DNA from: Actinomycetota bacterium | GTDB lineage: Bacteria > Actinomycetota > Acidimicrobiia > Acidimicrobiales > RAAP-2 | DNA: 64,000 bases | NCBI GenBank assembly: GCA_009699875.1 | Contig: WLNI01000001.1 | Coordinates: forward strand, 372,001-436,000 | Reading direction: 5' to 3' | Part shown: positions 1-64,000 of the stretch, one piece after another | Layout: each line of letters opens with the position of its first letter | Numbering within the stretch: the stretch's first letter is position 1 | Program-made: the position numbers and the translations under genes | The notes under the pieces: model-generated | Database searches by the model: none | What the model saw: the letters and a program-made list of their open reading frames with translations, nothing else | What the model was told of the DNA's origin: nothing

Positions 1-82
1 CCCAGGAGTCCGGCCATCAGATGGGTATCGCTGACGAGTGTGGACGCACTCATTGGCGTCGTCGTTTTGGTCTGAGGTGGAT

Positions 83-442
83 TCATCCTGGCGGCCACGT
101 CAGTGCTCGTCCTCCAAGGACGTGAAGATGGAGGTGCGGGACCGAATTCATCGCATCGGCGCCAACATTCATCACCAAACGATACCCACGATCTGGATTT
201 TCAATCCCTTCAAGTTCCGCCACACGCTGTGCCCCAAGGATTAACGCCCCCACGAGATCTGCGTCCTCCTCGGTCAACGTTCCAGCATTCTCGACATGGC
301 GACGAGGAACGACAAGAACATGGGTTGGGGCCTGTGGAGCAACGTCTCGAAAAGCAATCACGTCATCATTCTCGTAGATCACCTCAGAGGGGATTGTTCC
401 AGCAAGGATTCCGCAGAAAAGGCAGTCTTGTTCTTGGCTCAT
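83..442 (-). CDS. HIT family protein (histidine triad nucleotide hydrolase)
   Basis: N-terminal CLFCGILAGTIPSEVIYEND and C-terminal histidine triad HLHLHVLGG. Confidence 0.92.
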   Translation of the reverse strand: MSQEQDCLFCGILAGTIPSEVIYENDDVIAFRDVAPQAPTHVLVVPRRHVENAGTLTEEDADLVGALILGAQRVAELEGIENPDRGYRLVMNVGADAMNSVPHLHLHVLGGRALTWPPG

Positions 443-1188
443 GAACTCACCGTCTTTTTCTCAGTTGCCGAGGGCATTTCTGATTCCATAAAAGAGACCG
501 TACCCTCTCGCACTCCCCCGAGGAGAGCGCCTGCGCTCACTGCTGCGGTCTCGCCACGCAGGATTTGTGACGACAAGGTGACGTGGTGAAAATCTTTCCC
601 GAGTTCTCGTTCACTCCAGCCACCTTCTGGACCGATCAACACTGTGTGAGTGGATTGTAAAAGTGGCTGACCCCCAGGAACTGCGAGCGCTACGCAGGCG
701 TCGCCTTCCAAGGAATCAAGAGAAACGGGTCCTTCGAAGGTTGGCAGTCGAACCCTTCGTGACTGGCGACAGGCCTCATTCGCTATACGTTTCCATCTGT
801 TTATAGCCTTCTCGCCCTTACCCCCCTCCCATCGAACCGCCGCATGGTCGGACTCGAGAGCGACGATCCTGTCGATTCCGAGCTCGGTTAACTTCGCGAC
901 TGCCCACTCGCTTCGATCACCCTTCAGCGGAGCAAATCCTACGGTCAGTTGTGGAACACAGGCTTGTTCGAACTCAATCTCACCACAAGGAAGGAGGGAT
1001 CGCCCTTTCACGCTCGTCATCTGCCAGTGTCCGGAGCCGTCAACCACGACGACGTATTCATCGTCTCGCAAACGAAGAACAGAGAAGAGGTGATGCGCAT
1101 CATCATCAGAGATCTGGATGTTCTCAACAGTGTCGACAAAGATCTGGCTCGCAGCACTGGCTCGTTGCAGAAGGGCACTCTTTCCCAT
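439..1188 (-). CDS. rsmE: 16S rRNA (uracil1498-N3)-methyltransferase RsmE
   Basis: HHLFSVLRLRDDE near the N-terminus, KLTELGIDRIVAL, IGPEGGWSERE and SQILRGETA motifs; overlaps HIT gene by 4 bp. Confidence 0.9.
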   Translation of the reverse strand: MGKSALLQRASAASQIFVDTVENIQISDDDAHHLFSVLRLRDDEYVVVVDGSGHWQMTSVKGRSLLPCGEIEFEQACVPQLTVGFAPLKGDRSEWAVAKLTELGIDRIVALESDHAAVRWEGGKGEKAINRWKRIANEACRQSRRVRLPTFEGPVSLDSLEGDACVALAVPGGQPLLQSTHTVLIGPEGGWSERELGKDFHHVTLSSQILRGETAAVSAGALLGGVREGTVSFMESEMPSATEKKTVSS

Positions 1189-2310
1189 TTAAGAAAATGC
1201 TGAGCGAATCTTGCCCAGAATGCTCGAATGCTCTTCGGGGGGTTCGATGTGTTCGTCTCTGAGAGCAGCAAGCTCTCCGAGGAGTTCAACTTCTCGGTCC
1301 GAAAGGTCTGTGGGCGTCTCTATTTGGATGTGAATATAGAGGCTTCCTCGATTCCGCCCGTGAAGTTGCGGCACCCCTAAGCCCTTCAGGCGAAGGACAG
1401 CCCCCGATTGGGTGCCTGGCTTAATCGCTACCGCTTCTTGACCGTCCAACGTGTCCACGTCGAGCGACGTTCCTAACGCAGCCTGGGCGATTCCGATATG
1501 GACCATCGTATGAAGATCATCACCGTTGCGCTCGAATCGAGCATCCGCGGCCACGCCGATATGGACGAAGAGTGAGCCCGCTGGTCCTCCACGCGGTCCC
1601 GCGGCTCCCCGATCAGTTAAGCGAAGCGTGTTCCCATCTTCAACACCGGCGGGAATTTCAACGCTGAATGTTCTCTCTTCGGTGACCCTGCCGTCTCCTC
1701 GACACGCGTCGCATGGCGACGAAATACTTTGTCCCATTCCTCGACACCTCGAACACGGAGATGCGGTCACCATCTGCCCTAACAGTGACTGTCGCACCCG
1801 ACGAACTTCACCAGTTCCCTCGCATGCGGGGCACGGCGTCGCATGGGTTCCAGGGGCTGCTCCAGATGCTTCGCAGGTGTCGCACGGAACAGGGAGTTTG
1901 AGGGTGATGTCTTTGGTCACGCCAAAGGCAGCTTCAGCCAGATCAATGACGATTGACGTTTCTACGTCTTGGCCAGGAGTAGGCCCACGACGCCTTCCCT
2001 GCTGGGCACCCATCTGTGAGAAAAAGACATCGAAGAGGTCGCCGATCCCGCCGTTCGTGTCAAAGACCGATCCACCCATCGGGCCGTTTCGAGGGTCACC
2101 GTAGGCGTCGTAGCGAGCTCGGCGCTCGGGATCAGAGAGCACTTCATAGGCCGCTGAAATCTCTTTGAACCGAGCTTCAGCTTCGGGGTCAGGATTCGTA
2201 TCTGGATGGAGTTCTCGAGCAAGTCGACGGTACGACTTCTTAATTTCATCAGGACTCGCGCTTCTCTCGACTTCTAAGATCTCATAAAGATCTGACGTTG
2301 CATTAGCCAC
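1189..2310 (-). CDS. dnaJ: Chaperone protein DnaJ
   Basis: J domain ([33 protein letters not shown]), four CxxCxG-type zinc-binding repeats; GTG start at 2310 ([12 protein letters not shown]), so the ORF to 2565 is over-extended into hrcA. Confidence 0.93.
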
Positions 2311-3400
2311 GCGTATCTCGCCCTGGAGACGCCGAGCGCTCTGCAGCGCCTCGATCAGCTTCAATTCGCTCGGAGAGTTGCCGCCCAACAACGTCGGCAG
2401 CAGCCATCGCTGCGGGGTAGTCCATACGCGTTGGCCCCAACAGCCCAACGGCGCCTGCTCGTTGGCCATCGACCTCAATGGGGGCGACGACAACGGCACA
2501 CGATGCCAACGACTCATAGCCATGTTCAGAGCCGATCGCCACCGAGAGTCCTCGTTCAATAACATCTCGAAGGAGTGACACCACGACCAGTTGTTGTTCC
2601 AAAATAGTCAGCACGCCTCGAACGGTTTCGATGGCATCGAAGGAGCCAGCGAGGCGAGAGGGGCCGCCGACATATACCGGCTCGTGATCACCTGGTTTTG
2701 CCGCTGCGCTCAGTGTGGTCTTGGCTAAAGCGCAGATACTGTCAACGTCACTGTTGCCACTCTTCGGGATGTCAGGCACGTGTGCGAGTGTGCTCCCAGA
2801 AAAGATGCGTTGCAGATGGGCGCTCGCATTCGACAAAGTCTCGTCGTCCATCTCAGTTGAAAACTCCAGTGGCCTATTTTCGACCGCACCATCAGAGAGG
2901 ACTGCGACAATGAGTGCACGTGTTGGCGAAAGACCGACGACCTGCACTGAGCGAATTGGAGCCTGCTCATGGCTCGGCCCGACAACGACTGCCGCGTGCG
3001 ACGTCAGATCGCTCAAAAGAGAAGATGTTCGCTCCAAGACGTCTTCGATGCCGCCTTGCACCCCAGTAAAGAAGTTTGAGACTTTTTCTCGTTGTTGAGG
3101 CCCGAGTTGCCCAGGGGTCGCCAGGTGGTCGACAAAGAAGCGGTACCCCTTATCTGTTGGGACTCGGCCCGCACTCGTGTGTGGCTGGACAAGATAGCCA
3201 TCTCGCTCAAGCGCAACCATTTCACTTCGAATAGTGGCTGGGGATACGGTGACACTTTGAGCGGCAGCCACGTGGCTAGATCCCACTGGCTGAGCGGTTC
3301 CAATGTACTCAGTGACAATCGCTTCTAAAATGGCAGCTTTCCGGGCATCGAGTTCGTCGCCCTTGCGAGCTGGTGCATGTGGAGTGGGTTCAGACGTCAT
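2303..3400 (-). CDS. hrcA: Heat-inducible transcription repressor HrcA
   Basis: HrcA N-terminal wHTH ([26 protein letters not shown]...[40 protein letters not shown]); start at MTSEP (3400) rather than 3415. Confidence 0.93.
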
Positions 3401-3408
3401 AGTGGCTC

Positions 3409-3435
3409 TCAGCACTCCAGTCTAGTGAGTGCCAA
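3409..3435. promoter_or_regulatory. CIRCE operator (HrcA binding site)
   Basis: TCAGCACTC-N9-GAGTGCCAA, 8/9 match per arm to consensus TTAGCACTC-N9-GAGTGCTAA, immediately upstream of hrcA. Confidence 0.9.
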
Positions 3436-3727
3436 CAGTGGGCACCCGAAGGAGAAAACACGGGGGTTTTCCCTTTTTGACCACCAAATCATCCCACCAC
3501 TGCATCACCGGCTAGTGGCCGAAAACCTGCTGGGCACCGTGGCGTCTCTAGTTAATCCTAGGAGGCAAAGAGGTTCCGAGCAGGAGCGCCGATTTGGGGC
3601 TACTAGAAAGCAAGTCATTCGCAGAGGAGCGAGAGCCACTTCGATTGACAGAAGGAGCCAGGCCGCAAAATCGGCGTACCTTTGGGGTTCTTCTTCCGAG
3701 ATTAAATCCCGAAGGAATGAGACCCGA

Positions 3728-5695
3728 CTAGTCGCCCATCCTCAGGGCAGAGATAAAGGCTTCTTGGGGAACCTCGACCTGACCGAGGTTCTTCATTCGC
3801 TTCTTTCCTTCTTTCTGCTTCTCTAAGAGTTTGCGTTTTCTCGTGATGTCACCGCCATAACACTTAGCCAACACATCTTTTCGTTTGGCCTTGACGGTCT
3901 CACGTGAAATCACTCGACCACCAACGGCAGCCTGGATCGGTACATCAAACATCTGGCGGGGAATGAGCTCTTTTAATCGCTCCGACATGCGTCGACCATA
4001 AAAGTCAGCTTGGCTCTTATGCACAATGGTTGAGAAGGCATCCACGGGCGCATGGTTAATCAAGATATCGACGCGCACTAAATCAGAAGTTTGATAGCCC
4101 TTGGTCTCGTAGTCCAACGAGGCATACCCCTTTGTTCGGCTCTTCAGTTGGTCGAAAAAATCCAACACAACTTCGGCTAAGGGTATGTAATAGACAAGTT
4201 CAACCCGCTCGGGACTGAGGTAGTCCATCTTTTCCATCTCCGCCCGACGAGATTGACAGAGATCCATAATCGTCCCGGTGTATTCGGAAGGCGTGAGAAT
4301 CGTGGCGGTCAACATGGGCTCATCGATGTGATCAATTCGACTTGGCTCTGGCAACTCCGTGGGATTGTCAACGGTTATTTGTGTGCCATCCGTCAGGAAC
4401 GCTTCATAAACGACCGAAGGAGCGGTCGCGATCAAGGAGAGATTGAACTCCCTTTCTAAGCGCTCTTTCACGATCTCCATGTGAAGAAGACCGAGAAAGC
4501 CACATCGAAACCCAAAACCCAACGCATGGGAGGACTCCGGCTCGAAGGTCACTGACGAGTCATTGAGCTTCAACTTCTCTAAGGCGTCACGCAGATCAGG
4601 CAGTTCGTCTCCATCAATTGGATAGAGGCCACAGAACACCATGGGTTTTGGATCTAAGTACCCTTCGAGTGGTGCAGTTGCGCGCAGCGCTGTATCAGTG
4701 ACCGTTTCACCAGAGCGAGCTTCACCAACATCTTTGATCCCGGCAATTAAATACCCCACTTCTCCTGGGCCGAGTTCATCGGTAGGGAGTGGGACCGGTG
4801 TTCGCACGCCAAGCTCTTCAACATCATGAACGGCTTTTGCTTGCATGAACTCGAGGCGAGCTGAACTTCTCATGGTGCCGTTCATCACGCGCACCGAACT
4901 CACCACGCCGCGGTATTGGTCAAAACTCGAATCAAAAATCAGTGCTTGGAGCGGCGCGTCTCGATCACCAACGGGAGCGGGTACACGTTCGATGATTGCT
5001 CGGAGCAACTCTGCAACACCTTCTCCAGTTTTCGCCGAGATCGCTAGAATCTCATCGGCAGGGAGACCCAACACTTGTTCAATCTCTGCTGCACAGCGCT
5101 GAGGGTCTGCGGCGGGCAAGTCGATCTTGTTCAAGACCGCAAGAATTTCTAAATCGTTTTCAATCGCTTGGTAACAGTTCGCCAAGGTTTGCGCTTGAAT
5201 CCCTTGTGACGCGTCAACAAGCAACACTGCTCCCTCACACGCTGCCAAAGAGCGAGAGACTTCGTAGCCAAAGTCGACGTGACCCGGTGTATCAATAAGG
5301 TGCAGCACGTGGCCTTCGAAGTTCACCCGGACGTTTTGGGCCTTAATGGTGATTCCTCGCTCACGTTCGATATCCATAGAGTCCAAGTACTGCTCACGCA
5401 TGAGACGAGGATCGACCGCACCGGTGATCTCTAAGATCCGGTCCGAGAGGGTCGATTTTCCATGGTCAACGTGGCTAATGATTGAGAAATTTCGAATCAG
5501 CCCCGTCGCCACGGCTTCCTGGGGGTGGTGCGACACGATTCGTCCATCGTACCGGGGTGCTCGCCTCTTCTCGTCCCAGGATGTACCTCTCCCACCAGGT
5601 TTTCCCGCTCCACCTCCCTGAGCGGCATGGTTTTTAGGAGATTTCGCCTGCCTGCTATGCTGATCTTTCGTCTCACAGGACTCCTGTGCTGACAA
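3728..5695 (-). CDS. lepA: Elongation factor 4 (LepA)
   Basis: [49 protein letters not shown]-type GTPase motifs, LepA C-terminus ([22 protein letters not shown]); exact start uncertain. Confidence 0.95.
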
Positions 5696-5730
5696 AAATT
5701 CAGAAGCCCCCGAGATACTTTGAGGACGTT

Positions 5731-6000
5731 GTGGCCAATATAAAAAGCCAGATCAAGCGAAACCGTCAAAACGAGAAGCACCGCATTGCCAATAAGGCCG
5801 TGCGATCTGAGCTCAAGTCCCGATCGAAGAGCGCTCTGAGCGCTGCGGAAAACAAGGACGACTCTGCCGAGGTGGCTTTACGCCTCGCCATCAAGCGACT
5901 TGATAAGGCAGCAGCGTCGGGTGTGATCCACAAGAATCAAGCAGCAAATCGTAAAAGCCGCCTGACTCGCCGGATCAACGCCATCAACGCCGACTCCTAA
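5731..6000 (+). CDS. rpsT: 30S ribosomal protein S20
   Basis: [30 protein letters not shown]...[21 protein letters not shown] start at 5731. Confidence 0.95.
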
Positions 6001-6042
6001 GACTTCTCCTCGCCACCCCAAGATTTCTTTGGCGTGAGTTCC

Positions 6043-7044
6043 CTATCGTTTGTAGCTGCTTAAAAGTCGAGCCAGGCGAGCAACGAGAATCTCGATCACG
6101 ACTCGCTCGTCAAGTCCCGACATTCCTTTCAGGTCAAGATCGGCATCAGCAACGAGCCCGATTGCTCGTCGGATGCCATCAGTGTCGACTCGCCGAGAAA
6201 GATCAAGTGCTTTTTTCGCAGGGTACGCATTAATGCCGAGCAGTGTTGCTGCGTCATCTCCAGAACGGAGATCCGTGCCGTCAAGGCGAGCAACTCGAGA
6301 GAAGTGACCGTCAAGCGATGCGACAATCACGTGGCCTGATTCTCCTCCTGGCCCCATCATTCGATCAACAACTCCCAATGCAGAGGAAACGTTCCCGCTG
6401 TCAATGGCGTCCGTGAGATCAAAGATCGGCACTGAACCTTGCGACCCGAGAAATGGGGTCAGCATGGCTTCGTCAACGGTGACCCCCTCGCCATAGGCAG
6501 CGGCCAGGGTTTCTAAGAGACCGTTGAGTCTCCCGAGATCTTCTCCGAGATGGTCGAGGAGCATTTTTTGGGCGCTTGCGTTAAAGCGAACCGGTGCACT
6601 TCGCAGGTGATCAGTGACGTACGTCTTTCGCTCTCCGAATCGCCGAGCCGAGACGTCAAGAACGTCCCCATACTTCGTCACGGACTTGGCAAAGCCTCGT
6701 GGAAGTGCGCCGTGTCCGGCCACGATGACTAACACGGCGCCTGGAGGAGGTGGATCAAGTACTTCCAAAATTCGTTTTGACCCCGCTGTATCGAGACGAC
6801 CAGCGTCTCGAAGCACCACAATCCTGAGGTCTACTAAAAACGGTGGCGTCGTGAACGAGTCGATCACCGCACCAAGGTCGAGCTCTTCGTTGCCCGATCC
6901 CCCAACTTCCTCGACAACCAATGAAGGGTCTCGGTCGCCAAGGAGTTCTTCGAGGAGATCTCTCACTTCATTCGCCACGAGCGAGGGGTCATCTCCTGTA
7001 ATCAGATAGACCGGCTTTCCCGCTCGATTCCGAGCAGCCATCAC
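6043..7044 (-). CDS. holA: DNA polymerase III subunit delta
   Basis: PVYLITGDDPSLVANEVRDLLEELL N-terminus and HolA-like architecture; position next to rpsT is typical. Confidence 0.85.
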   Translation of the reverse strand: MMAARNRAGKPVYLITGDDPSLVANEVRDLLEELLGDRDPSLVVEEVGGSGNEELDLGAVIDSFTTPPFLVDLRIVVLRDAGRLDTAGSKRILEVLDPPPPGAVLVIVAGHGALPRGFAKSVTKYGDVLDVSARRFGERKTYVTDHLRSAPVRFNASAQKMLLDHLGEDLGRLNGLLETLAAAYGEGVTVDEAMLTPFLGSQGSVPIFDLTDAIDSGNVSSALGVVDRMMGPGGESGHVIVASLDGHFSRVARLDGTDLRSGDDAATLLGINAYPAKKALDLSRRVDTDGIRRAIGLVADADLDLKGMSGLDERVVIEILVARLARLLSSYKR

Positions 7045-7898
7045 GGAGCGCTCAACACGCGATCGATGGTGTTTCTGACCGCCACGGTTCCTGCAACATC
7101 ATGAACTCGCAGGACCCGGCACCCTCGAAGAATCCCAATGGCTGAGGCGGCCAGTGACGCCTCTTTGCGTTCGTGGACCTCGAGATCTAGCAAGACACCT
7201 AGACAGGTCTTGTTCGAGGAAGACAGCAAGAGCGGAAACCCAAGATCAGCGAGCTGCGCCGAGCTTCGCAAGAGATCAAGTGACTGTGCAGCATTTTTAC
7301 CGAGATCGAGTCCAGCATCGACGATGATTCGCTCTCGAGGAATCCCCGCTTCAAGGGCTTGGGTGGCCCGCTCGAGGAGAAACTCTCGAACCGAATCGAC
7401 GACGTCGTCATAGTGGGGGTTGGGGTCGGCGACTCGAGGGCGCAGGCGAATATGGGTGGCCACCACACTGGCTCCCGCTGCTGCCGCGACTCTGAGGTAG
7501 TCGGGATCACCAAAACCACTGATGTCATTGCCCACCACCGCACCGACTTGATACGAGGCTTCGGCGACCGATGCTCTCCACGTATCAACGGAGACCGGCA
7601 CGTCAAAACGAGCCGTAATAGCCTCTATGGCGCCAACGACTCGATCAAGTTCTTCGGCTTCAGAGACTTCTTCTCCCGGCCCGGCTTTGACTCCCCCAAC
7701 GTCGAGGAGGTCCGCTCCGGCATCGACGTGGTCACTGGCTTTTTCCAAGAACTTGTCGAGGGCGAAGTTGGCACCTTGGTCATAGAACGAATCAGGAGTC
7801 CGATTCAAAATTCCCATGACGAGTGCACGGGTAGCAATATCGAATTCGTGAGGCCCAAGTGCTACCTGGGATGCCGAGATAGACGACGTCAGTGCCAC
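7041..7898 (-). CDS. Dihydropteroate synthase-like protein (FolP2-like)
   Basis: MGILNRTPDSFYDQG DHPS signature; DVGGVKAGPG replaces the usual DIGGESTRPG. Confidence 0.8.
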   Translation of the reverse strand: MALTSSISASQVALGPHEFDIATRALVMGILNRTPDSFYDQGANFALDKFLEKASDHVDAGADLLDVGGVKAGPGEEVSEAEELDRVVGAIEAITARFDVPVSVDTWRASVAEASYQVGAVVGNDISGFGDPDYLRVAAAAGASVVATHIRLRPRVADPNPHYDDVVDSVREFLLERATQALEAGIPRERIIVDAGLDLGKNAAQSLDLLRSSAQLADLGFPLLLSSSNKTCLGVLLDLEVHERKEASLAASAIGILRGCRVLRVHDVAGTVAVRNTIDRVLSAP

Positions 7899-7901
7899 GA
7901 C

Positions 7902-8651
7902 TTAGAAGAGTCTCGTTGCAAGTGCCTTGCGATACGAGACCGCAAGGGGATTTGTCGGGCCCAAGGTCTCCAAGAGGTCGAGATACTCTTGACGAGCCTC
8001 TTCATCAGTACTGACCTTTTCTAGGAGTGCATCGAGCAGTGGTCCTACCTCTTGGCCTTGAACGTCGATGGCCTGTTCGGCTAATCGAGCTTCGGCCATG
8101 AGTGCGCGCGTCTCTGTCGTCTCAGGGATCTTGGCCAAGAGTTCGAGAGCTTCCCCTGGTCGATGTGTAGCAACAAGCACACCCGCGAGTGCCGCAATAA
8201 CGTTCGTGTTGCCAGGTTCGAGCCCCCATGCTTTTCGCAGCGACGTCTCGTCGCCGGCTGCGACCAAGAGATCGACTTCTGAAGGAGCGGGAGCAATGCG
8301 ATCGAGAAATTCTTCTATCTCAGCTGCTCCTTGTCCCCCGACAAACCCATCGATAACTTTGGTGTCTTTAATCCCAAAGACCGCAGGTATGGATTGGACT
8401 TGAAACATCTGAGCGATGGAGGGGTTGGCGTCCACGTCGACCTTGGCTAATTCAACAGTTCCTCCTCGAGCGGCGACCGCAGCTTCGAGCATCGGACCGA
8501 GGGTCTCACACGGGCCACACCACGTCGCCCAGAGGTCGACCACCACGGGGACGACCTTGGAGCGCTCAAGGACCTCTTGTTCAAAGGTGGCATCGGTGAC
8601 ATCGACCATATGGTGAGGATACCGGCCTTCGTGGCCCAGAGTCTCGCTCAA
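7902..8651 (-). CDS. Tetratricopeptide thioredoxin (YbbN/CnoX-like)
   Basis: Thioredoxin fold with WCGPC followed by TPR-like C-terminal region. Confidence 0.88.
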   Translation of the reverse strand: MSETLGHEGRYPHHMVDVTDATFEQEVLERSKVVPVVVDLWATWCGPCETLGPMLEAAVAARGGTVELAKVDVDANPSIAQMFQVQSIPAVFGIKDTKVIDGFVGGQGAAEIEEFLDRIAPAPSEVDLLVAAGDETSLRKAWGLEPGNTNVIAALAGVLVATHRPGEALELLAKIPETTETRALMAEARLAEQAIDVQGQEVGPLLDALLEKVSTDEEARQEYLDLLETLGPTNPLAVSYRKALATRLF

Positions 8652-8668
8652 AGCGATAGCGTCTCAAT

Positions 8669-9727
8669 ATGGCAAACGAGACCTCATCTCCTATTGGGAT
8701 CAACGTCGAATCCGTCTCGAAATGGATGGTCGACCACATTAAAGGGGCAACGGCCCCTTTCGACTTTGATCTCGTTGCAGGAGGCCGATCAAATCTCACC
8801 TATCGGGTCACCGATGCCAATGGCATGACGATGGCGCTTCGCCGACCGCCCGTCAGCCATGTTCTCCCCACCGCTCACGACATGGTTCGAGAGCACACCA
8901 TCCTCTCAGCCCTCGCCCCAAGTGGCGTACCCGTTCCCCAAACCATGGGACTCTGCGTTGATGAGGCAGTAAACGAGCGCCCCTTTTATCTGATGGAGTT
9001 TGTCGAAGGACACATCTTGCGTGACATGGCGACTGCAGAAACTGCATTTAGCGTTGAGCAACGATCTGCTATCGGACCAAATCTCGCAGCAACGTTGGCT
9101 CAGCTCCACCGAGTTGACGTCGATGAAGTTGGCTTGGGTGATTTGGCTCGGAGAGATGGCTACATCGAACGCCAACTGAAGCGTTGGCGAGGCCAGTACG
9201 AAAAGATGAAGGTTGAAGGCGTCGACCACGGCGGACTTGTTGAGGACGTCGGTGATGCCCTCGCCGCACAGATCCCTGCACAACAGCGCACCAGTGTCGT
9301 CCATGGTGACTATCGTCTCGACAACACCGTGCTTGGCGATGACGGACAAGTCCGGGCCATTCTCGACTGGGAGATCTGCACACTTGGCGATCCGCTCGCC
9401 GACGTCGGCCTCTTGATGGTCTACTGGGCTGAACCCGCCGACTCTTCGGTCGCCCTCCTCGGCCAAGCGCCAACTATGGCGCCTGGGTTTTCGACTCGTG
9501 CTGAGGTTCTTGATTCCTACGCCAACGCATCTGGTCTCGACCTAAGTAAGGTCGCCTATTACCAAGCGTTCGGGTACTGGAAGTTGGCCTGCATCTTGCA
9601 AGGGGTCTTCGCTCGTTATGCCGCAGGCGCAGGTGCGGGAGACACTGGAAGTGTTGATGCCTATCCAAAACACGTGGCGCTCTTGGCCGAAACCGCGGCA
9701 ACAACTCTCGCGACGGTGGGCCAATGA
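8669..9727 (+). CDS. Phosphotransferase (APH) family protein, ACAD10-N-like
   Basis: VHGDYRLDNTVLGDDGQVRAILDWEICTLGDPLADVG kinase-like motif. Confidence 0.88.
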   Translation: MANETSSPIGINVESVSKWMVDHIKGATAPFDFDLVAGGRSNLTYRVTDANGMTMALRRPPVSHVLPTAHDMVREHTILSALAPSGVPVPQTMGLCVDEAVNERPFYLMEFVEGHILRDMATAETAFSVEQRSAIGPNLAATLAQLHRVDVDEVGLGDLARRDGYIERQLKRWRGQYEKMKVEGVDHGGLVEDVGDALAAQIPAQQRTSVVHGDYRLDNTVLGDDGQVRAILDWEICTLGDPLADVGLLMVYWAEPADSSVALLGQAPTMAPGFSTRAEVLDSYANASGLDLSKVAYYQAFGYWKLACILQGVFARYAAGAGAGDTGSVDAYPKHVALLAETAATTLATVGQ

Positions 9728-10611
9728 GCCCAGCAGAGTCACAGAGTTTCTACGAACTCGTCAACGACGTCTCACTCCATGAGCCCGTGTTGGTGGTGGC
9801 ACTCGAAGGCTGGGTTGATGCTGGCCTTGGTGCGTCATCGGCTATGGCATCGCTGTTGGAGTCAAATCCCACTGAGTTGCTCGCCACGTTTGATGACGAT
9901 CGCCTCTTGGATCAACGAGCCCGCCGCCCAACTGCTCGCATTGTTGACGGCATCACCACTTCGTTGACCTGGCCTTCAATCGAAGTACGCGTTGGGGTTG
10001 ACCTTGTGGGCCGAGACGTCTGTTACCTCGTCGGGCCCGAGCCCGATATGTATTGGAATGGGTTCGTCGACGCCATCATTGATCTCGCTCGTCGATTGGA
10101 TGTTCGACTAGTCGTCGGCCTCGGCGCGTTCCCCGCCCCGGCTCCACACACACGTCCCGTTCGCCTGGCCGCCACCGCCCCAGAATCATCAGCGCGACTC
10201 TTAGAGCGAGTTGGTCAAGTCTCCGGAGAGTTAGAAGTTCCCGCCGGAATTTCTTCAGCCCTTGAAATGGGATTTGGAGAAAGCGGAATCGACATGGTGA
10301 CGCTGTGGGCTCGAGTGCCTCACTACGTAGCGGCGATGCCATTCCCCCAGGCTTCTGCCGCGCTCATTGAAGGTCTTGGCCAGATCGCAGAGCTTTCACT
10401 CGATGCGAGTCGTTTCGCAGCCGAGGCCGAGGCTTCTCGTGCACAGGTCGATGACTTGATCTCTTCGAATCCCGAGCATATGGCGATGGTTCGAGCGTTG
10501 GAGTCGACGTTAGACGCCACAGAAGGAAACACACTTGGAGTTGAAGAGCTCCCAACCGGTGACGAATTAGCTGCCGAACTCGAACAGTTTCTGCGTGGTG
10601 AAGACTCCTAA
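9724..10611 (+). CDS. PAC2 family protein
   Basis: [20 protein letters not shown] and family-typical length; 4-bp overlap with upstream gene. Confidence 0.82.
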
Positions 10612-11223
10612 GGTTTCAGGCGTCTCTGTCTCCACACCCTCGTCGATCACCGTTTCACCCTCTTCATCAGCTCGCTCATCGCTTCCTGATTCTCCCGATC
10701 CAAGTTCAAGGCCGAGTTGATAGCCATCGAGATAGTGCGAGGCTTCGCCTTGTTGAGGGTGACGATTCGCGAGTTCATGAAAGTCACTGGAGTGATCAGG
10801 GAACCGAAGATGCGCGAGTTCATGGACAAGGACCGCGTCTAACACCCAGCCGGGGACGTGTCGGAGCCGATCGGAAATTCGGATTGACCCAGAGTCAGAT
10901 GAACACGACCCCCACCGACGTCGCTGCGTGGTGACAAAAGAAACAGAAGTTGGCACTCGCTCAAGTCGGTACTTTTTCGAGAGCGCCACTGCTCTCTCGA
11001 GAAGTTCAGGATCCGATGCTCGAAGGGCTGGACGTCGTTTTGAAGATCGCTCTATGAGCCAGGTCACCAGCTCCTCTTTTTCTTTCCCCTTGACGTGGGA
11101 GGGAAGAGCGACAATCAACGTCGTTCCTTCCCACCATGCCGTTGCCGTTTTTTTACGCTTGGTGCTCGTTCGGATCTCCATCTCGGGCGAGAATGCTGTC
11201 TCGTCCCGGTGTTCGACCTTCAT
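10567..11223 (-). CDS. YgjP/M48-type metal-dependent hydrolase
   Basis: [25 protein letters not shown] (HELAH zinc motif), RWGSCSS motif. Confidence 0.82.
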
Positions 11224-11241
11224 CGTTGAACTCTCACGGCG

Positions 11242-13710
11242 TTAGGGAACAATATTGACGAGTTTGGGGGGACGGGCAATCACTCGAGATGGCGTGGCCC
11301 CCGCGAGATCGTCTTTCACTTTTTGTGACGACAACGCGACCGCCATGGCATCTTCTTCAGTGATCTCGTGATCAACCTCAATCCGGTCTCTCACTTTGCC
11401 ATTCACTTGAACGACCATTGTGACCGTGTCAGAAGCCACCAGGGCTGGGTCATAGCTTGGCCAGGGTTGTTCATGGACATGGGATCCATGTCGTTGTTCA
11501 TAGAGCTCGGCCGGCAAATGTGGGGCCATGGGGGCAAGAAGGACCAATAGTGCATCTATGGCTTCATCAAGGACTTCTCTTTTGGGGCCAGCCTCAATTT
11601 GGACGTAGCGAGTCAAAAGGTTCACCAGTTCCATCAGCTGAGCAACTGCTGTGTTGTAACTCCAACGATCGAGATCTTCGGTGACTTTCTTTATGGCCTT
11701 ATGCACACTGCGTCGGACCTCATCGTCCTCGGGGACGATCTCATCGTTCGCTCGGTATGGGTGGGGATTGGTTGCCACACGCCAGAGACGATCGAGGAAC
11801 CGGCCACAGCCCTCAATGACGTTGTCGGTCTGATCGGTCCAGTCGAAGTCGTCGGCCGGGGGTCCCACAAAGAGGTGAAAGAGTCGAAGTCCGTCCGCCC
11901 CCACGCTCTCGTAATAGGCGGTCGGAGCAACAAGATTTCCTTTGGACTTCGACATCTTTGATCCATCCATTCGGATCATGCCTTGCGTGAAGAGCTGCTG
12001 AAAAGGTTCACGATCAATTCCTGGAGCGAAACCCGTGTCGATAAGTGCCTTCGTGAAGAAGCGCGCATAGAGAAGGTGCAAGATGGCATGTTCGATACCA
12101 CCGATGTACTGATCTACCGGCATCCACTTCGCCGCGGCCTCCGGCGAGAACGGTGCGTCGTGATCAAAGGGGTCGGTGAATCGTAAGAAGTACCAACTCG
12201 AATCAACGAAGGTGTCCATCGTGTCGCTCTCTCGTCGAGCGCTGTTGCCACATTTTGGACAGGTGACATTGACAAACTCTTCATGTGACGCCAACGGGGA
12301 CTGCCCCGTTGGGGCAAAGGACACGTCATCTGGTGCGACCACCGGCAAGTCATCGGCGGGAACAGGGACGATCCCACAGTTCACACAGTGAATAACTGGG
12401 ATGGGGCATCCCCAAAAGCGTTGGCGAGAGACTAACCAGTCCCGAAGTCGGTAGTTAATTGTTCCCGTTCCAAGGCCACGCTCTTCGATCCACGCAATCG
12501 CGCTTGCTTTGGCGGCGTCGACCTCGAGACCATCGAGAAATCCACTGTTGACCTTGATGCCCCCACCCGTATAGGCCTCATCGAACTCGTCAGGAAGACC
12601 TTCTCTTGGTTCGGTGGTGCGAAGGATTGGGAGCCCATAGGCCTTGGCGAATGCGAAGTCCCGCTCATCTTCTGCGGGCACCGCCATAATCGCGCCCGTG
12701 CCGTAGCCCATGAGGACGTAGTCGGCGATATAGAGCGGGACTGGAGACTCGGTAAAAGGATTGATCACGTAGCTGCCGGTAAAGGCACCGCGTTTGGTGA
12801 GCGGCCCTCCTTCTGATGAAGTGCGCTCGATGTCGGTGGCGCCGGCGATCCGCTCTCTGAGCGCGTTCACTTCGCTGCGACACTCCTCGGTGGTTACTTC
12901 ATCAACCAGGGGGTGTTCTGGAGCCAAGACCGCATAGGTCATACCGAAACTCGTATCTGGGCGTGTTGTGAAGACAGGAATGCTGAGGTCATCTCGACCG
13001 GCGACGCTGAGCGAGAACTGAGCACCTTCAGATCGGCCAATCCAGTTGCGCTGCATTGTCTTGACTCGCTCGGGCCAGGCGAGATCGTCAAGACCGTCGA
13101 GGAGTTCGTCGGCGTACTCGGTGATTTTGAAGAACCACTGCTCGAGTTCTTTCTTTTCCACGAGATCGCCCGAACGCTCACAGGTTCCATCTGCTTGGAC
13201 CTGCTCGTTGGCGAGCACTGTCGCACATCCTGGGCACCAGTTCACTGGCGCCTGTTTTCGATACACAAGACCGGCTTCTAAAAATGCCAGAAAGATTGTC
13301 TGGGTCCATCGGATATAGCCAGGGTCATGACTGCGGACTTCTCGGCGCCAGTCATAGACGGCCCCAAGTTTGCGAACAGAGCTTCGAAGTTCTTCGATAC
13401 GAGCATCGGTGAACTCACGCGGGTGCATGCCGGTCTTAATGGCGGCATTTTCTGCGGGGAGTCCAAAGGAGTCAAACCCAAAGGGTGACAACACGCCAAA
13501 ACCCTTCATCGTTTGATAGCGAGTGACAAGGTCGCCAAAGGTGTAGTTGCGAACGTGGCCTTGATGCGCAGAACCCGAAGGGTAGGGATACATGCACAGG
13601 GCATAGAACTTTTCTCGCGGATCATCGTTCTCGACTTCGTAGAGGCCAGAGGAGAGCCAGTTCTCCTGCCATTTCGCTTCAATTTCGGTAACTGGATATG
13701 CGCGTGCCAT
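11242..13710 (-). CDS. leuS: Leucyl-tRNA synthetase
   Basis: MYPYPSGSAHQGHVRNYTFGD (HIGH-type motif), KMSKSKGN motif, editing domain. Confidence 0.96.
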   Translation of the reverse strand: MARAYPVTEIEAKWQENWLSSGLYEVENDDPREKFYALCMYPYPSGSAHQGHVRNYTFGDLVTRYQTMKGFGVLSPFGFDSFGLPAENAAIKTGMHPREFTDARIEELRSSVRKLGAVYDWRREVRSHDPGYIRWTQTIFLAFLEAGLVYRKQAPVNWCPGCATVLANEQVQADGTCERSGDLVEKKELEQWFFKITEYADELLDGLDDLAWPERVKTMQRNWIGRSEGAQFSLSVAGRDDLSIPVFTTRPDTSFGMTYAVLAPEHPLVDEVTTEECRSEVNALRERIAGATDIERTSSEGGPLTKRGAFTGSYVINPFTESPVPLYIADYVLMGYGTGAIMAVPAEDERDFAFAKAYGLPILRTTEPREGLPDEFDEAYTGGGIKVNSGFLDGLEVDAAKASAIAWIEERGLGTGTINYRLRDWLVSRQRFWGCPIPVIHCVNCGIVPVPADDLPVVAPDDVSFAPTGQSPLASHEEFVNVTCPKCGNSARRESDTMDTFVDSSWYFLRFTDPFDHDAPFSPEAAAKWMPVDQYIGGIEHAILHLLYARFFTKALIDTGFAPGIDREPFQQLFTQGMIRMDGSKMSKSKGNLVAPTAYYESVGADGLRLFHLFVGPPADDFDWTDQTDNVIEGCGRFLDRLWRVATNPHPYRANDEIVPEDDEVRRSVHKAIKKVTEDLDRWSYNTAVAQLMELVNLLTRYVQIEAGPKREVLDEAIDALLVLLAPMAPHLPAELYEQRHGSHVHEQPWPSYDPALVASDTVTMVVQVNGKVRDRIEVDHEITEEDAMAVALSSQKVKDDLAGATPSRVIARPPKLVNIVP

Positions 13711-13874
13711 TGCGTTCAGCCTACGCCCTGGCGATCACTCCTCACTCTCTAGGGAAGTGCCGTTTCTTCGTGCAACGCAGCTTTCGACGTTGGATAGAAG
13801 TAAGGAGCATGAAAACACTGAGAACTCAGGAAGTTGCCCCTCAATGCACTCCTTCGCCACTGAGAGAGAGTGCC

Positions 13875-13921
13875 TCCCTGGTGGGAGAGCTCAGTTGGTA
13901 GAGCCCTTGACTGGGAGTCAA
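13875..13921 (+). pseudogene. tRNA 5'-half remnant (D arm and anticodon arm, no T arm or acceptor 3' strand)
   Basis: TCCCTGGTGGGAGAGCTCAGTTGGTAGAGCCCTTGACTGGGAGTCAA matches 15474-15520 at 42/47 positions without gaps; nothing tRNA-like follows. Confidence 0.75.
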
Positions 13922-14053
13922 AAGCAGAACGAAGCCAGCAAGAGATGCATCAACTTCGGCGAGCCAACGCCATCCATGTTTAGGATCTCAATCGTTTCGG
14001 TCTAGCCGAATAATCGTTCTCGCCGTCAGCATTCCCTGTGCGAAGATTCCTGC

Positions 14054-15421
14054 GTGACAACTGGCGATTCGACCGAAGAAACGAGGTCCAGGTTCGGACT
14101 GAGTGAGTTCTTTATTCTCGCATCTGGCTTCAGTTCTTTTGGAAGTTCCATGGCGTGGATTACCACCACGTTTATCATTTTCCAGCAAACCCACTCCGTC
14201 CTGGCTACGTCATTTCCATCAATCAGCTTCTATCTTCCGGCAGTACTTCTGGGGCCAATTTCTACCCGGCTGTCGTCACGCTTTGGAGCAACGCAACTCT
14301 TCGTCGTCAGTGAGGCGGCTGTGGCACTTGTCACACTGGTGCCAGTAGCCATTGCCCTCTTCGGTCATTTGGGCACGACCACGCTTCTCATTTGGGAGTT
14401 TGCTCAAGGGAGTGCCATTGGCCTGCAAGGTCCGAGTAAAAATATTGTGACGCTCATCTTTGCTCCACACGGCAAGGTCCCTGAGTACAACAGCCAAATA
14501 CTCCGGGCCATTGCCGTCTCCGCTGTGATTGGATTTCTAGTCGGGGGCATTCTGCTTGATACCTTCGGCCCTTTTTGGAGCTTTGCCCTTGATGCCCTCA
14601 GTTCTCTCGCGCTCGCTGCTGTGGTGATGCCTCGATTCCATGATCAGCAGCGCAACGAGAAGCCAGAAACAATCACGCTGGCCCTTCCGCTCCTCAAGAC
14701 GAATCCAGGTCTCCGAAGTGTGTTTTTGATGTTTGCAGTCGTGACAGTGGTGGGAAGCATTATTGTTCTCTTCCCAAGTATCGCCGATGACGTTGGCAAA
14801 AGAGCCAGCGGACTGTCTTTTCTGAACACGGCCTTCGTATTCGGCGGCCTGTTTGTGGTGGGGTCCGTCCGATTCCTTCATCAGCGCGTGAAATGGGGCT
14901 CCGTTGTCTGGGTAAACACGATCATGACCATGCTCCTCCTATTCTTGCTCCTGGTCGCCTATTACATTTCTTCATCGCATTCGTTAACCCTCGTCATCAT
15001 TATTCTCATTCTTCTCCCTCTCGGATTTCTCGTCTCTCTGCAAACATCAATCCTCACCGCACTGGTTCAAATCGGTTCTCCAAAAGAGTCACGCAGTTCC
15101 GTTATCGAACTCTTCACTCTGCTCCCAATGGTCATTATTCCCCTCAGTGAGGCGATCATCGGCTTGTTGGCTGACCAGTTCACCGTGAGCTTTGCGCTGG
15201 CTTCGGTTGGGGTTGCTCTCATTCTCGTCTTCGTTCTGAGTCTGAAGTCCCATCAAAAACAAGCTCTTGCTGAAGTCGACCAGCAGCAAAAGGTTTTTGA
15301 AGTTCACCCAACGTCTCCGTTTCGTTGGGAAGGTCGCTCACAAGACTCCAGCTTCCACATCCACAACGCACAGGATTTCAAAACGGGGGTGCGGTGGACA
15401 CTGGCAAAGAGTAGGCAGTAG
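14054..15421 (+). CDS. MFS transporter
   Basis: About 12 hydrophobic segments, MFS organisation (SSRFGATQLFVVSEA; loop in the middle); GTG start. Confidence 0.82.
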   Translation: MTTGDSTEETRSRFGLSEFFILASGFSSFGSSMAWITTTFIIFQQTHSVLATSFPSISFYLPAVLLGPISTRLSSRFGATQLFVVSEAAVALVTLVPVAIALFGHLGTTTLLIWEFAQGSAIGLQGPSKNIVTLIFAPHGKVPEYNSQILRAIAVSAVIGFLVGGILLDTFGPFWSFALDALSSLALAAVVMPRFHDQQRNEKPETITLALPLLKTNPGLRSVFLMFAVVTVVGSIIVLFPSIADDVGKRASGLSFLNTAFVFGGLFVVGSVRFLHQRVKWGSVVWVNTIMTMLLLFLLLVAYYISSSHSLTLVIIILILLPLGFLVSLQTSILTALVQIGSPKESRSSVIELFTLLPMVIIPLSEAIIGLLADQFTVSFALASVGVALILVFVLSLKSHQKQALAEVDQQQKVFEVHPTSPFRWEGRSQDSSFHIHNAQDFKTGVRWTLAKSRQ

Positions 15422-15478
15422 GTGCAGACCGAGCGTCAGAGTATTCGATGCCTCACTGCTAGGGTGGCCCTTGTCCCT

Positions 15479-15554
15479 GGGGGTATAGCTCAGTTGGTAG
15501 AGCACTTGACTGGCAGTCAAGGGGTCAGGGGTTCAAATCCCCTTACCTCCACCA
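15479..15554 (+). tRNA. tRNA-Ala(GGC), CCA encoded
   Basis: GGGGGTATAGCTCAGTTGGTAGAGCACTTGACTGGCAGTCAAGGGGTCAGGGGTTCAAATCCCCTTACCTCCACCA: full cloverleaf, anticodon GGC, G3:U70 acceptor pair. Confidence 0.96.
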
Positions 15555-15556
15555 AA

Positions 15557-15582
15557 AAGCCTATGAAGGCTTGATTCCTTTT
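15557..15582 (+). terminator. Putative intrinsic terminator after tRNA-Ala
   Basis: AAGCCT-ATGA-AGGCTT perfect 6-bp hairpin followed by T-rich GATTCCTTTT. Confidence 0.5.
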
Positions 15583-15677
15583 AACTCATGGGTAGGGGAA
15601 TCAATTTGAAGTGATTCACGCTGACAAAAGGGTCGTCTATTTTTTCAGTCTTGCCACCCGCCTCTGGTGCCGATCTT

Positions 15678-16481
15678 TCACAGCTCGAGGGTGATGCTCA
15701 CCGGGCAGTGATCTGAGCCCATGACTTGGTCGTGGATCTGAGCGTCGAGCACCTTGGCCACGAGCTCCTCAGACACTAGGAAATAGTCAATACGCCATCC
15801 AGTGTTGGTAGTGCGCGCTCCCCCGCGATACGACCACCAGGTGTAGTGGCCGTTCCCTTGGGTAAACATACGGAACGTGTCGACAAAACCAGCACTGAGC
15901 ATCGCATCAAATCCAGCTCGCTCTTCATCAGTGAAGCCAGCCTTTCCGAGATTGGGTTTTGGCCGAGCCAGGTCATCTTCACTGTGAGCGACGTTTAAGT
16001 CTCCGCAAAATGCCACCGGCTTCTTCTTAGCCAATGCTTTGACGTGTGCCAAGAAGGCAGGATCCCACTTCTCATGACGAACAGACAAACGGCTTAAGTT
16101 CTCTTTGACATTGGGCGTGTAGACCGTCACGAGATAAAAGTCATCAAACTCTGCGGTGATGACGCGTCCTTCAGTATTGGTGTTGCCGAAGGCATCGTTT
16201 TTAAGTTCGTGCTTGGTCTCGAGACGCTTTGCCAAGCCTTGGGTGACCTTGAGGGGCTTGATTTTGGAGAAGATGGCGGTGCCAGAGTAGCCAGGCTTTT
16301 CAGCCGAATGCCAAAACTCATGGAAACCGTCGAGCTCAAGTGGCGACTGATCTTGCTGCGCCTTGATCTCTTGCAAACAGAGAATGTCAGGCTGTACTTC
16401 ATCAAGGAAGGGTTGAAAGTCGCCTTTCTTGTGCACGGCACGAATTCCATTGACGTTCCATGAGACCAAGCGAAGGGACAT
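15678..16481 (-). CDS. xthA: Exodeoxyribonuclease III
   Basis: LRLVSWNVNGIRAVHKKG, LCLQEIKA, GDLNVAHSEDD, WRIDYFLVSEEL, GSDHCPV. Confidence 0.93.
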   Translation of the reverse strand: MSLRLVSWNVNGIRAVHKKGDFQPFLDEVQPDILCLQEIKAQQDQSPLELDGFHEFWHSAEKPGYSGTAIFSKIKPLKVTQGLAKRLETKHELKNDAFGNTNTEGRVITAEFDDFYLVTVYTPNVKENLSRLSVRHEKWDPAFLAHVKALAKKKPVAFCGDLNVAHSEDDLARPKPNLGKAGFTDEERAGFDAMLSAGFVDTFRMFTQGNGHYTWWSYRGGARTTNTGWRIDYFLVSEELVAKVLDAQIHDQVMGSDHCPVSITLEL

Positions 16482-16543
16482 GGGCTCAGCCTAGGAGCGC
16501 ATAGGGGTGACGTTGCTGATCTCCACGAGTATCACGCCAATCA

Positions 16544-17455
16544 CTAGATGGTGAGACGGCGAACCTCGTCAGCTTCTTCGAGAGAGAGTTCCCACGATCC
16601 CGCAACCGCGTTCGCCCTGATTTGCTCTGGGCTGGTTGCGCCAGCGATCACCGAAGCCACGGCAGGTGTGGCGAGAAGCCATGCGAAGGCGAGTTCGAGC
16701 AGCGTGTGATCGCGTTCTTGCGCCCAGGACTCGAGGCGCTCGAGGATGTCGAAGTTCGCGTCCGTGAGGACTCGCTCAGCCATTGCCCACTTCTCAATAC
16801 GCGTACCCTCGAGCACCGCAGCACCCCGCCGGTACTTGCCACTCAACAAGCCGCTGGCCAGAGGGAAGTAGGGAAGATAAGCCAGGCCAAGCTCGGCACA
16901 GACAGGCAGGACCTCAACCTCGTCGCTGCGCTCAAGCAGGCTGTAGTTATTCTGAACGCTAACGAAGTGCGCGCCCTGTCCCGCGTCCACTTCGGCCTCG
17001 CGTAACTGTTTCGCCGAGAAGTTGGAACATCCAATCTCGATGATCTTGCCCTCGTCGACGAGCTCGTTCAACACTCCCAGGGTCTCTGTGATCGGCACCG
17101 TGTCGTCGGGTTGGTGTAACTGATAGAGATCGATGCGGTCGGTACCGAGTTGGCGCAGGCTTCGCTCGACGGCTTGGCGCACATAGGGGCCAGAGGCACC
17201 TCCGGCGATTTCGTCATTGACTCGACTTCCGAACTTGGTGGCCAAGACGATGTCATCTCGCCGACTTCCGAGAGCGCTGTGGCAGCGCTCTTCGCTGGTC
17301 AAGTAGGAATCAGCAGTGTCAAAGAAATTTATGCCGGACTCAAGTGCGGCGTCTACCACCGGCAGGACGGCATCCTCAGCCATGGAGAAGCCGAAGTTAT
17401 TCGTACCAAGTCCGATCACCGATACAGAGAGTGAGCCAATGTTGCGCTGGCGCAT
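16544..17455 (-). CDS. Aldo/keto reductase
   Basis: GINFFDTADSYLTSEERCHSALG, YQLHQPDDTVP, IGCSNFSAKQL. Confidence 0.9.
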   Translation of the reverse strand: MRQRNIGSLSVSVIGLGTNNFGFSMAEDAVLPVVDAALESGINFFDTADSYLTSEERCHSALGSRRDDIVLATKFGSRVNDEIAGGASGPYVRQAVERSLRQLGTDRIDLYQLHQPDDTVPITETLGVLNELVDEGKIIEIGCSNFSAKQLREAEVDAGQGAHFVSVQNNYSLLERSDEVEVLPVCAELGLAYLPYFPLASGLLSGKYRRGAAVLEGTRIEKWAMAERVLTDANFDILERLESWAQERDHTLLELAFAWLLATPAVASVIAGATSPEQIRANAVAGSWELSLEEADEVRRLTI

Positions 17456-17621
17456 GTCGAGTTCCTTTCCAATGCTTCTTTGGCAAGGATAACGCTAAGT
17501 ACGTGAGCGAGAAGTTCTGAAGGGTTTCGGGAAGGGTGAGAACCACTCGGCCCTCTTCGCCGCTCATCTGTTGGGACTGGGGGTTCTTGGGTCTGCTGTG
17601 CTTCGTTCTCTGCCTGCCCGA

Positions 17622-18254
17622 TCAGCGCACGGTCGCGCAGAGCTGCGTGATCGCTCGCTTCGTCTGTGCAGTTGACGACGTGGCGAGACGCGCGGGGAGC
17701 ACGCACACGGTAGCCAACGGAGTTAAAGGTGGCGAAGGCACGCCGAGCGTGGCTGCCTGGGTCGGCGTGCTCCAGACGGTCTCCTCGGAGGGATTGCTAC
17801 AGGTCTGCGAAACGGTGATTCCGTAGGCGCCCGCCCGCTTCGGCCAACGCACGGTAAGAGGAAGGAAGAGCGGGGTCTTGAACGGTTGCGCTGCGCCAGT
17901 CGTGGACCAGGTCACTGTCCGTCCATTCGCAGCCGTGGTCGTCGTGCCGGACGCAGTCGTTGTGCCGGTCGTGACCACTGCAGTCCACCCAGGGACGGAT
18001 CCGGCGGTGACGTTCCCGAACGCCGACCCGAACTGGGCCACCACTTTCACTGTTCCACCCCCTCCGTTGATGCACCCGTGCTGGACTTCGAGGGTCATGG
18101 CGCTGGTCTTGCCCACGATCGCGTTGGACTTCTGGAGTTCGACGATCGCGTGGGCTCCGGCGGGAAGTGAGCTCATGGCGAGCAACGATCCGTTCACACT
18201 GACGACGAAGCCCACGATCAAGGTTGTGCGGGCGAGCAGGTGGCGATATGACAT
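17622..18254 (-). CDS. Secreted YcnI/DUF1775-like protein
   Basis: Signal peptide ending AGAHA so His would be the mature N-terminus; VPGWTAVVTTG, FKTPLFLPLTVRWPKRAGAYGITVSQTC. Confidence 0.75.
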   Translation of the reverse strand: MSYRHLLARTTLIVGFVVSVNGSLLAMSSLPAGAHAIVELQKSNAIVGKTSAMTLEVQHGCINGGGGTVKVVAQFGSAFGNVTAGSVPGWTAVVTTGTTTASGTTTTAANGRTVTWSTTGAAQPFKTPLFLPLTVRWPKRAGAYGITVSQTCSNPSEETVWSTPTQAATLGVPSPPLTPLATVCVLPARLATSSTAQTKRAITQLCATVR

Positions 18255-18358
18255 GTGGAGAACCTACCTTGCGAGGAGAATCGCAACAAGCCTCCACACC
18301 TACAACCCCGACGGATCCAGATGAACTTCCACCTCAGTCCTCTGAGCGTGATGCAACG

Positions 18359-20050
18359 CTAGAGACTTTCTTGGAGGGAGCTGGCAATCTTTGCATCGAC
18401 GTCTTCGACTCGAAGGCGGCTGTGGAGTGCCCAGTAGTAGATGACAAGGTTAAAGATCGCCAACACCAACAGATCCCAGTAGAGGGGAAGCTGTCCTTGA
18501 CCGCCGACCAAAATATTGTGGAATATTCCAATTCCTCCAAGCATTCCCCCGGGACCAAAGCCTCCGTAAAACGAAATAACTCCCATGCCAAGGAGGTAAC
18601 CCAAAAACCAGACCCCCGACTTCCACTCAAAGGTTGGCACCTTGTCGTTGAGATGAAACACACGAGTTGCTGCCATCACGAGCCATCCAAAGATCATCAC
18701 CACCATCAAGGTCGAATAGGTCTGCCAGCCCGCCCAATAGACAATGAAGTTGGCACAGATAAATGCAAGTGGAGCGAGGACTCCTGCAGCGGGGAGTCTG
18801 TACGAGCGGGCCATGTCGGGCTTCTGCAGCCGCAGAGCGCCAAGGGCGAGTGGGGCACCGGCGTACATTAAGACTGCTGCGCTTGTCACAACACCAACCA
18901 ACTTGCCCCACGAGGGGAACGGGAGAAGGAACGCAAGCCCAATGATGCTCGAAAAGATGACAGAGACGACGGGAATGCGTGTTTTCGTTGAAGTCTTTTC
19001 AAAGACACGAGGAAGATACCCCAGTTGACTCAAGCTGTAACTCACCCGAGACGTTGAGGTGAGATAGATCAAACTTGTCCCCGTCGGCGAAATAATCGCG
19101 TCTGCTCGCAGAATCCAGGCCAGCCAGCTCAACCCCGCAATAGTGGCCACCGTGGCAAAAGGAGCCGAAGCCAGTGTTGAATCCTTCGCCAGCCCAGCCC
19201 AGCCGTACTGATGAAGGGTCGCAGGGTCCAAGGCGGCGATGAAAGCGACCTGCGCACCAACGTAAACAAAGATGCCGACAAGAAGCGAGAGCAATACTGC
19301 TCGTGGAAGATCCTTCTGAGGGTTCTTACTCTCACCTCCCCACTCCACTGCTTGTTCAAAACCCAAAAACGAAAAGACAATTCCGCCGAGTGGAATCGTC
19401 AGCAAAATTGCTTTAAACCCTCCTGAGCTAAACCCGTTGGAAACTGAGGCGAAGAATCCACCGCCACCCGTAAAGTTTGCTCCGTGAAATTGGGTGACGA
19501 ACAACACCACGATCGTGAGTGTGGGAATCGCTATTTTCCAACCCGTAATCCCAGAGTTGACCTTGGAAAGCCAACGAATCCCAACCAAGTTCAGTGCCGT
19601 AAAACAAACCATGAGCACAACGGCGACGATGTAGCCGGGCCCTCTCAGCGTTCCTGTTGAACCGTCATACAAACCTGACGCCCATGAAATCGTCGACGTA
19701 TATTGAATCGCTGCCAAAACCTCAATGGGAGCCACCGAGGCAGCTTGCACGTAGGCAAACCATCCAAACGACTCTCCTGCAAGTGTGCCGAACGCAAAGT
19801 GAGGATACCTACTTGCTCCACCGGCGATCGAAAACATTCCGCCCAACTCGGCATAGACCAACGCGATGAACGCAACAATCACGGCGGCGATACCCCACGA
19901 GATCAACGCAGAAGGTCCAGCCAGCGTGGTGGCAATCAACGCACTAAAGAGCCAGCCTGATCCAATCACCGAGCCGGTCGATGACCAAAGAAGGCCGAAG
20001 AACCCAACGTCTCTCTTGAGCGAGACAGCCGCTTCTTCGTGATTCGCCAT
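18359..20050 (-). CDS. APC family amino acid permease
   Basis: VGFFGLLWSSTGSVIGSGWLFSALIATTLAGPSALISWGIAAVIV; about 12 TM segments. Confidence 0.88.
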   Translation of the reverse strand: MANHEEAAVSLKRDVGFFGLLWSSTGSVIGSGWLFSALIATTLAGPSALISWGIAAVIVAFIALVYAELGGMFSIAGGASRYPHFAFGTLAGESFGWFAYVQAASVAPIEVLAAIQYTSTISWASGLYDGSTGTLRGPGYIVAVVLMVCFTALNLVGIRWLSKVNSGITGWKIAIPTLTIVVLFVTQFHGANFTGGGGFFASVSNGFSSGGFKAILLTIPLGGIVFSFLGFEQAVEWGGESKNPQKDLPRAVLLSLLVGIFVYVGAQVAFIAALDPATLHQYGWAGLAKDSTLASAPFATVATIAGLSWLAWILRADAIISPTGTSLIYLTSTSRVSYSLSQLGYLPRVFEKTSTKTRIPVVSVIFSSIIGLAFLLPFPSWGKLVGVVTSAAVLMYAGAPLALGALRLQKPDMARSYRLPAAGVLAPLAFICANFIVYWAGWQTYSTLMVVMIFGWLVMAATRVFHLNDKVPTFEWKSGVWFLGYLLGMGVISFYGGFGPGGMLGGIGIFHNILVGGQGQLPLYWDLLVLAIFNLVIYYWALHSRLRVEDVDAKIASSLQESL

Positions 20051-20261
20051 ATCTCGGATCTCCAGTCTTCAAACGAAACGTTGTTGCGAGCGAATACTCA
20101 ATCTAACTGTTCTTCTCCGTTTGAGGACGCACCTGAGGTTCAGCGCAGCGTCATTCCGAAGCACGGTCCATCTCGCACCATTTCACGCGGACGGCGTCTC
20201 AGCATTGGCTCAACTATCCTGACGGGGACTGAGAGAACTCTCGGGCTAACGAGGAGGCACG

Positions 20262-21395
20262 ATGCACACACCGATCTGCGATGAGTTAGGAATTGAATTC
20301 CCAATTTTTGCCTTCACGCACTGTCGCGACGTCGTCGTTGCCGTCAGCAAGGCCGGCGGATATGGGGTCTTAGGTGCTGTTGGATTTAGCCCCGAGCAAC
20401 TCGAGATTGAGTTGAACTGGATCGATGAGCACATTGGAGACCATCCCTATGGCGTCGACATCGTGATTCCAAATAAGTACGAAGGAATGGACGAAGATCT
20501 TTCCCCAGAACAACTCGGCGACATGTTGCGCTCAATGGTTCCTCAAGAACACCTCGACTTTGGCCGGAACCTTCTGCTCGATCACGGCGTCCCGCTCGGT
20601 GAGAGCGGCGAAGACAATTCGCTCCAACTTCTCGGGTGGACCGAAGCCACGGCAACGCCACAGGTCGAAATTGCGCTGCAACACGACAAGGTGACCTTGA
20701 TCGCCAATGCCTTAGGGACTCCGCCAGTTGAGATCATCGATCTCATCCACCGCAAAGGTCGCAAGGTCGCCGCACTGTGTGGCTCTCCAGGCCAAGCGCT
20801 CAAACACGCCGCTGCCGATGTCGACATCATCATCGCCCAAGGAGGCGAAGGCGGGGGGCATTGCGGCGAAGTTGGATCAATCGTTCTGTGGCCACAAGTC
20901 GTCAAGGCCGTCGCTCCTCGGCCAGTCTTGGCAGCCGGTGGGATCGGAAGTGGCCAACAAATTGCTGCGGCGTTGGCTCTCGGATGTCAAGGTTCGTGGT
21001 CAGGTTCGCAGTGGCTCATGGTTGAAGAGTCTGAGAACACTCCCGTTCAACAAGCCGCCTACGTTGGTGCCAGCTCACGCGACACGGTTCGAAGTCGCTC
21101 GTTTACCGGCAAGCCCTGTCGGATGCTCAAGAACGACTGGACCGAAGCGTGGCAGACGCCTGGGAACCCTGAGCCCCTTGGAATGCCGCTTCAATACATG
21201 GTCTCAGGAATGGCCGTTGCCGCTACACACCGTTGGCCTGATCAGACGATCGATGTTGCCTTCAACCCAGTTGGCCAAGTCGTAGGCCAGTTTGAAAAGG
21301 TTGAGAAGACCGCTGCGGTCATTGAGCGCTGGGTTGATGAGTACATCGATGCCACTGCACACCTCGACGCCTTCAATGAAGCTGCAAGCGCCTAA
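20262..21395 (+). CDS. Nitronate monooxygenase / 2-nitropropane dioxygenase-like
   Basis: IEFPIFAFTHCRDVVVAVSKAGGYGVLGAVG, IIIAQGGEGGGHCGEVG, PVLAAGGIGSGQQIAAALALG. Confidence 0.87.
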   Translation: MHTPICDELGIEFPIFAFTHCRDVVVAVSKAGGYGVLGAVGFSPEQLEIELNWIDEHIGDHPYGVDIVIPNKYEGMDEDLSPEQLGDMLRSMVPQEHLDFGRNLLLDHGVPLGESGEDNSLQLLGWTEATATPQVEIALQHDKVTLIANALGTPPVEIIDLIHRKGRKVAALCGSPGQALKHAAADVDIIIAQGGEGGGHCGEVGSIVLWPQVVKAVAPRPVLAAGGIGSGQQIAAALALGCQGSWSGSQWLMVEESENTPVQQAAYVGASSRDTVRSRSFTGKPCRMLKNDWTEAWQTPGNPEPLGMPLQYMVSGMAVAATHRWPDQTIDVAFNPVGQVVGQFEKVEKTAAVIERWVDEYIDATAHLDAFNEAASA

Positions 21396-21599
21396 CGAAG
21401 AACCCCCACTCTTCTGGGATTTTTGCCACCGCAGTCTTTTATTCCCAACAACTTCACCGGTAACTGGAAAGATTGTCCTTATGACTCCTCAGCGTCAGCT
21501 TCGTTCTGGCTGCACTCGTCACGTCAAAGGTCTCAAAGCCCGAGTACTGATGGGGAACACGAATCAACTCCACGCGAGGGGCCGCCAAAAGGGAGCCGA

Positions 21600-23057
21600 G
21601 TGAACACTGAAGTGATAGTGAACGGTCAAAAGTCCTCACGGGTGAGGGACTCTCTTGTGCTTTGGGTTCTTGGTGGGACGATCGGTTCAATTGGCATGAG
21701 CGTCTTTGGCACCATTGTTGGTTCGACTCCCTCGCCGGCAACCGTCACCTGGTGGTACTTCATCACTTTGCGCGGAACCTTGCTCGCTGATGTTCTCTTC
21801 TACTTCTTTGTGGTGCTGCTTGTCACAAGTTGGATTGGGGTTGGTCTTCACGCGAGACGTGGAACACTTCTCGTGAAACACTGCTGGATCATCCTTTGTC
21901 TCTGGGGAGTTCCTTTGCTTCTTGGTCCACCAATGTTTGGCAGGGACCTCTATAGCTACGTCGCTCAAGGACTTATCGCTCACCAGGGGATGAATCCCTA
22001 TCACGTCACTCCTGAAGTTCTTGGAGCTGGCCCAAACTTGGATTCAATTGCCAGCGTGTGGCGCAACACCATCGCCCCGTACGGGCCTCTTTTTCTTTCA
22101 CTCTCTCGAGGCTTGGTCTCCCTTGCGGGACATTCACTCGTCGTCCAAGTCCTTCTCATGCGATCATTGGAAATCATTGGGTTTGTCCTTGTCATGGTGT
22201 TCTTGCCACGCCTTGCCCGACAACAGAGCGTGAATCCTGGGCTCGCCCTCTGGCTTGTGGCGCTGAGTCCCTTGGCCCTTACCAGCCTGATTGCCTCAGG
22301 CCACAATGACGCTCTCATGATTGGGCTTGTCGTTGCGGGAGTTTCACTTGCACTTGAGGGACGACTTGCCATCGGATTTGGTATCTGTGCGGTCGCCGCT
22401 TCGATCAAACTTCCCGCGGCTGCGGCAATTCTGTTTCTCGGAGTTGACGAATTCCGAAGAGCTGATCGCACCCGCCGACTTCGAATTCTCTTCGACGCGA
22501 TTCTTCTACCAATCGCAATCATCGTCGGAATTACATTGGCAGCAGGATACGGCTGGACATGGCTTGGACCTCAGGCCCTCAAGGTCCCAGGATTAGTTCG
22601 TGCCCTTATGACCCCATCGGTCTCGTTGGGATCGTTTGCGTATTCGATTCTTGATCTCGTTGGGGTCCACGTTGCATCACACACCATGGTCAGTATTTTC
22701 CAAGTGATGTGTACCGTTCTCACGCTGAGTGGCTGTGCGTGGTTGTTAGTGAACGCGCAGAAACTCAATGTTGTCCGAGCGCTTGGGCTCGCACTCCTCC
22801 TCTTTTCCGTCGGAAGTCCAACACTGTGGCCGTGGTATCTCATGTGGGGAATCTCACTCTTGGCAGCCACGTCAGCTCAGCGTTCACGCGTGTTGGTGAT
22901 TCTCGCTGGCTTCGCAATCTTCCTCGTCGATGCCGCGGGTACCCCAACGATTTCTGGATGGGGGGTCTATGTCACCGGCCCACTTGTCATAGCCGGCGTG
23001 ATTTGGTTTGTGAAGACTCGACATTGGGAGAAAGTTGTGGCTGGTGCAGGCCTCTAA
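21600..23057 (+). CDS. MptB-like polyprenol-phosphomannose-dependent mannosyltransferase (GT-C)
   Basis: FGRDLYSYVAQGLIAHQGMNPYHVTPEVLG, multi-TM GT-C fold; start likely GTG at 21600. Confidence 0.75.
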   Translation: MNTEVIVNGQKSSRVRDSLVLWVLGGTIGSIGMSVFGTIVGSTPSPATVTWWYFITLRGTLLADVLFYFFVVLLVTSWIGVGLHARRGTLLVKHCWIILCLWGVPLLLGPPMFGRDLYSYVAQGLIAHQGMNPYHVTPEVLGAGPNLDSIASVWRNTIAPYGPLFLSLSRGLVSLAGHSLVVQVLLMRSLEIIGFVLVMVFLPRLARQQSVNPGLALWLVALSPLALTSLIASGHNDALMIGLVVAGVSLALEGRLAIGFGICAVAASIKLPAAAAILFLGVDEFRRADRTRRLRILFDAILLPIAIIVGITLAAGYGWTWLGPQALKVPGLVRALMTPSVSLGSFAYSILDLVGVHVASHTMVSIFQVMCTVLTLSGCAWLLVNAQKLNVVRALGLALLLFSVGSPTLWPWYLMWGISLLAATSAQRSRVLVILAGFAIFLVDAAGTPTISGWGVYVTGPLVIAGVIWFVKTRHWEKVVAGAGL

Positions 23058-24207
23058 TTCGCTCTCTGAGACAAGGTCGACAAGACGACTACAAGATCGA
23101 CTTCGCTGGCTCTGGAGCCGCTACGAATGGCTTCGACTTCCCATTGGGATTTATGTCGCGTTCCGATTGTTCACTGTTATTGCGGTCGCTCTCGGGAATA
23201 TCCCTGACAATCAAGGATTTGGCGAAGCATTTTCTCGCTGGGACGGCTACTGGTTCCTCCAAGGCATTGAGCATGGACTCCCCTCGACACTCCCAATGGT
23301 TGATGGCCATGTCGCTGCGAATCCAATTGCCTTCTTTCCACTGTTACCTCAACTCATTCGAGGTGTGTCGTTTGTGACCTTCGTCGCTCCGTGGGTGGTG
23401 GGGATTGTGATCTCTGGCGTCACGGGACTTGGCTGCATCGTGGCTATTACCTATCTTGTTCGCCAATTTGCGTCGCAAGATGATGCTCGTCGCACGGCCA
23501 TTCTCCTGAGCGTGTTTCCAGGCACCTTTATCTTTTCGTTCATCTACAACGAAGGAATTGTCCTTACGCTCATCGCGTTTGGTCTCGTTGCGCTTCTGCG
23601 AGAACGATGGCTCCTCGCTGGTGTTCTTGGCCTCATCGCCACTGCGACAGCCCCGATTGCCCTGGCGTTTGTCGCGACGTGTGGGCTTTGTTCTCTGCGG
23701 GCACTCTGGCGCTCTCGCGACTACTCATCGTTACTCGCTCCACTCTTGGCTCCCCTTGGATTCCTTGGCTACATGGGATGGCTTTGGATACACACCGGCA
23801 ACCTCATGGCGTGGCGCCTCACTGAGCGAGGTGGGTGGCAGAGCGAGCCTTCAGTTATCTACCCCTTCCACCTCGTCTGGATCTTCGTCCAAAACCCCAT
23901 CTCGCAGGTCAAAACCACTGACTTGTTGATCATTGGCATGGTGGTGACCGCCTTCGGTTTGTTCTGGGCGTTTCGCCAGCGCCAACCATTTCCGGTTCTG
24001 GCATATGGATGTTTTGCCGTGACCATCGCCCTGATCTCGTCGCCGATCGGGCTTCGGCCTCGCTTCATCCTTCTTGCCTTCCCCGTGATCGTGGCCTACG
24101 CCCTCAGGTTCAAAGGTCGACCTTTCACAATCTTGGTCTGGGTCAATGGCGCCCTCTTGATGGGTTTCACTGCTTTTTCGTTTTTCACGTGGACGATCTT
24201 TCCCTAG
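23035..24207 (+). CDS. PIG-V-like / GT-C mannosyltransferase, membrane protein
   Basis: FSRWDGYWFLQGIEHGLP, AANPIAFFPLLPQLIRG; multi-TM; start uncertain. Confidence 0.75.
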   Translation: MWLVQASNSLSETRSTRRLQDRLRWLWSRYEWLRLPIGIYVAFRLFTVIAVALGNIPDNQGFGEAFSRWDGYWFLQGIEHGLPSTLPMVDGHVAANPIAFFPLLPQLIRGVSFVTFVAPWVVGIVISGVTGLGCIVAITYLVRQFASQDDARRTAILLSVFPGTFIFSFIYNEGIVLTLIAFGLVALLRERWLLAGVLGLIATATAPIALAFVATCGLCSLRALWRSRDYSSLLAPLLAPLGFLGYMGWLWIHTGNLMAWRLTERGGWQSEPSVIYPFHLVWIFVQNPISQVKTTDLLIIGMVVTAFGLFWAFRQRQPFPVLAYGCFAVTIALISSPIGLRPRFILLAFPVIVAYALRFKGRPFTILVWVNGALLMGFTAFSFFTWTIFP

Positions 24208-24298
24208 GGAAGCATCTCCAGGACGGCTATGAAATCTCGAGCACCCTGTTCAGTGACCTCAAGTACTCTTAGGACAACAAGGTCCGTGTTTTCGTTTT

Positions 24299-25750
24299 TT
24301 GAGAATCAAAAAGGGGGTGAAACCGCACATGGTGATGGACGTCGAGGTGCCGAATCTCCCCCTGGAGCGCCTTGGTCCGTTAATCGGCAACGACCGCTTA
24401 GCGTCGATCCAGATCCGAGGGCGTGCCTTCAAAGAAAATCTCCATGGACGCAGGATCTGGAACGTCAACTCAACCGCAGCTGGTGGTGGCGTTGCCGAAA
24501 TGTTGCGGTCACTCGTTGGCTACACGCGCCAAGCTGGAATTGATGCTCGTTGGGTGGTGATTTCTGGGGACCCCGAATTCTTTCGCATCACCAAACGTCT
24601 CCATAATCAGCTCCACGGTCTTCCAGGCGATGGCGGTCCATTAGCGGCCGCCGAGTCAGCTCACTATGTCAGCGTGATGGAACAAAATTTGCCTGAGCTG
24701 CGAGAGCGTATTCGTCCCGGAGACGTCGTGCTCCTCCACGATCCCCAGACTGCGGGTTTCGTCGAAACCCTCAAAGGGCTCGGTGCCATCATCATCTGGA
24801 GATGCCATATCGGCACGAACCAACACAACGAATGGACAGAGAGCGCATGGAACTTTCTTCGTCCATTCATCTCGACTGCCGACGCGTTCATTTTCTCTCG
24901 ACGCGATTACGTGCCTGAATGGATCGATCCCAGCCATGTATCCATCATTCCCCCATCGATCGATCCCTTTTCTCCAAAGAACCAAGAGATCGATGACGTC
25001 AACGTGCAACGTATTTTGGCGACGATTGGTCTCCTCGCCCCCGAGTCAGATCAAGAGCCTGGAGTTTTTACCGGCTACGACGGGCTGGGCCACCATGTGC
25101 GAGATGTCGCGGAGATCATCAGCGATGCCACGCCTCTCGACCCGGCGATCCCTCTCGTTGTCCAAGTCTCTCGATGGGATGGCCTCAAGGACATGGAAGG
25201 AGTGATGGTGGGCTTTGCCGAAGGCGTCGCTCCACGCAGCGACGCTCACTTGGCCCTGATCGGGGCCTCAGTAGGCGACGTCAGTGATGATCCCGAAGGT
25301 GCTGAGGTGTTGGCGAGATGCACTGATACCTGGGAGCACCTCCCCTCTGAGATTCGAGCAAGAATCCATCTGGTGTCGCTTCCGATGGACGACCTTGATC
25401 AAAATGCGGCAATGGTCAATGCGATCCAGCGCCACGCCACGCTGATTGTACAAAAGAGTCTCGTCGAAGGCTTTGGCATAACCGTGGCCGAAGGGCTCTG
25501 GAAGTCGAAACCCATGGTGGCCTCATCTGTGGGGGGCATTCAAGACCAGATCGTTGACGGGGCTGGCGTTCTCCTCAATGATCCCTATGACCTCGTCGCC
25601 TATGGCGACGCAGTGGCCAGCCTTCTTCTCGACCCAAACGAGATGAAGCGGCTCGGCCAGAATGCCCACGAGCACATTCTGGCAACATTCATCGGGGATA
25701 CCCATTTGCTTCGCTATGTTGATCTCATAGAGTCACTACTTCAGCCCTAG
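24299..25750 (+). CDS. treT: GT4 trehalose synthase (TreT-like)
   Basis: WNVNSTAAGGGVAEMLRSLVGYTRQAGIDARWVVISGDPEFFRITKRLHNQLHG, PPSIDPFSPKN, QKSLVEGFGITVAEGLWKSKPMVASSVGGIQDQI; start may be the internal Met at about 24329. Confidence 0.82.
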   Translation: MRIKKGVKPHMVMDVEVPNLPLERLGPLIGNDRLASIQIRGRAFKENLHGRRIWNVNSTAAGGGVAEMLRSLVGYTRQAGIDARWVVISGDPEFFRITKRLHNQLHGLPGDGGPLAAAESAHYVSVMEQNLPELRERIRPGDVVLLHDPQTAGFVETLKGLGAIIIWRCHIGTNQHNEWTESAWNFLRPFISTADAFIFSRRDYVPEWIDPSHVSIIPPSIDPFSPKNQEIDDVNVQRILATIGLLAPESDQEPGVFTGYDGLGHHVRDVAEIISDATPLDPAIPLVVQVSRWDGLKDMEGVMVGFAEGVAPRSDAHLALIGASVGDVSDDPEGAEVLARCTDTWEHLPSEIRARIHLVSLPMDDLDQNAAMVNAIQRHATLIVQKSLVEGFGITVAEGLWKSKPMVASSVGGIQDQIVDGAGVLLNDPYDLVAYGDAVASLLLDPNEMKRLGQNAHEHILATFIGDTHLLRYVDLIESLLQP

Positions 25751-25779
25751 ACCGCCACCCACAAAAGGAGCACATTTTC

Positions 25780-27654
25780 ATGAGCGCATTTCCGCCGATC
25801 GCCGACTACGGCTTCATTTCGGACTGCGAAAATAACTGTCTCATTGCACCTGACGGCACCGTTGAGTGGCTCTGCCTTCCTCGCCCTGACTCTCCCAGTG
25901 TCTTTGGTGCAATTCTTGATCGCTCCGCTGGCGGGTTTCGACTCGGGCCCTACGCCACCCACGTTCCCCACGACCGCCGCTACATTCCCGGCACAATGGT
26001 CTTAGAGACCACGTGGCACACCTCGACAGGGTGGCTCGTCGTTGAAGATTTTCTGGTGATCAAGCCGGTCGAAGAACAGTCTCGAAGAAAGGACTATCGA
26101 CGCGCTCCTGATGACTCGGCCGCGGTTGGCACACTCCTTCGGGTGGCCACCTGCATCTCTGGCAACGTCGAAGTCTTTGCGAACTGTTCACCGTCGTTCG
26201 ACTACGGAAGTGTGGTTGGCAACTGGGAGTATGCGGGTGACGACTACCACACTGCAGTCATCAAACAACCTGACGGCGACATCTCACTGACGCTCGAAAG
26301 CAATCTACGCCTCGACGTCATGGCTGGTCGAAGTTATGGGAGAACTCGCCTTCAAAAAGGCGAGTCTGTCTACACCGCCCTCTCTTGGGGAGACGATCTT
26401 CCCGGGACCTTAGAAGAGTCACGAAAGAACTTTGACTCGACCGTTTCATTTTGGCGACGATGGCTGAGCAACGGGCAGTTCCCCGATCACCCATGGCGCC
26501 AGTACTTAGAGCGAAGTGCCTTGACCCTCAAGGGTCTGAGTTATGCCCCCACCGGTGCCATCATGGCGGCGCCGACGACCTCTCTCCCAGAAACTCCCGG
26601 AGGAGACCGCAACTGGGACTATCGCTACACGTGGATTCGAGACTCCGCGTTTACTTTGCGGTCGCTCTATCGCTTGGGTTTCAACTGGGAAGCACTTGAG
26701 TACTTCTCGTTCATCTTCGAAGCTGCGTCGGCGGGCAATGTTGGCAACACCGGCGACTGGGAACTCCAAATTATGTACGGGATCGCTGGAGAACGCGATC
26801 TTTCAGAGCGCACCCTCGGGTATCTCTCGGGCTATCGAAACTCTCGACCCGTTCGAGTCGGTAATGGCGCGTGGAACCAACACCAAAATGATGTGTGGGG
26901 CATGTTGCTGGACGCGGTTGATAGCCAGATCCGCCAATCTGCCGGGGACCTCCCTCGTGGGACCTGGGAAGTATTGGCTGGGTTTGTCGATGCAGCTATC
27001 CGCCACGCCGGAGATCCTGACCAAGGGATCTGGGAGATTCGTGGCGATCCACAACACTTCACGGCCTCAAAGGTTCTCTGTTGGGTCGCTATGGACAAAG
27101 GCGCTGATCTCGCTCGCCAACGAGGCGACGAGCGCGCCGAAGGTTGGGCCAAAGCAGCTGACGAGATGAAAGCCGAAATTCTGGATAAAGGCGTGAACGA
27201 CAAAGGCAACTTCACACAGTGCTACGACAATGACGAACTTGATGCCTCACTCTTGCTTATTCCAATCATGGGATTCCTCCCAGCTGATGATGAGCGGGTT
27301 GTCAACACAGTTCGAGCAATCGCAAAGGACTTGACCGAAAATGATCTCGTCCTTCGCTATCGAGTCGACACAACGGATACTGGCTTTGAGGGAGAAGAAG
27401 GAACCTTTACGATCTGTTCCTTCTGGTTAGTCACTGCGCTCTCCATGATTGGAGATCTTGAAGAGGCCATGGGACTCTGCAAGAAGTTGCTGTCCTTGGC
27501 TGGTCCTCTTCACCTCTATGCCGAAGAGATTGACGCCAAAACTGGTGAGCACCTCGGAAACTTTCCTCAGGCCTTCACTCACTTAGCGCTCATCGAGGCC
27601 GTGAGTGGCTTGATCGAGGCTGAAGCAGCGTTACAGAACGGTGCTCGACCGTGA
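25780..27654 (+). CDS. Glycoside hydrolase family 15 protein (glucoamylase/trehalase type)
   Basis: IADYGFISDCENNCLIAPDGTVEWLCLPRPDSPSVFGAILD, GGDRNWDYRYTWIRDSAFTL. Confidence 0.9.
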   Translation: MSAFPPIADYGFISDCENNCLIAPDGTVEWLCLPRPDSPSVFGAILDRSAGGFRLGPYATHVPHDRRYIPGTMVLETTWHTSTGWLVVEDFLVIKPVEEQSRRKDYRRAPDDSAAVGTLLRVATCISGNVEVFANCSPSFDYGSVVGNWEYAGDDYHTAVIKQPDGDISLTLESNLRLDVMAGRSYGRTRLQKGESVYTALSWGDDLPGTLEESRKNFDSTVSFWRRWLSNGQFPDHPWRQYLERSALTLKGLSYAPTGAIMAAPTTSLPETPGGDRNWDYRYTWIRDSAFTLRSLYRLGFNWEALEYFSFIFEAASAGNVGNTGDWELQIMYGIAGERDLSERTLGYLSGYRNSRPVRVGNGAWNQHQNDVWGMLLDAVDSQIRQSAGDLPRGTWEVLAGFVDAAIRHAGDPDQGIWEIRGDPQHFTASKVLCWVAMDKGADLARQRGDERAEGWAKAADEMKAEILDKGVNDKGNFTQCYDNDELDASLLLIPIMGFLPADDERVVNTVRAIAKDLTENDLVLRYRVDTTDTGFEGEEGTFTICSFWLVTALSMIGDLEEAMGLCKKLLSLAGPLHLYAEEIDAKTGEHLGNFPQAFTHLALIEAVSGLIEAEAALQNGARP

Positions 27655-27685
27655 ATATTGCCCACGAAAGGTTTAGAGTGCTCCC

Positions 27686-28507
27686 ATGAGCGATTCGAGC
27701 CAGCCAGTTGAAGAAGAGCCCGTCTATAAAGATGGGCCTCGTCCCTACACCTTGGCCGTCGATATCGGCGGGACTGGGCTCAAGGCGTCAGTGCTTGACG
27801 CTAACGGGAACATGGTGGCTCCTCGCGTCAAAATTCCGACTCCGTATCCCAACCCTCCCGAGCAACTCGTCGCATCGCTTACCGAACTCGTTACTTCGCT
27901 CCCAAAGGCCGAGCGAGCATCTGCAGGATTCCCCGGGATGGTCAGAGACGGCATGGTACTCACGGCTCCTAGTTTCTCTTGCGTGCAGGGAACTGGAAGT
28001 CCGGTCGATCCTGCGCTGGTTGAAAAATGGACCCGGTTCAATCTTTCAGCTGAACTCACCAAGGCGTTCAACATCCCGACCAAGGTCGCCAACGATGCTG
28101 ATATTCAAAGTGTGGCCGTCGTCAGCGGAAAAGGACTAGAGCTCACCGTTACCCTAGGAACCGGCTTTGGTACCGGCATGCTCTATAACGGCCAGCTTCT
28201 CCCTCACCTTGAGATCTCCCACCTTATTTTTCGCAAAAACGAGACCTTCGATCAACAACTCGGTCAGGCGGCCCGGAAGGAAATCGGCAACAAGCGTTGG
28301 AACAAGCGAGTCCTCAAAGCCATTGACGTGATGAGGACGCTTATGGCCTTTGATCACCTCTACCTTGGGGGAGGCAACTCACAACACGTTCACCCTGAAA
28401 CACTTCCAGATGACGTCACCATCGTGTCGAACTCGGCGGGGATTCTCGGGGGCATTGACCTGTGGGAGCCAGATCACATCGGCGTCCATCACGACGTCGA
28501 CCACTAA
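27686..28507 (+). CDS. ppgK: ROK-type polyphosphate glucokinase (PPGK)
   Basis: LAVDIGGTGLKASVLDANG, ASAGFPGMVRDG, LGTGFGTGMLYNGQLLPHLEISH, NKRWNKRVLKAID. Confidence 0.88.
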   Translation: MSDSSQPVEEEPVYKDGPRPYTLAVDIGGTGLKASVLDANGNMVAPRVKIPTPYPNPPEQLVASLTELVTSLPKAERASAGFPGMVRDGMVLTAPSFSCVQGTGSPVDPALVEKWTRFNLSAELTKAFNIPTKVANDADIQSVAVVSGKGLELTVTLGTGFGTGMLYNGQLLPHLEISHLIFRKNETFDQQLGQAARKEIGNKRWNKRVLKAIDVMRTLMAFDHLYLGGGNSQHVHPETLPDDVTIVSNSAGILGGIDLWEPDHIGVHHDVDH

Positions 28508-28528
28508 GCCAACCCGGCGCTTCTTCCC

Positions 28529-28918
28529 TTAAGGTTGCTGTTGTTGTGATAGTTGTTCGAGGGCGAGCGAAAGCTGTGCTCGGTCTTCGTGAGTGCCGAG
28601 GGCCACAAACGCAGCAAGAACCGCCGCACGGTCATGGGCCAATTCAAGAGTGTCGTGCATGGTCTTCGCGCTGAATGACGCGAGGCTCTCTGATGCGACG
28701 TAGGAGAACGAGCGACCCACTCGAACCCGAGTCACGTAGCCCTTCTTTCCCAACCGGTGCAGAATCGTCATGATGGTGGTGTACGCATGGCTTGGAAGTT
28801 GAGCGGCAATATCAGGTGCGGGAACAGCTCCCTCGCTGACCCAGAGAATCTCCATCACTCGTCGCTCGAGTCCGCCAAGTGGTTTCATCATTCGCCCCAT
28901 TTCGCTTAAGTACGACAT
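28529..28918 (-). CDS. BlaI/MecI/CopY family transcriptional regulator
   Basis: GGLERRVMEILWVSEGAVPAPDIAAQLPSHAYTTIMTILHRLGKKGYVTRVRVGRSFSYV; likely start MSYLSEM. Confidence 0.87.
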   Translation of the reverse strand: MSYLSEMGRMMKPLGGLERRVMEILWVSEGAVPAPDIAAQLPSHAYTTIMTILHRLGKKGYVTRVRVGRSFSYVASESLASFSAKTMHDTLELAHDRAAVLAAFVALGTHEDRAQLSLALEQLSQQQQP

Positions 28919-28992
28919 AGTGTAGAACTTTGGAAAGGCTCGTGGCACGCCGCTGGCTCGCCCTCCGATGCTCAGGCAGGCATGATGGGGAG

Positions 28993-29214
28993 ATGGGATC
29001 AAAGGGAAGCAAGCCACGAAAGCCGAAACACCCCTTAGGGAAAGTTCCAAAGTACGAAGAGCCGAACAATATTCCCATGGCTGGACTCGGCGGAGGAGCT
29101 TCAGTCGGGCTTGGGCGAGAGGGCCACAGTTCTGACCATCACAAGAACAAGCCCCCTGGAAAACTCGGTGCGGGCTTTCTTCGCCTCTTGGGGCTCAAGA
29201 AAAAACAACCCTAA
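28993..29214 (+). CDS. Small Lys/Pro/Gly-rich hypothetical protein
   Basis: ORF MGSKGSKPRKPKHPLGKVPKYEEPNN...LGLKKKQP divergent from the BlaI gene; start not certain. Confidence 0.4.
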   Translation: MGSKGSKPRKPKHPLGKVPKYEEPNNIPMAGLGGGASVGLGREGHSSDHHKNKPPGKLGAGFLRLLGLKKKQP

Positions 29215-29222
29215 GTCAAAGC

Positions 29223-30791
29223 TCAGACAGGCGCGACAACCTCGAGCCGAGGCGTCTTCGGTTCTGGTTGGGATGCGCGTAGATCATCAATCAACTCATC
29301 TCGCACTGCACGATGGCCCGGGTCATCAAAAAGATTGACCTGTTGAAGCGGATCCTCTTGGAGATCGTAGAGTTCACCTTCGCTCCCGTCATGTGACGTA
29401 CCAGGCGCGTAGATCGAACAGACCAACCCATCTCGATAGATCGTTCTCATGTGCACGTCAACACCAAAAAGTTCCGAGTCCCATTCGGTGAGCACACGCT
29501 CAAATCCTCGAGTCTGCGCATCATTGTCGTCAACAGGCAGCGGTTTACCTTCCATCCACTCGTTTGGCGCAAGACCGGCAATTTGGCTAAACGTGGGAGC
29601 GAGATCAAGAAGCCCAACGGGTCGAGACACCACGGCTGGTTCGACGTGAGCAGATCGTGCTGGCCTCCAGATCAGTGGAAGGCGCATCAGCCCATCGACG
29701 TGGTACGGGCCTTTGAACATCAAGCCAAAGTCACCGCCAAGCTCGCCATGGTCTGTCGTGAAGACAACGTCGACGTCGTCACCCCAACCTGAGGTCTCAA
29801 TCATGGCGAGCACCCGGCCGATGGCCTCGTCGATGAGTTCGATCTCCACCGCATTCTTGGCCGTCACTTCTCTGAGCTGATCAGAGGTCAAGGTGGCGGG
29901 GACCCACTCAAGTGGAGCTTCAAAGTTTGAGACAAGGGATCCGTCGTACCACTCACTCCAGTGGCGAGGCTTCGAAGCGAGGACTGCTTCTCGCTTCGTC
30001 GCATCCTCGATGTAGCCCTCGGGCAGATCAATGTCACGCCATGGGACTCTTCCAAGCTCACTTTCGGGAGGGTCCCAGGGGTGGTGAGGATCAGGAAAGC
30101 TCATCCAACAAAACCAGTCTTCATCATCGCTGCGTTGGCGAAGCCAATCAATTGTCCGATCGGCCACCCAGTCAGTGTGATAGATCTCGCGATCGATCGG
30201 ATTATTTTTCACTTGAACGACTCCGGTGTCACCGCCACCCATCGCATTGACTTCGAGGTTGCCATCAAGCACTGGATAGAACATGCCGAGTGCTTCTGGA
30301 TGATTGTTCAAAATCCACACGCTGTAGTGCAAGGGTCCATTCGGGCCATGCGTTGCACTCTCGAGGTAGTCAAAGCCCCGGTGAGGGCCAGTTGTCCCGT
30401 CGTACCAAGGATCTATCGAGGAATGTGTTCCGCTGGTGGCCATACGAGTCTCTGGGAACGCATTGAACGGATCGACGTAGGGCTCGAAGTGAGACTTGCC
30501 GATGAGCGACGTGGCGTATCCCGCTCGAGAGAGTTCTTCGACGACACTCGGCGCATCAATCGGCATAGGAACACCATTCATCCAGACTCCGTGCGTGGAA
30601 GGGTGCTGCCCCGTAATGATGGTGGCGCGCGAAGGCATACAGACCACTGATTGAGGATGGGCTCGCTCGTAGCGAATTCCTTCGGCCGCCAACGAGTCAA
30701 TCACCGGAGTGCGAGAGTAGATCCCACCGTTACATCCCAAGGTGTCGAATCGTTGTTGATCGGTCGTGATAAATAGAATCTTCCTGCCCAT
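29223..30791 (-). CDS. Sulfatase (type I, formylglycine-dependent)
   Basis: ILFITTDQQRFDTLGCNGG; CMPSRATIITGQHPSTHGV (C-x-P-x-R). Confidence 0.92.
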   Translation of the reverse strand: MGRKILFITTDQQRFDTLGCNGGIYSRTPVIDSLAAEGIRYERAHPQSVVCMPSRATIITGQHPSTHGVWMNGVPMPIDAPSVVEELSRAGYATSLIGKSHFEPYVDPFNAFPETRMATSGTHSSIDPWYDGTTGPHRGFDYLESATHGPNGPLHYSVWILNNHPEALGMFYPVLDGNLEVNAMGGGDTGVVQVKNNPIDREIYHTDWVADRTIDWLRQRSDDEDWFCWMSFPDPHHPWDPPESELGRVPWRDIDLPEGYIEDATKREAVLASKPRHWSEWYDGSLVSNFEAPLEWVPATLTSDQLREVTAKNAVEIELIDEAIGRVLAMIETSGWGDDVDVVFTTDHGELGGDFGLMFKGPYHVDGLMRLPLIWRPARSAHVEPAVVSRPVGLLDLAPTFSQIAGLAPNEWMEGKPLPVDDNDAQTRGFERVLTEWDSELFGVDVHMRTIYRDGLVCSIYAPGTSHDGSEGELYDLQEDPLQQVNLFDDPGHRAVRDELIDDLRASQPEPKTPRLEVVAPV

Positions 30792-31186
30792 TAGTTCATC
30801 TCCTCCATTTGGCGTCCAAGTTCAACCAGTGCTCGAAATGTCACTGCACCTATTACTAATGCCATAATTCTCGGGTCGGTATCGGTCGCATAGACGGCCA
30901 CGCACGACGAATCATCAAGCGCAATGACGTCAAGCGTCCCTCTATGAAAGGTCAGGACAGGAAGATCCACGCGATATTGAATCCGTCGAAGTACTGGGTC
31001 TACGACGAGGAGCTCCTCGTTGAACGTCAAGCCCGAGACCGTCGTGATGGTCCTCGTGGTTCCCTCGACAACAGTTTCCGCAAAATCTGGGACCCACTTG
31101 GCTTGTTCGGCAGGATCGCCAATATGGTCCCAGACGGTTTCGGCGCTCTGGGGAAGGGTGATCTGGTAGCGAACCGCTCCAAGCAC
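30791..31186 (-). CDS. SRPBCC family protein
   Basis: YQITLPQSAETVWDHIGDPAEQAKWVPDFAET; short Bet v1-like ORF abutting neighbours. Confidence 0.75.
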   Translation of the reverse strand: MLGAVRYQITLPQSAETVWDHIGDPAEQAKWVPDFAETVVEGTTRTITTVSGLTFNEELLVVDPVLRRIQYRVDLPVLTFHRGTLDVIALDDSSCVAVYATDTDPRIMALVIGAVTFRALVELGRQMEEMN

Positions 31187-32094
31187 TAGGTCGTCCTCAT
31201 AAACGTCGCAATCACCTCTGCAAATTCAGGCCCTCGGTCTTCTTGGAGAAAATGCCCTCCACCTTCAATGGTGGTGTGTGGCTGATCTGCAGTTCCTGGG
31301 ATCTCTCGCAAAAACATCTTCTCTCCCCCGTGAGTGATCGGATCCTTGTCTGAAAAAGCACAGAGCCAAGGTTTCGTGAAGGTGCGCAGCGTTTCCCATG
31401 CAACTGAATTTTCATGTGCAGATGCTGACTGGGTTGATGTGGGAACGAGACTGGCAAATACTCGCGCACCCGCTTTATACGACTCTTCAGGGAAAGGAGC
31501 GTCATAGGCGGCGATGACCTCTGGGGTGAGGTTTGTCACACAACCACCGTTGACGATTCCGCCAACGGGGAACGTCTCGACACTGGCAGCAAAGTTCTGC
31601 CATGCGAGAAACGCGTCGGTCATAGGAGCGGTCCCGTCGGGCAATCCAGTATTGGCCACCACAACTCGAGAGAACCGCTCTGGGTGAGCCGCAACCAAGC
31701 GCAGACCCAACATCCCTCCCCAATCTTGTCCAACAACGGTGATGTCGTTGAGGTTGAGCTGATCAAAAATCAGACTCGAGAGCCATGCGACATGACGCTC
31801 GTAGGTGTAGTCACTCAACTCAGTTGGTTTGTCAGATTTACCGAAGCCCACAAGGTCGGGGACGACGCAGCGCATCCCCGCTGCGACCAGTGGTGGAATC
31901 ATGAATCGGTAAAGGTATGACCACGATGGCTCACCGTGGAGCAAAAGAACTAACGGTCCGTCTTGCGGTCCCTCGTCGAGGTAGTGAACTCGAAGCGTCC
32001 CGCCTTGCGTGTCATCGATCTCTACAAAGTGGGGAGCAAAGTTGTAATCAGGGAGATTCTCAAAGCTTGTCTCTGGGGTGCGGAGATATTCCAT
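31186..32094 (-). CDS. Haloalkane dehalogenase-like alpha/beta hydrolase
   Basis: LLLHGEPSWSYLYRFMIPPLVAAGMRCVVPDLVGFGKSDKP; nucleophile GQDWGG; FSDKDPIT acid; GGGHFLQED histidine. Confidence 0.85.
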   Translation of the reverse strand: MEYLRTPETSFENLPDYNFAPHFVEIDDTQGGTLRVHYLDEGPQDGPLVLLLHGEPSWSYLYRFMIPPLVAAGMRCVVPDLVGFGKSDKPTELSDYTYERHVAWLSSLIFDQLNLNDITVVGQDWGGMLGLRLVAAHPERFSRVVVANTGLPDGTAPMTDAFLAWQNFAASVETFPVGGIVNGGCVTNLTPEVIAAYDAPFPEESYKAGARVFASLVPTSTQSASAHENSVAWETLRTFTKPWLCAFSDKDPITHGGEKMFLREIPGTADQPHTTIEGGGHFLQEDRGPEFAEVIATFMRTT

Positions 32095-32203
32095 GAATGG
32101 GCCTCTTTCTCGTTTCGTCACTCACGAAAACCCTACCTTACGAAGATCTAACAATTGTCAGCCCTACTGACAGAGTATGGAGTGGGTCTACACTCAGATC
32201 ACG

Positions 32204-34465
32204 ATGCATATGAAAGACGGAGAACCAAATTTTCAAGGCGTCATTGGGCGCACCCTCGCTGAGTCAACGCCCTCATGGCCAGAACCACCACACGCTGCTG
32301 GAAAGCCGAACGTTGTGATGATCGTCCTTGACGACACGGGTTTTTCACACTTCGGCTGTTACGGCTCCGATCTCAAGACGCCCGTCGTCGATGCGCTCGC
32401 GAAACACGGTCTTCGCTACACCGGCTTCCATACGACGGCGCTCTGTTCTCCAACAAGGGCGTGCCTGCTGACGGGACGCAATCACCACACCGTTGGCATG
32501 CGAGGTATCTCAAACTGGAACACTGGCTTTCCTCACATGCGCGGAGGAATTACCCCACACGCCGCCACGCTGCCCACACTTCTTCGCAAAGAGGGCTACG
32601 CAACATTTTGTGCTGGCAAATGGCATTTAGCTCCAATGGAAGAATGCTCAGCCGCGGGCCCGCAGGATAACTGGCCCCTGGCGAAAGGATTCGATCGCTA
32701 TTACGGCTTCCTCCAGGGAGAGACCGACCAATTCTCTCCAGAGTTAACCTCAGATAACCATCACGTCGACCCACCAGGAAATGCAGACGATGGGTACCAC
32801 GTTAGTGAAGATCTCGTCGAACACTCAATGGGCTGGATCCGAGATCTTCACTCTGTCCGCCCGGACCGTCCATTTTTCTTGTACCTCGCTTTTGGAGCGA
32901 TGCACGCGCCACATCAATCACCTGCGGAGTATCGCGAACGCTGGAAAGGCGCATTTGAAGAAGGCTACGAGGAACGGCGGCGAACATGGTTCGCCAACCA
33001 AGAAAAAATGGGGATTGTTCCACCCGGCACGGACTTAGCGCCTCGCAACTGGGGAGTTCCTCCCTGGGAAGATCTCAGCGATGCCCAACAGAAGTTTTCA
33101 AATCGCCTCCAAGAAGCGTTCGCCGCGATGCTCGAACATACCGATGCCCAAATCGGTCGCCTCGTAGAGTTTTTGACCGAAATGAACATGCTCGACGACA
33201 CCGTCGTCATGATTCTCTCTGACAACGGGGCCAGCCAAGAGGGTGGCGCATTCGGCGTCATGGACGAATTCAGTTTCTTTAATGGGCTGACAGAGGACAT
33301 CGAAGACATCGTCGAAAACCGCCTTGACGACATCGGCGGTCCTCATAGTCACTCGAACTATCCCTGGGGATGGGCCCAAGCGGGGAACAGCCCATTGAAG
33401 TGGTACAAACAAAACACCTACGGCGGTGGCGTTCGAGATCCCCTCGTCGTGCACTGGCCAGCTGGGATAACAGAGCCTGGCGCGATTCGTCGACAGTTCG
33501 TTCACGCCGTTGACGTCGCTGCAACTGTGCTCGATATCGCAGGCATCGAACTCCCAGAGCAGGTTGACGGCTACACCCAAATTCCCCTGGCTGGCTCAAC
33601 AATGCGAGAAACCTTTACTTCTGGAGAAGCACCATCTCCAAGAGACGTGCAATATTTTGAGCAGATTGGTCACCGAGGCATCTACGCCAACGGGTGGAAA
33701 GCAGTCACGTGGCATCAAAGTGGAACACCCTTTGATGCTGACAACTGGGAGCTCTTCAACCTCAACGATGACTTTTCCGAGTGCCACAATCTTGCCGAGT
33801 CCAACCCAGAGAAACTCAAAGAGATGGTTGATCTCTGGTGGGAAGAGGCCGAGCACTACGGAGTGCTCCCGTTGGACGATCGAAGTATTGAGCTCTTTGG
33901 GGCGCCACCTCGGCCACACACCCCTCATGCTCGACGGACCTACGAATACTTTCCACCCATCAGCCACATTCCAGCTGACGCCTGCCCTCAACTGAGTGGA
34001 CGTCCTTTTACGATCACCGCTGAGATCACCACGACCGATGCTGTTGAAGGTGTGATTTATTCACGGGGCTCGCACAATGTTGGACACAGTTTTTACTTAC
34101 AAGATGAAACCTTGAATTTTGTCTATAACGCCTTGGGCTCTCTCCATGTGATCTCGGCGCCTGTCGTTCTCTCACCCGGCAAGCACCATGTCGGAGCCCG
34201 GTTTGACCGAGAAGGAAAAGCTGGACGCATCACGCTCGTCGTTGACGGAGAAGATGTCGGGTCAGGAGAAATACCTAAATTGGTCCGTATGCTCGGCTCG
34301 ACAGGGATGGACCTCGGCCGAGACGGGCTCTCTCAAGTGTGCGATGCCTATCGTGGCGAGTTCCCCTTCAGCGGAACTATTCACAAGGTTACGTTTGACA
34401 TACCTATTAGGAAAGATGCAACCGACATTGCGGTCGAGGCAGCGAGTGAGTTCGGCCGAGAGTAA
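32204..34465 (+). CDS. Arylsulfatase (type I sulfatase)
   Basis: IVLDDTGFSHFGCYG; CSPTRACLLTGRNHHTVGM; ILSDNGAS; GKHHVGARFD C-terminal region; start likely M at 32204. Confidence 0.93.
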   Translation: MHMKDGEPNFQGVIGRTLAESTPSWPEPPHAAGKPNVVMIVLDDTGFSHFGCYGSDLKTPVVDALAKHGLRYTGFHTTALCSPTRACLLTGRNHHTVGMRGISNWNTGFPHMRGGITPHAATLPTLLRKEGYATFCAGKWHLAPMEECSAAGPQDNWPLAKGFDRYYGFLQGETDQFSPELTSDNHHVDPPGNADDGYHVSEDLVEHSMGWIRDLHSVRPDRPFFLYLAFGAMHAPHQSPAEYRERWKGAFEEGYEERRRTWFANQEKMGIVPPGTDLAPRNWGVPPWEDLSDAQQKFSNRLQEAFAAMLEHTDAQIGRLVEFLTEMNMLDDTVVMILSDNGASQEGGAFGVMDEFSFFNGLTEDIEDIVENRLDDIGGPHSHSNYPWGWAQAGNSPLKWYKQNTYGGGVRDPLVVHWPAGITEPGAIRRQFVHAVDVAATVLDIAGIELPEQVDGYTQIPLAGSTMRETFTSGEAPSPRDVQYFEQIGHRGIYANGWKAVTWHQSGTPFDADNWELFNLNDDFSECHNLAESNPEKLKEMVDLWWEEAEHYGVLPLDDRSIELFGAPPRPHTPHARRTYEYFPPISHIPADACPQLSGRPFTITAEITTTDAVEGVIYSRGSHNVGHSFYLQDETLNFVYNALGSLHVISAPVVLSPGKHHVGARFDREGKAGRITLVVDGEDVGSGEIPKLVRMLGSTGMDLGRDGLSQVCDAYRGEFPFSGTIHKVTFDIPIRKDATDIAVEAASEFGRE

Positions 34466-34545
34466 CGCCCACCGGCGAAACGTCATCATGACTCGAAGTG
34501 GACTGCTCAGAAAGACTCGATCTCAGGATTTTGAAAGGGGCGAAC

Positions 34546-35340
34546 GTGAGTGATGGAGAGGACTCGTTCCTGGTCTCGTTCAATGGAGCCGCCGCAACTC
34601 TCTGGCTGAATCGTCCCGAAAAACAAAATGCCATGACATTCGAAATGTGGCAACAGCTTCCGGCTGTACTCGACAAGATTCTTGAATCCGAACCCAGAGT
34701 TCTCTTTGTTCGAGGAACAGGCGCCCACTTCTGCGCAGGAGCCGATATCGCCACCATTGGAAAAGGCCTTGGAGATGCCGGAGTACCTCACGGCTATCGA
34801 GCCACCAATGAAAAGGCCGAAGAAGCTCTCGCTGCGTATCCTCGACCAACCATTGCGGTGATCGAAGGGAATTGTATTGGCGGGGGATGTCAGATTGCTG
34901 TTGCCTGTGACCTCCGGCTCGCGACTCCTTCTGCCCGATTTGGGATTACGCCAGCCAAACTTGGAATCACGTACCCTGCGAACTCGATACTTCGAACCGT
35001 TGCCCTCCTCGGGCCAAGCGCAACAAAGCGGCTCCTCTTTAGTGCAGAGTTCGTCGAAGCGGACGAAGCATTTCGACTCGGACTCAGTGACTATCTTGTC
35101 GAGCCAGACGAACTTGAGACCACACTTGAACAGCTCGCAGAAACTATTGGCTCACGGTCATTACTTTCGCAACTTGGAGCGAAAGCCATCGTCAATGCAA
35201 GTAGCCACGGCGAGCAGGCTCTTCGAGACGTCATCGATTACTGGGAACACGCCGCCCGCTCGAGCTCTGATCTCTCAGAAGGGCTCGCTGCGTTTTCTGA
35301 GCGGAGACAGCCAACGTTCGAATGGAAACCTGAAAACTAA
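34546..35340 (+). CDS. Enoyl-CoA hydratase/isomerase (crotonase) family protein
   Basis: ATLWLNRPEKQNAMTFEMW, GAHFCAGADI, EGNCIGGGCQIAVACDLRLA. Confidence 0.9.
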   Translation: MSDGEDSFLVSFNGAAATLWLNRPEKQNAMTFEMWQQLPAVLDKILESEPRVLFVRGTGAHFCAGADIATIGKGLGDAGVPHGYRATNEKAEEALAAYPRPTIAVIEGNCIGGGCQIAVACDLRLATPSARFGITPAKLGITYPANSILRTVALLGPSATKRLLFSAEFVEADEAFRLGLSDYLVEPDELETTLEQLAETIGSRSLLSQLGAKAIVNASSHGEQALRDVIDYWEHAARSSSDLSEGLAAFSERRQPTFEWKPEN

Positions 35341-35493
35341 GTCCCACGACGAAGAGGGTGCCTCTCTTTCGTGAGCAGTCGAACCGACGCATTCTTTTTC
35401 AGAAAAAAATGCTGTGCCATGCGGTTCTTCAACGCTTTGCGGAGCAAGATGAGTCGAAGCGTCGTTATGAAAAGATGAACTACATTCGTTCTG

Positions 35494-36528
35494 ATGTCTT
35501 TCGATCCACCCACCTCACCATTAGTTGGATCACCCCTGAAGGCGCTGATCTCGCACCCGCTGCAATTCTTTCTTCAGTGGAGGCGGACTCAGACTCCCCC
35601 CTCGCTAGCGGCAACACAACCATGGCGTTGGTTTCTGCCGTTTCTCATCGTTGTTCCCATGCTTGGTATCGCAGGGGCACTCCATAAGACGACCGTGATC
35701 TTTCCCGAGGGGGCGGCACTCGCGTTTGGAGTCTTCGTGCTTGTCATCCCTGGATGGACCGTGTCGCGTTGGCGACTCATGGTTGTCCTTCCGATTGCGG
35801 CCCTCTATGGGGTTGGGTTGGCCTATCTCTCAATTCCATTTGCCCTTGAGATGATTGCGGGGATTTCTGGCGTTCTCATTCTCCTGCACTTCATTCGATC
35901 CATGCTGGCGCCAAGCATTTCAGCAACGTTGATCCCAATCGTGTTTCACATCCACTCCTGGTTCTATCCAGCGACCGTGATTGGCGTATCGATCGCCATC
36001 ACCCTGATCGGTAGCATGTTGGCTCGAACAGCACCACAAGCACCGACCCCATCGCTCTTGAGTCTCCGCAGAAGTGTGAGCGTCAAGTTCTGGATCATCT
36101 CAGTCGTCTGGATCCTCATCGTGACCACGTTGCATCTCCCAAAAGTGATGCTTGCGCCTCCTCTTTTTGTATCAACGTATGAAATTGCGGGCGTGAGCAC
36201 TTCATTCAAGCTTCAACTCAGCAGAGCAACGATTTTTGGTGTCCTTGGTTTCCTTGGCGTGGCCCTGCTCGCCATTGCCTCCTCTGATGAAATTGCGGGC
36301 CTTGCGACGTTCACAATTGGTTTGGTGTACATGGCAATTGCTCGTCGATATCACCCTCCTATTTTGTCTATCGCTCTGTTGGCGTTGATCGCCGGTCCAA
36401 TTGTGGACTGGAAGTTTGGGCTCTATTTGGCGATTGGATCACTAAGTCTCTATTTCCTCAATAGCGTCTTTGACCTCTCAACGAAGCAAATAAAGTTCTT
36501 TCAGAGAAACGGTTCTTCTGTCTCATGA
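35494..36528 (+). CDS. Hypothetical polytopic membrane protein
   Basis: Long ORF with about 9-10 hydrophobic segments; no family recognised with confidence. Confidence 0.65.
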   Translation: MSFDPPTSPLVGSPLKALISHPLQFFLQWRRTQTPPSLAATQPWRWFLPFLIVVPMLGIAGALHKTTVIFPEGAALAFGVFVLVIPGWTVSRWRLMVVLPIAALYGVGLAYLSIPFALEMIAGISGVLILLHFIRSMLAPSISATLIPIVFHIHSWFYPATVIGVSIAITLIGSMLARTAPQAPTPSLLSLRRSVSVKFWIISVVWILIVTTLHLPKVMLAPPLFVSTYEIAGVSTSFKLQLSRATIFGVLGFLGVALLAIASSDEIAGLATFTIGLVYMAIARRYHPPILSIALLALIAGPIVDWKFGLYLAIGSLSLYFLNSVFDLSTKQIKFFQRNGSSVS

Positions 36529-36605
36529 CATTTAATTTTTAGAGGGACACCACCATTCCTTGCTCTCGGAACCTCTTGCGAGATAGGTCGGGTAGCGTCG
36601 GTTGC

Positions 36606-37388
36606 ATGGCGTCACCACTGAACCAGGTTGATCTTTCCTGTCAGATTTCGCGCTCAGAGGAGGAGCCTCGTCTCGCTCAAGCACAACGACGACTTCTTCA
36701 TCTCCGATTAGTCAGTGCCGGGCTCCTTGGCGATGGCCAACTGGGTCCAGGCCTCCTCGTCCTCTTTGAGGGTTGGGACGCCGCTGGAAAAGGTGGAGCA
36801 ATTCGACGCCTCGTTGCCCCCCTCGACCCTCGTCATGTCACGGTTGCGTCATTTGCTGCTCCTACCGAGCGCGAGATTCGTCACCACTTCCTCTGGCGAT
36901 TTTTTCCGCTTCTTCCCGGGCTTGGAGGAATGACTGTCTTTGACCGCTCGTGGTATGGACGCGTTCTCGTCGAGCGTGTCGAAGGACTCATCGATCAAAA
37001 GACATGGAGACGGTCGTACGACGAAATCACCACCACGGAGACCGCTCTCGTCAGTGAGGGGATGGTGATCGTGAAATGTTTCTTGCATATCTCAGAAGAG
37101 GAGCAACTCAAGCGCTTTGAAGCTCGCCAAAATGATCCCCTCAAGAAGTGGAAGCTCACCGATGAGGATTGGCGTAATCGAGCAAAACGCACCGAGTATG
37201 AAAAGGCGATCAACGAGATGATTGAGAAAACCTCAAGTCCTGCCGCACCATGGGACCTGATCCCCGCAAACTCAAAGCGCTATGCGAGGCTTGCGGTTCT
37301 TGAAACAGTCATTACGAGACTCGAAGAGGGCATGAATGCCTGTGGGATTGAAGTACCCCCTTCCAAGGGCGACGACTACAGCGCCTAA
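36606..37388 (+). CDS. Polyphosphate kinase 2 family protein
   Basis: LVLFEGWDAAGKGGAIRRLV (Walker A), FFPLLPGLGGMTVFDRSWYGRVLVERVEGL (Walker B), DPLKKWKLTDEDW. Confidence 0.9.
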   Translation: MASPLNQVDLSCQISRSEEEPRLAQAQRRLLHLRLVSAGLLGDGQLGPGLLVLFEGWDAAGKGGAIRRLVAPLDPRHVTVASFAAPTEREIRHHFLWRFFPLLPGLGGMTVFDRSWYGRVLVERVEGLIDQKTWRRSYDEITTTETALVSEGMVIVKCFLHISEEEQLKRFEARQNDPLKKWKLTDEDWRNRAKRTEYEKAINEMIEKTSSPAAPWDLIPANSKRYARLAVLETVITRLEEGMNACGIEVPPSKGDDYSA

Positions 37389-37449
37389 CGCTTAGCCTCT
37401 AGAGTTTCTTGTGCGGCAAAGAGATTGCCCAGAAGAAAGGTTTCGCACA

Positions 37450-38418
37450 GTGAGCACAACTCCTTCTCGATACGGCATCACAATCCCCTTCGATGGTATT
37501 TCGCTCGCGGACCATCGAGACTGGTACCGCCAACTCGCAGACTTTGGCTACAGCGACGTTTGGTCGGCTGAGGTTGATGGCGCAGATGGTTTCACCCCTC
37601 TCACTCTGGCTGCAGCATGGGAGCCTCGATTAAACCTCGGGATTGCGATCGCTCCGGCCTACACCCGAGGTCCAGCACTGTTAGCTCAAACCATTGCATC
37701 ACTTGCCGAGGTGGCCCCAGGACGATTCACGTTCGGTCTTGGTGCATCAAGTCCCGCAATTGTGGAGCGTTGGAATGCGATCCCTTACGAAAAACCGTTT
37801 CAAAAGACACGTGACACCCTCCGCTTCCTTCGAGAAGCGTTGAGCGGTGAAAAGGTAGACCGAGAGTTCGAAACCTTTACAGTGAAGGGCTTTCGACTTG
37901 CCCGACCCGTAGAGGTGCAACCCGCACTTTTTCTTGCTGCGCTTCGTCCTGGGATGCTCCGCCTCGCAGGGGCCGAAGCCGATGGTGTCATCCTCAACTG
38001 GCTGAGCGCAAGCGATGTCACGACCGTCTTGGGTGAGTGTGGAACCTCTATCGACGTGGCCGCTCGCCTCTTTGTCATCCCGACTGACGATGAAGATACC
38101 GCCCGAGCGATCGCTCGGAGAATGGTCACTGCATATCTCAACGTAGATGCCTACGCCGCATTCCACCGGTGGCTTGGCCGTGGACCCGCTCTCGAACCCA
38201 TGTGGGACGCATGGCAAGCAGGAGACCGAAAACGAGCTTTAGAAGTCATCCCAAATCAAGTCATCGATGACTTGATCATTCACGGTTCCTACGCAAAGTG
38301 TCGAGATCACATCAATCGCTACATTGATGCTGGAGTGACGATTCCCGCCTTGGCTATCGTTCCCTTCGGCGTTGACCTCGCCGAAGCAGTCCGCGAATTA
38401 AGCCCCTCCGCTCGATAA
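37450..38418 (+). CDS. LLM class F420-dependent oxidoreductase
   Basis: YGITIPFDGISLADHRDWYRQLADFGYSDVWSAEVDGADGFTPLTLAAAWEPRLNLGIAI. Confidence 0.88.
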   Translation: MSTTPSRYGITIPFDGISLADHRDWYRQLADFGYSDVWSAEVDGADGFTPLTLAAAWEPRLNLGIAIAPAYTRGPALLAQTIASLAEVAPGRFTFGLGASSPAIVERWNAIPYEKPFQKTRDTLRFLREALSGEKVDREFETFTVKGFRLARPVEVQPALFLAALRPGMLRLAGAEADGVILNWLSASDVTTVLGECGTSIDVAARLFVIPTDDEDTARAIARRMVTAYLNVDAYAAFHRWLGRGPALEPMWDAWQAGDRKRALEVIPNQVIDDLIIHGSYAKCRDHINRYIDAGVTIPALAIVPFGVDLAEAVRELSPSAR

Positions 38419-38463
38419 GCACGAATGTCAACTCATTAAAGAGTTCCCTTTAGGCTATTCGTC

Positions 38464-39441
38464 ATGGCTCGCACTCTCTCAGGTATTAGCCGTTACCTTG
38501 ATGTGGCGCTGGAAGCATCCGTCATTGGAAGCTTTACGCGCGTCGGGCCAGCAGCTCGCAGGCGTCTTGGTCACTGGAAACCTCCTTCTCCAACGCCGGG
38601 GCGTGTCGTTGTCATCACGGGAGCGAGTTCCGGCCTTGGAAAACAAGCGGCACATGATCTCGCAGACCTTGGCTGCACGATGGTTCTTGTTGGGCGAGAC
38701 AATGCTCGTCTCGAAGAAGTTGCCACAGCTCTTCGCTCAAAAGGTTCCAGCGTCATCGTCGAGTGTGCCGATCTTTCCGATCTCTCTCAAAGTGCTGATC
38801 TCTGCGACCGACTCTCAGGCCAACTTGATCGTATAGATGTGCTCATCCATAATGCTGGCGCACTGTTGCAGACGTATCAGCTTGGTCCTCAATCTCGAGA
38901 GGTGACGCTGAGTGTCCACCTGCTCAGCCCCTACATTCTCACGTCACGACTTGCCCCGCTTATGGCGAGCGATCAGCCAAAAGTGATCACGATGACCTCG
39001 GGAGGAATGTACACAGAGCCTTTCGTCCTAAAGCGCCTTGAAATAACACCTGAAAAATATCGAGGATCGGTTGCATATGCGCGTGCCAAACGGGCCCAAG
39101 TTGTCCTCAACCAAGCGTTGGCAAGACGAGAGCCAATGGGCCAGCGGACCTTTTGCGCGGTGCACCCCGGTTGGGCAAAGACACCAGGTGTCAGCGAATC
39201 GCTTCCAACGTTCGACAAGTTGTTAGGCCCGCTTCTGCGCACCCCACAAGAAGGAGTTGAGACACTCGTTTGGCTTTCAACCCTCCCTGAAGGTGAGCCA
39301 GAAAGTGGCTTGCTTTGGCTTGATCGCCAACCCCGGTCTCCCTACCATCTTCCAAAAACCAAAGTGAGCGATGAGACCCAAGTTGCCGAAGGAAATGAAC
39401 TGATCTCCTGGCTCGACGAGGTCACCGCACCTTTTCTCTAA
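38464..39441 (+). CDS. SDR family oxidoreductase
   Basis: VVITGASSGLGKQAAHDLADLG (TGxxxGxG), HNAG, YARAK (YxxxK). Confidence 0.9.
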   Translation: MARTLSGISRYLDVALEASVIGSFTRVGPAARRRLGHWKPPSPTPGRVVVITGASSGLGKQAAHDLADLGCTMVLVGRDNARLEEVATALRSKGSSVIVECADLSDLSQSADLCDRLSGQLDRIDVLIHNAGALLQTYQLGPQSREVTLSVHLLSPYILTSRLAPLMASDQPKVITMTSGGMYTEPFVLKRLEITPEKYRGSVAYARAKRAQVVLNQALARREPMGQRTFCAVHPGWAKTPGVSESLPTFDKLLGPLLRTPQEGVETLVWLSTLPEGEPESGLLWLDRQPRSPYHLPKTKVSDETQVAEGNELISWLDEVTAPFL

Positions 39442-39512
39442 GCCGCCCTGCGCTTGCGCCAGTGTGGCTCTCAATTCGAGCAGGCGAACAATCCAAGTGA
39501 TAGTCAATAGGT

Positions 39513-40916
39513 ATGGATTTTCGTCGTGATCGAGTCACCGCCCTCGCCCAACAGGTTCGCTCGAAAGAGCTGAGCGCTACAGAACTCACCCAGCACAGCC
39601 TGCGAATGATCGAGGAGCGAAATGGAGACATCAACGCCTTCGTCGCGGTTGATGCAGAAAAGGCACTTGAGCAAGCAGCGGCGATCGATCAGATTGTTGC
39701 AAGCGGTGGCGATCCTGGTCCACTCGCCGGTATTCCAATTGGCGTCAAAGATCTGGAGGACGCCGCAGGGTTTCGCACCACAAACGGCTCTCCTATTTTC
39801 GCCGATGCACCACCTGCGCCCACCGACTCAATTCTTATTGGGCGCCTTCGCCAAGCTGGCTGTGTCGTTATTGGAAAAACCAACACACCAGATTTCGGCT
39901 GGACAGCACGAACCGAAAATAGCCTTTTTGGTCTGACGCTGAATCCCTGGAATCGCGAACACTCTGCCGGTGGTTCTTCAGGTGGGTCCGCTGCGGCATT
40001 GGCGGCGGGGATGGTCCCGCTGGCAACGGGAACCGACGGCGGGGGTTCCATTCGCATCCCTTCTGCAGCATGTGGGTTAAGCGGTATGAAATCTTCCTTT
40101 GGTCGTGTCCCCTCGGGAGGAAGTCAGCCGCCAAATTGGCTCGACCTCAGCACAAAAGGACCCATGGCACGCTCAATCAATGACATTGCCGCTGCCTTGG
40201 AGGTTGTCGTTGGTCCTGACCAGAGCGATCTCAGTTCCCTTCCTCGCCCGGAAGCCTCATGGCGAGATGCCGTCGTTGATGCGCACCTCCCTGCACGAGT
40301 CGGTTGGGCCCCCACGCTGGGCTACGCCGATGTTGATCGTGAGGTGCTCACCGCATGCGAGCACGCCTTAGTGGCTTTTGAAGAACTCGGCGTTGAAGTC
40401 GTTGAAATTGAGGGGCCGTTTGAAAAAGACTGTGTGAATGAGTGGCTCACCATCGTGGGTGCTTGTTTGGCCCGCTCATTAAGTGAGCACTCTGAACATC
40501 CACGCTACGCAGAATTGGATGAGACACTCCAGTTGATTATTCAAGGCGGGACACACATGAGTGCCATTGATCTCGTCAACGCATTTGATGCTTCCCATTT
40601 TCTTAATTTGAAATTGGTTGAACTCTTCCACTCAGTTCGCATCTTGGTAACGCCGACCATGGCGGGCGTCGCACCCCCTACTAATTTGGGCGGCAATGGA
40701 TTGATCAATGGTGAAGAAACTGTGAACTGGGTCCAGATGACCTACCCGTTCAATATGACGCACTCTCCCGCTGCCACGGTTTGCGTCGGCCAATCCTCAA
40801 CGGGAGTCCCGATTGGAATTCAATTAATCGGACCACAACACGCTGACCTTGTGGTTTTGCGGGCTGCAGCCGCCCTCGAGGCAGCTCTCGGTTTTGAGAG
40901 CGTCGCAGCGTTCTAG
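39513..40916 (+). CDS. Amidase (amidase signature family)
   Basis: AGIPIGVKDLEDAAG, AGGSSGGSAAALAAGMVPLATGTDGGGSIRIPSA (Ser-Ser-Lys triad). Confidence 0.92.
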   Translation: MDFRRDRVTALAQQVRSKELSATELTQHSLRMIEERNGDINAFVAVDAEKALEQAAAIDQIVASGGDPGPLAGIPIGVKDLEDAAGFRTTNGSPIFADAPPAPTDSILIGRLRQAGCVVIGKTNTPDFGWTARTENSLFGLTLNPWNREHSAGGSSGGSAAALAAGMVPLATGTDGGGSIRIPSAACGLSGMKSSFGRVPSGGSQPPNWLDLSTKGPMARSINDIAAALEVVVGPDQSDLSSLPRPEASWRDAVVDAHLPARVGWAPTLGYADVDREVLTACEHALVAFEELGVEVVEIEGPFEKDCVNEWLTIVGACLARSLSEHSEHPRYAELDETLQLIIQGGTHMSAIDLVNAFDASHFLNLKLVELFHSVRILVTPTMAGVAPPTNLGGNGLINGEETVNWVQMTYPFNMTHSPAATVCVGQSSTGVPIGIQLIGPQHADLVVLRAAAALEAALGFESVAAF

Positions 40917-40927
40917 ATTCTTGCCGT

Positions 40928-42121
40928 ATGAGTTCACCTCACCATGTTCCAAATCAGCTAGCGGAACAACTGCTTGATCCCACCCTCTACCTCGGGGATC
41001 CATTTGGTCTCTACCGAGAACTTCGAGAGTCGGCTCCCGTCGCCTGGTGCGAATCCAAAGGGTTTTGGGCAGTCACCTCCCATGAACTGGTGAGTCGAAT
41101 CAGTACTGATCCAGAACAGTTTTGTTCTGGCCGTGGGATCTTGGTCGAGGAGATAGGGGTTGTGTATGACAATCCTCCAACGATGATGCACACCGATCCT
41201 CCAGCACACACTCGCTATCGGCGCCTCGTGCAACCAAGTTTTAAACCCACCGCAGTTCGCGAACTTGAGTCATCGATTCGCTCGACCGCTACCTCGCTCA
41301 TCGATCAAATTCCAACAGGTGAGGACTGCGACATTGTTCGCACTCTTTCTATTCCCTACCCACTCCAAGTGATCTGCACGTTGCTCGGTGCCGACCCTTC
41401 AAAGTGGCCACTGTTTTTTGAATGGTCCGAAGCGGCAATCCCAGGGGCAGGCTCTCTCACCGCTGAACAGCGATCTGCCCGCCAGCTCGAGATGTGGGAA
41501 CACCTGATTAACCTCGCTGGTGCTCGACGAGCTGCGCCCACGACCGACGTCGTCTCTCAGCTCGCCCTGGCTGAAATCGATGGCGATCTTCTCTCTGAGC
41601 CAGAACTTGCGATGTTTCTCATCCAACTGTTGGTTGCGGGAAACGAGACCACACGGAACCTCATTTCGGGGGGACTGTTAGCGCTCGCCGAGCATCCCGA
41701 ACAGTATGCAGCACTCAAAGCGAATCCGTCTCTCATCCCTGTGGCCGTAGAAGAGCTCCTGCGGTGGACCACACCGGTCATCTCGTTCTTGCGCACCGCC
41801 ACGCGCGACACCTTCCTTGGAGATCAAGCCATCGCAAGCGGCGATCCAGTGTTGTTGATCTATGCCGCCGCCAATCGAGACCCTGCCGTCTTCGGCGATA
41901 CGGCCGATCTGCTCGACGTGACGAGAGACCCAAATCCGCACGTGAGCTTTGGATTTGGAACCCACTTTTGCCTAGGAGCTCCCCTGGCTCGACTCGAAGC
42001 GAGAGTTGTTCTCGAAGAGATTCTCGCTCGCTACGACACCATAGAGATCACCGGGACGGTGAAAAAAAGTCCAAGCTCTATTATCGCTGGCATTGATGAG
42101 GCAGTTCTGACACTTCGTTGA
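40928..42121 (+). CDS. Cytochrome P450
   Basis: I-helix LLVAGNETTRNLI; heme-binding HVSFGFGTHFCLGAPLARLEARV. Confidence 0.95.
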   Translation: MSSPHHVPNQLAEQLLDPTLYLGDPFGLYRELRESAPVAWCESKGFWAVTSHELVSRISTDPEQFCSGRGILVEEIGVVYDNPPTMMHTDPPAHTRYRRLVQPSFKPTAVRELESSIRSTATSLIDQIPTGEDCDIVRTLSIPYPLQVICTLLGADPSKWPLFFEWSEAAIPGAGSLTAEQRSARQLEMWEHLINLAGARRAAPTTDVVSQLALAEIDGDLLSEPELAMFLIQLLVAGNETTRNLISGGLLALAEHPEQYAALKANPSLIPVAVEELLRWTTPVISFLRTATRDTFLGDQAIASGDPVLLIYAAANRDPAVFGDTADLLDVTRDPNPHVSFGFGTHFCLGAPLARLEARVVLEEILARYDTIEITGTVKKSPSSIIAGIDEAVLTLR

Positions 42122-42134
42122 GTGCTTCGGAGAT

Positions 42135-43442
42135 CTACCCAGCTTGTTCGGCGGTGAACATTTCGAGCATCTCGGCAAATTTTGCTTTTGCCGCCTCATG
42201 ACGGCTTGGAATGTGTTCCGTGGGGATCTCATGAGGTTCGTATTTTTTCAATGCCGATCTGGCCACCGTTTGGCGGTGCACTTCGTCAGGACCGTCGTAG
42301 ATTCGAGCTGCTCTGGCGGCTCGGTACATAGCCTCTAGTGGCATATCTGAGGAGTATCCCAAGGAACCATGCGTCTGGAGCGATCGGTCAATCACGTTGT
42401 AGAGAACTTGCGCGCCGTAGTACTTGATCATGGCAATTTCATTCCGAGCGGCCGATGCTCCAACTTTGTCCATCTTCCAAGCCGCTTGAAGCGTCATGAG
42501 GCGAGCAGCATGCATTTCCGCCAACGAGTCTGCAATCCAGTTTTGGATGGTCTGCTTCTCTGAGAGGAGTGAGCCGTGGGTATAGCGAGAGACGGCTCGT
42601 TCACACATCATGTCAAACGCACGCTTGGACTGGCCAAGCCATCTCATGCAGTGGTGAATACGGCCAGGCCCCAAGCGGGCCTGTGCGAGTTGAAATCCTG
42701 CTCCTTCATTGCCGACAACGTTTTCGACTGGAACACGCACCGACTCATAAAGAATCTCTGCGTGGTTGCCGAACTTCCCATAAACCACTGAAGGATCGTC
42801 CATCGATCCCACGTCTCGAAGGATTGTGACGCCCGGGGTGTCCACGGGCACAATGATCATCGACGAGCCCTGATAGGGGTGGACGTCTGGATTCGTTACC
42901 GCCATCACGATCAAAAAGTCAGCGACAGAACCATTCGTTGTGTACCACTTTCGTCCATCAATAACCCATTCATCACCATCACGAATTGCACGCGTGCTTA
43001 ACAACGTTGGATCCGAACCTGCGGTGTGAGGTTCGGTCATTGAAAAACCGCTCCGAAGTGTTCCGTCAAGTAAGGGTTGAAGCCAACGCTCACGGTGCTC
43101 TTCACGACCTGACATCTCCATACCAATCGCCAACATCTCAGCGTTCCCAGAGTCGGGAGCATTATTTCCAAAGACCACGGGAGCGTATGGGCTCTGCCCA
43201 AGAATTTCATGCATCAGCCCGAGCCGGACTTGCCCAAAGCCCTTGCCTCCGAGTTCTGGAGGAAGGTGCGCAGCCCACAAGCCTCGCTCCTTCACTTGTT
43301 CTTGGAGAGGTTTCATCACCTTGATGACCTGCTCATAGGTCAGATCCAGCGTCTCGAGGGGGAAGACTTCCTCAACGACGAATCCCCTCATCCACTCCAG
43401 CTGCGCTTCAAATTCCGGTTCCGTTTCAAAATCCCAGGCCAT
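42135..43442 (-). CDS. Acyl-CoA dehydrogenase family protein
   Basis: GFSMTEPHTAGSDPT, DEWVIDGRKWYTTNGSVADF, RIYDGPDEVHRQTVARSAL; start likely MAWDF. Confidence 0.92.
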   Translation of the reverse strand: MAWDFETEPEFEAQLEWMRGFVVEEVFPLETLDLTYEQVIKVMKPLQEQVKERGLWAAHLPPELGGKGFGQVRLGLMHEILGQSPYAPVVFGNNAPDSGNAEMLAIGMEMSGREEHRERWLQPLLDGTLRSGFSMTEPHTAGSDPTLLSTRAIRDGDEWVIDGRKWYTTNGSVADFLIVMAVTNPDVHPYQGSSMIIVPVDTPGVTILRDVGSMDDPSVVYGKFGNHAEILYESVRVPVENVVGNEGAGFQLAQARLGPGRIHHCMRWLGQSKRAFDMMCERAVSRYTHGSLLSEKQTIQNWIADSLAEMHAARLMTLQAAWKMDKVGASAARNEIAMIKYYGAQVLYNVIDRSLQTHGSLGYSSDMPLEAMYRAARAARIYDGPDEVHRQTVARSALKKYEPHEIPTEHIPSRHEAAKAKFAEMLEMFTAEQAG

Positions 43443-43507
43443 AGTGCTTCCTCCTTCTCGGTGCTCCGTGAACTCGGCCCCTCCTCCGAACCCGCTAGCG
43501 TAGGAGC

Positions 43508-44590
43508 GTGCCAAACGACAACTCCACCACTATCAGTAGCACTCTCAGCGTACGTTCTGCGACTCCATTGAGTTCACGGGCGCTCACCAGCGAGGAACGA
43601 GCAGTCATTCGTTCAGCAGAGATCGCCCTTCTCGACGAAAAACGCCTTTTGAGCCCTGAGGAAATGAAGTCACTTGTGGAACTAGATATGGCTGCGACCT
43701 CAGCTCTGGCATCGCTCGCTCATGAAGTTCGACTCTCATGGTGTGGACCTTCAGTTGAGATCGAAGGGATCTTGTCGGCGAAAACAGGAGGCTGCCCCGA
43801 AGACTGTCACTTCTGCTCGCAGAGTTCGAAATTTGATACGCCTGTCAAAGCAACTCCTTTTCTCGACACCGATGAAGTATTAACCGCTGCAAAAGAAACA
43901 GCCGCACTCGGTGCCAGCGAATTTTGTATCGTCCTCGCCATCCGTGGACCTGATGAGCGAACCATGAATCGAATTCTTGAACTTGTGCCATTGGTGAAAG
44001 AAAAGACGGGACTAAACGTTGCTGTCAGTGCTGGAATCTTGTCACCAGAACAAGCGGTCCGCTTCGCCGAAGGTGGCGTGCACCGCTACAACCACAACCT
44101 TGAAACATCTCGATCTTTCTTCCCTTCGATCGTGACCACGCACTCATACGACGAGCGCCGAGACACGTGTGAGCTCGTTCGAGAAAATGGCATGGAACTC
44201 TGCTGTGGTGTCCTCCTCGGCATGGGTGAAACGGATGAACAACGACTTGAACTTTTGGTGGACCTCCAGGCGCTTGATCCTCAAGAAGTCCCCTTGAACT
44301 TTCTTAATCCACGGCCTGGGACGCCACTTGGGGACCGGCCGATAATGAGCGCGTTAGAAGCAATCCGCTGGATCGCTATGTTTCGTCTCGCGCTCCCCTC
44401 AACCATCCTTCGCTTTGCGGGTGGGAGAGAAGTGACCTTGCGAGAACTCCAGATCATGGGGATGACCTCAGGCATTAACGCATTGATCGTCGGCAACTAT
44501 TTGACGACCTTGGGGCGCTCCCCCGAGGAAGACTTTCAGATGCTCAAGGATCTCCAGATGCCTATCGGGGCACTGAGCGTCGCTCTTTAA
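43508..44590 (+). CDS. bioB: Biotin synthase BioB
   Basis: [16 protein letters not shown] radical-SAM CxxxCxx[34 protein letters not shown]. Confidence 0.94.
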
Positions 44591-44594
44591 CTCC

Positions 44595-44780
44595 ATGAAC
44601 TTCTGTTCGGGCTGTGGCAAAGAACTCTCGGTTTGTGCAGGCTGTCGTCAAGAGGACCCACCGCATTTTTGTTCGATCTGTGGCAATTGGATGGCGGTCC
44701 AAGTAGCGCCAACGGGCTGGAAGGCAACGTGCCGAGAGCACGGGACACTTGAAGAGATTGAGATTACGTCGCCTCTCTAG
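44595..44780 (+). CDS. bsaP: Small Cys-rich protein, probable biotin synthase auxiliary protein (BsaP-like)
   Basis: 61 aa, CSGCG / CAGC / CSICG / C-x2-H motifs, MAVQVAPTGWKATCREHG, 5 bp downstream of bioB. Confidence 0.75.
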   Translation: MNFCSGCGKELSVCAGCRQEDPPHFCSICGNWMAVQVAPTGWKATCREHGTLEEIEITSPL

Positions 44781-45459
44781 CGTTTCTCCTTGATGACTCA
44801 TCTTCAAGGTAAGCCACAACGCCATCGAGTTCGCTGGCGTCGAAAACATCAAAACCATCTACGTCTCGAAGCCAATTGATATTTCGAGACAAGAGCTCGC
44901 CATTCCCACTGCGATCATTCAGTACGACAAAGACCTTGCTCTTCTCGAGCTGTCGCTCTAAGACCTCATGACAAAGTCGTACATTCGATAAGGTCCCAAG
45001 GATCGAATCTGAGATCAACAGCACCACATCAGGCTCAAGCGCTACGCAGAGATCAATCGCATCAGCGTCGCTGGCTTGGGGACTTCGAAGACCTCCAGCT
45101 GTTTCAAAAAACACGACGTTGCATTCCTCGCCAACAGCAGCGAACTTGAGGAGGTCCGCTTTTGAAGGGGGTGTCACCCCAAGTTGGGTTGCCGCCATCG
45201 GAGGAGCCAAAGCAACTCCAAGACTCAGCGACGCAGGACACACCGTTTCAGGACTCTCTCCGGTGGCTAGCGCCAAGATATTGGCGTCGCGACTCTCGAC
45301 GCTGTCTCCTGGATCAAACGATTGAACAAGTTTTCGAGCTGACACCTGAAGTCCTCGGCTCCGTAGCGACGTCAAGACTGCCGCACCCACCCAGGTCTTG
45401 CCCACGTCGGTCCCTGTTCCGACCACGACAACTCGAAGTGGGTGTCTGGTTCCTGTCAT
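44764..45459 (-). CDS. bioD: Dethiobiotin synthetase
   Basis: RVVVVGTGTDVGKTWVGAAVLTSLRSRG, KLVQSFDPGD, FETAGGLRSP; start MTGTRHPLR at 45459. Confidence 0.9.
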   Translation of the reverse strand: MTGTRHPLRVVVVGTGTDVGKTWVGAAVLTSLRSRGLQVSARKLVQSFDPGDSVESRDANILALATGESPETVCPASLSLGVALAPPMAATQLGVTPPSKADLLKFAAVGEECNVVFFETAGGLRSPQASDADAIDLCVALEPDVVLLISDSILGTLSNVRLCHEVLERQLEKSKVFVVLNDRSGNGELLSRNINWLRDVDGFDVFDASELDGVVAYLEDESSRRNAREAT

Positions 45460-45552
45460 CCTAAGATTCAACACTACGTGGGACCGGTAGTGTGATCTTG
45501 GCGAGGTTACGCCCTGAGCCTGGGAAGATTGAAGAGAGAAAAAGGAGACATC

Positions 45553-46026
45553 ATGATCACTATCGGAGTCGTTGACACGATGTTTGCGAGATTCGACATG
45601 GGCGGTGCTGCCCTTGACGAGTTGGCCACCTGTCCCGGTCATGGTGAGACTTTCAGCGTGATCCGCCAGACGGTTCCAGGGTTCAAAGATCTCGCCGTAG
45701 CCGCGAAGAATATGATCGAGCGCCAAGGGGCCTCAATCGTGGTCGCATGCGGCATGCCAGGGAGCGCCGACATCGACAAGGTCTGTGCCCATGAGGCGAG
45801 CCAAGGAATCATGCAGGCCCAGCTCATGACAAGCACTCCAATCCTGGAAGTCTTTGTCTACGAAGACGAGGCTGCCGAAGCCGACTTGGCCTCAGTCTTC
45901 GAGAATCGAACGAAAGATCATGCTCGCAATGCCTATTGGATGCTCTTCGAACCTGAACAACTCATTGCTCGAGCTGGCCATGGCATCCGTCAAGGTTTCG
46001 GACACGCTGGACCACTGAACGCGTAA
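45553..46026 (+). CDS. ribC: Archaeal-type riboflavin synthase (RibC family)
   Basis: IGVVDTMFARFDMG, RQTVPGFKDLAVAAK, VACGMPGSADIDKVCAHEASQGIMQAQLMT, ILEVFVYEDEA, GHGIRQGFGHAGP; RBS AAAGGAGA upstream. Confidence 0.88.
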   Translation: MITIGVVDTMFARFDMGGAALDELATCPGHGETFSVIRQTVPGFKDLAVAAKNMIERQGASIVVACGMPGSADIDKVCAHEASQGIMQAQLMTSTPILEVFVYEDEAAEADLASVFENRTKDHARNAYWMLFEPEQLIARAGHGIRQGFGHAGPLNA

Positions 46027-46032
46027 AGCGAT

Positions 46033-47142
46033 TCAGACCTCGATATCTCGAGGAAGTCCTAAGACCTTTTCCGCAATGATGGAGCGCTGAACCGCAAATG
46101 TTCCGCCGCCAATCGTGAGCGCAGGCGAATAAAGAAACCCATGAAGCCACTGATGCTCAGCTGAGAAGGGCTCCGCTTGACACATCGCACGCGCTCCCAT
46201 GAGGTCAAGGGCAAGATTCATTGCGTCTTGACCGAGGTCGTCAGCAAGCGCTTTGCGAGTCGACGCCTCAGGTCCTGGGGTCTGTCCGGCAATGGCCGAT
46301 GAGACAAGTCGTAATTTGAGCGCTCGAAGGGCTTGTGCCCTCACCCACAGAGCGGTGACACGCTCTCGAAGAAGTGGCTTGTCTTCAAGGTGACACGATC
46401 GAGCAAATTCGAGAAGTTGATCAATCGTTGGACCACTCCCCCATAAGAGACCTTCGCCAGAGAGCGACACGCGCTCGTTCGACAGCGTGACCTTGGCCAA
46501 CCTCCAGCCATCATTCACATCCCCGATGACATTGTCATGAGGAATCCTGACGTCATCGAAAAACACTTCATTAAATGCATGGTCACCCGTCATGTCGATC
46601 AAGGGCCGAATTGAGATACCGGGAAGATCCATCGGGCACACAAAATAAGTAATTCCATGATGGCGTTCGGCCTCGGAATTTGTTCTCGCTAATAAAATCC
46701 CAAACGATGCGATGTGGGCTCCACTCGTCCACACTTTTGAGCCGTTCACCACCCACTCATCACCATCTCGAACGGCCGTCGTCAATAACGCAGAAAGATC
46801 TGAGCCAGCGGAAGGCTCAGAAAAGAGTTGGCACCAAAACTGCTCTCCAGAAATCAATGTGGGAAGCCAGCGATCCTGCTGCTCTTTAGTCCCAGCGGCC
46901 AACAATGTAGGACCTGCCCATCCGATCCCAATGGGGTTGATGGGACGGCGAATCTTTGCCTTTGAGAGCACCTCGTCAATGACGAGTTGCTCTTCGGGGT
47001 CCGCCCCAATCCCCCAGGGGGACGGCCAGTGTGGGGTCACATAGCCAGCAGCCGCCAAGTCGGCTCCTGTTGGCTCAGGGTGGGCTTCGAGCCAGTCGTT
47101 GAGGTCCTCTCGGATTGAATGTTCCCTTTTCACGTCTGCCAT
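46033..47142 (-). CDS. Acyl-CoA dehydrogenase family protein
   Basis: CQLFSEPSAGSDLSALLTTAVRDGDEWVVNGSKVWTSGA, LTIGGGTFAVQRSIIAEKVLGLPRD. Confidence 0.92.
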   Translation of the reverse strand: MADVKREHSIREDLNDWLEAHPEPTGADLAAAGYVTPHWPSPWGIGADPEEQLVIDEVLSKAKIRRPINPIGIGWAGPTLLAAGTKEQQDRWLPTLISGEQFWCQLFSEPSAGSDLSALLTTAVRDGDEWVVNGSKVWTSGAHIASFGILLARTNSEAERHHGITYFVCPMDLPGISIRPLIDMTGDHAFNEVFFDDVRIPHDNVIGDVNDGWRLAKVTLSNERVSLSGEGLLWGSGPTIDQLLEFARSCHLEDKPLLRERVTALWVRAQALRALKLRLVSSAIAGQTPGPEASTRKALADDLGQDAMNLALDLMGARAMCQAEPFSAEHQWLHGFLYSPALTIGGGTFAVQRSIIAEKVLGLPRDIEV

Positions 47143-47213
47143 GTCTGTAGCGTAGGCTCGCCGCCAACTCCTCGCTACCATTTGGAGTCAACGCCAAGCA
47201 AGGGGGAAATTGA

Positions 47214-48833
47214 ATGTCGAGTTGGAACTATGCCGACGTTTGGGAAGAAATTGCCAAGATCCAACCGGAGCAGCCCGCCATTGTCCAGGGTTCTCGAACC
47301 ATCTCATGGGGGGAGTTTGAAGAGCGTTCTCGAGGGGTCGCTGACTGGATGCTCTCGCTCGGTGCTCAGTACCAAGACAAGATTGCTCTCTACCTTTACA
47401 ACAGTCCTGAATATATGGAAGGAACCTTCGCCGCATTTCGTACCGGCCTCGTCCCAGTAAACACGAACTACCGGTACGGAAACGAGGAGCTTCTCTATCT
47501 TTGGGAAAATGCTGACGCTCTTGCCGTTATTTTTCATGGTTCCTTCGCCGAACGAATCGAATCGATAAAGGACCAGTGCACAAAAGTAAAAGGGTGGCTC
47601 TGGGTTGACGACGGTGCAGGCCCTTGCCCTGCGTGGGCAACGCCCTACGAGAGCGTGACCAGTGAGGTTCCAAACTCACTCGACTTCGAGTGGTCTCGAA
47701 CTGCAGACGATCTTTTGATGCTCTATACCGGTGGGACAACCGGCATGCCCAAAGGCGTCATGTGGCGTCAAGACGATCTCTTTGTGCTCGTCAATGGCGG
47801 AGAGACCGGTCGCTACGACACGACGAAAGGCGTCGATGATGTCACCAGGGTTGTCACGTCGCAGGGTCCGGGCATGACACTGCTTCCCGTCTGCCCCCTG
47901 ATGCATGGAACAGGGATGTTTACAGCCCTCAAAATACTTTCTGAAGCTGGCCGCCTTGTGCTGATGGAAGATCGTCACTACGACCCAGAAACACTCGCTC
48001 GGACTATCGGTGACGAGAGTGTCAATGTCATCGTCATCGTTGGTGATCCATTTGCTCGCCCACTCGTAGATGTTCTCAATGAGCATCCAGATTCGTATTC
48101 GCTTGCGTCTCTCTTAGTCATCATGTCGTCGGGGGCCATGTGGAGTGAGGACGTCAAGCAAGGACTTTTGTCACATAATCCCAACATGATGTTGATCGAT
48201 GCATTCTCTTCTTCAGAAGCACTTGGCATGGGGAGTTCAGTTTCAACGGGGAACTCTGCGGCCGCCACTGCGGAGTTCAAACTTGGTCCTCATGTTCGCG
48301 TGATTGATGAAGATGGAAACGATATTGCACCTGGCGCTGAGACGCCCGGTGTTTTAGCGCTCGGAGGGCGAAATCCTCTTGGGTATTACAAGGATGACGT
48401 CAAGACTGCAGCGACATTCAGAGTGATTGATGGAAAGCGCTACAGCGTCCCAGGCGACTTTGCCAAGGTTCACGAAGATGGGACCATCCAACTGCTCGGA
48501 CGCGGTTCACAGTGCATCAACACGGCTGGCGAAAAAGTATTTCCCGAAGAAGTTGAGGAAATATTGAAACGACATCCACAGATCCTTGACGCATGCGTCG
48601 TTGGAATCCCCGACCCAAAGACCGGAGAGCGAGTCGTTGCCGCAATTGAAGTGGAATCAGGCGCTGCCCCAGAAGCTGACGAGGTGATCACCCACGTGAA
48701 AGAACATCTCGCGCACTACAAGGCCCCAAAAAATGTGCGGATCGTTTCGACAATCGGACGCTCGCCATCGGGAAAGATGGACTACGGCCGTCACAAGACC
48801 GAAGCTATCGAGTGGATGGAGAGCCACAAATAG
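47214..48833 (+). CDS. Acyl-CoA synthetase (FadD family, adenylate-forming)
   Basis: LYTGGTTGMPKGVMWRQDD, INTAGEKVFPEEVEEILKRHP, RSPSGKMDY. Confidence 0.93.
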   Translation: MSSWNYADVWEEIAKIQPEQPAIVQGSRTISWGEFEERSRGVADWMLSLGAQYQDKIALYLYNSPEYMEGTFAAFRTGLVPVNTNYRYGNEELLYLWENADALAVIFHGSFAERIESIKDQCTKVKGWLWVDDGAGPCPAWATPYESVTSEVPNSLDFEWSRTADDLLMLYTGGTTGMPKGVMWRQDDLFVLVNGGETGRYDTTKGVDDVTRVVTSQGPGMTLLPVCPLMHGTGMFTALKILSEAGRLVLMEDRHYDPETLARTIGDESVNVIVIVGDPFARPLVDVLNEHPDSYSLASLLVIMSSGAMWSEDVKQGLLSHNPNMMLIDAFSSSEALGMGSSVSTGNSAAATAEFKLGPHVRVIDEDGNDIAPGAETPGVLALGGRNPLGYYKDDVKTAATFRVIDGKRYSVPGDFAKVHEDGTIQLLGRGSQCINTAGEKVFPEEVEEILKRHPQILDACVVGIPDPKTGERVVAAIEVESGAAPEADEVITHVKEHLAHYKAPKNVRIVSTIGRSPSGKMDYGRHKTEAIEWMESHK

Positions 48834-48884
48834 CCCATCGAATCAGGGCTTCAGGGTTATGGCGCGTTGACCGTGACGGACGAG

Positions 48885-48898
48885 TGCACTGTGTTCTA
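48885..48898. promoter_or_regulatory. Degenerate KstR-like half-palindrome upstream of FadD19-like gene
   Basis: TGCACTGTGTTCTA, identical to the 59786 site at 11/14 positions; right half GTTCTA intact, left AAC is ACT. Confidence 0.3.
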
Positions 48899-48906
48899 GT
48901 CTCTGC

Positions 48907-50520
48907 GTGGTGCAGTTCAATCTCGCAGATCTCTTCGAAGCGGCAGTCGACGCCTATCCTGAGCGTGAATATCTGATCGCTAATGGCGTCCGACGGACCT
49001 ACGCCGAAATGGAAGCTCGAGCAAACCGCCTTGCCCATCATCTGAGCGATGCTGGCGTTGGGCCAGGAGATCACGTCGGGATTTATGCCTACAACTCGGT
49101 CGAATGGGTAGAAACTGCCTGGGCTGTTTTCAAACTTCGAGCAATCTGGATCAATATCAACTACCGCTACGTCGAAGAAGAGCTTCGGTATCTCTTTGGC
49201 AACGCAGACTTGAAGGCACTTGTCCTCCAGCGAGAGTTTGCTCCTCGAGTCGCTGCACTCTTTGATGAACTCCCCACCCTTCATCATCTCGTCGTGATTG
49301 AAGACGGTTCAGGGGAAGAAAACCCCACCACCGATTCGGTGCTCTACGAAGACGCCATGGCAGGCGGGTCACCACTCCGTGACTTTGCTCCCCGCTCTGA
49401 GGAAGATCTCTACATTCTCTACACCGGTGGAACAACTGGTATGCCTAAGGGTGTTGTGTGGCAACACCGAGACGTCTTCTATGCGCTCGGTGGCGGTGTT
49501 GACCCAACGACGAATACTCGAGTGCTCGACCCCTCAGAGATGGTGGGAAAGGGTGCTGGGGGCGTCATCACCCACTTGCCGATTGCACCGCTTATGCACG
49601 GAGCCACCCAGTGGGCGGTCATGGGGCGAAGTTTTGTCGGTGATCGAATTGTCCTCATGGACAAGTTCAATCCAGATGACGTCTGGACACTGATTCAGAA
49701 TGAAAAGGTCAACTCCGTTATGGTGACCGGCGATGCAATGGCCAAGCCACTTATCGAGTCCCTTAGCGATGACTCTGGATATGATTTGTCGTCGCTTTTC
49801 GCCGTCGTCTCATCTGCCGCTCTCTTTAGTGCTCCGGTAAAAGATGAATTCTTCAAGCGTTTCCCAGATCTCTTCATCACCGACGCCATCGGATCGTCAG
49901 AGAGTGGCAACAACGGGATGACAATGATCTCCAAGGACAACACAGCTATGAAATCCGGTCCTACGGTGAGCATCTTGGGCGACACGGTCGTCTTTGATGA
50001 GGACCTCATCCCAGTTGTTCCTGGCTCTGGTGTTATCGGAAAGATCGCGCGCTCTGGGGACATCCCCGTGGGGTACTACAACGACCCCGTAAAGACTGCG
50101 GAGGTCTTCTTTGAAGTCGAAGGTACTCGCTACGTCATGCCTGGTGATTTTGCAACCATTGAAACTGACGGATCGGTCACCCTCTTAGGTCGAGGTTCGG
50201 TGGTTATCAACTCTGGGGGAGAAAAAATCTTCCCCGAAGAGGTTGAGTCAGCAGTTCGATCTCATCCTGATGTCTTTGACGCCATCGTCGTCGGTGCCCC
50301 CGACGAGCGCTGGGGACAAACAGTCGCAGCGATCGTGGCCCTACGAGAAGAGCATTCACTCAATCTCGCTGCACTACAGGACTATTGTCGCAACAAAGTC
50401 GCAGGGTACAAACTCCCTCGCCGCCTCTTTGTAGTTGACACAATTCAACGATCACCAAGTGGAAAACCTGATTATCGATGGGCAACCACTATCGTTGAAA
50501 CGCTTGAACCCCACGTCTGA
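48907..50520 (+). CDS. Acyl-CoA synthetase, FadD19-like
   Basis: FNLADLFEAAVDAYPEREYLIANGVRRTYAEME, ININYRYVEEELRYLFGNADLKALV, LYTGGTTGMPKGVVWQHRD. Confidence 0.88.
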   Translation: MVQFNLADLFEAAVDAYPEREYLIANGVRRTYAEMEARANRLAHHLSDAGVGPGDHVGIYAYNSVEWVETAWAVFKLRAIWININYRYVEEELRYLFGNADLKALVLQREFAPRVAALFDELPTLHHLVVIEDGSGEENPTTDSVLYEDAMAGGSPLRDFAPRSEEDLYILYTGGTTGMPKGVVWQHRDVFYALGGGVDPTTNTRVLDPSEMVGKGAGGVITHLPIAPLMHGATQWAVMGRSFVGDRIVLMDKFNPDDVWTLIQNEKVNSVMVTGDAMAKPLIESLSDDSGYDLSSLFAVVSSAALFSAPVKDEFFKRFPDLFITDAIGSSESGNNGMTMISKDNTAMKSGPTVSILGDTVVFDEDLIPVVPGSGVIGKIARSGDIPVGYYNDPVKTAEVFFEVEGTRYVMPGDFATIETDGSVTLLGRGSVVINSGGEKIFPEEVESAVRSHPDVFDAIVVGAPDERWGQTVAAIVALREEHSLNLAALQDYCRNKVAGYKLPRRLFVVDTIQRSPSGKPDYRWATTIVETLEPHV

Positions 50521-51197
50521 TGGCAGTCTTGCTGCAAGACGTCCTGAAAGCTCAAGGTCGCTCCAACAAACTCAGTGCGCTCCCGTGTGCGGTGGTGACA
50601 ATGGAACTCCAACGAGGCGTGATGGGAGATCTTGCCTCGTTCCCTGACCTCGCTGCAGTTGCCAAAAGCGTGGGGGTCCCAGAACACGCTGGCGAGTTAG
50701 CTGCACTCGCTCGAGAACTCCATATCCCTGTTGTCCACTGCACGGCTGAGTTTCGAAGTGACCGTGCAGGGACGTTAACCAATACTCCGCTCCACACCAC
50801 CCTTTTGCGAAACCCCGCGCACCTCCTAGAAGAGACTCCCGCTACGGAATTAATCCCAGAGCTCAGGCTCTCTCCTGCTGACATTGTTCTTCCTCGTCGC
50901 CATGGCGTCTCCCCGTTCACTGGGACGAATCTTGATGCCACCTTAAGAAACCTTGGAGTACAGACGCTCATTGTCACTGGCGTCTCACTCAATATTGGAG
51001 TGATCGGACTCTGCATCGAGGCAGTCAACCTTGGCTACAGCGTTGTCATTGCGACTGATGCGGTGTGTGGGGTCCCCCTCGACTTTGGTCAAGAGATTCT
51101 TACCCATTCTCTCCGTCTTCTCGCCATATTGGCAACGACCGCAGAACTACTTGTCGCCCTGCGTAGCGAAGGTGCCTCGGGCCAAGATAACCTCTAA
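50520..51197 (+). CDS. Isochorismatase-like (cysteine hydrolase fold) protein lacking the catalytic Cys
   Basis: Fold motifs HIPVVHCTAEFRSD and GVSPFTGTNLDATLRNLGVQTLIVTGVSLNIGVIGLCIEAVNLGYSVVIATDAVCGVP; start overlaps the upstream stop. Confidence 0.82.
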   Translation: MAVLLQDVLKAQGRSNKLSALPCAVVTMELQRGVMGDLASFPDLAAVAKSVGVPEHAGELAALARELHIPVVHCTAEFRSDRAGTLTNTPLHTTLLRNPAHLLEETPATELIPELRLSPADIVLPRRHGVSPFTGTNLDATLRNLGVQTLIVTGVSLNIGVIGLCIEAVNLGYSVVIATDAVCGVPLDFGQEILTHSLRLLAILATTAELLVALRSEGASGQDNL

Positions 51198-51201
51198 TCC
51201 A

Positions 51202-52908
51202 ATGTCTCCCCCGGACGAACCCACCCCTGAACATCCCCTCGGCCAGCCTTCTCCAGGCTCTGAGGTTCCCGTGGCTGACACCGCGACTCCGAATGAATCC
51301 TCAAAGGCTCCAAAAGGGCCTCAGCACGCTGCAGCAAAGAAACGGCGGAGATTTTGGCCACGTCGACGATGGGTGCAAGTTGTCACCATTGTGGCCATCG
51401 TGGTGGTCCTTCTCCTCGCTGCTCTCGCTGGATATGCCTACTACCAAGCCAACCGAATCAATCACGTCGACGTCAACGGCCTCACTGCAGAGACCAGTTC
51501 GGGCGCTGGCAAAGGCACTGAAAATATCTTGATGGTGGGATCAACCGATCGTTGTGCTTTAAAAGTACAAAACCCCATCTACGGAATCTGCTCCCAGGGT
51601 GTCACTGGTGTCAATAGTGACGTCATCATGATTCTGCACCTTGACTGGACGACTTCAAAAATGTCAGTGCTTTCGATTCCTCGAGACACCTTCATTCCAA
51701 ATGCTCGATCCACTGGTCCCAACAAAATCGACGCAGCCCTCTCTGAGGGTCCCACGCAGTTGGTCAAAGCAATTCAAGAAGATTTTGGGATTCCCATCCA
51801 ACACTTTGTTGAGTTGAACTTCGAAACCTTTGCGAGCGTGGTTGACGCCCTTGGTGGTTTAAATATGTATTTCCCAATGCCCGTCTATGACGCATACTCA
51901 CAGCTCCACCAACTCACTCCGGGCTGCGTGAAGCTCAATGGAACTGAAGCTCTCGCCGTTGTCCGAGCACGTCACCTTCAGTACCAATCGAGTTCTGCAA
52001 ATGGTTCCAACCCTTCGAACTGGCCGCAAGAAAACTTAAGTGACCTTGCCCGTATTCGTCGAGATCACGAGTTTCTCCGCGTGTTGGGTGATCAAGTGAA
52101 AAAACAAGGACTGGGCAATCCAATTACCGATGCAAAATTGGTGAATGCCATCGCTCCCCAACTCACCGTCGACCAAGGTTTCTCAACGAGCCACATGATT
52201 GCGATGATTGGTCAATTCCAAGGAACAGACGCATTTAAGACACCGCAGTACACACTTCCTGTGATGACGTCGACCTCGTTCTCGTACGTGTACCAGGGCT
52301 ATAACTACGGCAACGTGACCTTTCCCGTTAATGGCGAGGGTCTGGCGACAATTGGGGCGTTCCTTAACCTTCCACCTTTGACAAATACGATGACCGGTCA
52401 ACCGCTGCCGAGCCCTTCAGCAACGAACGTGAGCATTTTGAACCAAAGTGGAATCTCGAGTGCGGGAGATGCTGCTTCGACGGCGATGAAGGCACTTGGC
52501 TTCAACGTCTCTTCTGTGACGCAAGGAACGCCACCAGGAAATCCCGCAGAGACCGTGGTTGCCTATAACTCTCTCAACCCAGATGTCATCGCCCAAGCTC
52601 AAATGGTATTGAGATCGATGTCCGGACAGACCATCATGGCCTACGAACCGAATTTAACGAGCCCGGTGACCTTGATGTTGGGTTCGACGTACTCCATCTA
52701 TACCCCAGAAATCTTTTTGCCATTCACCACACCAACAACCAAGGCAAACAACACAACAACAACGATGAAGGCTTCAAGCACTACGACAACAACGGCACCT
52801 TCGACGACGACGACCATTCCTGGCTTTTCTGCACCGAATAGCTCAACGACAAAACTCGAGCCATGGGATCCTCGGTCCTGCAATAAGTCCGGAGGGGCTG
52901 GTCCCTAG
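51202..52908 (+). CDS. LytR-CpsA-Psr (LCP) family protein with LytR_C domain
   Basis: One TM after basic segment KKRRRFWPRRR; NSDVIMILHLDWTTSKMSVLSIPRDTFI, KIDAALSEGPTQLV, LNGTEALAVVRARHL; Thr-rich C-terminal tail. Confidence 0.9.
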   Translation: MSPPDEPTPEHPLGQPSPGSEVPVADTATPNESSKAPKGPQHAAAKKRRRFWPRRRWVQVVTIVAIVVVLLLAALAGYAYYQANRINHVDVNGLTAETSSGAGKGTENILMVGSTDRCALKVQNPIYGICSQGVTGVNSDVIMILHLDWTTSKMSVLSIPRDTFIPNARSTGPNKIDAALSEGPTQLVKAIQEDFGIPIQHFVELNFETFASVVDALGGLNMYFPMPVYDAYSQLHQLTPGCVKLNGTEALAVVRARHLQYQSSSANGSNPSNWPQENLSDLARIRRDHEFLRVLGDQVKKQGLGNPITDAKLVNAIAPQLTVDQGFSTSHMIAMIGQFQGTDAFKTPQYTLPVMTSTSFSYVYQGYNYGNVTFPVNGEGLATIGAFLNLPPLTNTMTGQPLPSPSATNVSILNQSGISSAGDAASTAMKALGFNVSSVTQGTPPGNPAETVVAYNSLNPDVIAQAQMVLRSMSGQTIMAYEPNLTSPVTLMLGSTYSIYTPEIFLPFTTPTTKANNTTTTMKASSTTTTTAPSTTTTIPGFSAPNSSTTKLEPWDPRSCNKSGGAGP

Positions 52909-52996
52909 CATTGAGCCTCTTCCCTGAGGCATCCTCCTCCTCGTCTAGATTTGCGACGTAGATCTTGGAGATTCCGACAGGGCAAGAGAAAGGGTA

Positions 52997-54682
52997 ATGG
53001 GACTTATGGTTGATACAAGCACCATCGCTGGGCTCATTCATGCCCGACAAGATGACGAGAACGTTGGAATTCTGAGCGCAGACGGCGACTTGACACACTC
53101 ACGTGTTGTCGAATTGGCAGCACAGCGCGGTACGTGGCTAGCGAAAAACCGGCTCCCCGGTCCATTTCATATCGCAGTGCTGTCCGATAACTCCGTTGAG
53201 TACCTCTTGTGGCTCGAAGCAGCTGCGCTTGTTGGGGCCTGCGTGGTCGGAGCAAACACGACCCATAGAGGCGATGAGTTGGCTCGAGACCTTGCTCACA
53301 CAGAGTGCCAACTTCTCATCACTTCGCCTTCCTACTCCCCTCTTGTTGCCGGGCTTGACCTTGGACCCGCACTCGGAACGGTCCATGAAGATAACCAGCG
53401 AGTGCTGACCTTGGGCTCAGACGGCTTCTATGAGAACCTCTTGCCTTTCGAAGGGGCCCGGGCATCTGACTTGCCTAGTGATGACATCTCTGCATCCACT
53501 CTGGGCTATCTGTTGTTTACCTCGGGCACTTCTGGCGCACCAAAGGCCGTGAAGTGTTCTCAGGGACGCTTAGCGATGATCTCTGGGATCGTTGCCCAGA
53601 TGTACGCTCTCACTCCCGACGACGTCTGTTATGCCGCCATGCCTCTGTTCCATTCAAATGCACTGATGGCTGGATGGGGGCCCAGTTTGGCGGGGGCATC
53701 TGCCGTCGCAGTCCCCAGCACCGAGCGATTTTCAGCCTCTGGCTTTCTCCCCGATGTTCGCCGTTTTGGGGTCACGTACTTTAACTATGTCGGCAAACCA
53801 CTCTCGTATATTTTGGCCACAGCTCAGCAGGATGACGATGCAAAGAATACCCTTCGCCAGTGTTTTGGAAATGAAGCCGCCCCAGATGACATCGACCGTT
53901 TTGCTCAACGCTTTGGATGTGCGGTCGCCGAGGCCTACGGCTCCTCCGAAGGGGGCGCCAACGTCGCTCGAACCCCTGACTCGCCTCCTGGCGCTCTTGG
54001 ACGGGCCCCAGAAGGCACACTCGTCCTTGACCCTGAGACTGGGGCAGAATGCCCGCCAGCTCAATTCGATGAATCGGGTCGACTCTTGAATGCAGAAGCC
54101 TGCATTGGCGAGTTGGTTTCCCTCTCGGGAGGGCAGTCGTTCGAAGGGTACTGGCAGAACGAAGAGGCCATGGAGGCTCGGCTGCGTGATGGCTATTACT
54201 GGACGGGAGACTTGGCCTATCGAGACGAAGCGGGTTTCTTCTACTTCGCTGGCCGGGACCACGACTGGATGCGTGTCGATGGCGAGAATTTCGCGGCCGC
54301 CCCAATCGAGCGAATCTTGCAGCGTCACGATGACATCGTCATCGCCGCGGTCTACGCCGTTCCTGACGAAACTGTAGGTGATCAACCAATGACCGCAGTT
54401 GAGTACGCCAAAGACCCGAAAGATTTTAATCCAGAAGCCTTTTCTGAATTCCTCTCCCACCAAGAGGATCTTGGGACAAAGTGGGCGCCGAAATACATTC
54501 GAGTTATGTCCACTCTTCCAAAAACCGCAACGTCGAAAGTGATCAAGAAAAGTTTGCGGGCCGAGCGGTGGAACACGCCAGAACGAGTGTGGTGGCGGCC
54601 AACAAAAGACCTTTCCTATGTGCTTCTTTCACCAGAAGAAGCAGTCCAGCTCAACGAACTGGTTCAAGACCGAGTGCTCTAA
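52997..54682 (+). CDS. Acyl-CoA synthetase, FadD17-like
   Basis: LWLEAAALVGACVVGANTTHRGDELARDLAHTECQLL, LLFTSGTSGAPKAVKCSQGR, YWTGDLAYRDEAGFFYFAGRDHDWMRVDGENFA. Confidence 0.87.
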   Translation: MGLMVDTSTIAGLIHARQDDENVGILSADGDLTHSRVVELAAQRGTWLAKNRLPGPFHIAVLSDNSVEYLLWLEAAALVGACVVGANTTHRGDELARDLAHTECQLLITSPSYSPLVAGLDLGPALGTVHEDNQRVLTLGSDGFYENLLPFEGARASDLPSDDISASTLGYLLFTSGTSGAPKAVKCSQGRLAMISGIVAQMYALTPDDVCYAAMPLFHSNALMAGWGPSLAGASAVAVPSTERFSASGFLPDVRRFGVTYFNYVGKPLSYILATAQQDDDAKNTLRQCFGNEAAPDDIDRFAQRFGCAVAEAYGSSEGGANVARTPDSPPGALGRAPEGTLVLDPETGAECPPAQFDESGRLLNAEACIGELVSLSGGQSFEGYWQNEEAMEARLRDGYYWTGDLAYRDEAGFFYFAGRDHDWMRVDGENFAAAPIERILQRHDDIVIAAVYAVPDETVGDQPMTAVEYAKDPKDFNPEAFSEFLSHQEDLGTKWAPKYIRVMSTLPKTATSKVIKKSLRAERWNTPERVWWRPTKDLSYVLLSPEEAVQLNELVQDRVL

Positions 54683-54688
54683 GCGCCC

Positions 54689-55873
54689 TTATCGGTCAGT
54701 GCTGAGAACAAGACCACTTGTGGGGACTCCGGTTCCCGCAGTCACAACAATATTCTCAAGAGATTCCACCTGGTTCACGGCGTGGCCTCGAACTTGTCGA
54801 ACAGCTTCTGCGATGCCATTCATTCCGTGGAGATAGGCCTCGCCTAGTTGACCGCCATGCATATTCATTGGAAGCTCTCCGCCAATTTCTAAGCGACCAC
54901 CTTGGATAAAATCTTTAGCTTCGCCCTTTGCACAAAAACCGAGTTCCTCTAACTGATAGAGCACGTAGGGAGTGAAGTGGTCGTAGAGGATTGCGGCATC
55001 CATGTCGCTTGGACCCATCCCACTTGTCTCCCAAAGTTGACGTGCCACCACTGACATCTCGGGAAGGCCCAAGAGGTCGTCGCGGTAGTAACTCGTCATC
55101 ATGTCTTGTCCCGCACCAGAGCCTTGGGCAGCAGCCTGGATGATGACCGGTCTCTGGGGAAGATCACGAGCGCGTTCTTTGCTGGTGACGACAATGGCCT
55201 GTGCGCCATCGGTCTCTTGACAGCAGTCCAGAAGGTGGAGCGGCTCAACAATCCAACGAGATGCTTGGTGTTCTTCCATCGTGATGGGTTGTTCGTAAAA
55301 CCAGGCCTTTGGATTCGTCGCCGCATGTTTTCTGTCGAGGACGGCAATTGTCCCAAGGTCTTCACTGGTTGCCCCCGTCATGTGCAGATAGCGTTGCGCA
55401 GCTAACGCGACCCAGGATGCTGGTGTCAAAAGCCCGACGGGCATATAGGTGGCGAGATGCGCACTTTCAGCGTTGGCCAGCGGCGGTCGTCCCTGGACCC
55501 CAGCGCCGAAACGGTTCCCGGAGCGCTCATTAAACGCTCGGTAGCACACGACGTAGTCAGCAACCCCTGCTTCGACCGCCAAGGCCGCTTGTTGAATTGT
55601 TCCACAGGCGGCTCCTCCGCCGTAGTGGATCCGGCTGAAGAACGTCAGCTCTCCCATGCCGAGGGAACGAGCGATATCAACATCAGGATTTGTATCAGAA
55701 GAAAAGGTCACCATCCCTGAAACGTCACTCGGCTGGATACCCGCATCATCAATCGCTGCTTTGACGGCCTCAACAGCGAGGCGGAGTTCCGAGCGACCAG
55801 AGTTTTTTGAAAATTCTGTGGCTCCAATGCCAACGATTGCTGTGTTGCCAGCAAAACTGTGCGCGCTCATCAA
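54689..55873 (-). CDS. ltp2: Thiolase-fold lipid-transfer protein, Ltp2-like (side-chain retro-aldolase)
   Basis: TAIVGIGATEFSKNSGRSELRLAVEAVKAAIDDAG, IHYGGGAACGTIQQAALAVEAG, NMHGGQLGEAYLHGMNGIAEAVRQVRG. Confidence 0.87.
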   Translation of the reverse strand: MMSAHSFAGNTAIVGIGATEFSKNSGRSELRLAVEAVKAAIDDAGIQPSDVSGMVTFSSDTNPDVDIARSLGMGELTFFSRIHYGGGAACGTIQQAALAVEAGVADYVVCYRAFNERSGNRFGAGVQGRPPLANAESAHLATYMPVGLLTPASWVALAAQRYLHMTGATSEDLGTIAVLDRKHAATNPKAWFYEQPITMEEHQASRWIVEPLHLLDCCQETDGAQAIVVTSKERARDLPQRPVIIQAAAQGSGAGQDMMTSYYRDDLLGLPEMSVVARQLWETSGMGPSDMDAAILYDHFTPYVLYQLEELGFCAKGEAKDFIQGGRLEIGGELPMNMHGGQLGEAYLHGMNGIAEAVRQVRGHAVNQVESLENIVVTAGTGVPTSGLVLSTDR

Positions 55874-56307
55874 ACTTCCTGCTTTGGAAGAGTGAGAGAA
55901 ACTGTTCCTACGACGTGATTCCCCATTGTGTTAGCACCAGCTATCGACACGTCAACAACTCCACGTGCGGGATCGACTTCATCGTCTCTGAGCGCGATCA
56001 CTTCGCCTGTGAAGACCATGGTGTCGTCTGGGTAGTTTGGGACGCCGAGGCGAATATCTACTCTCGATAAGAATCCCCCGGGACCAGTCCAATCAGTGAC
56101 GTATCGTCCAACAAGCCCATTGGTTGTCAGGATGTTCATAAAGATATCCTTACTCCCACGCTCTTTGGCAAGATCGCTGTCGTGATGAACATCTTGGTAG
56201 TCACGGCTCGCCACTGCGCCGGCCACAATCAAGGTCCGTGTGATGGGGATCGAGACCGTCGGCAGTTTCTCTCCAACCGACAGTGAAGGAAAAGTTCGAG
56301 TCTTCAT
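55870..56307 (-). CDS. chsH1: MaoC-like hydratase subunit, ChsH1-like
   Basis: VASRDYQDVHHDSDLAKERGSKDIFMNILTTNGLVGRYVTDWTGPGG; between ltp2- and fadE28-like genes. Confidence 0.85.
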   Translation of the reverse strand: MKTRTFPSLSVGEKLPTVSIPITRTLIVAGAVASRDYQDVHHDSDLAKERGSKDIFMNILTTNGLVGRYVTDWTGPGGFLSRVDIRLGVPNYPDDTMVFTGEVIALRDDEVDPARGVVDVSIAGANTMGNHVVGTVSLTLPKQEV

Positions 56308-57446
56308 TAGCGGTGCATGATCTCGTCAGGTCGTTGCGCAATAAGTGTGCCAAGGCGCGAGAGCTGGAGACTTGGGCTCCCGAGCTCAAGTTCAATCTGC
56401 TTGCCCCAAAGGAAGTACCGGTGAATTGGGTACCCAATATCTGCACCAGTTCCCCCGTGCAAGTGCTGTGTGGCATGAACAACGCGTTGACCACGGTCTG
56501 CTGCTTGCCATTTCGCCACTAATACGGACTCAGTAGCCGGAAGATTCCCATCAATCCGCCATGCCGCCTGCCATGCCGTGACTCGAATCGCTTCGAGGTC
56601 AATGGCCGCATCGGCAGCTCGAAGCATTGTCCCTTGGAAAGTAGAAAGCGGCCGGCCGAACTGTTCTCGTTCATTCAAATGCGCCGCCGTCTGGGCTAAG
56701 GCTGCTTCACAGACTCCGATTTGGGTCAATGCCAACGCCGTCATTGCACTGTCGAGCATGAACGCTGTCGCCTCCACCCCACGATCTGGTCCTGCCACCA
56801 GGTCGGCTGGACCAACCGCAACGCTGTCGAAATGCACGTGAGGGTGAACGGCTCGATTTGTCGTTTCCGCTCGCTCGAGTGTGACCCCACTCTGATTCTT
56901 CGAAATCATGGCAACGATCACTCCGTCGCCCTCGATTCGAACAGGAACCAAGATGGCGTCTGCCACGTGGGCAAACGGCACTGCGTTGGCTGTACCACTC
57001 ACGATCCACTCGGATCCTTGAAGAACCGCAGTGAGGGCAGGAAGTTGTCGTGGAGAGGTGCTCACGTCAGCGATCGCTGAGGTCAAGATGGCGTTGCCTG
57101 CAACGACCTGAGGGAGCCACTTTTCTTTTAACGGCGTGGGACCAAATTTTGCCAAGGGGAGGACTCCGCCGACAAGGGTGGCGAGCAGGGGAATTGGCGC
57201 CACAACTTTTCCTTGCTCTTCAAGCATCAGGCCGGCCTCAATGAGACCTCCACCGATCCCACCTAAGACCTCAGGAGTTCCTACGCCGAGTAGATCAGCC
57301 TCTGCGAGGGCACGCCAGAGTTCACGATCAACTCGATCCGTGGTGGCTTCGATCTCGGCAACTCGATCAGGCGTCACCATGCCAGCAAAAATTCCACTGG
57401 CGGTCTCTCGAATGGCATGTTGTTCATCAGTAAAATCAAAATCCAT
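56307..57446 (-). CDS. Acyl-CoA dehydrogenase, ChsE1/FadE28-like
   Basis: MDFDFTDEQHAIRETASGIFAG, ATQHLHGGTGADIGYPIHRYFLWGKQIELELG; start at MDFDF (57446). Confidence 0.87.
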   Translation of the reverse strand: MDFDFTDEQHAIRETASGIFAGMVTPDRVAEIEATTDRVDRELWRALAEADLLGVGTPEVLGGIGGGLIEAGLMLEEQGKVVAPIPLLATLVGGVLPLAKFGPTPLKEKWLPQVVAGNAILTSAIADVSTSPRQLPALTAVLQGSEWIVSGTANAVPFAHVADAILVPVRIEGDGVIVAMISKNQSGVTLERAETTNRAVHPHVHFDSVAVGPADLVAGPDRGVEATAFMLDSAMTALALTQIGVCEAALAQTAAHLNEREQFGRPLSTFQGTMLRAADAAIDLEAIRVTAWQAAWRIDGNLPATESVLVAKWQAADRGQRVVHATQHLHGGTGADIGYPIHRYFLWGKQIELELGSPSLQLSRLGTLIAQRPDEIMHR

Positions 57447-57459
57447 GAGATCTACTTTC

Positions 57460-58458
57460 CTATGAGGCTGCCGAGATAAAGATCGGCAGGCTGAGTTCAT
57501 CATCTAATTTGTCGATTCGTGCCTGAACACGCATTCCAATTGCGATCGAGTCAACGTCAAGATCCAAGTTCGCCACAATGCGTGTTCCCTCGTCTAAGGC
57601 AATCAACCCAATCGGGAGTGGGTACTCAAATGAAGGGACCTGTGGGTAGTGGACCACGACGAAGCTGTAGATCTCTCCTGCTCCAGCTGACTCAACGGTG
57701 TCCCACTCCAATGACCCACACGCGCCACAACCGGGCAGTGATGGATGGCGGAGCGTTCCACATTCTGTGCAGTGTTGAATCAGGAGTTTGCCGGCCTTGA
57801 GCCCTTCATAGAAATACTCATTATCTTGTGTGATGGCTGGGCGAGGCCGTGGCGGCATTGTCGGCGCTTGCGCACCAGGAGCGAACTTCAAAATACGAAA
57901 TCTCATTGTTCCAACGTGCTCTGCCGACGTGATTGCGTTGGTTCGACCTTCTGGATCCTCAGGGAACGAGTCATCAACAACGTAGAAGTCCGAGCGTGTG
58001 GTCGAAAACCGACCTACCCCAAGTCCTGTCTTTTTCACGTCGCTGATCGTTTCAATCACCGACGACACGGCAATGCGCTCGCCGGGCTTCAGGGGGCGAA
58101 GATACTCCTGCTCGCAGTTTGTTGCGACGACTGACGTAAAGCCTTCTTCATCTAAGAGTCGCATCATGCGATCGTTTGGGTGCTCGATCTCTTTTACTTG
58201 GCCACGCTGCGAATCGCGCTCAAGTGTTCCTGTGAGTCCCACCATTGACCACGCTTGGAGCATGGTCGGTGGAGCAATCACACTTTCGAGACCAACTTCT
58301 AGGGCGGCTCCAGCGTCAACGTAGATGGGATTGGCGTCACCCATTGCTTCAACCCAATGTCGAATCATTGGTTCATTCACTGGGTCAAGACCAACCCAAG
58401 GCGGACCGGTTGATTGACCAACGAGTTCAGCGAGCGAGTGGGAGTGGTCTTGGGTCAC
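57460..58458 (-). CDS. chsH2: MaoC N-domain plus DUF35 OB-fold fusion, ChsH2-like
   Basis: N-terminal MaoC region (GDANPIYVDAGAALEVGLESVIAPPTMLQAWSM), C-terminal rubredoxin-like CTECGTLRHPSLPGCGACGS plus OB fold. Confidence 0.9.
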   Translation of the reverse strand: MTQDHSHSLAELVGQSTGPPWVGLDPVNEPMIRHWVEAMGDANPIYVDAGAALEVGLESVIAPPTMLQAWSMVGLTGTLERDSQRGQVKEIEHPNDRMMRLLDEEGFTSVVATNCEQEYLRPLKPGERIAVSSVIETISDVKKTGLGVGRFSTTRSDFYVVDDSFPEDPEGRTNAITSAEHVGTMRFRILKFAPGAQAPTMPPRPRPAITQDNEYFYEGLKAGKLLIQHCTECGTLRHPSLPGCGACGSLEWDTVESAGAGEIYSFVVVHYPQVPSFEYPLPIGLIALDEGTRIVANLDLDVDSIAIGMRVQARIDKLDDELSLPIFISAAS

Positions 58459-58478
58459 GAAGGAGGTCCTGGAGTTAC

Positions 58479-59657
58479 TTAGCGCTTGGCGCGTTTCATG
58501 CCTAAGCCTGCCATGGCCAAGATCTCACGCTGGACTTCGTTGACACCGCCACCAAAGGTATTGATCTGAGCCTGACGTGCTGAGGTTTCTAAGCGACCTT
58601 CGAGAATGGCTCCTGGTGAATTTGGTGCGAGATACCCCGCTGAGCCGACGATGCCAAGAAGTAATCGGTAGATCTCAATGATGCGTTCTGTCCCAAAGAC
58701 CTTCATCGCCGAAGAGTCCGCAGCACCGACTTCGTCGCGAGCAACGAGGACCGCCATTCGCCAGTTCAGTAACCACATCGCTTGGAGCTCCGCGTCACAT
58801 CGAGCCAAGTCCTGAGAGACCCAGTCATGATCAATCACGCGAGATCCGTCATCAAGGACTGTCTCTCGAGCCCAGTCAGCCACCTGCGCAAAAAGCTTGT
58901 GTCCGAGTCCAGCCCAGGCGGCCAGGCCAACACGCTCGTGGTTGAGCTGCATGGTGATCATTCTCCAGCCTTCATTTTCCTGGCCAACCAACTCCGTGAC
59001 CGGGACTCTGACGTCTTGGTAGTAGGTCGCAGTCGTTGAAATACCACCAACCGTCATAATCGGACTCCACTCAAAACCTTCAGCAGAAGTTGGAACGCAG
59101 ATGATCGAAATTCCTTTGTGCTTCGGGGCATCGACGTCCGTGCGGCAGGCAAGCCAGATGTAGTCAGCATCATTGGCCCCCGAGGTGTAGATCTTGTTCC
59201 CGTTGATGACGTACTCGTCTCCGTCCTTGACCGCACGTGTACTCAGTGCAGCGAGATCTGTTCCAGCTTGTGGCTCGGTATAGCCAATAGCGAAGATCAA
59301 TTCACCGGCGAGAATCTTGGGAAGGTAAAACGATTTCATCTCATCGGTTCCGTACGTCATCATCGTTGGACCGACGGTATTGATCGTCACGAAGGGGAAT
59401 GGGGCCCCGGCTCGACGAGTCTCATCAAAGAAAATAAATTGGTCGGTCGCTGGTCGACCCTGACCACCAAACTCTTGTGGCCACCCAATACCGAGCCAGC
59501 CGTCTTTTCCCATGCGCATGACGACGTCTCGCCACACTTCTCCGCCTTCACCCGCCGCTGCGAGTCCGTCCCGAACCTCAGGGGTCAGGATCTCTTCGTA
59601 GTACGCGCGCAGTTCGTGGCGAAGTGCCATCTGCTCAGTTGTCTCTTCAAGGAACAT
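58479..59657 (-). CDS. Acyl-CoA dehydrogenase, ChsE2/FadE29-like
   Basis: GIGWPQEFGGQGRPATDQFIFFDETRRAGAPFPFVTINTVGPTMM, GYTEPQAGTDLAAL, NTFGGGVNEVQREILAMAGLGMKRAKR. Confidence 0.9.
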   Translation of the reverse strand: MFLEETTEQMALRHELRAYYEEILTPEVRDGLAAAGEGGEVWRDVVMRMGKDGWLGIGWPQEFGGQGRPATDQFIFFDETRRAGAPFPFVTINTVGPTMMTYGTDEMKSFYLPKILAGELIFAIGYTEPQAGTDLAALSTRAVKDGDEYVINGNKIYTSGANDADYIWLACRTDVDAPKHKGISIICVPTSAEGFEWSPIMTVGGISTTATYYQDVRVPVTELVGQENEGWRMITMQLNHERVGLAAWAGLGHKLFAQVADWARETVLDDGSRVIDHDWVSQDLARCDAELQAMWLLNWRMAVLVARDEVGAADSSAMKVFGTERIIEIYRLLLGIVGSAGYLAPNSPGAILEGRLETSARQAQINTFGGGVNEVQREILAMAGLGMKRAKR

Positions 59658-59708
59658 TAGATTCTGGCCTCCTTTAGCCTCTTGATCACTTTAGCGACCA
59701 GAGAAAAT

Positions 59709-59722
59709 GTAACATGTTCTAG
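59709..59722. promoter_or_regulatory. KstR-type operator, site 1
   Basis: TGTAACATGTTCTA is an exact match to TNNAACNNGTTNNA; 52 bp upstream of the fadE29-like start. Confidence 0.75.
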
Positions 59723-59785
59723 TTCTTAGGTACGAGCCTATTTTCGTAGCCTAAAGGCAAGACCTCTCTCCCCGGTTATCATCAC

Positions 59786-59799
59786 TGAAACGTGTTCTA
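59786..59799. promoter_or_regulatory. KstR-type operator, site 2
   Basis: TGAAACGTGTTCTA is an exact match to TNNAACNNGTTNNA; 36 bp upstream of the LLM start. Confidence 0.75.
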
Positions 59800-59834
59800 G
59801 CCGCTCGAGAGATCCTGGGGTAAGGAGGAGTTTC

Positions 59835-60728
59835 ATGCGGTTTCACCAGTCGGTGACGTTCTTAGAGATGGATGAGCTCCTCGATATCGCTCGCGTGAGT
59901 GAGGACCTGGGATACGACGGAATCTACGTCTCAGACCATCTCTTCAACCCTCGTTCCCTCGAGTCTCGCTACACCTATTCCAAGGCCGACGACGGCGCCC
60001 CCTTCTGGGAGAAGGACGAGTCCTGGCCTGACCCCATGACGTTGATCTCGGCCATGGCTGCGGTCACCTCACGGATCACCTTTACCACTGGCGTCTATAT
60101 CGCTCCACTCAGAGATCTCATTACCGTAACGAAGTCGGTTGGGACCACCGCTGTTCTTTCAAAGAATCGAGTGCGTCTTGGCGTCGGAGTCGGATGGTGC
60201 AAAGAGGAGTTCGATCAAACCGGCCAAGACTTCACTACTCGCGGAAAGCGTCTCGATGAGATGATCCCAGCGCTTCGAGCACTCTGGTCAGGAGGCTGGG
60301 TTGAGTACCACGGGGAGTACTACGACGTCCCTGAATGTCAGATCAACCCGTCGCCAACGCAACCAATCCCAATTCTTGGCGGCGGCCACTCTGCCCCCGC
60401 GTTCCGGCGGGCCTCGACACTCTGCGATGGATGGATCGCAGCGGGGGCCTACTCCGAGGAAGATGCCTGGACCCACCTGGCGACGCTCAAAGAACAGTTG
60501 GCAGCGAACGGAAGAGAGCATGATCCGTTTTCGATCTACATGTCGATCTTTGAAATACCCAATGTGGATCTCTATCGCCGATTTGAAGACGCAGGCGTCA
60601 CCGACTTGATCTGTGCCCCGTGGATGATGGTCCCACAAGACACACCCACGGAACAGCTTGCAGAAAAGAGAATTGAAGAGATGACCCGTTTTGCCGAGGA
60701 GATTATTATTCCGATGAAAGGAACCTGA
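59835..60728 (+). CDS. LLM class F420-dependent oxidoreductase
   Basis: LGYDGIYVSDHLFNPRSLESRYTYSKADDGAPFW, RVRLGVGVGWCKEEFDQTGQDFTTRGKRLDEM; strong SD AAGGAGGAG. Confidence 0.9.
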   Translation: MRFHQSVTFLEMDELLDIARVSEDLGYDGIYVSDHLFNPRSLESRYTYSKADDGAPFWEKDESWPDPMTLISAMAAVTSRITFTTGVYIAPLRDLITVTKSVGTTAVLSKNRVRLGVGVGWCKEEFDQTGQDFTTRGKRLDEMIPALRALWSGGWVEYHGEYYDVPECQINPSPTQPIPILGGGHSAPAFRRASTLCDGWIAAGAYSEEDAWTHLATLKEQLAANGREHDPFSIYMSIFEIPNVDLYRRFEDAGVTDLICAPWMMVPQDTPTEQLAEKRIEEMTRFAEEIIIPMKGT

Positions 60729-60729
60729 G

Positions 60730-61764
60730 ATGAAAGATCTGAAACTTGGACTCCAACTTGGTTACTGGAGCGCGGGTCCTCCACCGAACGCCACTGAACT
60801 CGTCGCCGAAGCGGAACGCTTAGCGTTCGACTCAATTTGGACCGCTGAATCCTATGGATCAGATGCACTGACACCTCTTGCCTGGTGGGGAGCTGCAACA
60901 AACAATGTCCGACTTGGCACGTCACTCTGCCAACTTTCCGCTCGCTCACCTGCTGCGATGGCCATGGCAGCCATGACACTCGATCACCTCTCTGGTGGAC
61001 GATTTGTCCTCGGGCTTGGCGTCTCTGGGCCACAAGTAGTCGAAGGTTGGTATGGAGCCCCGTTTCCAAAGCCACTGGCGCGAACCCGCGAGTACGTCGA
61101 CATCGTTCGCAAAGTCCTGTTGCGCGATCAGCCCGTCACAAACGACGGAGAGCACTACCCTCTCCCCTATCCCGGTGGGATGAATCTTGGCAAGCCCCTG
61201 AAATCGATTGTGCATCCCCTCCGCAACGACATCCCCATCATCTTGGGGGCTGAAGGTCCAAAGAACGTGGCGTTGGCGGCCGAAATCGCGGATGGGTGGT
61301 TTCCCATTTTCTTTGCCCCGAAGGCCATGGGGAGTTTTCAAGCTGCACTTGACGAAGGATTCGCCCGGGAGGGAGCTCGACGAAGTGCAAAGGATTTCGA
61401 AGTCTTAGCCTTTGCTCCCACCATCATCCACGATGACGTGGAAGCCGCTGCTGATCTCTATCGACCAGCAGTCGCCCTTTACGTTGGTGGCATGGGAGCC
61501 AAAGAGGTGAACTTCCACTTCGATGTCTTCTGTCGGATGGGCTATGAAGCCGAAGCCACCAAAATCCAAGATCTCTACCTTGATGGCAAGAAGGACGAAG
61601 CAGCTGCGGCAGTGCCAACACAGATGGTTGAAGACATCGCCTTGGTCGGACCAAAAGAGAAGATCCGAGATGATCTTGAAGGCTGGCGTGAGTCGATGGC
61701 AACGTCACTGTTAATTAACGGCGACATCGCCACCATGCGCACAATGGCCGAACTTCTCGGCTGA
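60730..61764 (+). CDS. LLM class F420-dependent oxidoreductase
   Basis: LKLGLQLGYWSAGPPPNATELVAEAERLAFDSIWTAESYGSDALTPLAWWGAATNNVRLGTSL. Confidence 0.9.
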   Translation: MKDLKLGLQLGYWSAGPPPNATELVAEAERLAFDSIWTAESYGSDALTPLAWWGAATNNVRLGTSLCQLSARSPAAMAMAAMTLDHLSGGRFVLGLGVSGPQVVEGWYGAPFPKPLARTREYVDIVRKVLLRDQPVTNDGEHYPLPYPGGMNLGKPLKSIVHPLRNDIPIILGAEGPKNVALAAEIADGWFPIFFAPKAMGSFQAALDEGFAREGARRSAKDFEVLAFAPTIIHDDVEAAADLYRPAVALYVGGMGAKEVNFHFDVFCRMGYEAEATKIQDLYLDGKKDEAAAAVPTQMVEDIALVGPKEKIRDDLEGWRESMATSLLINGDIATMRTMAELLG

Positions 61765-61771
61765 GGTTTCT

Positions 61772-62908
61772 CTAGGCGCTTGCGGCCATGCTGGCGCCGA
61801 TTGCCAACACGTTGGCCGTTGCCCCACCGAGAGTTAATTCAATCTGGCGGGTGAGCAAGAAAAAACGATGCAAGGGATAGTCGCGGTCAACGCCGACGCC
61901 ACCGTGGACATGGGTTGAGGCGTGCACAACACGCTGCCCCCCATCTGCGGCCCAGAACTTCGCGATTGCTGTCTGATCAACGGCGTCGAGGCCCTCGCTG
62001 ATTCGCCAGGCGGCCTGAAGAGCGGTGAGGCGAATTGCCTCTGCATCGACGTAGGCATCAGCCATACGCTGGCCGACGGCCTGAAACGTGGCGATCTTCT
62101 TATCAAACTGTTCTCGCTCTGAGGTGTACTCCGCACCGAGACGAACTGCTGAGGTCACCGCTCCGGCTTCCATGGTGCACAACGCTGAGGTGTAGCGAGT
62201 CACAATTGACGAAAGAATCTCCGCTCCATCTGCCTCCGTACCACCGAGCAAGTTCGATGCATCAATCTTTACGTCTTTCAAGGTGACGATGGCCTCTGGA
62301 CGAGATGCGGCGTCTTGTCGTTCTGTTGTGACTGCATCTGCGGTCACCAAAAACACACCGACGTCCCCCGAAGCCAAGGTGGCCGGAATGAGAAAGAGGT
62401 CTGCTCGAAGCCCCGAGGCAACACATGCTTTGGTTCCATTGAGAACAAAACCACCATCAACACTCTGTGCGGTCGTGGTGGGAGCCGACATCGCGTCCGC
62501 AACAAGTTCTCCTACGAGTTCCGCTGTCGTGACCGTGGCGACGACTTCTCCCGCTGAAATCTTTGGAAGCCACTGAGACTTTTGGTCGTCAGTAGCAAAA
62601 CGCGCCAATGTATCGGCGACCCCCACCAAGGTTTCGACGACGGGGGCATACGCTGCGGTGAGACCTGCGACTTCAATAATTTGGCTCAGGGCAACAAAAT
62701 CGAGGCCAGCACCTCCGTACACTTCAGGTAATCCAATGCCGAGAAGCCCTGCATCTGCGAGCGCAGACCACAGCTTCTCGTCAAAGGGGCCTCGTGCATC
62801 GTCTGCAGTTTCAATTTCCTTTAAGCGCTCAAGCGTTGCCTGTCCCGTGAAGATCTGAAGGGCGAGATCCCGGACGGCTTGTTGTTCTTCTGTGAGTGAA
62901 AAATCCAT
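61772..62908 (-). CDS. Acyl-CoA dehydrogenase, alpha-type partner (FadE26/27 pair-like)
   Basis: MDFSLTEEQQAVRDLALQIFTGQATLERL, ASTHVHGGVGVDRDYPLHRFFLLTRQIELTLGG. Confidence 0.88.
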   Translation of the reverse strand: MDFSLTEEQQAVRDLALQIFTGQATLERLKEIETADDARGPFDEKLWSALADAGLLGIGLPEVYGGAGLDFVALSQIIEVAGLTAAYAPVVETLVGVADTLARFATDDQKSQWLPKISAGEVVATVTTAELVGELVADAMSAPTTTAQSVDGGFVLNGTKACVASGLRADLFLIPATLASGDVGVFLVTADAVTTERQDAASRPEAIVTLKDVKIDASNLLGGTEADGAEILSSIVTRYTSALCTMEAGAVTSAVRLGAEYTSEREQFDKKIATFQAVGQRMADAYVDAEAIRLTALQAAWRISEGLDAVDQTAIAKFWAADGGQRVVHASTHVHGGVGVDRDYPLHRFFLLTRQIELTLGGATANVLAIGASMAASA

Positions 62909-62926
62909 GAGGTTCCTGTTCTGTCG

Positions 62927-64000
62927 TTAGCGGAGGGAGCGGGGCATATTGAGTCCAAAGATCGCAATGAGATCTCGTTGGATCTCATTGGTTCCACCCC
63001 CAAAGGTGAGGATGACCATGGTTCTGGCGTACATCTCTAAGCGCCCGGCAATAACTGCGGCTGGACTCCCTCGCTTCAAGTAGCCCGCTTGTCCCACCAC
63101 TTCCATGAGAGAGCGGAATGCTCGGAGGTAGTACTCAGTTCCAAAGACTTTGATAATTGAGGCATCAGCGACGTCAAGCTCACCTTGTGTTGCTTGCCAG
63201 GCAACTTTCCAGTTGATGAGTCGAAGGAACTCGAGCTCAGCACTGAGTCTGCCTAGGTGTTCCTGGACCCACTCTTGGTCGATGACTCGACGCCCATCGG
63301 GAAGAGCCGTCTTCGCGGCCCACGCGGTCACGTCAGTGATACAGCGATCAATAATTCCAGGGGCGCACAAGGTCACGCGCTCACGATTCAGTTGGCTCGT
63401 GATCAAGTTCCAGCCCTGATTCTCAAAACCAACCAAGTTTGCAGCCGGCACTCGCACGTCACGGAAAAACGTTGAATTGATGTTGTGCGATGAGGTCAGG
63501 TTCAATGGAACAACTTCGATTCCTGGAGTATCCATCGGAACAACAAAGATCGAAATACCTTTGTGCTTGGGCGCCTCTTGGTCAGTGCGAGCCGCTAGCC
63601 AGATGTAGTCCGCGTCGCCAGCCAAACTCGTCCATGTCTTTTGACCGTTGATGACGTATTCGTCGCCGTCTTTCTCGGCTTTCGTGGTGAGCGACGCCAA
63701 GTCTGTTCCCGCTCCAGGTTCGGAGTATCCGATACAGAAGTGCACGTCACCAGCGAGAATCCGAGGCAAGAAGTCAGCTTTGAGCTCGTCAGAGCCCCAC
63801 TCCATGATGGTCGGCCCAACCGTGTTAATCGTGAGCATGGGAACCGGGGCTCCAGATCGCATGGACTCGTCAAAGAAAATTAACTGTTCAATTGCACTTC
63901 GTCCTTGGCCTCCGTACTCCTTCGGCCAGCCAATGCCCAGCCACCCGTCGGTCGCCATCTGTTTCACGACCGATCGGACCGTTGGCCCTATGCCGTTTGA
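62927..64000 (-). CDS. Acyl-CoA dehydrogenase, N-terminus truncated by window edge
   Basis: GIGWPKEYGGQGRSAIEQLIFFDESMRSGAPVPMLTINTVGPTIM, GYSEPGAGTDLASL, LTFGGGTNEIQRDLIAIFGLNMPRSLR; frame open to 64000. Confidence 0.88.
   Translation of the reverse strand, partial: SNGIGPTVRSVVKQMATDGWLGIGWPKEYGGQGRSAIEQLIFFDESMRSGAPVPMLTINTVGPTIMEWGSDELKADFLPRILAGDVHFCIGYSEPGAGTDLASLTTKAEKDGDEYVINGQKTWTSLAGDADYIWLAARTDQEAPKHKGISIFVVPMDTPGIEVVPLNLTSSHNINSTFFRDVRVPAANLVGFENQGWNLITSQLNRERVTLCAPGIIDRCITDVTAWAAKTALPDGRRVIDQEWVQEHLGRLSAELEFLRLINWKVAWQATQGELDVADASIIKVFGTEYYLRAFRSLMEVVGQAGYLKRGSPAAVIAGRLEMYARTMVILTFGGGTNEIQRDLIAIFGLNMPRSLR

Follow-up and report, generated by a model that had tools for sequence, protein, structure and literature searches.

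A KstR-type sterol side-chain gene module predicted to be decoupled from ring cleavage in an Acidimicrobiia-type bacterium

On balance, the genes found in a 64-kb stretch of DNA (hereafter, the window) from a small-genome bacterium, of Acidimicrobiia type as judged from its named relatives, predict a KstR-type sterol side-chain module that is decoupled from ring cleavage and ends at a 17-ketosteroid. The probable role of the host is to take the side chain off sterols, with the skeleton of four rings remaining for other organisms. The new observation is a pair of KstR-type operators in the promoter of this side-chain operon, and the gene set, complete for the side chain, is apparently switched by KstR.

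Results

The core of the locus is a single tight operon on the minus strand (54689-59657) that holds ltp2, chsH1, a small ChsE gene, chsH2, and a large ChsE gene, as a sequence-only reading of the same DNA had described. The predicted retro-aldolase of the C3 steroid side chain, Ltp2 (54689-55873, minus strand), scored 670 bits with the NF005892 model (cut-off 469) and matched the solved structure 6ok1_A with E=5e-180. It is 69% identical to Ltp2 of Thermomonospora curvata and 66-69% identical to steroid enzymes, and in the tree it is nested within one orthologous clade. Its base motif and second catalytic tyrosine (Y297DHF and Y347) align with Y294DHF and Y344 of the T. curvata enzyme. ChsH1, the putative catalytic MaoC hydratase subunit (55870-56307, minus strand), matched solved ChsH1 (4wnb_B/4w78_B, E≈7e-35), carries the KDIFMNILTTNGLV stretch that had been pointed out earlier as characteristic, and keeps the Asp/His dyad (RDYQDVHHD aligned to RDFQDVHHD of solved ChsH1). 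ChsH2 (57460-58458, minus strand) has a tyrosine at the position of the dyad histidine of ChsH1 (comparison taken from PMC11321319) and is predicted to combine an inert MaoC domain with a DUF35 part made of a zinc ribbon and an OB fold (PF12172 and PF01796). The fusion noted in the sequence-only reading was borne out, as both parts matched solved ChsH2 (4wnb_A, E=6e-33, and 6ok1_B, E=2e-35, respectively), and the sequence contains GDANPIY and the C4 zinc pattern C-x2-C-x10-C-x2-C.

The operon also encodes paired acyl-CoA dehydrogenase (ACAD) subunits of the ChsE type, as indicated by structure match, identity, and tree. The small, FadE28-type subunit (56307-57503, minus strand) groups with FadE28-type subunits in the ACAD tree and shows ACAD domains without a middle-domain match. 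The large, FadE29-type subunit (58479-59657, minus strand) is 50% identical to mycobacterial FadE29, and the solved structure that it matches best is Tcur3483, a steroid ACAD (6wy8_B, E=3e-153); apart from the two steroid ChsE structures, no ACAD came closer than E=3e-39. As judged by identity, catalytic residues, and trees, the enzymes of the locus group with true steroid enzymes. The predicted igr-type enzyme set for C3 side-chain removal, i.e., Ltp2, ChsH1, ChsH2, and paired ChsE, is hence present.

These components are orthologous to those of the mycobacterial igr operon (cyp125-fadE28-fadE29-chsH2-chsH1-ltp2), although the order here is fadE29-like, chsH2, fadE28-like, chsH1, ltp2, and the operon contains no CYP125. 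The T. curvata proteins, namely the Ltp2-ChsH2(DUF35) complex (6ok1) and Tcur3483 (6wy8), are the best matches among solved structures. The Shy-Sal/ORF40-44 bile-acid enzymes of Comamonas share the logic of a hydratase plus a DUF35-bound aldolase, but the Sal type is marked by YDCY and C3H1, whereas YDHF, the second tyrosine, and a C4 zinc ribbon found here are of the Ltp2 type (marks compared according to PMC12329534). Mapping by tblastn showed that the gene order of the cluster is kept in many relatives.

The core is flanked by FadD17- and FadD19-like ligases, in agreement with the sequence-only reading. Both FadD19-like acyl-CoA ligases (47214-48833 and 48907-50520, plus strand) passed the NF005863 cut-off of 543 bits, with 611 and 733 bits, respectively. 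The FadD17/CasI-like putative steroid acyl-CoA synthetase (52997-54682, plus strand) scored highest on the CasI model NF052587, though below its equivalog cut-off (599 bits versus 900), and reached 495 bits with the FadD17 model (below 850). The second ACAD pair reported earlier was also recovered and consists of a ChsE5 (FadE27)-like subunit (61772-62908, minus strand), lying in the small-subunit branch of the ACAD tree, and a ChsE4 (FadE26)-like large subunit (62927-64000, minus strand), which is closest to M. tuberculosis ChsE4/FadE26 (4x28_A, E=7e-124) and whose start is located 102 bases beyond the window end, at about 64102. A thiolase beyond the window end was rejected as FadA5 with curated models (266 bits versus a cut-off of 515) and passes NF005890 instead. 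A single-length FadE34 (ChsE3)-like dehydrogenase (46033-47181, minus strand) is 43% identical to a 705-aa mycobacterial FadE34-type protein, with which it groups in the ACAD tree. The remaining members are an isochorismatase-like hydrolase (50520-51197, plus strand; PF00857), syntenic in L023, L025, L035, L125, and other loci, and two LLM-class oxidoreductases on the plus strand: one of F420 type (59835-60728; TIGR03619, 205 bits, cut-off 167) and one F420-dependent enzyme of the Rv3520c family (60730-61764; TIGR03559, 474 bits, cut-off 335), a family shared with the mycobacterial KstR regulon. Three P450s encoded elsewhere in the genome are about 40% identical to mycobacterial CYP125.

The 64 kb contain only two KstR operators of the form TNNAACNNGTTNNA, and both fall within the divergent promoter (177 bp) of the core operon. 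One of them, TAGAACATGTTACA (59708-59721, minus strand), is conserved in L023 and L024, while the 14 letters of the other, TAGAACACGTTTCA (59786-59799, minus strand), recur unchanged in the Rv3545c/Rv3546 probe published for M. tuberculosis (PMC1995591). The expected number of strict-form operators (TAGAACNNGTTNNA) in 64 kb is 0.017. The two sites are spaced by 78 bp, which resembles the fadA5/cyp125 promoter in a mycobacterial genome, with two sites 79 bp apart. A third KstR site is predicted in the promoter of the fadE26-like ChsE4 gene and the thiolase, just beyond the window, and no strict site was found in the stretches around three of the CYP125-like P450s. The own-genome stretches that were read (a part of the genome) gave no match to the KstR repressor; KstR-like TetR genes adjoin the core in Streptosporangiaceae and in G139. 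A TetR gene beside a P450 at L170 was discarded as KstR, with only 25% identity over 76 residues, and so was a KstR2 operator, whose single exact match (15258) falls within the ORF 14054-15421, a long way from the cluster. Examination of the divergent promoter for an RNA-type fold compared two sequences only and was uninformative.

The sequence-only reading expected the ring-degradation genes and Mce4 to lie elsewhere, which was not borne out for the ring markers sought. KstD, KshA, and HsaC were sought by query across the whole genome, which is 91% complete at 1.97 Mb; direct reading was confined to a few stretches. The only full-length PF00890 matches were SdhA and NadB, a mycobacterial KstD query gave none at E≤1e-40, and neither KshA (PF19298) nor HsaC (NF045631) was detected at E≤1e-3. 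Likewise, no Mce/MlaD protein was found in the genome with PF02470, an absence that says little because mce4 is confined to mycolic-acid bacteria (PMC4810484); nor did the analysis turn up an exporter or a system dedicated to uptake. In lacking KstD, KshA, HsaC, and Mce in the genome, and KstR in the stretches read, the host is unlike the mycobacterial igr/KstR system. The absence of the three ring markers also sets it apart from T. curvata, a species with C/D-ring genes that is able to grow on cholate (PMC4810484). In a survey of 397 genomes of the phylum, Ltp2 was present in 35; HsaC exceeded its cut-off in 13 genomes, every one of them among these 35. All 13 belong to one Mycobacterium/Rhodococcus-like family (f78), which serves as a positive control of the HsaC model, and the count among the Ltp2 genomes outside it was 0 of 22.

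Discussion

The gene set suggests the following pathway. CYP125/CYP124-like P450s encoded elsewhere in the genome would oxidize the end of the side chain, and the FadD19- and FadD17/CasI-like ligases would form the CoA thioesters. By orthology, dehydrogenases of the ChsE4/E5, FadE34, and ChsE1/E2 types may serve the C8, C5, and C3 rounds, respectively. Orthology and conserved active sites predict that the C3 side chain is hydrated by ChsH1-ChsH2 and that Ltp2, seated on the DUF35 part of ChsH2, splits it in a retro-aldol reaction into propionyl-CoA and a 17-ketosteroid. Since the genome is devoid of KstD, KshA, and HsaC, the ring skeleton would most likely stay unopened by any known route and be released or left to other microbes. 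The sequence-only reading had proposed a degrader of sterols or steroid acids and held that absence of ring-degradation genes would speak against it. Given that the ring markers are absent, it is full mineralization that is disfavored; the side-chain function is not, and is supported by orthology, active-site residues, and the KstR operators.

Ring genes tend to cluster. With a genome 91% complete, they could therefore be missed together, and the host might in fact degrade the whole steroid, its ring-cleavage genes being absent from the assembly or replaced by an unknown, non-homologous pathway. We consider this rather unlikely. It would fit the occurrence of KshA_C genes in Acidimicrobiia-type relatives, in some of which KstR-type sites are located nearby (L015-L017); the ring markers sought were KstD, KshA, and HsaC. 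However, KshA, HsaC, and KstD are all absent from two sister genomes, G047 (97% complete) and G231 (94%), and G313-G316 and G319-G322 show no KstD. HsaC was likewise missing from these at E≤1e-10, a weak 42-bit match in G315 excepted, and in G313-G315 no HsaC exceeded the cut-off. The restriction of KstD-like flavoproteins to SdhA and NadB in the own genome argues in the same direction and also against the anaerobic 2,3-seco route, because AcmB of that route is a 3-ketosteroid delta1-dehydrogenase (PMC6208644).

The substrate, rather than the extent of degradation, might be different. That the module acts on side chains of bile acids or C24/C22 steroid acids instead of alkyl sterols is suggested by the top score of the FadD17-like ligase on CasI, a steroid-22-oyl-CoA synthetase, and by T. 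curvata, the source of the solved Ltp2, growing on cholate and not on cholesterol (PMC4810484). The ChsE4/E5-type pair, a type for C8 side chains, the CYP125-like P450s, the KstR-type operators, and the nearest named relatives, which are boreal-lake and peat bacteria, make this option distinctly improbable. The same habitats are ones in which hopanoids are expected, and organic matter rich in sterol- and hopanoid-like structures has been proposed as something that steroid degraders might use (PMC5790920). A module decoupled from steroid ring genes could then, with the same KstR-type switch, act on another polycyclic isoprenoid of equivalent local geometry that is plentiful in peat and lakes. 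Trimming hopanoids at their C-21 side chain, for instance, would give a ring ketone such as trisnorhopanone (trisnorhopan-21-one), whose microbial source would thereby be explained. We give this idea very little credence, as Ltp2 lies within the orthologous clade of steroid enzymes, the operators are of KstR type, and a literature search returned no such pathway and nothing on trisnorhopanone.

If side-chain removal decoupled from ring cleavage is indeed what the module performs, sterols of lakes and peat would be converted to androstane-type 17-ketosteroids that feed ring degraders; a similar division of labor was proposed earlier for sludge (PMC6208644). Because environmental surveys for steroid degraders are based on ring genes such as KshA and HsaC, genomes equipped for the side chain only would escape them. 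The genomes, operators, and markers described here make such a division of labor testable, and the KstR-type control suggests that the KstR regulon reaches beyond mycolic-acid bacteria.

Identity and arrangement of the side-chain genes

The core genes were compared with curated protein families and with solved structures to test their identities, and the matches confirmed the contiguous minus-strand, igr-like core claimed by the sequence-only reading. Five minus-strand genes, overlapping or almost touching, occupy positions 54689-59657: Ltp2 (6ok1_A, E=5e-180; NF005892, 670 bits against a cut-off of 469), ChsH1 (E=7e-35 to a solved structure), ChsH2 (E=6e-33 for the MaoC part and E=2e-35 for the DUF35 part, both to solved structures), a small acyl-CoA dehydrogenase (ACAD) between the latter two, and a large ACAD. 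This last protein matched Tcur3483 with E=3e-153, while the closest ACAD outside the steroid ChsE structures reached only 3e-39 in the solved-structure comparison. Orthology was also visible in the Ltp2 tree (support values from FastTree only), where the window protein was nested in one tight clade with Ltp2 of T. curvata and of genome family f78, read as Mycobacterium/Rhodococcus-like from its steroid cluster, and paralogues fell far outside. Ltp2 retains the catalytic Tyr of YDHF as well as the second Tyr, and the DUF35 zinc ribbon of ChsH2 is C4, as in Ltp2-type systems, whereas partners of Sal carry C3H1 (PMC12329534). ChsH1 keeps the Asp/His dyad, and ChsH2 has Tyr where His would be (cf. 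PMC11321319). Since the nearest named relatives of the window Ltp2 are boreal-lake and peat MAGs, several of them Acidimicrobiaceae or Acidimicrobiales, the host is probably Acidimicrobiia-type.

Two F420-type enzymes of the LLM class are encoded divergently from the core operon, and the second belongs to the Rv3520c family; they are followed by a ChsE5-like small ACAD, a ChsE4-like large ACAD, whose start lies 102 bases beyond the window end, and a divergent thiolase. The other flank contains a FadD17/CasI-like ligase, an isochorismatase-like hydrolase (50520-51197), a LytR-CpsA-Psr (LCP) cell-wall protein (51031-52908), two FadD19-like ligases, and a FadE34-like ACAD. The hydrolase and the LCP protein have no obvious role, and their place inside the cluster is conserved in the lake relatives L023, L025, and L035. 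The entire arrangement recurs in the same order in L023, with one insertion of about 1.2 kb; most relatives keep the five-gene core order, the large ACAD being moved or replaced in several. The FadE28-type gene is placed differently here than in the single mycobacterial reference genome compared, because the order there is cyp125, fadE28, fadE29, chsH2, chsH1, ltp2.

KstR-type operators

The mycobacterial KstR operator is TnnAACnnGTTnnA, with the core TAGAAC-N2-GTTCTA (PMC1995591); the search pattern was confirmed in that paper after it had been chosen. It occurred twice in the 64 kb (0.66 expected), both times within the 177-bp divergent promoter at 59658-59834 and with a spacing of 78 bp, as compared with 79 bp for the two sites between the fadA5- and cyp125-type genes of the mycobacterial reference. 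The strict form TAGAACNNGTTNNA, expected 0.017 times per 64 kb, had three occurrences across the roughly 163 kb of the organism's own DNA that was scanned, always in the cluster's two divergent promoters, and the 14-mer TAGAACACGTTTCA from one site is also present within the published Rv3545c/Rv3546 probe (PMC1995591). The paired sites are retained at the corresponding promoter in the relatives' clusters L023 and L024. No exact KstR2 site was found within the cluster, and no KstR repressor gene was seen in the own-genome stretches examined; in six loci from Streptosporangiaceae and in genome G139, the core is adjoined by KstR-like TetR genes.

Loci L015, L016, and L017, from three further genomes of the class, have KstR-type operators about 1.5 kb or less from KshA-like genes, which suggests that a KstR-like switch may also control ring hydroxylases there. 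Among these genomes, G188 has a ChsH1-like match of 125 bits and the other two have weak ChsH1 matches.

Ring-degradation markers in the genome and across the phylum

The sequence-only reading had expected ring genes and mce4 elsewhere in the genome (1.97 Mb, four contigs, 91% complete), an expectation that failed for the ring markers sought. Neither HsaC, KshA_C, nor any Mce protein had a match there; mycobacterial KstD as a query returned nothing at E≤1e-40, and the only full-length PF00890 proteins were SdhA and NadB. The ring search covered KstD, KshA, and HsaC; mce4 is limited to mycolic-acid bacteria (Bergstrand et al., PMC4810484). The sister genomes G047 (97% complete) and G231 (94%) were likewise without KshA, HsaC, and KstD, and the sisters G313-G315 had no HsaC over the cut-off and no KstD.

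HsaC exceeded its cut-off in 13 of 397 genomes of the phylum, all 13 belonging to f78 and all 13 carrying Ltp2, which served as a positive control. Outside f78, the side-chain module is commonly decoupled from HsaC, since none of the 22 further Ltp2 genomes (Acidimicrobiia-type, f73, and others) passed this cut-off and, within the class, at most a distant HsaC-like protein was found, in 4 of 27 genomes with strong ChsH1 (≥140 bits, our count). Such decoupling is not universal for the other markers, as KshA_C or KstD-like proteins occur in some of the same genomes.

Family f73 is likely Streptomyces, judging by named Ltp2 relatives. All seven of its genomes (G361, G439, G458, G488, G507, G517, and G660) have two Ltp2 family members over the cut-off and no HsaC over the cut-off, and five encode a KstD-like protein of at least 55% identity. 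Steroid pathways were lacking in 55 of 57 Streptomyces (Bergstrand et al., PMC4810484).

Proposed pathway

The genome has at least 12 P450 genes, unusually many for 1.97 Mb, one of them at 40928-42121 of the window. Three P450s (L105, L109, and L111) share about 40% identity with mycobacterial CYP125, and CYP124 is the closest solved structure to L111. In the proposed pathway, one of these three CYP125-like enzymes would oxidize C26, the side chain would be activated with CoA and pass through three rounds of beta-oxidation, and retro-aldol cleavage would yield propionyl-CoA and a 17-ketosteroid, the ring system then being released. Two sulfatases are encoded in the window (29223-30791 and 32177-34465), and a short way downstream of Ltp2 in the relative L028 there are sulfatase-like genes with 34-39% identity to these two, so the substrates could be sulfated sterols.

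Side-chain stripping with sterane export by some bacteria or fungi has been proposed for sludge (PMC6208644); our literature search, with subscription journals mostly outside its reach, found no paper tying this to Acidimicrobiia genomes. The enzymes themselves are of known kinds. What is new here is the predicted combination: a side-chain module under putative KstR-type control, apparently without ring cleavage as judged by three ring markers, in a genome of about 2 Mb that is 91% complete.
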